This document shows positions 1-36,375 of a stretch of 36,375 nucleotides of DNA, piece by piece. This DNA is from Pseudomonadota bacterium. GTDB taxonomy: Bacteria > Pseudomonadota > Gammaproteobacteria > Xanthomonadales > Xanthomonadaceae. Position 1 is the first letter of the stretch. Each line of letters starts with the position of its first letter. Where the stretch lies: the NCBI GenBank assembly GCA_018242465.1, contig JAFEBY010000011.1:1-36375 (forward strand). Reading direction: 5' to 3'. Position numbers and translations under genes: made by a program. The notes beneath the pieces were generated by a model. The model did no database searches. It saw only the letters and a program-made list of their open reading frames with translations, and had not been told where the DNA came from.

Positions 1-243
<243 letters not shown>

Positions 244-372
244 ATAACCTCAAGTGGCCTTGGACCCAATCGACGCGATTGGCGGTCTGAAGCAAAACAA
301 AGTTCTCGCTACATTCCACCTTATGCAAGACGGCGTCGATGCCTTTGTGTTCGACGATGTCTTCACCAGTTT
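244..372 (+). other. 23S-5S internal transcribed spacer
   Basis: A 129-nt spacer separates 23S from 5S. I see no tRNA in it. Short ORFs that cross it on either strand run into the rRNA genes and are not believable. It presumably holds the RNase III/E processing region of the rRNA transcript, which is inference from known rRNA operons. Confidence 0.8.
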
Positions 373-486
373 CCTGGCGACATTAGCGCTGTGGCCCCAC
401 CCGATCCCATTCCGAACTCGGAAGTGAAACGCAGCTGCGCCGATGGTAGTGTGCACTTCAGCATGTGAGAGTAGGTCATCGCCAGG
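373..486 (+). rRNA. rrf: 5S ribosomal RNA
   Basis: A complete 5S gene. The ends CCTGGCGA (373-380) and TCGCCAGG (479-486) pair to form helix I. Between them lie the conserved 5S segments ccgatcccattccgaactcgg (about 401-421), gaagtgaaac and gatggtagtgt. The length, about 114 nt, is normal. It is the last gene of the rRNA operon, and terminator hairpins begin 12 nt downstream. Confidence 0.97.
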
Positions 487-498
487 TTTTTTACCCTT

Positions 499-534
499 GA
501 AAGCCCCAGTCAAAAGCTGGGGCTTTCTTTTATG
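499..534 (+). terminator. rRNA operon terminator hairpin 1
   Basis: A perfect 11-bp stem, GAAAGCCCCAG (499-509) with CTGGGGCTTTC (517-527), has a 7-nt loop and is followed by TTTTAT. This is a textbook intrinsic terminator 12 nt after the 5S gene. It is also the first unit of the 39-bp tandem repeat. Confidence 0.93.
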
Positions 535-577
535 CACGATCGCCCAGCCAAAATCTGGACGTTTCTCTTTATGCACG

Positions 578-611
578 AATCCCCAGCCCGAAAAGCTGGG
601 GATTTCTTTTT
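578..611 (+). terminator. rRNA operon terminator hairpin 2
   Basis: A perfect 10-bp stem, AATCCCCAGC (578-587) with GCTGGGGATT (595-604), has a 7-nt loop and is followed by TCTTTTT. It is the third unit of the 39-bp repeat and a back-up terminator for the rRNA operon. Confidence 0.88.
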
Positions 612-659
612 GCATGGGACTCATGACCTTCGGCGCACGCCCTGTTCAGCCAGTTTGGC

Positions 660-665
660 GACAAT
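660..665 (+). promoter_or_regulatory. -10-like box GACAAT, predicted leaderless start
   Basis: GACAAT ends exactly 6 nt before the ATG at 672, which puts the predicted transcription start on the A of the start codon. It has 4/6 matches to TATAAT, including the key second A and final T. No convincing -35 is seen and there is no Shine-Dalgarno before the gene. Confidence 0.5.
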
Positions 666-671
666 ATCCCG

Positions 672-1457
672 ATGAAATCCCTGTCCGCGCTGCTGGTAAT
701 GCTGGTCGTCCTGTCCTGGACGACGGATGCCGGTGCGCGCACGGTCTATCGTTGCGTGCGTGGTAATACCGTCAGCCTGGCGACGGCGCCGGAGCCGGGA
801 TCGAAGTGCGTCGCCAAGGAAGTCGATGACAATGTCGCCAAGGTGCCCAATCTATGGGGTGATCTCGGTGCGATCAACGGCACGCTTTACGAGCGCCAGC
901 AGGATGGCAAGACCGTCTACAGCACGCGCAACTTGCCGGGATCGACGCCGGTCCTGAAGTTTTTCGTGCAGACGCCGCCGGGATCCCCGGCGCACGAAGG
1001 TCTGGGCAAGGTCAGCAAGCCGCGACTCGACATGTATGCCAGGGAATTCAAGTCGGCGGCGAAGAAAACCAAAGTTGATGATGCCTTCCTGCGCGCGATC
1101 GCCCATGCCGAAAGCGGGTTCGACGAACGCGCGACTTCGCCGAAGGGCGCGCTGGGCGTGATGCAGTTGATGCCCGACACCGCGCATGAACTCGGGGTCG
1201 CCGATCCCTATGCGCACGAGCAGTCGATCAGCGGTGGTGCGCGCCTGTTGCAGCGATTGCTGGCGCGCTACAAGGGCGATTACGGCAAGGCAGCTGCGGC
1301 CTACAACGCCGGTGTTGGTGCAGTCGCCAAGTACGGCGGGATTCCGCCGTATCGCGAAACGGTCGATTACGTGCAGAAGGTGACTGCGTTGCACGCGGCC
1401 TACCGTTCGGCGATGAAGTTGCCGCCGTTGCAACCACTGCTGCGCGCTGCGCAGTAG
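672..1457 (+). CDS. exported lytic transglycosylase (SLT domain)
   Basis: Protein of 261 aa. It begins with a signal peptide (about residues 1-22, ending near TDAGA). Residues 23-47 and 71-92 each look like a DUF4124-type segment (TVYRCVRGNTVS and TLYERQQDGKTVYS). The SLT/goose-lysozyme-type catalytic domain spans about 125-245, with HAESGF carrying the likely catalytic Glu147, followed by GALGVMQLMPDTA and AAAYNAGVGAV, all hallmarks of MltC/Slt-like enzymes. The enzyme should cleave peptidoglycan MurNAc-GlcNAc bonds to 1,6-anhydro ends in the periplasm. It stands alone after the rRNA terminators. The start at 672 gives the signal peptide and lies 6 nt after a -10-like GACAAT. The family call is secure; the in vivo role is unknown. 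Confidence 0.92.
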   Translation: MKSLSALLVMLVVLSWTTDAGARTVYRCVRGNTVSLATAPEPGSKCVAKEVDDNVAKVPNLWGDLGAINGTLYERQQDGKTVYSTRNLPGSTPVLKFFVQTPPGSPAHEGLGKVSKPRLDMYAREFKSAAKKTKVDDAFLRAIAHAESGFDERATSPKGALGVMQLMPDTAHELGVADPYAHEQSISGGARLLQRLLARYKGDYGKAAAAYNAGVGAVAKYGGIPPYRETVDYVQKVTALHAAYRSAMKLPPLQPLLRAAQ

Positions 1458-1604
1458 GAATTGGAGGTTCGTTGCCAGACGTTAAAGTTCTGCTGGCAGC
1501 AACAGCGGGGATAGCAGGGCGAAGCGCATCTGCATGGCAGCTCCCGACGCAGAGGCATGAGTATCACCGATCCGTGGTGCCGTCGCGTGGGCAAGCGCGT
1601 GGGC

Positions 1605-1610
1605 GATAAT
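1605..1610 (+). promoter_or_regulatory. -10-like box GATAAT, predicted leaderless start
   Basis: GATAAT (5/6 to TATAAT) ends 6 nt before the ATG at 1617, so transcription should start on the start codon itself. No -35 or Shine-Dalgarno is visible. The preceding 1458-1604 is non-coding and holds only a weak interrupted hairpin (about 1471-1504). Confidence 0.55.
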
Positions 1611-1616
1611 GCCGAC

Positions 1617-2333
1617 ATGTCGACTGCCATCCGCATGGTCGGTTTCGATGCCGACGACACCCTCTGGAAGAGCGAGGATTACTACCGCGCCGCCGAGGCG
1701 GAATTCCGCCGGATCGTTGGTGGTTACATCGATCTGTCCGACCTGGGCGGACGCCTCTATGAGGTGGAGAAGCGCAATCTCGCGGTGTTCGGCTATGGTG
1801 CCAAGGGCATGGTGCTGTCGATGGTCGAAGCGGCGATCGAGATCACCGAAGGACGGATCGATGCCGCCGACATCCATCGCATCGTGTCGCTGGGGCGCGA
1901 CTTGCTGCTGCATCCGGTCGAAGTATTGCCGGGCATTCCCGCCGCGGTCGATGCCGTTGCCGAGCGCTGGCAGGTTGTCCTGATCACCAAGGGCGACCTG
2001 TTCCACCAGGAAGCGAAAGTGCAGGCGTCGGGGCTGGCCGGGCGCTTCGAGCGCATCGAAGTCGTCAGCGAAAAGGATGCAGCGACCTATGCCCGACTGT
2101 TGCGCGAGTTCGGCATCCAGCCGACGGAATTCGTGATGGTAGGGAATTCGCTGCGTTCCGACATCGCACCCGTGCTCGAGCTTGGTGGCGCCGGCGTCCA
2201 CGTGCCATATCACGTGACCTGGGTGCACGAAGCCGAACATGATGTCGATGCGGCGCATCCGCGCCTGCGCCAGGTCGACGATGCCGCGGGGATCGTCGCG
2301 GCGGTCGCCGACCTCGCGTTCGGAAACGGCTGA
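1617..2333 (+). CDS. HAD-superfamily hydrolase (phosphatase-like)
   Basis: Protein of 238 aa, probably cytosolic. All four HAD motifs are visible. Motif I is VGFDADDTLW near residues 8-17, with the nucleophile Asp in DxDxT. Motif II is VVLITKGD. The conserved lysine of motif III is in SEKDAATYARLL. Motif IV is FVMVGNSLRSDI, holding the Mg-binding acid. The helical insert between motifs I and II is typical of the C1 cap group. A Mg-dependent phosphatase acting on a small phosphorylated metabolite is likely, but the substrate cannot be read from sequence. An in-frame ATG exists at 1557, but I choose 1617: the upstream 20 residues are unlike the family, and a GATAAT box ends 6 nt before 1617. 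Confidence 0.9.
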   Translation: MSTAIRMVGFDADDTLWKSEDYYRAAEAEFRRIVGGYIDLSDLGGRLYEVEKRNLAVFGYGAKGMVLSMVEAAIEITEGRIDAADIHRIVSLGRDLLLHPVEVLPGIPAAVDAVAERWQVVLITKGDLFHQEAKVQASGLAGRFERIEVVSEKDAATYARLLREFGIQPTEFVMVGNSLRSDIAPVLELGGAGVHVPYHVTWVHEAEHDVDAAHPRLRQVDDAAGIVAAVADLAFGNG

Positions 2334-2351
2334 CAGATCGAAGGTCTGTCA
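2331..2351 (+). terminator. hairpin overlapping the HAD stop codon
   Basis: TGACAGATC (2331-2339) pairs with GGTCTGTCA (2343-2351) through nine pairs, one of them G-U, around a 3-nt loop. The first arm starts on the TGA stop codon. There is no T-run, so it may be an mRNA 3'-end or attenuating structure rather than a full intrinsic terminator. Confidence 0.45.
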
Positions 2352-2393
2352 TCCCTGAAGCTGACTCTCCAATGCGATTGCGGGGGAGCGGGC

Positions 2394-2819
2394 ATGAACA
2401 AAATCGGGACAATGGTCGTGGTGCTGGCGTTGGCCTGCGGCCATGCTTGGGCAGGGGAGGTCCACCAATGCCTGGGTCAGGCTGGCGCGGTGAGTTATGT
2501 CGATGGGGACTGCCCGGCAGGCACCCGTGCCGGATGGATACGCAGCTATGACGATGATCGCGTGGGGCAGGCGCGTTCGATCCGTCAACGCCAGCTGGAA
2601 ACGCTGGAGTGGCAACGCAGCAATCGCGCCGAGATCTCGGCGATGATGCGGGTGCGTCGCGGTGGTAGTCGGGTGGCATCGACCGGGCGCGGCGACGGCA
2701 TGGATCGCTGCCAGCGATCCCGCCATCGTCGTGATCGCATTCGTGACCGCGAGTTCCAGACGATGACCTATGACCGCATGGTTGCCCTCGACGACGGGGT
2801 CCGCGAGGCCTGTCGCTAG
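2394..2819 (+). CDS. small exported protein, DUF4124-like
   Basis: Protein of 141 aa. It has a signal peptide (residues 1-20, cleavage near GHAWA-GE). The mature N-terminus (EVHQCLGQAGAVSYVDGDCP) resembles the DUF4124 pattern of small periplasmic proteins, with two cysteines that could form a disulfide. The C-terminal half is very rich in Arg and probably helical (RSNRAEISAMMRVRR..., RQRQLETLEWQR). A GGGGGAG Shine-Dalgarno-like stretch lies upstream of the ATG at 2394. Function is unknown; such proteins are frequent in xanthomonads. It stands alone between the HAD gene and another exported protein. Confidence 0.75.
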   Translation: MNKIGTMVVVLALACGHAWAGEVHQCLGQAGAVSYVDGDCPAGTRAGWIRSYDDDRVGQARSIRQRQLETLEWQRSNRAEISAMMRVRRGGSRVASTGRGDGMDRCQRSRHRRDRIRDREFQTMTYDRMVALDDGVREACR

Positions 2820-2912
2820 CCTGACCAGGCCAGCGCGGCTTCGCTGCCGTTCAACTGGGGGGTGTTATGGTGCCGCGTGCTCGCCACAGGGGTGGGCCCC
2901 AATCAAGTAGCC

Positions 2913-3359
2913 ATGACGCAATTCCGACGTGCCCTGCTGATCGCCTGCCTCGCCTGCGGCATCTCCGCATGGGCGCCGCAAGTTCGGGCCGAGGATGCAT
3001 TGGACTGCCATTTGCGTTTCAATCTTGAAGGCTGGTCGGCGTTCTACAAGACCGCGTCGGGCACCGGCATGGTGACCTGCAACAACGGCGACCGCCTGCC
3101 AGTGACCATCATCTCCCGCGGCGGCGGCCTGACCTTCGGCAAGTCGCGCATCACCGACGGCGACGGGGAATTCACCGGTATCGCCAACATCCGCGACGTG
3201 CTGGGTTCTTACGCGGCGGCCGAGGCGCACATTGGCGCGGTACGCTCGCGCCAGGTGCAGGTGGTGACCAAGGGCAACGTTTCGCTTGCGCTCAAGGGCA
3301 AGGGCGATGGCTGGGATATTGGCGTCTCGCTGGCGAGTTTCATCCTCAAGCCGCGCTGA
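2913..3359 (+). CDS. exported protein of unknown function
   Basis: Protein of 148 aa. It has a signal peptide (MTQFRRALLIACLACGISAWAPQ, cleavage near QVRA-ED). The mature part of ~120 aa contains a pair of cysteines (DCHLRF, MVTCNN) and a Gly-rich beta-type core (SRGGGLTFG, GWDIGVSLASF) that loosely recalls small beta-barrel or lipid-binding periplasmic domains. I do not recognise the family with certainty. The in-frame ATG at 2862 would add 17 non-signal residues; 2913 gives a clean signal peptide and is preferred. A TTATGGT-like -10 near 2865 would give a leader that is compatible only with the downstream start. Confidence 0.7.
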   Translation: MTQFRRALLIACLACGISAWAPQVRAEDALDCHLRFNLEGWSAFYKTASGTGMVTCNNGDRLPVTIISRGGGLTFGKSRITDGDGEFTGIANIRDVLGSYAAAEAHIGAVRSRQVQVVTKGNVSLALKGKGDGWDIGVSLASFILKPR

Positions 3360-3374
3360 TCCGAACTCGCATGG

Positions 3375-3380
3375 CACACT
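3375..3380 (+). promoter_or_regulatory. -10-like box CACACT, predicted leaderless start
   Basis: CACACT ends 6 nt before the ATG at 3387. It is a weak match to TATAAT (3/6) but keeps the critical second A and final T, and it resembles TACACT at 11454, which has the same 6-nt spacing. It is supported mainly by this shared geometry. Confidence 0.4.
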
Positions 3381-3386
3381 GCTGCC

Positions 3387-4064
3387 ATGAAGACCGAACT
3401 TGAATGCGTCGAGACCGTTGTCGGGCAAGGGGATCCGGGGTGGTCGGTGGTGTGGCTGCACGGCCTCGGGGCCGACGGCCACGATTTCGCGCCGATCGTT
3501 CCCGAATTGCGCCGTGAGGGTTGGCCGACGGTCCGCTTCGTGTTCCCGCACGCGCCGGTCCGCCCGGTCACCATCAATGGCGGCATGCGCATGCGGGCGT
3601 GGTACGACATTGCCCATCTTGATCTCGCCAATCGTGCCGATGAGGCCGGGTTGCAGGAATCGATGGCGCAGGCGGAAGTGCTGATCGCCCGCGAAGTCGC
3701 GCGCGGCGTGCCGGAATCGCGGGTGGTGCTCGCCGGGTTTTCGCAGGGCGGTGCGGTGACGCTGGCACTGGCCATGCGTCGCGCGCTTCCGCTTGCCGGG
3801 TTTGTCGCGTTGTCGACCTATCTGCCGGCGCCCGAACGGGCCAAGGCCGAATGCCGCGCCGATGCCGCGAAGCCGCCGGTGTTCATGGCGCATGGCCTGG
3901 GCGATCCGGTGGTGCCCTACCTCGCCGGCGAAATGAGCGCCGACGTGTTGCGCGAATGCGGGTTCGGCGTGGAATGGCACGCCTATCCGATGATGCATGC
4001 GGTGATGCCTCAGGAAATCTCCGATTTGTCCGACTGGTTCGAGGCACGGTTCCGCGCGGGCTGA
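3387..4064 (+). CDS. alpha/beta-hydrolase, carboxylesterase / acyl-protein thioesterase family
   Basis: Protein of 225 aa with no signal peptide. It shows the classic layout of the phospholipase/carboxylesterase family: oxyanion-hole region VVWLHGLGADGHDF (residues 21-34), nucleophile elbow AGFSQGGA with Ser119, acid in GLGDPVVP (Asp173) and base in YPMMHAV (His204). Length and spacing match Pseudomonas carboxylesterase II and eukaryotic acyl-protein thioesterase 1. It hydrolyses carboxylic esters or thioesters in the cytosol; the natural substrate is unknown. It sits directly upstream of algR, in the place where pseudomonads carry the sensor kinase algZ, but it is unrelated to kinases. Confidence 0.93.
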   Translation: MKTELECVETVVGQGDPGWSVVWLHGLGADGHDFAPIVPELRREGWPTVRFVFPHAPVRPVTINGGMRMRAWYDIAHLDLANRADEAGLQESMAQAEVLIAREVARGVPESRVVLAGFSQGGAVTLALAMRRALPLAGFVALSTYLPAPERAKAECRADAAKPPVFMAHGLGDPVVPYLAGEMSADVLRECGFGVEWHAYPMMHAVMPQEISDLSDWFEARFRAG

Positions 4065-4107
4065 ACGCGCGCTACCATCGGCCCACGAAGATCGCGGGGA
4101 CGCGTGG

Positions 4108-4854
4108 GTGCAGGACACTCGGGGCCAACAGGTATTGCGCGTGCTGGTCGTCGATGACGAGCCGCTGGCGCGCGAACGCCTGCACTCGATTCTCCAGCAG
4201 ACGCCCGGTGTGGTCGTGTCCGGTGCTGCCGGCAATGGCGAGGACGCGATCGCATCGATGCAGCAGTCACCGGCGGATCTGGTCTTGCTCGACATCGCGA
4301 TGCCGGGTGGCGATGGACTGGACGTCGCGCGTGAATTGGCGGAATTGCGGCCGCGACCGGGCATCGTCTTCGTCACCGCGCACGCCGAACACGCCGCCGC
4401 CGCGTTCGACGTCGAAGCGATCGACTATCTGGTGAAGCCGGTGCGGCGCGAACGGCTGGAAATCGCCCTGCAACGCGCGCGCCTGTACTTGGCGACGCGG
4501 GGCAGTATCGCCAGCGATGGCAGTCGCGGGCACCTGCTGGTGCGCCAGCGCGGTGGCGTTCGTCGCATCGCCATCGACGAGGTCGCCTACCTGCAGGCCG
4601 ACGACAAATACGTGATGGTCCATCATGCGAATGGCCACGATCTGATCGAGGATTCGCTGAAATCACTGGAAGAAGCCTTCCCCGAGCGATTCCTGCGCAT
4701 CCATCGCAACTGCCTGGTGGCGCGCAAGGCGCTCGAGGGGTTGCGCCGCGACGGCGAGGGCCAGTACCACGTGCTGTTGCGGGGTGTCGCAGAGCCACTG
4801 GAAATCAGTCGGCGCTGCCTGCCCGCGGTGCGGTCGGCCATCGAACAGGATTGA
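4108..4854 (+). CDS. algR: LytTR response regulator AlgR
   Basis: Protein of 248 aa. The receiver domain spans about residues 10-125: acidic pocket VVDDEPL, phospho-acceptor Asp62 in [10 protein letters not shown], and the conserved Thr and Lys in FVTAHAE and IDYLVKPV. A LytTR DNA-binding domain follows (about 145-246: [24 protein letters not shown]). The pairing with hemC just downstream is the well-known algR-hemC order of Pseudomonas and relatives, where AlgR controls surface and virulence functions; targets here are unknown. The start is taken as GTG 4108, which gives a complete receiver domain. An in-frame GTG at 4141 is possible but would trim the first strand. A TACCAT -10-like box at 4073-4078 would give a ~23-nt leader. 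No partner kinase is in the window. Confidence 0.9.
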
Positions 4855-4865
4855 GCCGCACGCGC

Positions 4866-4871
4866 GATAAT
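4866..4871 (+). promoter_or_regulatory. -10-like box GATAAT, predicted leaderless start
   Basis: GATAAT (5/6 to TATAAT) ends 6 nt before the hemC ATG at 4878. This is the same box and spacing as at 1605 and 21222. No clear -35 is seen 16-18 nt upstream, inside the end of algR. Confidence 0.55.
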
Positions 4872-4877
4872 GGCGGG

Positions 4878-5792
4878 ATGAATCGCCTGCGCATCGCCAC
4901 CCGCAAGAGCCCACTCGCCCTATGGCAGAGCGAGCACGTCGCCACCCGCTTGCGCGAGGCGCATCCGTGGCTGGAAATTGAATTGGTACCGATGTCGACC
5001 CGAGGCGACGAGATCCTCGATCGTTCGCTGGCGGCAATCGGCGGCAAGGGATTGTTCCTGAAGGAGCTGGAGTTGGCGATGCAGCGCGGCGAAGCCGATT
5101 GCGCGGTGCATTCGCTCAAGGACGTGCCGATGGTGCTCGATCCCGGCTTTGCGCTGCCTGCGATCCTTGAGCGTGGGGATTACGCCGATGCCTTCGTCAG
5201 CAATCGTTACGCCAATATCGCCGACTTGCCGATGCATGCCCGCGTCGGCAGCGCGTCCTTGCGGCGGCAGGCGCAGTTGCGTGCGTTGCGTCCTGACGCG
5301 GTGATCACCGATCTGCGCGGCAACGTCAACACGCGCCTGGCCAAGCTCGATGCCGGCGAATATGACGCCATCCTGCTCGCCTGCGCCGGCCTGCAGCGAC
5401 TCGGTTTCGACGATCGCATCCGTGACCGCATGGATGCACCGGAATGGTTGCCGGCGCCTGCGCAGGGGGCGATCGCGATCGAATGCCGCGACGATGCGCC
5501 GGAGATCGCCGCGCTGCTGGCCGTGCTGGATCACGCGCCGACCCGCATCTGCGTGGAAGCGGAGCGGGCGTTGAATCGCCGCCTTGACGGCAGTTGCCAC
5601 GTGCCGATCGCCGCATTTGCACGCCTTGATGGCGATCGCTTGCATCTGCAGGCGCTGGTCGCTTCGGTGCAGGACGGTCGCAGCCTGCACAGGCACGGGG
5701 AAGGCGATCCCTCGCGACCTGACGCACTGGGCGAGCGGCTGGCGGATGAATTGCTGGCCGCCGGCGCGCGGGAGTTGATCGCGGCAAGTTAA
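4878..5792 (+). CDS. hemC: hydroxymethylbilane synthase (porphobilinogen deaminase)
   Basis: Protein of 304 aa, close to the usual ~310. The enzyme joins four porphobilinogen molecules into hydroxymethylbilane in heme/siroheme synthesis, in the cytosol. Visible hallmarks: N-terminal [20 protein letters not shown] with the catalytic Asp82, [21 protein letters not shown], and [11 protein letters not shown] with Cys240, which carries the dipyrromethane cofactor (E. coli Asp84 and Cys242). An in-frame ATG-type start at 4851 overlaps algR. I choose 4878 because the protein then begins exactly at the family N-terminus and a GATAAT box ends 6 nt before it. hemD does not follow; the next gene is a WYL regulator. 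Confidence 0.97.
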
Positions 5793-5823
5793 GCTATGGG
5801 TTGCGCAGCTCCACCTCTCCCCC

Positions 5824-6789
5824 ATGGACCGCCACGAACGCATCCACGCTCTCCATCGCATCTTCAAATCGTCTCGCTATGCGGTGACGGTGCCGAGCCT
5901 GCAGGAACAACTCGGCTGTTCGCGCGCCACGGTCTATCGCGACATCGCCTATTTGCGCGATGCACTGATGGCGCCGATCGTCGGCGATGGCGATGCCGGT
6001 TTCCGCTACGACAGTCATGATGATTCGCGCTTCGAACTGCCCGGCCTGTGGCTGAGTTCGGAAGAGCTGCACGCATTGATGGCGGCGCAGGCGCTGATGG
6101 GCCACACCGGCGGCAACGTGCTGAACAGCGCGTTGGCGCCGCTGCAATCGCGCATCGAGAAGTTGCTGGAGGAGCAGGCTGGCGGGCGCCGCTGGCCGAT
6201 GGAGCGCATTCGCGTGCTGGCGCACAAGGCGCGTCGGCTCGACGAGCATTCGTTCCGCACCGTGGCTTCGGCGACGCTGGAGCGCAAGGAGCTCAGTTTC
6301 GATTACCGCGCGCGCTCCACCGACGAAACCACGCGTCGTCGCGTTTCGCCGCAGCGTCTGACGCACTACCGCGGCAACTGGTATCTCGATGCCTTCGACC
6401 ATGATCGCGAAGCATTGCGCAGCTTCTCGGTCGACCGCATCAGTGGTGCCAGGATGCTGGATGCGGCCGCGCGCGACGTCCCCGACGCCGAACTCGATCG
6501 CCATCTCGCCGGTGGCTACGGCATCTTCTCCGGCGACCCCAAGGGCGTGGCGACGATCCGCTTCAACGCCAAGTCCGCGCGCTGGGTTGCCGACGAGCAC
6601 TGGCACTCGCGCCAGGAAGGCCGCTTCCTGCCCGACGGTTCCTACGAACTGAAGGTGCCGTACAGCAACGGTCGCGAACTGCTGATGGACATCCTGCAGT
6701 ACGGCGGCGATGCCGAGATTCTCGAGCCGCGCAGCCTGCGCGAACAGGCACGCACGTTGTTGACGCTGGCGGCATCGAATTACGACTGA
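5824..6789 (+). CDS. YafY-type transcriptional regulator (HTH + WYL)
   Basis: Protein of 321 aa. It has an N-terminal winged HTH (residues 5-60; VPSLQEQLGCSRATVYRDIAYLRD), then a linker. The WYL domain spans about 145-225 and includes HYRGNWYLDAFDHD, with Trp186-Tyr187-Leu188, followed by LRSFSVDRIS. A WCX-type C-terminal extension occupies about 240-320. WYL proteins are DNA-binding regulators, some of which bind nucleic-acid ligands and control phage defence or DNA-damage genes; no such system is next to it here. A TAAGCT -10-like box (5790-5795) overlaps the hemC stop and would give a ~22-nt pyrimidine-rich leader without a Shine-Dalgarno. Confidence 0.9.
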   Translation: MDRHERIHALHRIFKSSRYAVTVPSLQEQLGCSRATVYRDIAYLRDALMAPIVGDGDAGFRYDSHDDSRFELPGLWLSSEELHALMAAQALMGHTGGNVLNSALAPLQSRIEKLLEEQAGGRRWPMERIRVLAHKARRLDEHSFRTVASATLERKELSFDYRARSTDETTRRRVSPQRLTHYRGNWYLDAFDHDREALRSFSVDRISGARMLDAAARDVPDAELDRHLAGGYGIFSGDPKGVATIRFNAKSARWVADEHWHSRQEGRFLPDGSYELKVPYSNGRELLMDILQYGGDAEILEPRSLREQARTLLTLAASNYD

Positions 6790-6808
6790 TCGCAGTCCGT
6801 GAGATGAC

Positions 6809-6850
6809 GGCGGGAGAGAGTGCTTCCATCCCCAAAGATGGAGTCCCGCC
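6809..6850 (+). other. hairpin abutting the start codon of the 6851 gene
   Basis: Two nested stems: outer GGCGGG (6809-6814) with CCCGCC (6845-6850), inner CCATC (6826-6830) with GATGG (6837-6841), loop CCCAAA. An asymmetric internal loop lies between the stems. The outer stem ends on the base before the ATG at 6851. It could affect initiation of the small gene or end the upstream mRNA; there is no T-run. Confidence 0.4.
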
Positions 6851-7099
6851 ATGCAGACCCGATCCTTCATCCATCCCGAAATCGTGCTGGTATTGCGTCG
6901 CGCCCTGTTGGGCGGGCTGGCGCTGGTCGCGCTGTGGCCTGCCGCGCGCGGATCGAATGCATGGCTAGGCTGGATGCCGCTGTGGCTGGTGCTGATGCCG
7001 GCCTGTGCACTGTGGGTGGCCGAGGGCCTGCCGGTGCCGCGGCTGGCGGTGCATCGTGGCGGCGGTCGTCGTGTCCAGGCGCGGCGACTGCGGGCCTGA
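6851..7099 (+). CDS. small membrane protein of unknown function
   Basis: Protein of 82 aa. Two hydrophobic segments are visible: about residues 13-32 (VLVLRRALLGGLALVALWPA) and 38-60 (LGWMPLWLVLMPACALWVAE). A basic Arg-rich tail follows (RGGGRRVQARRLRA), presumably on the cytoplasmic side. Similar short two-helix proteins occur in xanthomonads, to my recollection, but I cannot assign a function. A longer ORF in another frame (from 6820) is less plausible because it has no such organisation. The coding call rests on the membrane pattern and its fit between neighbours. Confidence 0.6.
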   Translation: MQTRSFIHPEIVLVLRRALLGGLALVALWPAARGSNAWLGWMPLWLVLMPACALWVAEGLPVPRLAVHRGGGRRVQARRLRA

Positions 7100-7176
7100 C
7101 TTCTGGCGGGTGAGGGCGCTCCGCCTTGCGTGTTAGCGTGGGCGACCACATTTCCCGACACAAGGAATGCCGCCCC

Positions 7177-9306
7177 ATGAACGGATTGCGCACCGCTCGC
7201 CTCGGCCTGGCCGTTGCGCTGGCTTTCGGGGGCATGGCCCACGCGGAGACAGCGATGCAGGATGGTTCCAAACAAGCAGACGCCAAGCAGGATGATCCCA
7301 ACCAGTGGCTGGAAGACATCCACGGCGACAAGCAGATGGCATGGGTGAAGGAACACAACGCCCGCACCGAGGCCGAGCTCGGCGGCAAGCCCGGGTTTGC
7401 GAAGCTGCAATCGGACATTCGCGCGATCCTCGATTCCGACGCCAAGATCCCCGGTGTCTACAAGCAGGGCGAGTGGTACTACAACTTCTGGCAGGATAAG
7501 CAGCACGTGCGTGGCATCTGGCGGCGCACCACGCTGACGGAATATCGCAAGGCGCAGCCGAAGTGGGAAACCATCATCGACCTTGATGCGTTGAACAAGG
7601 CCGAGGGCAGCAACTGGGTGTGGCATGGCGCCAGCTGCCTGCGCCCGGCATACACGAAGTGCCTGGTGTCGTTGTCGCCGGGCGGGTCGGATGCCGACAC
7701 CACCCGCGAATTCGACATGGCGACGCGCCAGTTCGTGAAGGATGGCTTCGTCAAGCCGCTGGCCAAGGGCGAGATCGACTGGATCGATGCCGATCACGTC
7801 TTCGTGCAAACCGATTTCGGCGCAGGTTCGATGACGACATCGGGCTATCCGCGTGTCGCCAAGCTGTGGACGCGTGGCACCCCGATGTCCGATGCCAAGG
7901 TGGTGTACGAAGGCAAGCCGGTCGACATGTCGATCAGTGCCGGCCACGACGACACCCCGGGGTACGAACGCGATTTCGTCAATCGCGTGATCGATTTCTA
8001 CAACAACGAAACCTTCCTGCGCAAAACCGACGGCACGCTGGCGAAGATCGACGTGCCCGATTCGATGCAGCGTTACGTGGTGCGAGACTGGCTGGTGCTG
8101 GAACCGCGCACGGACTGGACGCTGGAGGGCAAGACCTACAAGGCCGGTTCGATGCTGGTCGCCAACTTCAACGACTGGATGGCCGGCAAGCGCGCGCTGA
8201 CCGAGCTGTTCGTGCCGACCGCGACCACATCCCTCGCCGGGGCGACGTGGACGAAGAATCACGTGGTGCTGAACGTGCTGGACGATGTCAAGAACCACTT
8301 GCAGGTGTTGACGCCGGGCAATGGCGAATGGAGGAAGAGCGAGTTCGTTGGCGCGCCGGCGATCGGCACGATCGGTGTGTCGGCGGTGGATGCCGTCGAT
8401 TCCGATGCGGTGTGGATGACGGCGTCGGGCTATCTCACCCCGACCACGCTGTCGATTGCCGAGGTCGGCAAGAAGCCGGAAGCGCTGAAAGCCATGCCGG
8501 CCTTCTTCGACGCCTCGAAGGACGTGGTGGAGCAGCACTTCGTCATCTCGAAGGACGGCACCCGCGTGCCGTACTTCATTGTCCACCGCAAGGACATCAA
8601 GCTCGATGGCAACAACCCGACGCTGCTCTATGGATACGGTGGCTTCGAGGTATCGATGATGCCGGGATATTCCGCAATCATCGGCAAGGCGTGGCTGGAG
8701 CCAGGCGGTGTCTACGTGGTGGCCAATATCCGCGGCGGCGGCGAGTACGGCCCGCGCTGGCACGAGGCTGCGCTCAAGCAGAACCGCCACAAGGCCTATG
8801 AAGACTTCGCGGCGGTCGCGCAGGACCTGATCAATCGCAAGATCACCTCGCCCAAGCGGCTCGGCACCATGGGCGGCAGCAACGGCGGCCTGTTGATGGG
8901 CAACATGCTCACGCAGTATCCGCAGTTGTTCGGCGCGATCGTGATCCAGGTGCCGCTGCTCGACATGAAGCGCTACAGCCACCTGCTGGCCGGCGCGTCG
9001 TGGATGGCGGAATACGGCGATCCCGACACCGCCGACTGGGACTACATCAAGACCTTCTCGCCCTATCAGTTGTTCGATCCGGCGAAGCAGTATCCGCCGA
9101 CCTTCATCTGGACCACCACCCGCGACGATCGCGTGCATCCCGGCCACGCGCGCAAGATGATGGCGAAGATGGAAGCCGCTGGAAAGGACGTGCGCTATTT
9201 CGAGAACATCGAAGGCGGCCACGGCGCCGGTTCCACCAGCGAACAGACCGCCAAGACCTGGGCGCTGAACTACGGCTTCCTGTGGGACGCGCTCGGGAAG
9301 AAGTGA
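7177..9306 (+). CDS. exported prolyl oligopeptidase-family serine peptidase (S9A)
   Basis: Protein of 709 aa with a signal peptide (residues 1-23, MNGLRTARLGLAVALAFGGMAHA). An N-terminal seven-bladed propeller fills most of residues 45-470, and the C-terminal alpha/beta-hydrolase peptidase domain follows (about 470-709). The catalytic triad can be read: Ser568 in GTMGGSNGGLLMG, Asp650/651 in TRDDRVHPGH and His682 in EGGHGAG. Prolyl oligopeptidases cut short peptides after proline; being exported, this one should act on periplasmic or extracellular peptides. AAGGA upstream of ATG 7177 is a plausible ribosome site, and a TAGCGT box at 7134-7139 is a possible -10. An in-frame upstream start at 7126 would spoil the signal peptide. 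It overlaps the next S9 gene by one base (TGATG). Confidence 0.93.
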   Translation: MNGLRTARLGLAVALAFGGMAHAETAMQDGSKQADAKQDDPNQWLEDIHGDKQMAWVKEHNARTEAELGGKPGFAKLQSDIRAILDSDAKIPGVYKQGEWYYNFWQDKQHVRGIWRRTTLTEYRKAQPKWETIIDLDALNKAEGSNWVWHGASCLRPAYTKCLVSLSPGGSDADTTREFDMATRQFVKDGFVKPLAKGEIDWIDADHVFVQTDFGAGSMTTSGYPRVAKLWTRGTPMSDAKVVYEGKPVDMSISAGHDDTPGYERDFVNRVIDFYNNETFLRKTDGTLAKIDVPDSMQRYVVRDWLVLEPRTDWTLEGKTYKAGSMLVANFNDWMAGKRALTELFVPTATTSLAGATWTKNHVVLNVLDDVKNHLQVLTPGNGEWRKSEFVGAPAIGTIGVSAVDAVDSDAVWMTASGYLTPTTLSIAEVGKKPEALKAMPAFFDASKDVVEQHFVISKDGTRVPYFIVHRKDIKLDGNNPTLLYGYGGFEVSMMPGYSAIIGKAWLEPGGVYVVANIRGGGEYGPRWHEAALKQNRHKAYEDFAAVAQDLINRKITSPKRLGTMGGSNGGLLMGNMLTQYPQLFGAIVIQVPLLDMKRYSHLLAGASWMAEYGDPDTADWDYIKTFSPYQLFDPAKQYPPTFIWTTTRDDRVHPGHARKMMAKMEAAGKDVRYFENIEGGHGAGSTSEQTAKTWALNYGFLWDALGKK

Positions 9307-11429
9307 TGACGGAAGATCGCAACATGCCGCAGCCGCCGCGTGCGACGAGGAAGCCGCACGTCGTCAGCGCACCGTTCGGCGCCGAACGCACGGATGCGTA
9401 TTACTGGCTGCGCGACGACGCGCGCGAAAACCCCGAGATGCTGGCATATCTCGCCGCGGAGAACGCCTACGCCGATGCCATGCTGGCGCACCTCAAGCCG
9501 CTTGAGGACACCCTCTACGGCGAGATCGTCGCCCGCATCAAGCAGGACGACAGCTCGGTGCCGTATCGCGAACGCGGTTGGTGGTATTACTCGCGCTATG
9601 TCACCGGGCAGGACTATCCGGTGCATGCACGACGCAGGGATGGCGCGGGTATCGATGCAGCTTTGATCCAGCAGGCCAATCTCGCCGGTGATTTTTCCGG
9701 CGAGCAGGTGCTGCTCGACGTCAACGCGCTGGCGCAGGGCCACGACTACTACTCCGCGCATCCGGTGGCGATCAGCCGCGACAACCGCATGATGGCCTGG
9801 GCCGACGACACCAATGGCCGCCGCCAGTACACGCTGCGCTTCACCGATCTCGATAGCGGAGAAGTGTTGGCGGATGCGATCCCCGGAACCAGCGCCGACG
9901 CCGAATGGGCCGACGACGGCCGCACGCTGCTCTACATCGAGAACGATCCGGAAACGTTGCTGACCGTGCGCGTGAAGAAGCACGTGCTTGGCAGCGACGT
10001 CGCGCGGGATGCGGTGGTCTACGAGGAAGACGACGACAGCTACTACATGGGGCTGGGTCGCACTCGTGACGATCTCTTCATCACGATTGCCTTGCACAGC
10101 ACGGTGTCGAACGAGGAGCGCTACGCGGCGGCGGCCGATCCGTCCGATTTCAAGGTGCTGGCGCCGCGCGAACGCGACGTCGAATACGACGCCGATCATT
10201 TCGATGGGCGCTGGGTGATCCGCACCAATGCCCCGGACGCGGACGGCGTACCCGCGAAGAACTTCAAGATCGTCACCGCCGCCGATGGTGCGACTTCGCG
10301 CAAGGAATGGGTCGACTGGATTGCGCACGACCCTGGGGTTTTCATCGAAACCATCGAACTGTTCGACGGCTTCAGCGCCATCGATGAACGCTCTGGCGGA
10401 CTGGAGCGCATCCGCATCCTGCACGCCGATGGTCGCGAGGAATACGTCAGGGCCGACGAGTCCGCCTATTCGATGGGTCTCGAAGTCAACGCCGAACCGG
10501 ATACCGAGTGGTTGCGCTACAGCTATACCTCGCTGACCACGCCGATCATCACCTACGAGGTGAACATCCGCTCCGGCGAGCGTCGCCTGCTGAAACAGCA
10601 GCCGGTGCTCGGTGGCTACGACCAGTCGAACTACGTCACCGAACGCGTGTGGGTGCCGGCGCGCGATGGCGTGCAGGTGCCGGTGTCGCTGGTCTATCGC
10701 AGGGACTTCAGGCGCGACGGCACGGCGGCGATGCTGCAGTACGGTTACGGCAGCTACGGGCATTCGATGGATCCGTCGTTCACCACTTCGATCATCAGCC
10801 TGCTCGATCGCGGCATGGTCTACGCGCTGGCGCACATCCGCGGTGGCGAGGAGATGGGCCGCGACTGGTACGACAACGGCCGGATGTTCCACAAGAAGAA
10901 CAGCTTCACCGATTTCATCGACGTCACCCGCTGGCTGGTCGAGCACAAGTACGTGGCGAAGGATCGCGTCGCGGCGATGGGCGGCAGCGCCGGCGGCCTG
11001 CTGATGGGCGCGATCTCGAACATGGCGCCGCAGGACTACCGGGTGATCCTGTCGCAGGTCCCGTTCGTCGACGTGGTGACGACGATGCTCGATCCGACCA
11101 TTCCGCTGACCACCAACGAATACGACGAGTGGGGCAATCCGGAGCACCAGGACAGTTACGACTACATGCTGTCGTACTCGCCCTACGACAACCTGAAAGC
11201 CCAGGCGTACCCGGCGATGTTCGTCGGCACCGGGCTGTGGGATTCGCAGGTGCAGTACTGGGAGCCGGCCAAGTACGTGGCGCGCCTGCGCGATGTCAAC
11301 ACGTCGACGTGGCCGGTCGTATTCCGCACCAACATGGAGGCCGGGCACGGCGGCAAGTCGGGGCGTTTCCGCCGCTATCGCGAGACGGCCGAGATGTATG
11401 CGTTCATGCTGGAACAGATGGGGGCCTGA
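9306..11429 (+). CDS. ptrB: oligopeptidase B (S9A serine peptidase)
   Basis: Protein of 707 aa with no signal peptide, so probably cytosolic. The propeller domain runs to about residue 430 and the peptidase domain follows. The triad is Ser561 in MGGSAGGLLMG, Asp646 in GLWDSQVQYWEP and His681 in EAGHGGKSGR. The DSxVQYWEP and MEAGHGGKSGR stretches are typical of oligopeptidase B, which cleaves short peptides after Arg/Lys. N-terminal features such as YYWLRDDAREN also fit. The ATG at 9306 shares its A with the TGA of the preceding S9 gene, implying translational coupling. The open frame continues upstream to 9000, but that part overlaps the other peptidase and does not resemble the family. Confidence 0.94.
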   Translation: MTEDRNMPQPPRATRKPHVVSAPFGAERTDAYYWLRDDARENPEMLAYLAAENAYADAMLAHLKPLEDTLYGEIVARIKQDDSSVPYRERGWWYYSRYVTGQDYPVHARRRDGAGIDAALIQQANLAGDFSGEQVLLDVNALAQGHDYYSAHPVAISRDNRMMAWADDTNGRRQYTLRFTDLDSGEVLADAIPGTSADAEWADDGRTLLYIENDPETLLTVRVKKHVLGSDVARDAVVYEEDDDSYYMGLGRTRDDLFITIALHSTVSNEERYAAAADPSDFKVLAPRERDVEYDADHFDGRWVIRTNAPDADGVPAKNFKIVTAADGATSRKEWVDWIAHDPGVFIETIELFDGFSAIDERSGGLERIRILHADGREEYVRADESAYSMGLEVNAEPDTEWLRYSYTSLTTPIITYEVNIRSGERRLLKQQPVLGGYDQSNYVTERVWVPARDGVQVPVSLVYRRDFRRDGTAAMLQYGYGSYGHSMDPSFTTSIISLLDRGMVYALAHIRGGEEMGRDWYDNGRMFHKKNSFTDFIDVTRWLVEHKYVAKDRVAAMGGSAGGLLMGAISNMAPQDYRVILSQVPFVDVVTTMLDPTIPLTTNEYDEWGNPEHQDSYDYMLSYSPYDNLKAQAYPAMFVGTGLWDSQVQYWEPAKYVARLRDVNTSTWPVVFRTNMEAGHGGKSGRFRRYRETAEMYAFMLEQMGA

Positions 11430-11453
11430 GCGCGTGCGTTCATGCAACCGCGT

Positions 11454-11459
11454 TACACT
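11454..11459 (+). promoter_or_regulatory. -10-like box TACACT, predicted leaderless start
   Basis: TACACT ends 6 nt before the lptM ATG at 11466. It lies in the 36-nt gap after ptrB. It fits the TAnnnT form that recurs in this window. No Shine-Dalgarno precedes lptM. Confidence 0.55.
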
Positions 11460-11465
11460 GCGGCC

Positions 11466-11711
11466 ATGAACATCCGACTCCCCCTCGTGCTGACTGCCGC
11501 CTGCCTGCTCACGGCTTGCGGCAACAAGGGCCCGCTGGTGCTGCCGCAGAAGCCGGTGCCGGTCGAAACCACGACGGTGCCTGCGCCTGCGCCGCAGACG
11601 GACACTCAGCAGACGCCATCGACCGAAGGCCAGCAGTCGCAACCGAAGTCTGCCGAGACGCCCGCGCCCGCCCAGGAGCCCCCGGCCACGCCGGCTCCCA
11701 AGCCCCGATAG
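11466..11711 (+). CDS. lptM: LptM (YifL-type) lipoprotein, LPS translocon maturation
   Basis: Protein of 81 aa. It has a lipoprotein signal with lipobox LLTAC (Cys18), followed at once by GNKGPLVLP, the family signature (usually GQKGPLYLP). In E. coli LptM binds the LptD/E translocon and helps LptD form its correct disulfides in the outer membrane. The rest is an unusually long low-complexity tail rich in Pro, Ala, Gln and Thr. Position directly before dapF matches the E. coli yifL-dapF order. The upstream in-frame start at 11442 would add eight residues and is rejected in favour of ATG 11466, 6 nt after TACACT. Confidence 0.9.
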   Translation: MNIRLPLVLTAACLLTACGNKGPLVLPQKPVPVETTTVPAPAPQTDTQQTPSTEGQQSQPKSAETPAPAQEPPATPAPKPR

Positions 11712-11727
11712 TCTTGGCAGGCCCTAG

Positions 11728-12564
11728 ATGCGTTTCAGCAAGATGCACGGTGCCGGCAACGATTTCGTCGTGATCGACCTGCGCGACGGTTCGCCCGCGC
11801 CACCCGCCGATCTGTGCCGTCTGCTCGGCGATCGCCACCTCGGCGTCGGCTGCGACCAGATCCTTACCATCGAGGCGCCGCGTGCTGCGGGTTCGGTCGC
11901 CAGTTACGGCATCTGGAATTCCGACGGTTCGCCGTCGGGCCAGTGCGGCAATGGCGCGCGCTGTGTCGCCGCATGGCTGGTGCGTGATGGCGCGGCGCAG
12001 CGCGAACGCTTCCGCATCGACAGTCCGGTTGGCTCGCATGACGTGGAACACCTCGGCGGCGACCAGTACCGCGTCAACATGGGTGTTCCCGATTTCGCGC
12101 CGGCAGCCATCCCGCTGAAGGCGGGCGTTGCCGAATCCGACCGCTACGTGCTGTGCTTGGATGGCGAAGACATCGCGTTCGGCGCGGTGTCGATGGGCAA
12201 CCCGCACGCGGTGATCGAAGTGGATGATGTGCGCGGCGCCGATGTCGAACGCATCGGTCCGGCGATCCAGTCTTCGCTACTGTTTCCGAATTCGGCCAAT
12301 GTCGGTTTCGTCCAGGTGCTGGCGCCCGACCACATCCGCCTGCGCGTGTACGAACGTGGCACCGGCGAAACCCTGGCCTGCGGCAGCGGCGCGTGCGCGG
12401 CGGCGGCGGTGCTGATGCGGCGTGGCCGCGTCGGTCGCAACGTCGCGGTGGAATTGCCCGGCGGCACCCTGCGCATCGCTTGGCCGGACGACGCATCTGC
12501 AGTCACAATGGCGGGACCAACGGCCTTCGTGTTCGAAGGCGGGTTGCCGCAACTCCGGGGATGA
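11728..12564 (+). CDS. dapF: diaminopimelate epimerase
   Basis: Protein of 278 aa, normal length. It interconverts LL- and meso-diaminopimelate, the last-but-one step of lysine synthesis and the source of meso-DAP for peptidoglycan. The two catalytic cysteines are seen: Cys73 in GQCGNGARC and Cys218 in [13 protein letters not shown] (E. coli Cys73 and Cys217). N-terminal [15 protein letters not shown] and the MGNPHAV motif are also typical. It sits 16 nt after lptM and its TGA overlaps the region of the next start, in the conserved lptM-dapF-DUF484-xerC operon. Confidence 0.97.
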
Positions 12565-12572
12565 AGGAACGC

Positions 12573-13247
12573 ATGGACCACAACGAAAAACTCGGTGCCC
12601 ACGAAGTCGCGGCCTGGCTGCGCCATCATCCGGGCTTCCTCCAGCAATTCCCCGATCTCGCGGAGTCGCTGCAGGTACCGCGCGAGGACGGCCGTGCCTC
12701 GTCGCTGGCCAGTTACCAGCTGGAAGTGCTGCGCGACAAGAATCGCGAGCTCAATCGTCGCCTGCATGATCTTTTCGCCAATGCCGAGGAGAACGAACGC
12801 CTCGCCGTGCGCACGCACCAACTGACGCTGGCGTTGATGCGACAGTCGACGTTGGCCGACACCGTGCGCGCAATGGCTGCGAGCCTGGCCGAGGATTTCC
12901 AGGGCGATCGCGTGCGCGTGCTGCTGTTCCGCGCGGTGCCGGAACTGGAAGGGCAGGAATGGGTGCTGCAGGCTGATGAAGGTTCATCGACGCTGGCGCC
13001 GTTTCGCGACTGCATCGCCGATGGCCAGCCGATCTCGGGGCGCCTGCAGGCCGACAAGCAATCGGTGTTGTACGGCGCCGCCGCCGATGAGGTGCTGTCC
13101 AGCCTGTTGCTGCCGATCACCGGCCACGGCCTGGTCGCGGTCGGTAGCAGCGATGCCAACCGCTTCTATCCGGGCATGGGCACGCTGTTCGCCAAGATGA
13201 TGGGCGAAGCTTTCGCGACTGCACTGGATCGCCACCAGGCATCGTGA
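12573..13247 (+). CDS. DUF484 family protein
   Basis: Protein of 224 aa. The N-terminus (HEVAAWLRHHPGFLQQFPDLAESLQVP) is the DUF484 signature. A predicted coiled coil follows (about residues 50-85, LEVLRDKNRELNRRLHDLFANAEENERL), then a GAF-like domain (about 90-220). Function is not established; the gene is conserved between dapF and xerC across gammaproteobacteria (E. coli yigA position). ATG 12561 is also in frame, but AAGGA (12564-12568) is well placed for ATG 12573. Its TGA overlaps the GTG start of xerC. Confidence 0.9.
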   Translation: MDHNEKLGAHEVAAWLRHHPGFLQQFPDLAESLQVPREDGRASSLASYQLEVLRDKNRELNRRLHDLFANAEENERLAVRTHQLTLALMRQSTLADTVRAMAASLAEDFQGDRVRVLLFRAVPELEGQEWVLQADEGSSTLAPFRDCIADGQPISGRLQADKQSVLYGAAADEVLSSLLLPITGHGLVAVGSSDANRFYPGMGTLFAKMMGEAFATALDRHQAS

Positions 13248-14131
13248 ACACCGGTGCCGGCATTGATGCCTTCATCGATCATCTCAGGGTCGAGCGGGCG
13301 ATGTCGGCGCATACGCTGGATGCCTATCGCCGCGATCTCGGCGAATTCGCGCGCTGGTGCGAAGGGCAGGGCATCGCCGATCCGGCGCGCGCCGACGCCA
13401 ACCACATCCGCGCCTGGGTTGCCGACGGCAATCGCAACGAGCTCTCGGCGAAGACCCTGCAGCGCCGCCTGTCGTCCTGCCGCAGCTGGTTCCGCTGGCT
13501 GCTGAAGAACGGCGTGGTCGCGGCCAATCCCGCCGATGGCGTGCGCGGACCGAAAGCGCCGCGCAATCTCCCGCAAGTCCTTGACGTCGACGAAGCGGTG
13601 CAGCTGGTCGAACTTGATACCGATGCGCAACTGGGCCTGCGCGACCGCGCGATGCTTGAGTTGTTCTATTCCTCCGGCCTGCGCGTGAGCGAGCTGTGCG
13701 GATTGCACTGGAACGCGCTCGACCTCGGCAACGGGCTGGTCACCGTCACCGGCAAGGGCAACAAGCAGCGCTCGGTGCCGGTGGGGTCACACGCCTGCCG
13801 CGCGCTGGAAGCGTGGCGTGCCGAATCGCGTCCGCGCGCCGATGCGCCGGTATTCCCGGGGCGTGGCGGCGCGCCGATCACCACGCGCGCGATACAGGCG
13901 CGCATCAAGCAACTGGCGCAACGCCAGGGCGTATACAAGCGCATCCATCCGCATTTGCTGCGCCACAGTTTCGCCAGCCACATGCTGGAGTCCTCCGGCG
14001 ACCTGCGCGCGGTGCAGGAACTGCTGGGCCACGCCGACATCAGCACCACCCAGATCTATACCCACCTCGATTTCCAGCATTTGGCCAAGGTCTACGACGG
14101 GGCGCACCCGCGGGCGAAGCGGAAGGGTTGA
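13244..14131 (+). CDS. xerC: tyrosine recombinase XerC
   Basis: Protein of 295 aa, the standard Xer length. It has an N-terminal SAM-like core-binding domain (residues 1-90) and a catalytic domain (about 110-290). The residues of the active site are in place: Arg147 (SSGLRVSEL), Lys171 (TGKGNKQR), His237 and Arg240 (HPHLLRHSFASHML), His263 (LLGHADISTTQ) and nucleophile Tyr272 (QIYTHLD). With XerD it resolves chromosome dimers at dif. The GTG start overlaps the DUF484 stop (GTGA). The dapF-DUF484-xerC context makes it the housekeeping enzyme and not a phage or integron integrase. The stop codon abuts that of the convergent hydrolase gene. Confidence 0.96.
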   Translation: MNTGAGIDAFIDHLRVERAMSAHTLDAYRRDLGEFARWCEGQGIADPARADANHIRAWVADGNRNELSAKTLQRRLSSCRSWFRWLLKNGVVAANPADGVRGPKAPRNLPQVLDVDEAVQLVELDTDAQLGLRDRAMLELFYSSGLRVSELCGLHWNALDLGNGLVTVTGKGNKQRSVPVGSHACRALEAWRAESRPRADAPVFPGRGGAPITTRAIQARIKQLAQRQGVYKRIHPHLLRHSFASHMLESSGDLRAVQELLGHADISTTQIYTHLDFQHLAKVYDGAHPRAKRKG

Positions 14132-14974
14132 TCACGCGGGCAGCGTTTGCAGTGAACGACTCGTTCGTCGTGCTTCCTCGAGTTCGAACGGATTGTGTGC
14201 GCAGAAGATCCGGATGTCCGGATGCGTCGCATGGAGTTCGCGCAGGCGACCCTGATTGTGCAGGCGTTCGCTACGGACGGTCTGTACCATGGCCTGGAAG
14301 GTGCCCACTTTCCAGGCGCACTCGCGTTCCGGTTGCTTGATCTCACGCGGGTCGAAATAGGCATCGCCCGCATGCAACAGCCAGCCGTCGCCTGCGTCAA
14401 CCGCAACTCCGCAATGCCCCAATGTATGCCCGAACAGCGGCACGAGCAGGATTTCTGGAGGCAATCCCTGCAACTGGCGGATCGCTTCGAATCCGAACCA
14501 TGGTTCGCCTTCTTCCGAATAGGCCGCGAAGTCAGGACCATGCGCCCACATCAATGGCCTGTAACGATGCTTCGCCTTGAATGTCCTGCGTGTCATTGCG
14601 GCGTCGAGTTCGAGTGTGTGTACATGGACTTTGGCATGCGGGAAGTCGGACAGACCGCCGACATGATCGAGATCCAGGTGGGTCATGACGATGTGGCGGA
14701 CGTCTTCCGGCGCAAAGCCGAGCGCACGTATCTGGTGGATCGCGGCCATGCGCGGATCGCGTTTCGGATTCGCGTACAGATAGCTGAAGGAGAGGCCAAG
14801 CCGCGTCACTGGATCGTGCAAGTCGCAGGTGCCCAGCCCGGTATCGATCAGGACCAATCCGTTTGCCGGCGTTTCGACCAGCAGGCAATGGCATCCCAGA
14901 GGCCGGCCATGGATCGTCAGTCGACGGATGCAGGCGCAGTCGAGATGGTGAACGCGGAAACGTGTTGCGGCCAT
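14132..14974 (-). CDS. metallo-beta-lactamase-fold hydrolase
   Basis: Protein of 280 aa with no signal peptide. MBL-fold motifs: MTHLDLDHVGG (His99, Asp101, Asp103, His104), FGHTLGH (His183, His187), HAGDAYF (Asp204) and FCAHNP (His260). The first motif is HxDxDH rather than the canonical HxHxDH, so one zinc ligand is Asp. The layout recalls lactonase-like or other small-ester hydrolases of the MBL superfamily; the substrate is unknown. The gene diverges from a TetR regulator. The start at 14974 follows a good promoter (TTGACA at 15031-15036 and TTCAAT at 15008-15013, minus strand); the longer open frame to 15073 runs across that promoter and is rejected. The pairing suggests induction by the substrate. 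Confidence 0.88.
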   Translation of the reverse strand: MAATRFRVHHLDCACIRRLTIHGRPLGCHCLLVETPANGLVLIDTGLGTCDLHDPVTRLGLSFSYLYANPKRDPRMAAIHQIRALGFAPEDVRHIVMTHLDLDHVGGLSDFPHAKVHVHTLELDAAMTRRTFKAKHRYRPLMWAHGPDFAAYSEEGEPWFGFEAIRQLQGLPPEILLVPLFGHTLGHCGVAVDAGDGWLLHAGDAYFDPREIKQPERECAWKVGTFQAMVQTVRSERLHNQGRLRELHATHPDIRIFCAHNPFELEEARRTSRSLQTLPA

Positions 14975-14989
14975 GGCACACCCCAAAAG

Positions 14990-15003
14990 GGAATATTTAT
15001 TCC
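14990..15003. promoter_or_regulatory. operator-like site 1 for the TetR regulator
   Basis: GGAATATTTATTCC is a 14-bp near-palindrome (GGAATA-TT-TATTCC), flanked by AAAAG and TTTT. It lies where transcription of the hydrolase should begin, just after its -10 box. The same pattern recurs at 15037-15050. TetR binding is inference from position and symmetry. Confidence 0.6.
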
Positions 15004-15007
15004 TTTT

Positions 15008-15036
15008 ATTGAATGTTATCGTTCGCCCCTTGTCAA
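15008..15036 (-). promoter_or_regulatory. promoter of the MBL-fold hydrolase
   Basis: On the minus strand a perfect -35 TTGACA (15036-15031) is followed after 17 nt by TTCAAT (15013-15008; 4/6 to TATAAT). The predicted start, near 15001, falls in operator 1, and the -35 touches operator 2. This is the best -35/-10 pair in the window. Confidence 0.65.
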
Positions 15037-15050
15037 GGAACATCCATTCC
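15037..15050. promoter_or_regulatory. operator-like site 2 for the TetR regulator
   Basis: GGAACATCCATTCC matches site 1 at 11 of 14 positions (consensus GGAAYATYYATTCC). The sites are 47 bp apart, start to start. It lies 15 bp before the tetR ATG, adjoining the -35 of the hydrolase promoter and the ribosome site of tetR, which fits autoregulation. Confidence 0.6.
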
Positions 15051-15065
15051 CTTTTTGGAGATTGC

Positions 15066-15653
15066 ATGCCCAAGGTCAGTCAGGCGCATCGGCAGATGCG
15101 CCAGCAGCAGATCCTGGAGGCCGCATGGCGGTGCTTCGATCGCGGTGGCGTGCAAGCCACGACCATGCAGGACATCATCGCGGAGTCGGGCCTGTCCGCC
15201 AGCGCGATGTACCGGTATTTCGAAGACAAGGAAGCCCTCATCGTCGCTGCGATCACGGCATCGCTCGGGGCGCTGGGCAAGCTGCTGCAACCGATATTCG
15301 ACGATGTGGCGATCCCCGGGCCGGCTGAACTCGCGACGCGCATCGCGCAACGCGTGGACGCGTTCGTTGCCAGCCCCGGCTACGACCTGCGAGCGATTGC
15401 CATCCAGGGGTGGGGTGAAGCGCAACACAACGACGACGTGCGTGCCGCGATCTCGGGGTTCTACGCGGGATTTCGCGATCGGCTGGCAGTACGTGTACGC
15501 GCCTGGCAGAAAGCGGGTGTTGTGCCGCGATCGGCCAGGGCGCTTGACATCGCCAACGTGATCCAGGCCGTGGTGCTGGGCCATGTTGTGCAGGGGGCAA
15601 TCCTGGGCGATGTCGATGCCGGACGGATCGTGCGGGGGCTCGACGGCTTCTGA
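15066..15653 (+). CDS. TetR-family transcriptional regulator
   Basis: Protein of 195 aa. The N-terminal TetR HTH domain spans residues 8-55 ([46 protein letters not shown] in consecutive parts), with a C-terminal all-helical ligand domain. The start at 15066 has TGGAG 6-10 nt upstream; the in-frame 14973 start would cover the operator region and is rejected. It is divergent from the MBL-fold hydrolase and probably represses that gene and itself through the two GGAAYATYYATTCC sites. The ligand is unknown. It ends 68 nt before hslV. Confidence 0.9.
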
Positions 15654-15721
15654 GTCTGTCATTCGTCATGCCTTGAGTCCGGTCACGGCGACCCCAGATC
15701 GGAAGCTCAAAGGAGACTCCG

Positions 15722-16273
15722 ATGGACCCCAGCCAGAATCCGACCGTTTTCCACGCCACCACCATCTGTTCGGTGCGGCGCAACGGCCGCGTGGTGATCG
15801 CCGGCGACGGCCAGGTCACGCTCGGCAATACGGTGATGAAATCGAACGCGCGCAAGGTGCGGCGCCTCGGCGCGGATGGTCGCGTGCTCGCCGGCTTCGC
15901 TGGTGCGGCAGCCGATGCGTTCACGTTGTTCGAACTGTTCGAATCGAAGCTCGAGAAGCATGGCCAGCTGCTGCGCGCCGCGGTCGAGTTCGCGAAAGAC
16001 TGGAGGACGGAGCGCCGCTTCGGCAAGCTCGAGGCGCTGCTCGCGGTTGCCGACGCCGAAACATCGCTGGTGATCAGCGGAACCGGCGACTTGATCGAGC
16101 CGGAAGACGGCCTGATCGCGATCGGCTCCGGTGGCATGTACGCATTGTCGGCAGCGCGCGCACTGATCGCGCATACCGAACTCGATGCCAAGACCATCGC
16201 GACCGAAGCGCTCAAGATCGCCGGCGACGTCTGCATCTATACCAACCAGAACATCGTGGTGGAGGAGCTGTGA
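15722..16273 (+). CDS. hslV: ATP-dependent protease peptidase subunit HslV
   Basis: Protein of 183 aa. It is the proteolytic subunit of the HslUV (ClpYQ) complex, with an N-terminal threonine nucleophile. The family core begins at [23 protein letters not shown]. Here the first Thr is residue 13, after the pre-sequence [12 protein letters not shown], whereas the E. coli protein starts Met-Thr. The pre-sequence must be removed for activity; similar extensions are known to me from xanthomonad HslV proteins. Later landmarks are [17 protein letters not shown] and [22 protein letters not shown] lies 5 nt upstream of the ATG. It overlaps hslU by one base (TGATG). Confidence 0.96.
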
Positions 16274-17640
16274 TGCTCAAGCCCGACACGTCTTCCGCCG
16301 CGATGACGCCGCGCGAAATCGTCGCCGAACTCGATCGCCACATCATCGGCCAGCACCAGGCCAAGCGCGCGGTCGCGATCGCGTTGCGCAACCGCTGGCG
16401 GCGCGCGCAGCTGTCCGACGAATTGCGCCACGAGGTGATGCCGAAGAACATCCTGATGATCGGTCCGACCGGCGTGGGCAAGACCGAGATCGCGCGGCGG
16501 CTGGCGACGCTCGCCAACGCGCCCTTCGTCAAGGTCGAGGCGACGCGCTTCACCGAAGTCGGTTACGTCGGCAAGGACGTCGAGCAGATCATCCGCGATC
16601 TCGCCGACACCGCGGTCAAGCTCTATCGCGAACAGGCCAAGCAACGTGTGCGCACCCAAGCCGAGGAGCGTGCGGAGGAGCGGATCCTCGACACTCTGTT
16701 GCCGCAGCGTGCGCCGACCAGCTTCGGCTTCAATGCCGTGGACGTGCGCGACGAACCCTCGGCGGTCGAATCCGAGACCCGGCGCAAGCTGCGCCAGCAA
16801 TTGCGTGCCGGCGAACTCGACGAACGCCAGATCGAAATCGAAACCGCGGTGAATGTCGGCGTCGACATCATGGCGCCTCCGGGCATGGAGGAGATGGGCC
16901 AGCAGCTGCGTTCGATGTTCTCGCAACTGTCCGGCGGCAAGACCCACAAGAAGACGGTGACGGTGAAGGCCGCGCGCACGCTGTTGCAAGACGAGGAAGC
17001 CGCGAAACTCGTCAACGAGGATGAAGTGCGCGAAGCGGCGATCGAAGCCTGCGAGCAGCATGGCATCGTCTTCATCGACGAGATCGACAAGGTCGCCAAG
17101 CGCAGCGAAGGCCATGGTGCCGATGTCAGTCGCGAAGGCGTGCAGCGCGACCTGTTGCCGCTGGTCGAAGGCTCCACTGTCAGCACCAAGTACGGCCCGG
17201 TGCGCACCGACCACATCCTCTTCATCGCCAGTGGCGCTTTCCATCTCGCCAAGCCCAGCGACCTGATTCCGGAGATGCAGGGGCGCTTTCCGATCCGCGT
17301 CGAACTTGGCGCGTTGAGCAAGAGCGACTTCGTGCGCATCCTCACCGAACCCAAGGCCGCGTTGACCAAGCAATATGTCGAACTGATGCGCACCGAGGGC
17401 ATGGACCTGAGCTTCAGCGACGAGGCCGTCGATCGCCTCGCCGAGATCGCTGCCGATGTCAACGAGCGCCAGGAAAACATCGGCGCGCGCCGACTCCATA
17501 CCGTGCTCGAACGCCTGCTGGAAACACTGAGCTTCGAAGCGCCGGATCGCGGCGGCACGCTGGTGATCGATCGCGCCTATGTCGACGGCCACATGGGCGA
17601 GCTGGTCAAGGATCCCGACTTGTCGCGCTACATCCTCTGA
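16273..17640 (+). CDS. hslU: HslU ATPase subunit of HslUV protease
   Basis: Protein of 455 aa. This AAA+ unfoldase caps HslV. Walker A is GPTGVGKT (residues 64-71), Walker B is IVFIDEIDK (Asp269-Glu270), and the C-terminal tail LSRYIL is the segment that docks into HslV. The intermediate (I) domain lies between the Walker motifs (about 110-240), and a GYVGKDVE pore-loop motif is present. The start codon shares its first base with the hslV stop. The frame is open far upstream (to 15583), but that part overlaps tetR and hslV in a wrong frame. Confidence 0.98.
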
Positions 17641-17716
17641 CCCGCATTCATTTTCCAGCCAGCTACTGCAGGCGCATGAGCGTAGGCTGACGCCCTTCGG
17701 GGCCAATACCACGCGC

Positions 17717-19558
17717 ATGCAGGACAACGACACTTCGCCGCACACGCGTGCGGCGCTACCGCTATCGCCGTCGCTCGACCCGACGATGTCCGACGCGCAC
17801 ATGCCGCGCCGGTTCCGTCCGCTGTCGCGGCGCGTGATGTGGATCAGCGCGCTCGCCCTCATGCTCGGTGCCAGCGTCGGCGTGGTGGCGCGGGTGCTTG
17901 CCGGCCTGATCGGACTGGTCACCAATCTCGCGTTTTACGGGAGCTGGAGTACGGAATTTTCCAGTCCTGCCGGCAATCATCTCGGTGCATGGGTCATTGT
18001 CGTTCCGGCGATCGGCGGGATCATCGTCGGCTTCATGGCGCGCTGGGGCTCGCGCGCGATTCGTGGCCACGGCATTCCCGAAGCGATGGAGCAGGTGCTG
18101 CTCAACGAAAGCCGCATCCCCGCGCGCATGACCTGGCTCAAGCCGGTGTCCTCGGCGATCGCGATCGGCACCGGCGGACCGTTCGGCGCGGAAGGCCCGA
18201 TCATCGCCACCGGTGGTGCGCTCGGCTCGCTGACCGGGCAATGGCTGCGCGTCACCGCCGACGAACGCAAGACCTTGCTCGCCGCGGGTGCGGCAGCGGG
18301 TATGGCTGCGGTGTTCTCGGCGCCGGTTTCCGCGGTGCTGTTGTCGATCGAACTTCTGCTATTCGAACGTCGCGCGCGCTCGCTGATCCCGGTCGCGTTC
18401 GGTGCAGTCGCCGGGACCAGCGTGCGCTACGCACTCGAAGGCAATGCGCCGATGTTCCCGATGCCCGACATCGCATCGCCGACATTCCCGGCGATGGTGG
18501 CCTATATCGTATTGGGATTGCTGGTGGGCGTTGCCAGCGTCGGCATCACCAAACTCACTTACGCGATCGAAGACGGCTTCGAGAAACTGCCGATCCACTG
18601 GATGTGGTGGCCGGCATTGGGCGGGATTGTCGTCGGTGCGGTCGGCTATGTCATGCCCATCACGCTGGGCGTCGGCTACGACAACATCGCCGCGGTATTG
18701 GCCGGGCAGCTCGGGTTGGCGGCGATGGTATCGCTCTGCCTGCTGAAACTGCTGTCGTGGTCGATCGCGCTGGGTAGCGGCACTTCGGGCGGAACACTGG
18801 CGCCGCTGTTCACCATCGGCGGCGCGATGGGCGGCGCGGCCGGACTGGCGTTGGCGCATGGCATGCCGTGGTTGCAGGTGGACCCGCGCGTCGCCGCACT
18901 GGTGTGCATGGCGGCGATCTTCACCGGAGCCTCCCGTGCCTTCCTCACCGCAGTGGTCTTCGCATTCGAGACAACGCAGCAGCCACATGGATTGTTGCCG
19001 TTGCTCGGTGCCTGCGCGGCGGCCTATCTCGTGTCCGGCCTGCTGATGCGCAACACCATCATGACCGAGAAGATCGCGCGTCGCGGCGTGCGCGTGCCGT
19101 CGGAATACGCATCCGATTATCTCGACCAGATCATGGCGGGTGATGCCTGCAGCCGCGATGTCGTCAGCCTGCAGGCAACACAGGTGCTCGGAGACGTGCG
19201 CAGTTGGTTGATGGAAGACCATCCCGCCGCACGCCACCAGGGGTTCCCGGTGCTGGATGCCGACAACCAATTGCTCGGCGTGGTGACGCGACGCGATCTC
19301 ACCAACCTGCGCAACGATGATGAGGTGATGGTCGGATCGTTGATCCGGCGTAACGTGCTGGCCGTGCGTGAGGACCACTCGCTGCGTGAAGCCGCTGATC
19401 ACATGGTCGAAGCCGATGTCGGTCGGGTGATCGTGCTGGGGAAGGATGCGCCGCATCGCATGGTCGGCATCCTGACGCGTGGCGATCTGTTGAGCGCGCA
19501 TGCGCAACGATTGCGGGAGGCGCGGGAGATCAGCCGGGTGAGGCCGCGGCGGGATTAG
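17717..19558 (+). CDS. CLC-family chloride channel/antiporter with CBS domains
   Basis: Protein of 613 aa from ATG 17717. Some ten or more membrane helices lie between residues ~42 and ~460. The CLC signatures are GHGIPE (117-122; GSGIP in the best-known members), GPFGAEGP with the gating glutamate Glu159, and GSGTSGGTLAPLFTIGG further on. Two CBS domains close the protein (about 475-535 and 540-605; FPVLDADNQLLGVVTRRDL and RMVGILTRGDL), probably adenine-nucleotide-sensing. It should move chloride or another anion across the inner membrane. Whether it is a channel or an H+-coupled exchanger cannot be said. Start choice is uncertain: ATG 17786 is an alternative. TAGGCT at 17683-17688 is a possible -10. 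Confidence 0.9.
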   Translation: MQDNDTSPHTRAALPLSPSLDPTMSDAHMPRRFRPLSRRVMWISALALMLGASVGVVARVLAGLIGLVTNLAFYGSWSTEFSSPAGNHLGAWVIVVPAIGGIIVGFMARWGSRAIRGHGIPEAMEQVLLNESRIPARMTWLKPVSSAIAIGTGGPFGAEGPIIATGGALGSLTGQWLRVTADERKTLLAAGAAAGMAAVFSAPVSAVLLSIELLLFERRARSLIPVAFGAVAGTSVRYALEGNAPMFPMPDIASPTFPAMVAYIVLGLLVGVASVGITKLTYAIEDGFEKLPIHWMWWPALGGIVVGAVGYVMPITLGVGYDNIAAVLAGQLGLAAMVSLCLLKLLSWSIALGSGTSGGTLAPLFTIGGAMGGAAGLALAHGMPWLQVDPRVAALVCMAAIFTGASRAFLTAVVFAFETTQQPHGLLPLLGACAAAYLVSGLLMRNTIMTEKIARRGVRVPSEYASDYLDQIMAGDACSRDVVSLQATQVLGDVRSWLMEDHPAARHQGFPVLDADNQLLGVVTRRDLTNLRNDDEVMVGSLIRRNVLAVREDHSLREAADHMVEADVGRVIVLGKDAPHRMVGILTRGDLLSAHAQRLREAREISRVRPRRD

Positions 19559-19593
19559 CCACGAGCTGCCATGGAAGACAGCAATCCCAATAA

Positions 19594-19618
19594 AAAAGCC
19601 GCCCATCGGGCGGCTTTT
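19594..19618. terminator. bidirectional terminator between the CLC and MFS genes
   Basis: AAAAGCCGCCC (19594-19604) pairs perfectly with GGGCGGCTTTT (19608-19618) around the loop ATC. The A-run on the left and T-run on the right make it work in both directions. It lies between two convergent genes ending at 19558 and 19644. Confidence 0.95.
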
Positions 19619-19643
19619 GTTTCCACTGCAATGAACCCGGCGA

Positions 19644-21095
19644 TCAATGCCCGCCAGCACCCGCCGCGACCTTTTCCAGATCGATGCCTTGGGCCTTGAT
19701 CTGCTTCGCGGCGAACCACGAATAGAAGGCGAGGTAGGCGAAGCAGCAGAAGCCGACCAGGTAGCTCAGCTGGATGCCGATGTGTTCGGACAACCAGCCC
19801 TGGAACATGCTGACCAGGCCGCCGCCCATGATCATCATGATCAGGAAGCTGGACCCGGTGCCGGTGTGGCGGCCCAGACCGGTGATGGCAAGGGTGAAGA
19901 TGCAAGGCCACATGACGCTGCAGGCCAGCCCACCGCAGACGAAGGCGAGGGCACTGAGCATGCCTGAGGTGAGCATGCCGACGGCCAGTGCGACGAGGCC
20001 GAGCACCGCGAAGTACAGCAGCATGCGCGCCGGGTTGCCATGGCTGGCCAGTGCGGTCACCGCCATGATGGCGATCGGGATCACGTAAAGATGGAATTGC
20101 GAGGTGTCGCGCTGGGCGATGGCATTGACCGCCAGGTAGACGCCGAAGGCGAGGAACGGGAACAGCAGGATCAGTGCCTTTTGCAACGTGCCCTTGGCGC
20201 CGAGCACGCCAGGAATGCCGGTCCAGCGCCCCATCATCAGGCTGGCCCAGAACAGCGAAATGAACGGCGCCACCTGCGAGGTCTGGACGTTGAGGTTGTG
20301 CTCGAGGTACGCGGGCAGGTTTCCGGCGGTGGAGACTTCGACGCCGACATACAGGAAGATCGCCAGCATGCCGAGTACCAGCTGCGGATAGGCAAACACC
20401 GAGTGACGATGGATCAGCTTGCTGGCGTCCTCGGCTTCTTCTTCGGCGACCTTGTCGAGATCGAGTTTGTTCGGCACCGAGGAGAACTTGAGGATTGCAG
20501 CGACGATCAGGAATGCCGCGCCGAGGAACAGGTACGGTGTCTTGACGTTCCCGATATTGGCCGTGGCATTGCTGGCGGTGGCGCTGCCGAAGATGGCGTA
20601 GCTGACCAGCAGCGGGCCGATGGTGGTGCCGAAGTTGTTGACGCCGCCGGCCATGTTGAGACGCTGCGCGCCGGTGCTGGGATCCCCCATCACGATCGCC
20701 AGCGGGTTGGCGGCGATCTGTTGCAGGGAAAAGCCCAAGGCCACCACGAACAGGCCGGAAAGCATCAACGGGAAGGACCCGAGGTTGGCGGCTGGAATAA
20801 AAAGCAGCGTGCCCAGTGCCGAGATCACCAGGCCGAGGCAGATGCCGTTCTTGTAGCCGATGCGGTTGAGCAGGTCGGCACCCGAGATCTTGGAATACAG
20901 GAAGTAGATCGCCGAACCGACGGCGTAGGCGATGTAGAAGGCGTTGGACACCCACTGGCTTTCCACCTGCGTGAGGTTGAACGCCTTCTTGAACACCGGG
21001 ATCAGGATGTCATTGCTGGCGGCGACGAAGCCCCAGAAGAAGAACACGGTGATGAGCACGCCGAACTGCGACCAGCGGGTTTGTTGCTTCGTCAT
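19644..21095 (-). CDS. FHS-family (FucP/GluP-like) sugar MFS transporter
   Basis: Protein of 483 aa with about twelve membrane helices and a cytosolic loop near residues 205-235 ([18 protein letters not shown]). The N-terminus ([20 protein letters not shown]) and [37 protein letters not shown] are typical of the fucose/glucose/galactose-H+ symporters. It should import a hexose or a related sugar with protons; the precise sugar is unknown. Transcribed toward the terminator at 19594. An extended -10 (TGC-TAGCCT, minus strand 21137-21129) gives a ~27-nt leader. The leader has no Shine-Dalgarno and ends in GCCTCCC before ATG. Confidence 0.93.
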
Positions 21096-21128
21096 GGGAG
21101 GCTGTCTTCGTGGGAGGCAAACGGGGCT

Positions 21129-21137
21129 AGGCTAGCA
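21129..21137 (-). promoter_or_regulatory. extended -10 of the sugar transporter gene
   Basis: Read on the minus strand, TGCTAGCCT is a TGn extended -10 followed by TAGCCT (TAnnnT), 33 nt before the start codon at 21095. The leader would be ~27 nt. Confidence 0.4.
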
Positions 21138-21221
21138 TCGAATCGATCCAACGCAGGGGTATCCGCGCATGTTGCGTCACAGCATCAACGGGCGGCCACG
21201 GCCTGTAGCGGCGGGCGATGC

Positions 21222-21227
21222 GATAAT
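21222..21227 (+). promoter_or_regulatory. -10-like box GATAAT, predicted leaderless start
   Basis: GATAAT ends 6 nt before the ubiE ATG at 21234, identical in box and spacing to hemC and the HAD gene. No clear -35 or Shine-Dalgarno is visible. Confidence 0.55.
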
Positions 21228-21233
21228 CCCGGC

Positions 21234-22007
21234 ATGAACGAATCGAACGACAAGGTTGGCGACACACCCGGCACCACCCATTTCGGCTATCGCGACGTCC
21301 CCGTGGACGAAAAGCAGAAGCTGGTGGGCGAGGTCTTCACGTCGGTGGCCGGCAAGTACGACCTGATGAACGACCTGATGTCGCTGGGCATCCATCGGGC
21401 CTGGAAGCGCTACTTCGTCGCCACCTCGTCGGTGTCGCGCGGTGATCGCGTGCTTGACCTGGCGGGCGGTACCGGCGACATCGCCGCACTGCTGCGCGAT
21501 CGCGTTGGTGATGCGGGCGAGATCGTGCTTGGCGACATCAACGGTTCCATGCTCAAGGTCGGCCGCGATCGCATGACCGACCGCGGCAACGTCAACGGCT
21601 TCGAGTACGTGCAGTGCAACGCCGAGGCGCTGCCGTTCCCGGATGCCAGCTTTGACCTCGTCACCATTGCCTTCGGCCTGCGCAACGTCACCGACAAGGA
21701 CGCTGCCCTGCGCGACATGCATCGCGTGCTGAAGGTCGGCGGGCAGGCGCGCGTGCTGGAGTTTTCCCAGGTCACCGCCGACTGGTTCAGGCCGATCTAC
21801 GACTTCCACAGCTTCAAGGTGCTGCCGCACCTCGGCAAGCTGTTCGCCGGCGACAGCGACAGCTATCAATACCTCGCCGAATCGATCCGCAAGCACCCGC
21901 CGCAGGACGAGCTCAAGGCGATGATGCAGGCGGCCGGCTTCGCGCGCTGCGACTACCGCAACCTGTCGGGCGGCATCGTCGCCATTCATACGGGCTACAA
22001 GGTCTAG
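21234..22007 (+). CDS. ubiE: ubiquinone/menaquinone C-methyltransferase UbiE
   Basis: Protein of 257 aa. It is an S-adenosylmethionine-dependent C-methyltransferase of ubiquinone synthesis. Visible landmarks: [18 protein letters not shown] (residues 41-58, UbiE signature 1), SAM motif [13 protein letters not shown] (73-84), [19 protein letters not shown] and [15 protein letters not shown] (signature 2). C-terminal [17 protein letters not shown] is typical. The open frame extends upstream to 20040, but that stretch is antisense to the MFS gene; ATG 21234 is the family start and follows a GATAAT box by 6 nt. ubiB and ubiJ do not follow it here. Confidence 0.97.
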
Positions 22008-22063
22008 CGTGAGACAGCGCTAAACTCGGGGGCTTCCGCTTCATTCCTGCCCCGGAGCCTCCC

Positions 22064-24016
22064 ATGCGCAAGTCGCTGCTCGCTGCATCCATCACCCTCT
22101 GCATCGCCGCCTGTCAGCAGCAGGCGCCGCAGGCCGCCGCGCCAACGCCGGCACCGGCCGCCGCCCAGGCGCCGGCACCCCAGTCGACGCAGGCCGTGGT
22201 GGACGAACATTCCTATTCGCAGCCGGACAAGGTCCGCACCACCGACCTCGCCCTTGATCTCGCGCTCGACTTCGCCAAGAAGACGATCTCCGGCACCTCG
22301 ACCTACACGCTGGATTGGCTCGACAAGAAGGCGACGCAGTTCGTTCTCGATACCCGCGACATCACCATCCAGAAGGCCGAAGGACAGGGCAGCGATGGCC
22401 AGTGGCATGAACTGAAGTTCGCGCTGGCGCCGGCCGACAAGATCCTCGGCAGCAAGCTCACCGTCGAAACGCCGGATCGCCCCGCCAAGGTGCGCCTGAC
22501 CTACGCCACCTCGCCGAACGCCTCGGGCTTGCAGTGGCTGGATCCGGCCATGACCGAAGGCAAGAAGACGCCCTTCATGTTCAGCCAGTCGCAGCAGATC
22601 CACGCGCGCAGCTGGGTGCCGTTGCAGGACACGCCGCAGATCCGCTTCACCTATTCCGCGCATGTCACCGCGCCGAAAAACGTGATGGTGCTGATGAGCG
22701 CCGACAACAATCCGGACGCCAAGCGCACCGGCGATTACACCTTCCACATGCCGCAGAAGATCCCGTCCTACCTGCTGGCGATCGCCGCGGGCGACCTGGT
22801 GTTCAAGCCGATCAACAAGCGCAGCGGCGTGTGGGCGGAACCGGCGATGGTCGGCAAGGTCGAAAAGGAATTCGAAGATACCGGCAAGATGATCGATACC
22901 GCCGAGAAGTTGTACGGGCCGTATCGCTGGGATCGTTACGACCTGCTGGTGCTGCCGCCGTCCTTCCCCTATGGCGGCATGGAGAACCCGCGCCTGACCT
23001 TCGCCACGCCGACCGTGATCGTCGGCGACAAGTCGCTGGTGTCGCTGGTTGCGCATGAACTCGCGCACAGCTGGTCGGGCAACCTGGTCACCTTCGCCAC
23101 GGACAACGATGCGTGGTTGAACGAAGGCACCACGACCTACGTCCAGAGCCGCATCACCGAAGCGCTGTACGGCCTTGATGCCAAGGACATGGAGAACGCG
23201 ATCGATCGCAGCGAGCTGGCCGACGAGTACAAGACGCTCGATCCCAAGCTGCAGTTGCTGTCGCTGAAGCCGGGCACGCTGGCCGATCCCGATGGTTCGT
23301 CGAGCGCGACCGTGTACACCAAGGGCGCGTGGTTCTGGCAGTGGCTGGAGCAGAAGTATGGCCGTGACGTGTTCGATCCCTTCCTGAAGGGTTATTTCGA
23401 CCACTTCGCGTTCCAGAGCATCACCACCAAGCAGATGCTCGATTATCTCAAGGCCAACCTGATCGATGCGCATCCGGGCAAGGTGACGATGGCTGAAGTC
23501 GAGAAGTGGGTGTACGAACCGGGCATTCCCGCCGATGCACCCAAGACTGACTCCAAGAAGTTCGATGCGGTGGATGCGTCGCTGAAGACGTGGCTGGATG
23601 GCGGAATCCTGCCGCCCAAGGCGGTCACCGCGAAGTACAGCACGCAGGAATGGGTGCACTTCCTCGAGGGCCTGCCGCCGACGCTCAAGGCCGAACAGCT
23701 GAAGGCGCTGGATGATGCCTACCACTTCACCGGCACGCCCAACGGCGAGATCGCGATGCGCTGGTATCCGCTGACCGTGCGCAGTGGTTATGTCGAGGCG
23801 CGCAGCGAGCTTGGCAAGTTCATCGAGCGCGTCGGTCGCCGCAAGCTGATCATGCCGACCTATGCCGAATTGGTGAAGACGCCGGATGGCCTTGCGTTCG
23901 CCAAGGAAGTGTTCGCGCGCGCCAAGCCGTCGTACCACCCGATCACCACCGGCAGCGTGCAGGACATGATCGACAAGGCGGACAAGACGGCGGCGTTGAA
24001 GGAAAAAGCCAAGTGA
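22064..24016 (+). CDS. M1-family aminopeptidase lipoprotein (LTA4-hydrolase type)
   Basis: Protein of 650 aa. It has a lipoprotein signal with lipobox IAAC (Cys17), then a Pro/Ala/Gln-rich linker (18-45). The M1 N-terminal beta domain precedes the catalytic domain, which has the substrate-binding PYGGMENPRL motif. The zinc site is HELAH (His331, Glu332, His335), with the third ligand Glu354 in AWLNEG. A C-terminal helical domain of leukotriene-A4-hydrolase type runs from about 510 to the end. It should remove N-terminal residues from peptides at the cell envelope. TAAACT at 22021-22026 is a possible -10. The leader ends GGAGCCTCCC and has no usual Shine-Dalgarno. It overlaps the next gene by 4 nt (GTGA). 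Confidence 0.93.
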   Translation: MRKSLLAASITLCIAACQQQAPQAAAPTPAPAAAQAPAPQSTQAVVDEHSYSQPDKVRTTDLALDLALDFAKKTISGTSTYTLDWLDKKATQFVLDTRDITIQKAEGQGSDGQWHELKFALAPADKILGSKLTVETPDRPAKVRLTYATSPNASGLQWLDPAMTEGKKTPFMFSQSQQIHARSWVPLQDTPQIRFTYSAHVTAPKNVMVLMSADNNPDAKRTGDYTFHMPQKIPSYLLAIAAGDLVFKPINKRSGVWAEPAMVGKVEKEFEDTGKMIDTAEKLYGPYRWDRYDLLVLPPSFPYGGMENPRLTFATPTVIVGDKSLVSLVAHELAHSWSGNLVTFATDNDAWLNEGTTTYVQSRITEALYGLDAKDMENAIDRSELADEYKTLDPKLQLLSLKPGTLADPDGSSSATVYTKGAWFWQWLEQKYGRDVFDPFLKGYFDHFAFQSITTKQMLDYLKANLIDAHPGKVTMAEVEKWVYEPGIPADAPKTDSKKFDAVDASLKTWLDGGILPPKAVTAKYSTQEWVHFLEGLPPTLKAEQLKALDDAYHFTGTPNGEIAMRWYPLTVRSGYVEARSELGKFIERVGRRKLIMPTYAELVKTPDGLAFAKEVFARAKPSYHPITTGSVQDMIDKADKTAALKEKAK

Positions 24017-24738
24017 CGGTGTGCCGCCATTTACCTCTGTCGGTCGCACTTGCCCTCGCGCTGTCGGCGTGCGGGCAGGGCGGCGCGCCCGCCAACGCGC
24101 AGGCCGATGCGGCACAACGCGAGCAGGACGCCGCGCCGGTCCTCGCCGAGTTCGAAAGCGCCTATACGGCCGGGGATTGGGCGCGTGCGCGCCTGAAGGT
24201 CGACGAGCTGCACCAGGAACATGCCGGCACCCAGGCCGAAGCGAAGGCGATGGCGCATTACGACGAGATCAAGTCGAAGTCGGATGCGCGCCGTGATGAC
24301 GAACGCGTGCGCGCGCTATGGGATTACCAGACCAATCCCGAGGGCAAGGGCCAGCAGATCAGCGCGGCGATCATTTCGAAGAACGAAATCACGATCGACG
24401 GTGGTGTGTCGCACGTGCAGCTGATCTTCCGCGACCATCCCGAGTGGAAGCGCAGCACGTATATCGTGCTGTCGCGCGGGGACATCGATTGCTACAAGGG
24501 CTGCAAGGTCAAGGTGACGATCGACGGCACGACGAAGATGCTCGACGGATTGCGTCCCGACACCAAGGAAGCGATTTCGATGTTCATCAACCCCGATCGC
24601 GCGCTGTGGCGGGCGATCCAGCACCACAAATCGCTGGCGATCGAGATCCCGGTGAAGGGTGGTCCGAAACAGACCGGCGAGTTCGAAGTCGCCGGCCTGA
24701 ATGCGGAGCGCATGCCGAAGGCGTGGAGCGCGCAATAA
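24013..24738 (+). CDS. lipoprotein of unknown function
   Basis: Protein of 241 aa. The lipoprotein signal has lipobox LSAC (Cys20), followed by a low-complexity Ala/Gln stretch (21-42). A helical segment (about 42-100, FESAYTAGDWARARLKVDELHQEH, read in parts) resembles a TPR-like start. The C-terminal beta-rich domain (about 105-241) contains a Cys pair in DCYKGCKVKVTIDG. I do not recognise the family. GTG 24013 overlaps the M1 peptidase stop by 4 nt; GTG 24019 is an equally possible start. The overlap and shared lipoprotein export suggest the two act together at the envelope (inference). Confidence 0.8.
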   Translation: MTVCRHLPLSVALALALSACGQGGAPANAQADAAQREQDAAPVLAEFESAYTAGDWARARLKVDELHQEHAGTQAEAKAMAHYDEIKSKSDARRDDERVRALWDYQTNPEGKGQQISAAIISKNEITIDGGVSHVQLIFRDHPEWKRSTYIVLSRGDIDCYKGCKVKVTIDGTTKMLDGLRPDTKEAISMFINPDRALWRAIQHHKSLAIEIPVKGGPKQTGEFEVAGLNAERMPKAWSAQ

Positions 24739-24748
24739 CGCGCGCTCC
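24725..24748. terminator. perfect hairpin holding a stop codon in its loop
   Basis: GGAGCGCGC (24725-24733) and GCGCGCTCC (24740-24748) form a perfect 9-bp stem with loop AATAAC. The TAA stop of the lipoprotein gene (24736-24738) lies in the loop. It sits between convergent genes only 15 nt apart. There is no strong T-run, so termination is likely but not certain. Confidence 0.6.
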
Positions 24749-24753
24749 GGGTC

Positions 24754-25686
24754 TTAAAGCGCGTAACCGTACTGGCGCTTGAACTCGGCGTTGAACTCGT
24801 CGAAGGTGAAGCGCTGGTTCTGGGTGCCGTGGTGGCTCACCTTGAGCGCGCCCATCAGGTTGCCGATGCGGCCGATGGTCGGCCAGTCGTGGCCCTTCTC
24901 GATGCCGTAGATCAGGCCGGCGCGGAAGGCGTCGCCGCAACCGGTCGGGTCGACGACCGCTTCTTCGCTGGCCGGCGGCACGTTGATGCTGATGCCGTCG
25001 TGGAAAATGTCGCAGCCGCGCGGGCCGCGGGTGACGATGAAGGCCTTCACCTTGCCGGCGATCTCGTGTTCGCTCCAGCCGGTGCGTTCCTGCAGCAGGC
25101 TCGATTCGTAATCGTTGGTGATCACGTAGTCGGCCTGGTCGATGAAGTCGCGGAATTCCTGGCCGTTGAACAGCGGCATCGCCTGGCCCGGATCGAAGAT
25201 GAAGGGAATACCGCACTCGGCGAACTCGCGCGCGTTCTGCAGCATGCCTTCATACCCATCCGGCGCGACGATGCCGATGGTGACGCCCTTGACGTCGCGC
25301 ACGTGGTTGAGGTGGCTGTCGCCCATCGCGCCCGGATGGAACGCGGTGATCTGGTTGTTGTCGTGGTCGGTGGTGATGAAGCACTGCGGCGTGAACTGTT
25401 CTTCCAGCACGCGCACGTGGTCGAGGCGGATATCGAAGTTCTCGAGGTGCGTGCGGTACGGCGCGAAGTCCTGGCCGACCGTCGCCATCGGGATCGGATC
25501 ACCGCCGATCAGCTTGAGGTTGTAGGCGATGTTGCCGGCGCAACCACCGAATTCGCGGCGCATGCGCGGCACCAGGAAGGATACGTTGAGGATGTGCACC
25601 TTGTCCGGGAGGATGTGGTTCTTGAATTGGTCCGGGAACACCATGATGGTGTCGTAGGCGAGGGAACCACAGATCAGTGCGGACAT
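24754..25686 (-). CDS. PfkB-family sugar/nucleoside kinase (adenosine-kinase-like)
   Basis: Protein of 310 aa. It is a ribokinase-fold kinase with N-terminal GSLAYDTI, REFGGCAGNIAYNL (di-Gly substrate lid region), NDYESSLL, and the second PfkB signature VDPTGCGDAFRAG with catalytic base Asp252. It should phosphorylate a sugar or nucleoside hydroxyl with ATP. The similarity in layout to bacterial adenosine kinases is suggestive, but the substrate is not provable from sequence. The open frame continues to 25761; the start at 25686 matches the family N-terminus. It converges on the lipoprotein gene and diverges from mreB. Confidence 0.9.
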   Translation of the reverse strand: MSALICGSLAYDTIMVFPDQFKNHILPDKVHILNVSFLVPRMRREFGGCAGNIAYNLKLIGGDPIPMATVGQDFAPYRTHLENFDIRLDHVRVLEEQFTPQCFITTDHDNNQITAFHPGAMGDSHLNHVRDVKGVTIGIVAPDGYEGMLQNAREFAECGIPFIFDPGQAMPLFNGQEFRDFIDQADYVITNDYESSLLQERTGWSEHEIAGKVKAFIVTRGPRGCDIFHDGISINVPPASEEAVVDPTGCGDAFRAGLIYGIEKGHDWPTIGRIGNLMGALKVSHHGTQNQRFTFDEFNAEFKRQYGYAL

Positions 25687-25802
25687 GTCGGGCTGGTTGG
25701 TTGTGGTAAACCGGGAAAGGGTAACCCGGCACGGGCCGGGAGGCCAAGAAATGCCCACCAAAATAACGCGCAGGGAACACGGGAAGGTCGCTTTTTTGTT
25801 AG

Positions 25803-26891
<1,089 letters not shown>

Positions 26892-26900
26892 CCGGCGACC

Positions 26901-27845
26901 GTGTCCTCCTACCCCGGTCCCACTGCCCCCCGCGCCGAAAGCATCGCGGACACGCTACGCCTGCTCGCTTGGCTGGCAGCTTGCATCGTGCTGATGGCGT
27001 TCGATCGCCATGGCGGCGTGATGCAGCGCGTGCACGCTTCGTTGGAATTGGTGGCGCAACCGGTGTGGAAACTCGCGGGCCTGCCGGGACGGATTGGCGT
27101 TGAGATGCGCAACAACGCGGTTACCCGATCGCAGCTGATCAAGGACAACGCCGACCTGCGCAATGCGGTCGCGGTGGCCGGCGCGCGCATGGCGCGACTG
27201 CAGGCGGAGCAGGCCGAGAACGAACGCCTGCGCAGCCTGCTCGGCGCGTCGCAGCGTGGTCGCCTCGATGTCCAGCTGGCGCCGATTCTCGATATCGACC
27301 TTGACCCCACCCATCAGCGACTGGCGCTCGACGCCGGTTCCAACCAGGGTGTGCATGTTGGCCAGGTGGTGATTGATGGTGGTGGCATTCTTGGCCAGGT
27401 CATCGCGGTACAACCGATCACCTCGACCGTGCTGCTGATCACTGATCCCGACCATGCCATTCCAGTGGAAGTGGTGCGTACCGGCATCCGCTTGATCGTC
27501 TATGGGCGTGGCAACCGCCTGGTGCTGGGCAATATCCCGCGTTCGGCCGACATCAAGGTTGGTGACCGCGTGCAGACCTCTGGCCTTGGCGGACGATTTC
27601 CCGCGGGCTTCCCGGTCGGCACCATCACCAAGTTGAAACTCGATGACAGCCGCGCGTTCCTCGAAGCCGATCTGTCGCCCGCGGCGCAACCTGATCGTGG
27701 CCATGAAGTCCTGCTGCTACGCACCTTGCCGACCACGCCGGTGTTCAAGCCGGTGGAGTTGCCGGCACGTGATGCCAAGCCCGCGCACGACAAACCCAAG
27801 CCCAAGCCGCAAAGCGGCATGGAGCCGGTGGAGGACGCGCCATGA
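26901..27845 (+). CDS. mreC: rod shape-determining protein MreC
   Basis: Protein of 314 aa from GTG 26901, nine nt after mreB. One membrane helix lies near residues 15-35. A coiled coil follows (about 70-112, LIKDNADLRNAVAVAGARM...), then the paired beta-barrel MreC core (about 115-275; GVHVGQVVIDGGGILGQVIAV, VGDRVQTSGLGGRFPAGFPVG in parts). The C-terminal tail is rich in Lys and Pro (DKPKPKPQ). It sits in the periplasm, where it activates PBP2/RodA. It overlaps mreD by 4 nt (ATGA). Confidence 0.96.
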   Translation: MSSYPGPTAPRAESIADTLRLLAWLAACIVLMAFDRHGGVMQRVHASLELVAQPVWKLAGLPGRIGVEMRNNAVTRSQLIKDNADLRNAVAVAGARMARLQAEQAENERLRSLLGASQRGRLDVQLAPILDIDLDPTHQRLALDAGSNQGVHVGQVVIDGGGILGQVIAVQPITSTVLLITDPDHAIPVEVVRTGIRLIVYGRGNRLVLGNIPRSADIKVGDRVQTSGLGGRFPAGFPVGTITKLKLDDSRAFLEADLSPAAQPDRGHEVLLLRTLPTTPVFKPVELPARDAKPAHDKPKPKPQSGMEPVEDAP

Positions 27846-28318
27846 TGCGCCGGCGTACCCGCCTGTTGCAGGCCGGAAGCATCTTCGCGGCGTTGCTGCT
27901 GGCATTGTTGCCGCTGCCGGATGCGATCGTGCCGTTCCGGCCGTTCTGGGTCGCGCTGGTACTTGCCTATTGGGTGCTGGAGCATGGCGACGACACCGGC
28001 CTTGGTATCGCGTTCTTCGTCGGATTGCTGGTTGATGTGGTGCAGGGCAGCCTGCTGGGCGAATACGCCTTGCGGCTGGTGGTGATCGCGTTCCTGCTCG
28101 ATCGCTTCCGTTCGCGCCTGCGTTTTTATCCGATCTGGCAGCAGGTGCTGGCGATCGCCGCATTGCTGGTGAACGACTGGATCGTCACGGCGATCATCCA
28201 CGCCTTCCTCGGCCAGCCGCAGCATCCGTTTGCCAGCCTTGGCGCGGCGGCGGTCGGTGCGATCCTGTGGGGGCCGGTGCACGCGTTGCTGGCAACGCTG
28301 GATCGCGGGCGACGCTAG
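27842..28318 (+). CDS. mreD: rod shape-determining protein MreD
   Basis: Protein of 158 aa with about five membrane helices. The family pattern GLLVDVVQGSLLGEYALRLVVIAFL (in parts, residues 60-85) is visible. It is the inner-membrane partner of MreC. The first two codons are both ATG; 27842 overlaps the mreC stop (ATGA). It ends 13 nt before mrdA. Confidence 0.95.
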   Translation: MMRRRTRLLQAGSIFAALLLALLPLPDAIVPFRPFWVALVLAYWVLEHGDDTGLGIAFFVGLLVDVVQGSLLGEYALRLVVIAFLLDRFRSRLRFYPIWQQVLAIAALLVNDWIVTAIIHAFLGQPQHPFASLGAAAVGAILWGPVHALLATLDRGRR

Positions 28319-28331
28319 GGTTGATGGACTA

Positions 28332-30401
28332 ATGGCGCCGCGACGCAGCTCGATCAAGAACCAGGCGCTCGAGGTCGAGCAGTTCCGGCGGCGTGCGTTC
28401 ATCGCATTCGCGACGATCGTCGTGGGTTTGCTGGTGCTGGGCGGCTGGTACTTCCGCATGCAGGTGGTGCAGCACCGCATGTATTCGGCGGCGGCGGAAT
28501 CCAACCAGATCAAGCCGCGGCCAATTGTGCCTGGACGTGGGCTGATCTATGACCGCAAGGGTCGCATCCTGGCCGACAACGTCCCGGAATTCCGCCTCGA
28601 CGTGACGCCCGACCAGGTCGACGACATGGCGGCGTTGATCCAGCAACTGTCGATGCGGATCGAGTTGAAGCCGGAGGACATCGAGGCCTTCGACCGTGCC
28701 CGCGACGCCAGTCGCCCGCATGCGCCGGTGACGCTGAAGGCGCGCCTGACCGATGAGGAAATCGCACGTATCTCGGTGGATCGCTGGCAGTTCCCGGGCG
28801 TCGAGGTGGTGCCGTACTTCGGCCGCGTCTATCCGTACAAGGATCTGTTCACCCACGTGATCGGCTATGTCGGCCGCGTCGATGTGCGCGACAAGGAAAA
28901 AATGAAGTCGCTCGACGCCGCCTTCAGCCATGTCGGCAAGACCGGGCTGGAGCGCTATTACGAAGACGCCTTGCGTGGCAAGGTCGGCTACGAACGCATC
29001 GAGACCAACGTCAACGGTCGTGCCCTGCGCACGCTTGGGGTGGTTCCGGCGAAGCCCGGCGTCGACCTGCGCTTGAGCATCGACCTCGACCTGCAGCGTG
29101 CAATGGTCGAAGCGTTCGGCAACCTGGAAGGATCGGCGGTGGCGATCGATCCGCGCACCGGCGGCATCCTCGCCATGGTCAGCCTGCCGTCGTACGACGC
29201 CAACCTGTTCGTCAACGGCATCTCGCACGAAGACTACGCGGCATTGAATGAGAATCCCTCGCGCCCGCAATTCAACCGCGTGGTGCTAGGCGCCGTCGCG
29301 CCGGGGTCGACGGTAAAACCGTTCCTCGGTCTGGCCGGACTCGAAAGCGGCCTGCGCACCCCGGAGGACAAAGTGCTGTCGACCGGCATGTTCTACATTC
29401 CCGGAGTCAAGCGCGGTTTTGGCGATTCGCACCGCGGCGGCCACGGCTGGACCGACCTGCGCAAGTCGATCTACGCCTCGGTCAACACCTACTACTACAA
29501 GCTCGCGCTCGACATGGGCATGCCGCGCTTCGACCAGTATCTCGGCAAGTACGGCTTCGGTTCGCCCACTGGCATCGACATGTACGGCGAAACCGGCGGC
29601 ATCCTGCCGTCCCCGCAATGGAAGGCTTCCCACATCAAGCCGGACGGACGCTGGTACCCGGGCGACACCGTGAACAGCGGCATCGGCCAGGGATTCTGGA
29701 AGGTCACGCCGCTGCAACTGGCGCAGGGCGTGGCGGCGCTCGGCAATGGTGGCCTGTTGCGGCGTCCACATCTGGTCGAAGCGGCGCGTCTTGGCTATGG
29801 CGGAAATTGGGGAGATTTGCCGCAGCCGGAGCCGAAACGCATCAGCGAAAGTGCCGCCCACCTGCAGGTGATTCGCGAGGCGATGATCGGTACCGTGCAT
29901 ACCCCGGGGGGCACGGCAGGCAACATCCGCGCCGGACTCACCTACGTGATCGCCAGCAAGACCGGTACGGCGCAGGTGGTAAGCCGGCGTGGTGCTGAAG
30001 CGACCGATCCGCGTCGCCTGCCGATGAACAAGCGCCATCGTGCCCTGTTCGAAGCCTATGCCCCCGCAGATAATCCGACGATCGCGGTGGCGGTCGAGAT
30101 CGAGGGTGGCGGCTATGGTGCCGACACCGCCGCGCCGATTGCGCGCAAGATCATGGACGCATGGATCACCGGCAAGATGCCGGGTGCCGGCAAGGACGGC
30201 AAGGACATGCTGGCTGATGGCCGCGACCCGATGTTCGCCGATGTCGAAACCGGTGCGATCGGCAGCGAAGCGTTCCTGCCACCGGGCACCATCGATGCGC
30301 TGGAGGATCGCAGCAACGAGACCCAGCAATCCGAGGATCCTGGCGCCACGGATGACACCGGCCAGCAGCAGCCCGTCGATGGCGCGGAGCGGACACCATG
30401 A
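28332..30401 (+). CDS. mrdA: peptidoglycan D,D-transpeptidase MrdA (PBP2)
   Basis: Protein of 689 aa. It has a membrane helix near residues 20-40, a PBP dimer/pedestal domain (about 55-235) and a transpeptidase domain (about 260-625). Active-site motifs: Ser326 in APGSTVKP (SxxK with Lys329), SVN from Ser383, and KTG from Lys543 in ASKTGTAQV. It cross-links new strands made by RodA during elongation. A ~60-residue acidic, Asp/Glu/Gln-rich C-terminal tail follows the transpeptidase domain and is longer than in E. coli PBP2. Start ATG 28332 is the family start; the frame is open upstream into mreD. It overlaps rodA by 4 nt (ATGA). Confidence 0.97.
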   Translation: MAPRRSSIKNQALEVEQFRRRAFIAFATIVVGLLVLGGWYFRMQVVQHRMYSAAAESNQIKPRPIVPGRGLIYDRKGRILADNVPEFRLDVTPDQVDDMAALIQQLSMRIELKPEDIEAFDRARDASRPHAPVTLKARLTDEEIARISVDRWQFPGVEVVPYFGRVYPYKDLFTHVIGYVGRVDVRDKEKMKSLDAAFSHVGKTGLERYYEDALRGKVGYERIETNVNGRALRTLGVVPAKPGVDLRLSIDLDLQRAMVEAFGNLEGSAVAIDPRTGGILAMVSLPSYDANLFVNGISHEDYAALNENPSRPQFNRVVLGAVAPGSTVKPFLGLAGLESGLRTPEDKVLSTGMFYIPGVKRGFGDSHRGGHGWTDLRKSIYASVNTYYYKLALDMGMPRFDQYLGKYGFGSPTGIDMYGETGGILPSPQWKASHIKPDGRWYPGDTVNSGIGQGFWKVTPLQLAQGVAALGNGGLLRRPHLVEAARLGYGGNWGDLPQPEPKRISESAAHLQVIREAMIGTVHTPGGTAGNIRAGLTYVIASKTGTAQVVSRRGAEATDPRRLPMNKRHRALFEAYAPADNPTIAVAVEIEGGGYGADTAAPIARKIMDAWITGKMPGAGKDGKDMLADGRDPMFADVETGAIGSEAFLPPGTIDALEDRSNETQQSEDPGATDDTGQQQPVDGAERTP

Positions 30402-31507
30402 ATCCGTTGTTGAGAGTCCTCTCGAACTGGGTCGCGCGCCTGTTGCGCACCATTGACTTGCCGCTACTCGGTGCGCTGTTGTTGTTGATGGCCAGTGGCT
30501 TGCTCACGTTGTACAGCGCCAGCAACGGCAGCCTGCGCATGGTGATGGGGCAGGGCTCGCGCTTCGTCATCGGTCTTGGGCTGATGTGGTTGCTCTCGCG
30601 CATCGCGCCACCGCGTTTGCGCGCGGCATCCCCCTACGTTTACCTTGCGACGATCCTGCCGCTGCTGGCAGTGCTGGTGCTGGGTCGTGGCCACCACGGC
30701 AATTTGTGGATCAACCTCGGCGTGTTCTATTTCCAGCCGTCGGAACTGATCAAGCTCAGCCTGCCGATGATGTTGGCATGGTATCTGCACAATTCGGTGT
30801 TGCCGCCCAACCTGCGCACAATCGCGATCAGTGGCGCGATTGCGGCGGTGCCGATCCTGCTCATCCTCAAGCAGCCCGACTTTGGCACATCGATGTTGAT
30901 CACCTGCGGCGCGGTGTTCACCATGTTCCTCGCCGGGCTGTCGTGGTGGTGGTTCATCGGTGCGTTCACTTCGGTGGCGGTCGCGGCACCTGCGGCATGG
31001 TTCTGGTTCCTGAAGCCATATCAGAAGGACCGCATTCTCATCTTCCTCAATCCCGATGCCGACAAACTCGGTGCGGGCTGGAACATCACCCAGTCGAAGA
31101 TCGCGATCGGTTCCGGCGGCTGGTTCGGGCAGGGCTGGATGCACGGCACGCAATCGCATCTCAACTACTTGCCGGAACACACCACCGACTTCCTGTTCTC
31201 GGTGCTAGGCGAGGAGTTCGGCTGGCTCGGCGTGGCGCTGATGTTCCTTGCCTACCTGGTGGTGATCGGGCGCTGCCTGTGGATCGCGATGGAAGCGCGC
31301 GATTCCTACTCGCGCCTGCTGGCGGGCACGCTGGGTCTCGCATTGTTCGCTTACGTGATGGTCAATGGCGGGATGATCTCGGGCATGTTGCCGGTGGTCG
31401 GCGTGCCGATGCCGTTGCTGTCATACGGCGGCACATCGGCGGTCGTGCTGCTGGCCGGCATGGGGCTGGTGATGTCGGTGCGCGCACATTCGCCACGACG
31501 GACTTGA
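30398..31507 (+). CDS. rodA: peptidoglycan glycosyltransferase RodA
   Basis: Protein of 369 aa. It is a SEDS-family polymerase with about ten membrane helices that builds glycan strands from lipid II for PBP2. Landmarks: FYFQPSELIKL (Glu116), ILKQPDFGTSM, and the catalytic-loop motif YLPEHTTDFLFSVLGEE with Asp264 (E. coli Asp262), then VGVPMPLLSYGGTS. In the usual GxxRW motif before FQPSE the Arg is Leu (HGNLWINLG). The ATG overlaps the mrdA stop. It ends 48 nt before mltB. Confidence 0.97.
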   Translation: MNPLLRVLSNWVARLLRTIDLPLLGALLLLMASGLLTLYSASNGSLRMVMGQGSRFVIGLGLMWLLSRIAPPRLRAASPYVYLATILPLLAVLVLGRGHHGNLWINLGVFYFQPSELIKLSLPMMLAWYLHNSVLPPNLRTIAISGAIAAVPILLILKQPDFGTSMLITCGAVFTMFLAGLSWWWFIGAFTSVAVAAPAAWFWFLKPYQKDRILIFLNPDADKLGAGWNITQSKIAIGSGGWFGQGWMHGTQSHLNYLPEHTTDFLFSVLGEEFGWLGVALMFLAYLVVIGRCLWIAMEARDSYSRLLAGTLGLALFAYVMVNGGMISGMLPVVGVPMPLLSYGGTSAVVLLAGMGLVMSVRAHSPRRT

Positions 31508-31555
31508 ATGGCGTAGTCAGCTTCGCCCGGAAGGTGCGTGATACCCTCCCCGGCG

Positions 31556-32671
31556 ATGACACGACGCTTACTTCTTCCCGCCGCGGTAGCGCTCATGCTG
31601 GCCGCATGCGCCACGCAGGTACCGCCGCCCAAGCCCGTGGTGGTGCCGCCCGCGCCCGCACCGATTCCCGCACCCGTGCCGGCGCCGCAAGCACCGCGCC
31701 CAACCGGTCCCGTGCCCGACCTCGTTGCCGCGCGCCACGCCTTTGCGCAGCAGGCCGCGAGCAAATACGGCATCGATCCGCAACGCGTTGAATCGGTGCT
31801 GGCCACCGCGCAGATCCGCGAGCCGATCATCGCCGCGATGTCGCGTCCGGCCGAAGGCAAGCCGTGGAGCGAATACCGTCCGCTGTTCCTCAATGCCGCG
31901 CGCATCGATGGCGGCAAGGCCTTCATCGCCAAGCACCGCGATGCACTGAGCGCGGTCGAAGCCAAGTACGGCGTTCCCGCTGAAATCATCGTCGCCATCA
32001 TCGGCGTCGAAACCGGCTATGGCGCCAACATGGGCAAGTATCCGGTCACCGATGCGCTTTACACGCTCGGTTTCCGCTACCCGCGCACCAACGCGCCCGA
32101 CAAGATCGAGCGCGAGAACATGCGCGAGGCGTTCTTCCGCGACGAGCTGGCGCAGGCGTTCGCGATGGAGAAGGAAGCGCATCTCGACATCACCCAGTTG
32201 CGCGGCAGTTATGCCGGCGCGATGGGCTGGGGCCAGTTCATGCCATCGAGCTACCGCCAGTATGCGGTCGATGGCGATGGCGACGGCAAGCGCGACCTGT
32301 TCACCGATCTCGCCGACGTGCTGCCGTCAATCGCCAATTACTTCGTTGGTCGCGGCCAATGGCAGCGCGGCCAGCCGGTGATGGTGCGCGCGACGCGCGA
32401 TGCCAGTGCGCAGCCGATCAATCCCGACAATCGCAGCGAGGCGATGCTGCCGCAAGCTGACTTGGCGAAGATGGGGTATCGGCCGTTGCAGGCGGTTCCC
32501 ACCGGCTTGCCGGCCAACATCATCACCCTTGATGGCGCCAACGGACCCGAATACTGGATGGTGTTCCCCAATTTCGTCGCGATCACGCGCTACAACAAGT
32601 CGCCGTTGTATTCGACTGCGGTGTACCAGTTGTCGCAGCTGATTTCGGGCCATCCGGTGCCGGGCGCATGA
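31556..32671 (+). CDS. mltB: lytic murein transglycosylase B
   Basis: Protein of 371 aa. It is an outer-membrane lipoprotein (lipobox LAAC, Cys18) with a long Pro/Ala/Val linker (22-55). The catalytic Glu152 is in GVETGYGANMG, and later GAMGWGQFMPSSYRQYA and DLADVLPSIANYF are typical of Slt35/MltB. It cleaves glycan strands to 1,6-anhydro ends. The in-frame GTG at 31538 would add six residues before the signal peptide and is less likely. TACCCT at 31542-31547 ends 8 nt before the ATG and could be a -10 giving a nearly leaderless message. It overlaps rlpA by 4 nt (ATGA). Confidence 0.96.
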   Translation: MTRRLLLPAAVALMLAACATQVPPPKPVVVPPAPAPIPAPVPAPQAPRPTGPVPDLVAARHAFAQQAASKYGIDPQRVESVLATAQIREPIIAAMSRPAEGKPWSEYRPLFLNAARIDGGKAFIAKHRDALSAVEAKYGVPAEIIVAIIGVETGYGANMGKYPVTDALYTLGFRYPRTNAPDKIERENMREAFFRDELAQAFAMEKEAHLDITQLRGSYAGAMGWGQFMPSSYRQYAVDGDGDGKRDLFTDLADVLPSIANYFVGRGQWQRGQPVMVRATRDASAQPINPDNRSEAMLPQADLAKMGYRPLQAVPTGLPANIITLDGANGPEYWMVFPNFVAITRYNKSPLYSTAVYQLSQLISGHPVPGA

Positions 32672-33972
32672 GGCGCGGCGCGTTGGTCGTCGCACTGCCG
32701 CTGGCGCTTGCGGCATGCAGTTCGACGCCGCCCAAGTCGTCATCGACGGCGACGCATGGCACGACGATCGCAAAGACTCCGCCACGGTCGACGACCAGCG
32801 CTGCAAGGCCGTCGAATTCGCCCTACGCACCAGCCCGGGAAGATGCCAGCAAGCGCGGCCAGATGGTTGGGGATCTCTATCGCCCCGATATCAAGGACAG
32901 CGTGCCGGGCGAAATCCCCGACGTGAATCGCATCCCCGAGCCGGTGGTCAAGGCCGAGCCGCGTTCGAAGCGCGGCAACAAGACGTATGCAGTGCTCGGC
33001 AAGAGCTACAACGTGCTCGACGATGCCCGTGGGTATTCGGAAACCGGGATCGCCTCGTACTACGGCAACAAGTTCCACGGTCGCCAGACCTCAAATGCCG
33101 AGGTGTACGACATGTACGCCTTCACCGCGGCGCATCGCACCTTGCCGCTGCCCAGCTACGCGCGGGTCACCAATCTCGACAATGGCAAGTCGGTGGTGGT
33201 GCGCATCAACGATCGTGGCCCGTTCCATTCCAATCGCCTGATCGATCTCAGTTACGCCGCGGCGGTGAAGCTCGGTTATCGCGAACAGGGTACGGCGCGC
33301 GTGCGCGTGGATGCGCTGACGCCGGAGGAGAGCACCGAAACCGACCGGGCGCTCGAGTTGGCCGCGGCGTCGAAGGGCGATCCGGCGGCGAAGGCGCAAC
33401 TGGCGCAGCAGGTCGCCGACGGCAAGGTCCCGGCCGGAGTCGCACTGGCGAGTTCGCCGGCGGTGGCGCAGGACTATCGCTTCGACATGATGCAGAACGG
33501 CAAGGTGATGAACTCTGCCGAATTCGACGCATGGATGAAGGCGCGCGGATTGCATGTCGCCACCGGCAAGCCCGGGACCCCGGAACCGCGCAACGTCGCG
33601 GTGGTTCCGGCGGTGACGCCGCCTGCCGTCACGCAGGCCATCGCAACCTCGGCTCCGGCGGTCCCTCCTGCAACAAGGCCGGCACCCGCCGAGACGACCG
33701 CTTCGGTATCTACATCGGCACCAGCGCCCATCACCGGTGCTTCCGGCCCAACCCTGCAGGTCGCCGCGTTCGCCAACCAGCAGAACGCCGAGCACGCGCT
33801 CGAGATCGTCCGGCATGCCGGCGTCGCCAATGCCCGCATCGTCGAAGGTTGGTCGAATGGCCGTCGTTTCTGGCGGTTGCGCGTCGCCGCGATGAACACA
33901 ACCGAAGTCCCGGAGCTGTCAGCGCGCCTCTCTGGCCTGGGATTCGGGACGCCGCAGCCCGTCCGCGACTAA
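32668..33972 (+). CDS. rlpA: septal ring lytic transglycosylase RlpA
   Basis: Protein of 434 aa. It has a lipoprotein signal (lipobox LAAC, Cys17) and a low-complexity linker. The double-psi beta-barrel RlpA domain spans about 122-215 (GIASYYGNKFHGRQTSNAE, FTAAHRTLPLPSYARVTNL, RINDRGPFHSNRLIDLS); Glu145, His156 and Asp182 are the conserved candidate catalytic residues. A Pro/Ala/Thr-rich spacer follows (310-350), then a C-terminal SPOR domain (about 355-430) that binds stripped septal glycan. P. aeruginosa RlpA cuts naked glycan. The ATG overlaps the mltB stop. Confidence 0.95.
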   Translation: MRRGALVVALPLALAACSSTPPKSSSTATHGTTIAKTPPRSTTSAARPSNSPYAPAREDASKRGQMVGDLYRPDIKDSVPGEIPDVNRIPEPVVKAEPRSKRGNKTYAVLGKSYNVLDDARGYSETGIASYYGNKFHGRQTSNAEVYDMYAFTAAHRTLPLPSYARVTNLDNGKSVVVRINDRGPFHSNRLIDLSYAAAVKLGYREQGTARVRVDALTPEESTETDRALELAAASKGDPAAKAQLAQQVADGKVPAGVALASSPAVAQDYRFDMMQNGKVMNSAEFDAWMKARGLHVATGKPGTPEPRNVAVVPAVTPPAVTQAIATSAPAVPPATRPAPAETTASVSTSAPAPITGASGPTLQVAAFANQQNAEHALEIVRHAGVANARIVEGWSNGRRFWRLRVAAMNTTEVPELSARLSGLGFGTPQPVRD

Positions 33973-34038
33973 ACTTGTCGTCTTCCCGGGCCGCCGCTGC
34001 CGCCCATTTCCCTCGCATTTTCCGATCGATTCCCACAC

Positions 34039-35265
34039 ATGACTTCCAGACCCGTTGCCGTCCTTTCCGTCGCCGCACTGACCGCCGCGCTTGTCTCGTC
34101 CGTTGGCATCGCCTTCGCACAGACGCCTGCTCCGGCCGCCGCCGCACCCGCCGCGGTTGCCACTGGCGAGTTGCCGATTCCAACGGCGCCGGCACCGGCC
34201 GTCTCCAAGGCTTGGGTGGTGATGGACTACGCGACCGGCCAGGTGTTGGCTGGCAACAACATCGATACCCAGCTTGAACCGGCCAGCATCACCAAGGTGA
34301 TGACCAGCTATGTCATCGCCGCCGAAGTCGCCAAGGGCAAGATCAAGAGCACCGATCCGGTGATGATGACCGAGCATGCCTGGAAGACCGGCGGTGCCGG
34401 CACCGATGGCAGCTACAGTGGCTTCGAAGTCAACAAGACTGCGCCGCTGGAACAGATGGAAACCGGCATGGTGGTGCAGTCGGGCAACGATGCCGCGATC
34501 GCGCTGGCCGAACACGTCGCCGGCAGCGAGGAAGCGTTCGCCCAGCTGATGAACAGCTACGCCGCAAAGATCGGCATGAAGAACAGCCACTTCGTCGATC
34601 CCACCGGCCTTTCCGCGCAGGGCCACCTGTCCACCGCGCACGACCTCGCGCTGCTCGGCCGCGCGCTGATCCACGATTACCCGCAGGCCTATGCGCTGAA
34701 CAAGATCAAGGAATTCACCGTCGGTCCGATCACCCAACCCAATCGCAACTTGCTGCTGTGGCGCGATTCCTCGGTTGACGGCATCAAGACCGGCCACACC
34801 TCCAATGCCGGCTACTGCCTGATGGGATCGGCGCTGCGTGGCGACCAACGCCTGATCGCGGTGGTGCTGGGCGATACCAGCGAAAAGCAGCGCGCGGATG
34901 ACGTCCAGGCCTTGCTCAACTGGGGCTTCCGCTTCTACGAAACCCACAAGCTGTACGACGCCAATGCGCAGGTCAGCGTGCAGAAGGTGTGGAAGGGTGC
35001 GAGCCCGCAGGTGCGCCTGGGCGTGGCCGAACCGTTGCTGGTCACCGTGCCCCGTGGTCGTTTCGACGCGCTGAAGTCGTCGATGGAAGTGCCGCAAAAC
35101 CTGATTGCGCCGATCGCCAAGGGTCAGAAAATCGGCACGATCAAACTTTCTCTGGACGGCAAGCCGATCGCCGAGGCGCCGCTGGTCGCGATCGACGCCG
35201 TCGAACAGGGCGGGTTCTTCCGTCGCCTGTGGGACAGTCTGGTCCTGTGGTGGAAGTCGCGCTAA
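34039..35265 (+). CDS. dacA: D-alanyl-D-alanine carboxypeptidase (PBP5/6 type)
   Basis: Protein of 408 aa, also called dacC in related genomes. It has a signal peptide (1-28, ending AFAQ) and an Ala/Pro-rich start. The S11 peptidase domain shows Ser83 in PASITKVM (SxxK with Lys86), SGN from Ser148, and KTG from Lys250 in GIKTGHTSNAG. A PBP5-type beta domain follows, then a C-terminal amphipathic helix (GGFFRRLWDSLVLWWKSR) for membrane attachment. It removes the terminal D-Ala from pentapeptides. The mrd-rlpA-dacA-ybeD-lipB order is that of E. coli. A TAAACT -10-like box (33970-33975) overlaps the rlpA stop. The leader is pyrimidine-rich without a Shine-Dalgarno. Confidence 0.97.
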   Translation: MTSRPVAVLSVAALTAALVSSVGIAFAQTPAPAAAAPAAVATGELPIPTAPAPAVSKAWVVMDYATGQVLAGNNIDTQLEPASITKVMTSYVIAAEVAKGKIKSTDPVMMTEHAWKTGGAGTDGSYSGFEVNKTAPLEQMETGMVVQSGNDAAIALAEHVAGSEEAFAQLMNSYAAKIGMKNSHFVDPTGLSAQGHLSTAHDLALLGRALIHDYPQAYALNKIKEFTVGPITQPNRNLLLWRDSSVDGIKTGHTSNAGYCLMGSALRGDQRLIAVVLGDTSEKQRADDVQALLNWGFRFYETHKLYDANAQVSVQKVWKGASPQVRLGVAEPLLVTVPRGRFDALKSSMEVPQNLIAPIAKGQKIGTIKLSLDGKPIAEAPLVAIDAVEQGGFFRRLWDSLVLWWKSR

Positions 35266-35408
35266 AACCTGCCCACGTTCCTGCTGCGCTCGGCAGCTTG
35301 CGCGCGGGCGGTGCTCGGAATCCTCATGTACCACGACGTACACTGCGGCTCCTGCGCTCCGTCCACGCGCAATCTCCCATCGCTCGCGACGGAACGTGAA
35401 CAGGTTTT
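35264..35408. repeat. 145-bp nested palindromic intergenic element
   Basis: The outer arms AAAACCTGCCCACGTTCC (35264-35281) and GGAACGTGAACAGGTTTT (35391-35408) match as an inverted repeat at 16 of 18 positions. An inner pair, TTGCGCGCGGGCGG near 35298-35311 and CCGTCCACGCGCAA near 35360-35373, matches at 12 of 14. The centre is GTAC-CACGAC-GTAC (about 35328-35341). A small side hairpin GCTGC/GCAGC lies in the left arm. The element begins inside the dacA stop codon and fills nearly all of the dacA-ybeD gap. It could be a dispersed repeat, an RNA structure, or both. Confidence 0.75.
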
Positions 35409-35428
35409 GAGATAACGAGGATTCCGAC

Positions 35429-35707
35429 ATGGAAATCAAGTCAGACAATCCCGAGCACGGCTTCCAGTTCCCCGGCGTGTTTGAAATCACGGCGATGGGG
35501 CCGGCCGGTGCCGGTCTCGAGGCGGTGATTCCGACCTTGCTTGAGGATGCAGGCATCGAAGTGCTGCGTGAAACTGTCGCCACCCGCGATTCCTCGGGCG
35601 GCAAGTACGTATCGATCAAGCTCAACTTCAAGGCGTCGTCGCGCGAACAGTACGAAGCTGCGCATACCGCGTTGCGTGAACATCCCGAGGTGAAGTGGAC
35701 GCTGTAA
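35429..35707 (+). CDS. ybeD: DUF493 family protein YbeD
   Basis: Protein of 92 aa with an ACT-like/ferredoxin-like fold family pattern: [13 protein letters not shown], then [33 protein letters not shown] in consecutive parts, typical for DUF493. Function is not settled; it is conserved between dacA and lipB, hinting at a link with lipoate metabolism. CGAGGA upstream of the ATG may serve as the ribosome site. It overlaps lipB by 13 nt. Confidence 0.94.
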
Positions 35708-36372
35708 TCGTCCGTGAACTCGGGCGTCAGCCCTACATGCCGGTGTGGCATGCGATGCAGGGCTTCACCGATGCGCGCAACGACACCACCGTCGATGAGT
35801 TGTGGCTGGTCGAACACGATCCGGTGTTCACCCTCGGCCAGGCCGGCAAGCCCGAACACGTGCTCGCACCCGGCGATATCCCGGTGATCCCGGTCGATCG
35901 CGGCGGCCAGGTGACCTATCACGGCCCCGGCCAGATCGTCGCCTATCCGTTGCTCGACCTGAAACGGCTCGGCATCGGCGTGCGCGAATACGTGTGCCGC
36001 ATCGAGCAGGCGATCATCGACACGCTGGGCGAATGGAACATCGCCGCCGTTCGTCGCGAAGGTGCGCCCGGCGTCTACGTCAACGACGCCAAGATCGCCG
36101 CGCTGGGCATCCGCGTCCGTCGCGGCTGCACCTTCCATGGCCTCGCCTTCAACATCACCGGCGAAAGCACGCCACCATTCCAGCGCATCAATCCCTGCGG
36201 CTACATCGGCCTGCAAGTGATCGCGCTGGACGATCTTGGTGGTCCCGGTGGCATGGCGGCGGTCAAGCCGGTGCTGGTCGCCGAGCTTGCCCGCCAGTTC
36301 GGCCTGAAGCCGCAAACCGCGCCGGCGCCCGATCTCGCCGCGCTGGCCGGCCAGCGGCGCGAGGCCGCCTGA
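35695..36372 (+). CDS. lipB: lipoyl(octanoyl) transferase LipB
   Basis: Protein of 225 aa. It moves an octanoyl group from acyl carrier protein to the lipoyl domains of 2-oxoacid dehydrogenases. Signatures: [19 protein letters not shown] (residues 67-85 in parts), catalytic Lys133 in NDAKIAALG and Cys168 in INPCGYIG (E. coli Lys135 and Cys169). The GTG start overlaps the ybeD end by 13 nt, so translation is probably coupled. The Arg-rich end finishes 3 nt before the window edge; lipA is expected next but is not visible. Confidence 0.97.
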
Positions 36373-36375
36373 TCG

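Follow-up and report, generated by a model that had tools for sequence, protein, structure and literature searches.

Six genes in a Xanthomonadaceae genome carry a box resembling the sigma-70 -10 element exactly 6 nt before their ATG, and these boxes very probably give leaderless mRNAs that would be read from a 5'-terminal AUG, as judged from sequence comparison. The evidence comprises the box itself, its preferred 6-nt gap, the restriction of the pattern to in-frame ATGs in the start zone of genes, a genome-wide excess, and conservation at hemC, ubiE, lptM and a HAD-family gene. With a -10 element ending 6 nt before the coding sequence, RNA polymerase would start on the A of the ATG, and a ribosome meeting an mRNA without a leader would initiate on the 5'-terminal AUG without Shine-Dalgarno (SD) pairing. 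Three steps are inferred here: use of the box as a promoter, placement of +1 on the A, and initiation of translation at the terminal AUG.

The window, which is the whole stretch of 36,375 nt analysed, is an entire contig (JAFEBY010000011.1) of a 2.52-Mb, 139-contig assembly (GCA_018242465.1) that is 87% complete. The six boxes pointed out in the sequence-only reading are all present on the + strand, each followed by exactly 6 nt and an ATG. GACAAT at 660 (660..671 with its spacer) precedes a lytic transglycosylase gene with an SLT domain (672..1457; PF01464, E 4e-24), and GATAAT at 1605 (1605..1616) precedes a HAD-family hydrolase gene (1617..2333, within a longer ORF at 1557-2333; PF00702, E 2e-13). 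The weak box CACACT at 3375 (3375..3386) lies before a phospholipase/carboxylesterase-family gene, hereafter the esterase (3387..4064; Abhydrolase_2, PF02230, E 9e-47), and GATAAT at 4866 (4866..4877) before hemC, encoding hydroxymethylbilane synthase (4878..5792; TIGR00212, E 9e-104). TACACT at 11454 (11454..11465) precedes lptM, for an LPS-assembly lipoprotein (11466..11711; NF047847, E 6e-10, and PF13627). The last box, GATAAT at 21222 (21222..21233), is preceded by TGC, the extended -10 form, and is followed by the ubiE methyltransferase gene (21234..22007; NF001242, E 4e-119), whose frame is open far upstream. All six products thus have Pfam or NCBIfam support, and all six genes are predicted to be leaderless. 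Both hemC and ubiE count in general as essential genes.

A putative sigma-70-type -10 hexamer can be assigned at every one of these positions, weakly so for CACACT, which has three of six matches to TATAAT and fails our strict rule (A at position 2, T at position 6 and at least 4/6 matches to TATAAT), so that five of the six boxes pass. Only TACACT strictly fits TANNNT; the others begin with G or C. As had been claimed, the genes have no recognizable SD, with no match of at least 4 nt in the 20 nt before each ATG, which is weaker evidence than it seems because a box spanning -12 to -7 takes up the usual SD place and the absence is partly forced by geometry. Longer open frames, with in-frame alternative starts upstream, were confirmed for HAD, hemC, lptM and ubiE. 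The coding-score gene caller chose the longer start for the first three, and the box geometry is useful for flagging starts set too far upstream by this kind of caller, as happened with three of the six genes.

To reveal how general the arrangement is, we scanned the window together with 80 other stretches of its genome (945,490 bases, or ~945 kb of 2.52 Mb, after one overlapping stretch, L022, was dropped), in which 810 genes were called by our own hexamer (coding-score) script and not by a published finder. Every ATG lying between 150 nt upstream and 60 nt downstream of a coding-best start was treated as a candidate, so several per gene are possible. Such a scan had been proposed in the sequence-only reading as a test that could refute it, and it did not do so, since it returned a sharp peak at gap 6 that is specific to in-frame start-zone ATGs. 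Under the strict rule, the ~1160 in-frame start-zone ATGs had 50 boxes at gap 6, 21 at gap 7 and 2-12 at each of the other gaps up to 22. In 200 dinucleotide-preserving shuffles the mean was 8.6 at gap 6 (sd 2.6, maximum 16) and 8.9 at gap 7 (maximum 18). Gap-6 boxes were found before 6 of 1538 out-of-frame ATGs in the same zones and 11 of 5260 in-frame interior ATGs. The corresponding gap-7 counts were 14/1538 and 49/5260, and the gap-7 signal is weaker than it appears because these interior and out-of-frame ATGs also score, partly reflecting a codon-phase background.

A second, broad hump was seen at gaps 27-34, with 10-19 boxes per gap among the same ATGs. In other genes the boxes at ~27-33 nt before the start would sit at the distance expected for a promoter followed by a short leader. 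The occurrence of one kind of box at two preferred distances fits a promoter rather than a ribosome signal. After background subtraction, we estimate that leaderless-type genes make up ~7-8% of the genes, and for this predicted share it is fair to speak, as the sequence-only reading did, of a standing mode of expression.

The excess at gap 6 was not found before other start codons in this genome (GTG 3/714, TTG 4/564), and gap-7 boxes before these starts numbered 6/714 and 9/564, respectively. By start type, gap-6 boxes were distributed as 50 ATG : 3 GTG : 4 TTG, compared with 104:31:12 for starts with an SD of at least 5 nt. The preference for ATG fits initiation on a 5'-terminal start codon, a process established for E. 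coli, and a preference of the polymerase for A at +1 could add to it. The boxes might also be promoters from which transcription starts off the A, leaving leaders of 1-5 nt or mRNAs that miss the first base. This is improbable in our judgement. Some sites do lie at gap 7 (21 against 50 at gap 6 in this genome; 6 of 30 in ubiE), and the -1 base is only slightly shifted to C in the genome (0.54 versus 0.47 at other ATGs; 0.67 versus 0.47 in the family set described below). However, the peak stands in the single register of gap 6, the gap-7 excess shrinks when compared with interior in-frame ATGs, and the confinement of the gap-6 excess to ATG fits a terminal codon.

We next describe the 70 genes, of 749 with closed upstream ends, that have a box at gap 6 or 7 and form the predicted leaderless set. 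Their boxes have G at -14 in 0.61 of sites, A at -9 in 0.64 and A at -8 in 0.73, while A at -11 and T at -7 are imposed by the search rule. For the extended -10 form, T at -15 was not enriched (0.27 of the 70 sites), in contrast to the G at -14. No enrichment of a -35 element (at least 4 matches to TTGACA) was detected in the genome (0.19 of 70 sites versus 0.13 in shuffled sequence, sd 0.039), and at spacers of 16-18 nt none was found at 17 strong-box sites. In the family set the excess was weak (0.15 of 147 sites versus 0.07, sd 0.022), with 0.04 of its 76 strong-box sites positive; the leadered sets, of 13 and 20 sites, were also weak. A -35 element is not obligatory where the -10 is extended. 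An SD of at least 4 nt was present at 6 of the 70 predicted leaderless genes versus 0.39 of 678 others, as scored at the coding-best start, a difference that geometry partly forces. The 5' structure was weaker in the predicted leaderless set (-7.55 kcal/mol, n=70, versus -8.92 kcal/mol, n=459; P 0.014) at equal GC.

Conservation was profiled in a family set of 63 named hemC loci (1.10 Mb, 969 genes). The nearest named hemC relatives are metagenome-assembled genomes (MAGs) with 95, 90 and 88% identity, the third labelled Lysobacter, and the other 60 loci, at 68-83% identity, are mostly labelled Lysobacter, Luteimonas, Pseudoxanthomonas, Thermomonas or unnamed MAGs. Of the 1347 ATGs in this set, which includes the hemC and esterase orthologs and so is not independent of them, 117 were preceded by a box at gap 6 and 30 by one at gap 7, with 3 and 4 at gaps 5 and 8. 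Peaks in both the genome itself and the 63 family loci support the leaderless interpretation, in which the 5' end remains a predicted one. As a base rate, a near-identical rule, centred on the coding-best start and not on an alignment, found a box at gap 6-7 before an ATG in 65 of the 786 other genes in these loci. The orthologs were scored with a loose rule (at least 3/6 matches) and a strict one (at least 4/6), at gaps 5-8 and with the start within 45-60 nt of the expected position. For ubiE, lptM, HAD and the transglycosylase, 30 loci were kept per search, the window included, and further strong ubiE matches existed.

For hemC, an ATG at gap 6-7 was found in 58 of the 63 family loci by the strict rule and in 59 by the loose one, and the box is GATAAT in 54. 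The five misfits comprise L131 (AAGCAT, matching the loose rule only, on a second contig in the MAG of L129), L085 (a gap-6 box before a GTG start), L099 (a GTG match 30 nt away), and L117 and L138, in which no box was found by the loose rule. All 30 ubiE loci scored have a box, which stands at gap 6 in 23 loci, at gap 7 in six and at gap 5 in the last, giving an ATG at gap 6-7 in 29 of 30; the box is GATAAT in 28 and is preceded by TGC in 24. The 27 lptM loci scored likewise all have a box, at gap 6 in 20 loci, at gap 7 in five and at gap 8 in two, which places 25 of 27 at gap 6-7, and it reads TACACT or TATACT in 25 of 27; three further loci (L194, L195, L200) gave no match on re-search and are unscored. 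The HAD gene has a gap 6-7 box before its ATG in 24 of 30 loci, with 10 box types of which CATACT is the commonest (8), and the box is absent in the same-genus locus L250.

The transglycosylase and esterase boxes are not consistently conserved. For the transglycosylase, a gap 6 or 7 box precedes the ATG in all three syntenic relatives, and in the family, where three loci could not be aligned, 9 of 27 loci have it at gap 6-7 and 12 of 27 at gaps 5-8. Among the 54 esterase orthologs, the loose rule finds an ATG at gap 6-7 in 20 and the strict rule in 17. One might suspect that the regularity is mere coincidence, with AT-rich hexamers having been selected by eye; the poor match of CACACT and the inconsistent conservation of the transglycosylase box would agree with this. 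The shuffles, the frame controls and the ortholog conservation speak against it and make it hardly credible overall. We reject it for hemC, ubiE and lptM, and for HAD on the geometry of its box; for an individual gene like the transglycosylase it is thinkable.

The surroundings of these genes bear on where their transcripts come from. The genes preceding hemC, the esterase gene and lptM end at 4854, 3359 and 11429, respectively, which leaves short intergenic gaps. Among the 70 predicted leaderless genes, the upstream neighbour is divergent in 35, on the same strand in 33 and absent in 2, compared with 175, 506 and 27 of 708 other genes. Of the 33 with a same-strand neighbour, 20 lie at most 40 nt from the preceding gene. 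The short distances would suit a situation in which the box promoters are real but minor, and hemC, the esterase gene and lptM are mostly read from upstream operon promoters. We consider this unlikely, and it is compatible with the leaderless reading. On the other side, box and spacing are conserved in hemC, ubiE and lptM while the surrounding sequence drifts: by eye, the flanks and the 6-nt spacer itself vary, whereas the box and its distance are kept.

Outside the family, eleven other families of the order were covered by 40 loci in all, and the samples are small. A hemC ATG at gap 6-7 was found in 3/3 loci of family f166, 2/2 of f170 and 1/6 of f172 (AAAAAT, in low-GC sequence), and in none of the other 29 loci. 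Matches before non-ATG hemC starts were one GTG (gap 5) among those 29 loci and one TTG in f172. The general gap-6 counts per ATGs were 7/69 in f166, 5/81 in f171, 3/46 in f168, 3/173 in f176 (with 6 at gap 7), 1/70 in f175, 1/18 in f174, 1/16 in f169, 1/20 in f170, 0/98 in f167, 0/106 in f173 (with 5 at gap 7) and 8/186 in f172. The background is 5.9 in f172 and below 1 per gap in the other families. In five stretches of E. coli K-12 used as a control, no excess was seen at gap 6 (1/322, background 7.0 per gap). A pattern survey across the class (185 genomes) carries no weight here, because its counts vary widely between genomes and its control was the reversed pattern, not another spacing.

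Orthologs that place the box farther from the start help to distinguish a promoter from a translational element. By geometry, the 54 esterase orthologs comprise 20 that are predicted leaderless, 8 with a similar box 20-38 nt upstream and an SD-like motif, 25 that are unclear and one that is unalignable. In f176, hemC has GACAAT 28-34 nt before the ATG in four of seven loci, three of them with GGAG; in the remaining loci, GACAAT lies at 45 nt in one, TAGGAT at 30 nt in one, and neither in one. If the AT-rich box were a translational element in a longer leader (e.g., one bound by S1, or a substitute for the SD) and not a promoter, its position near the usual SD place and the lack of -35 enrichment in the genome itself would be expected. 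But in the 8 esterase orthologs and the four f176 hemC loci the box stands upstream, mostly with an intervening SD-like motif, and these upstream boxes lie near the second hump of the genome-wide gap histogram. Furthermore, GTG and TTG starts, which use an SD here, lack the gap-6 excess, and divergent upstream neighbours are over-represented. The translational-element reading is very improbable, and we reject it on the gap histogram and the upstream boxes of the esterase and f176 hemC.

Leaderless expression is already known for this group, and what is added here is its conservation for particular genes, with no new mechanism. In Xanthomonas campestris pv. vesicatoria, of the same family, dRNA-seq reportedly revealed a notable share of leaderless mRNAs. 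The existence of a transcription start site map for this organism (Schmidtke et al. 2012, NAR) is confirmed in PMC3744752. According to Zheng et al. 2011 (PMC3160421), leaderless genes of gamma-proteobacteria are predicted mostly in Xanthomonadales and Legionellales, and the switching of signals between orthologs was measured in Actinobacteria. The predicted leaderless genes here resemble the TA-led genes described there, with a TANNNT-type signal ~12 bp before the start; in contrast to them, the conserved genes here often carry GATAAT or xACAAT, and each gene was tested for conservation within one family. As in mycobacteria (Shell et al. 2015, PMC4633059), leaderless mRNAs would form a standing mode beside SD-led ones. 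There, a 5' ATG or GTG is enough and leaderless transcripts amount to almost a quarter of the total, whereas the gap-6 excess here is confined to ATG and the predicted share is ~7-8% of genes. Leaderless promoters of Bradyrhizobium (PMC4842269) similarly have a -10-type motif directly before the start; theirs is the extended TGnTA, while here G at -14 is enriched and T at -15 is not, except in ubiE with its TGC. The StartLink paper cites 21.6% as the share of bacterial species for which leaderless transcription is predicted, and a Cupriavidus map puts the 5' UTR peak at 26 nt and the leaderless share at 4.67%. Among the open-licence papers listed, no description of gene-level leaderless conservation in Xanthomonadaceae was found, and one may be in print elsewhere.

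A further reading, which we offer as tentative and would not favour at present, is that selection in Xanthomonadaceae acts on the leaderless state as such in certain core genes, which would suggest that heme, quinone and outer-membrane genes share a translational control via leaderless initiation. Since ubiE, hemC and lptM are predicted to be leaderless in nearly all family loci examined, they provide a clean gene set for asking why core genes stay leaderless, and the esterase would offer natural pairs of orthologs with and without a leader. The pattern behind the selection reading is that across many genera hemC, ubiE and lptM each retain a characteristic box type together with the exact AUG-terminal geometry. 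In the HAD gene the geometry persists although the sequence of the box varies, and other genes, the esterase among them, are predicted to switch between a leaderless state and a short SD-containing leader.

In another family of the same order (f176), GACAAT was found 28-34 nt upstream of an ATG at hemC in four loci (L206, L209, L210 and L211), and in three of these a GGAG motif was located between the box and that ATG. Judged by this layout, hemC in these f176 loci would be the leadered counterpart to the predicted leaderless hemC in the family of the window (4878..5792). Two contigs matching hemC (L129 and L131) were detected in the metagenome-assembled genome RX2_metabat.bin.76, one with GATAAT exactly 6 nt ahead of the start codon (gap 6) and the other without a good box; either hemC is duplicated there or the bin is mixed.

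The HAD gene (1617..2333 in the window) was preceded by a box in 24 of the 30 family loci. No box was detected at gaps of 5-8 nt in L250, from a same-genus relative (G228), possibly suggesting a recent loss of the leaderless state there.

Within the window, the predicted gene at 2394-2819, with no Pfam or NCBIfam match, has CAAAAT 7 nt ahead of an inner ATG (position 2412), whereas the ATG favored by coding score is preceded by GGAG, which resembles an SD; its start is thus ambiguous. GAGGAT (35429) and GAAGAT (9324), each at gap 6 ahead of an ATG, satisfied a loose box rule but have more the look of coding sequence or of an SD-like motif.

In the Escherichia coli K-12 control (L204 and L245-L248), gap-6 boxes ahead of ATG were seemingly scarcer than boxes at the remaining distances, with 1 counted against a background of 7.0, perhaps because the SD fills that position.
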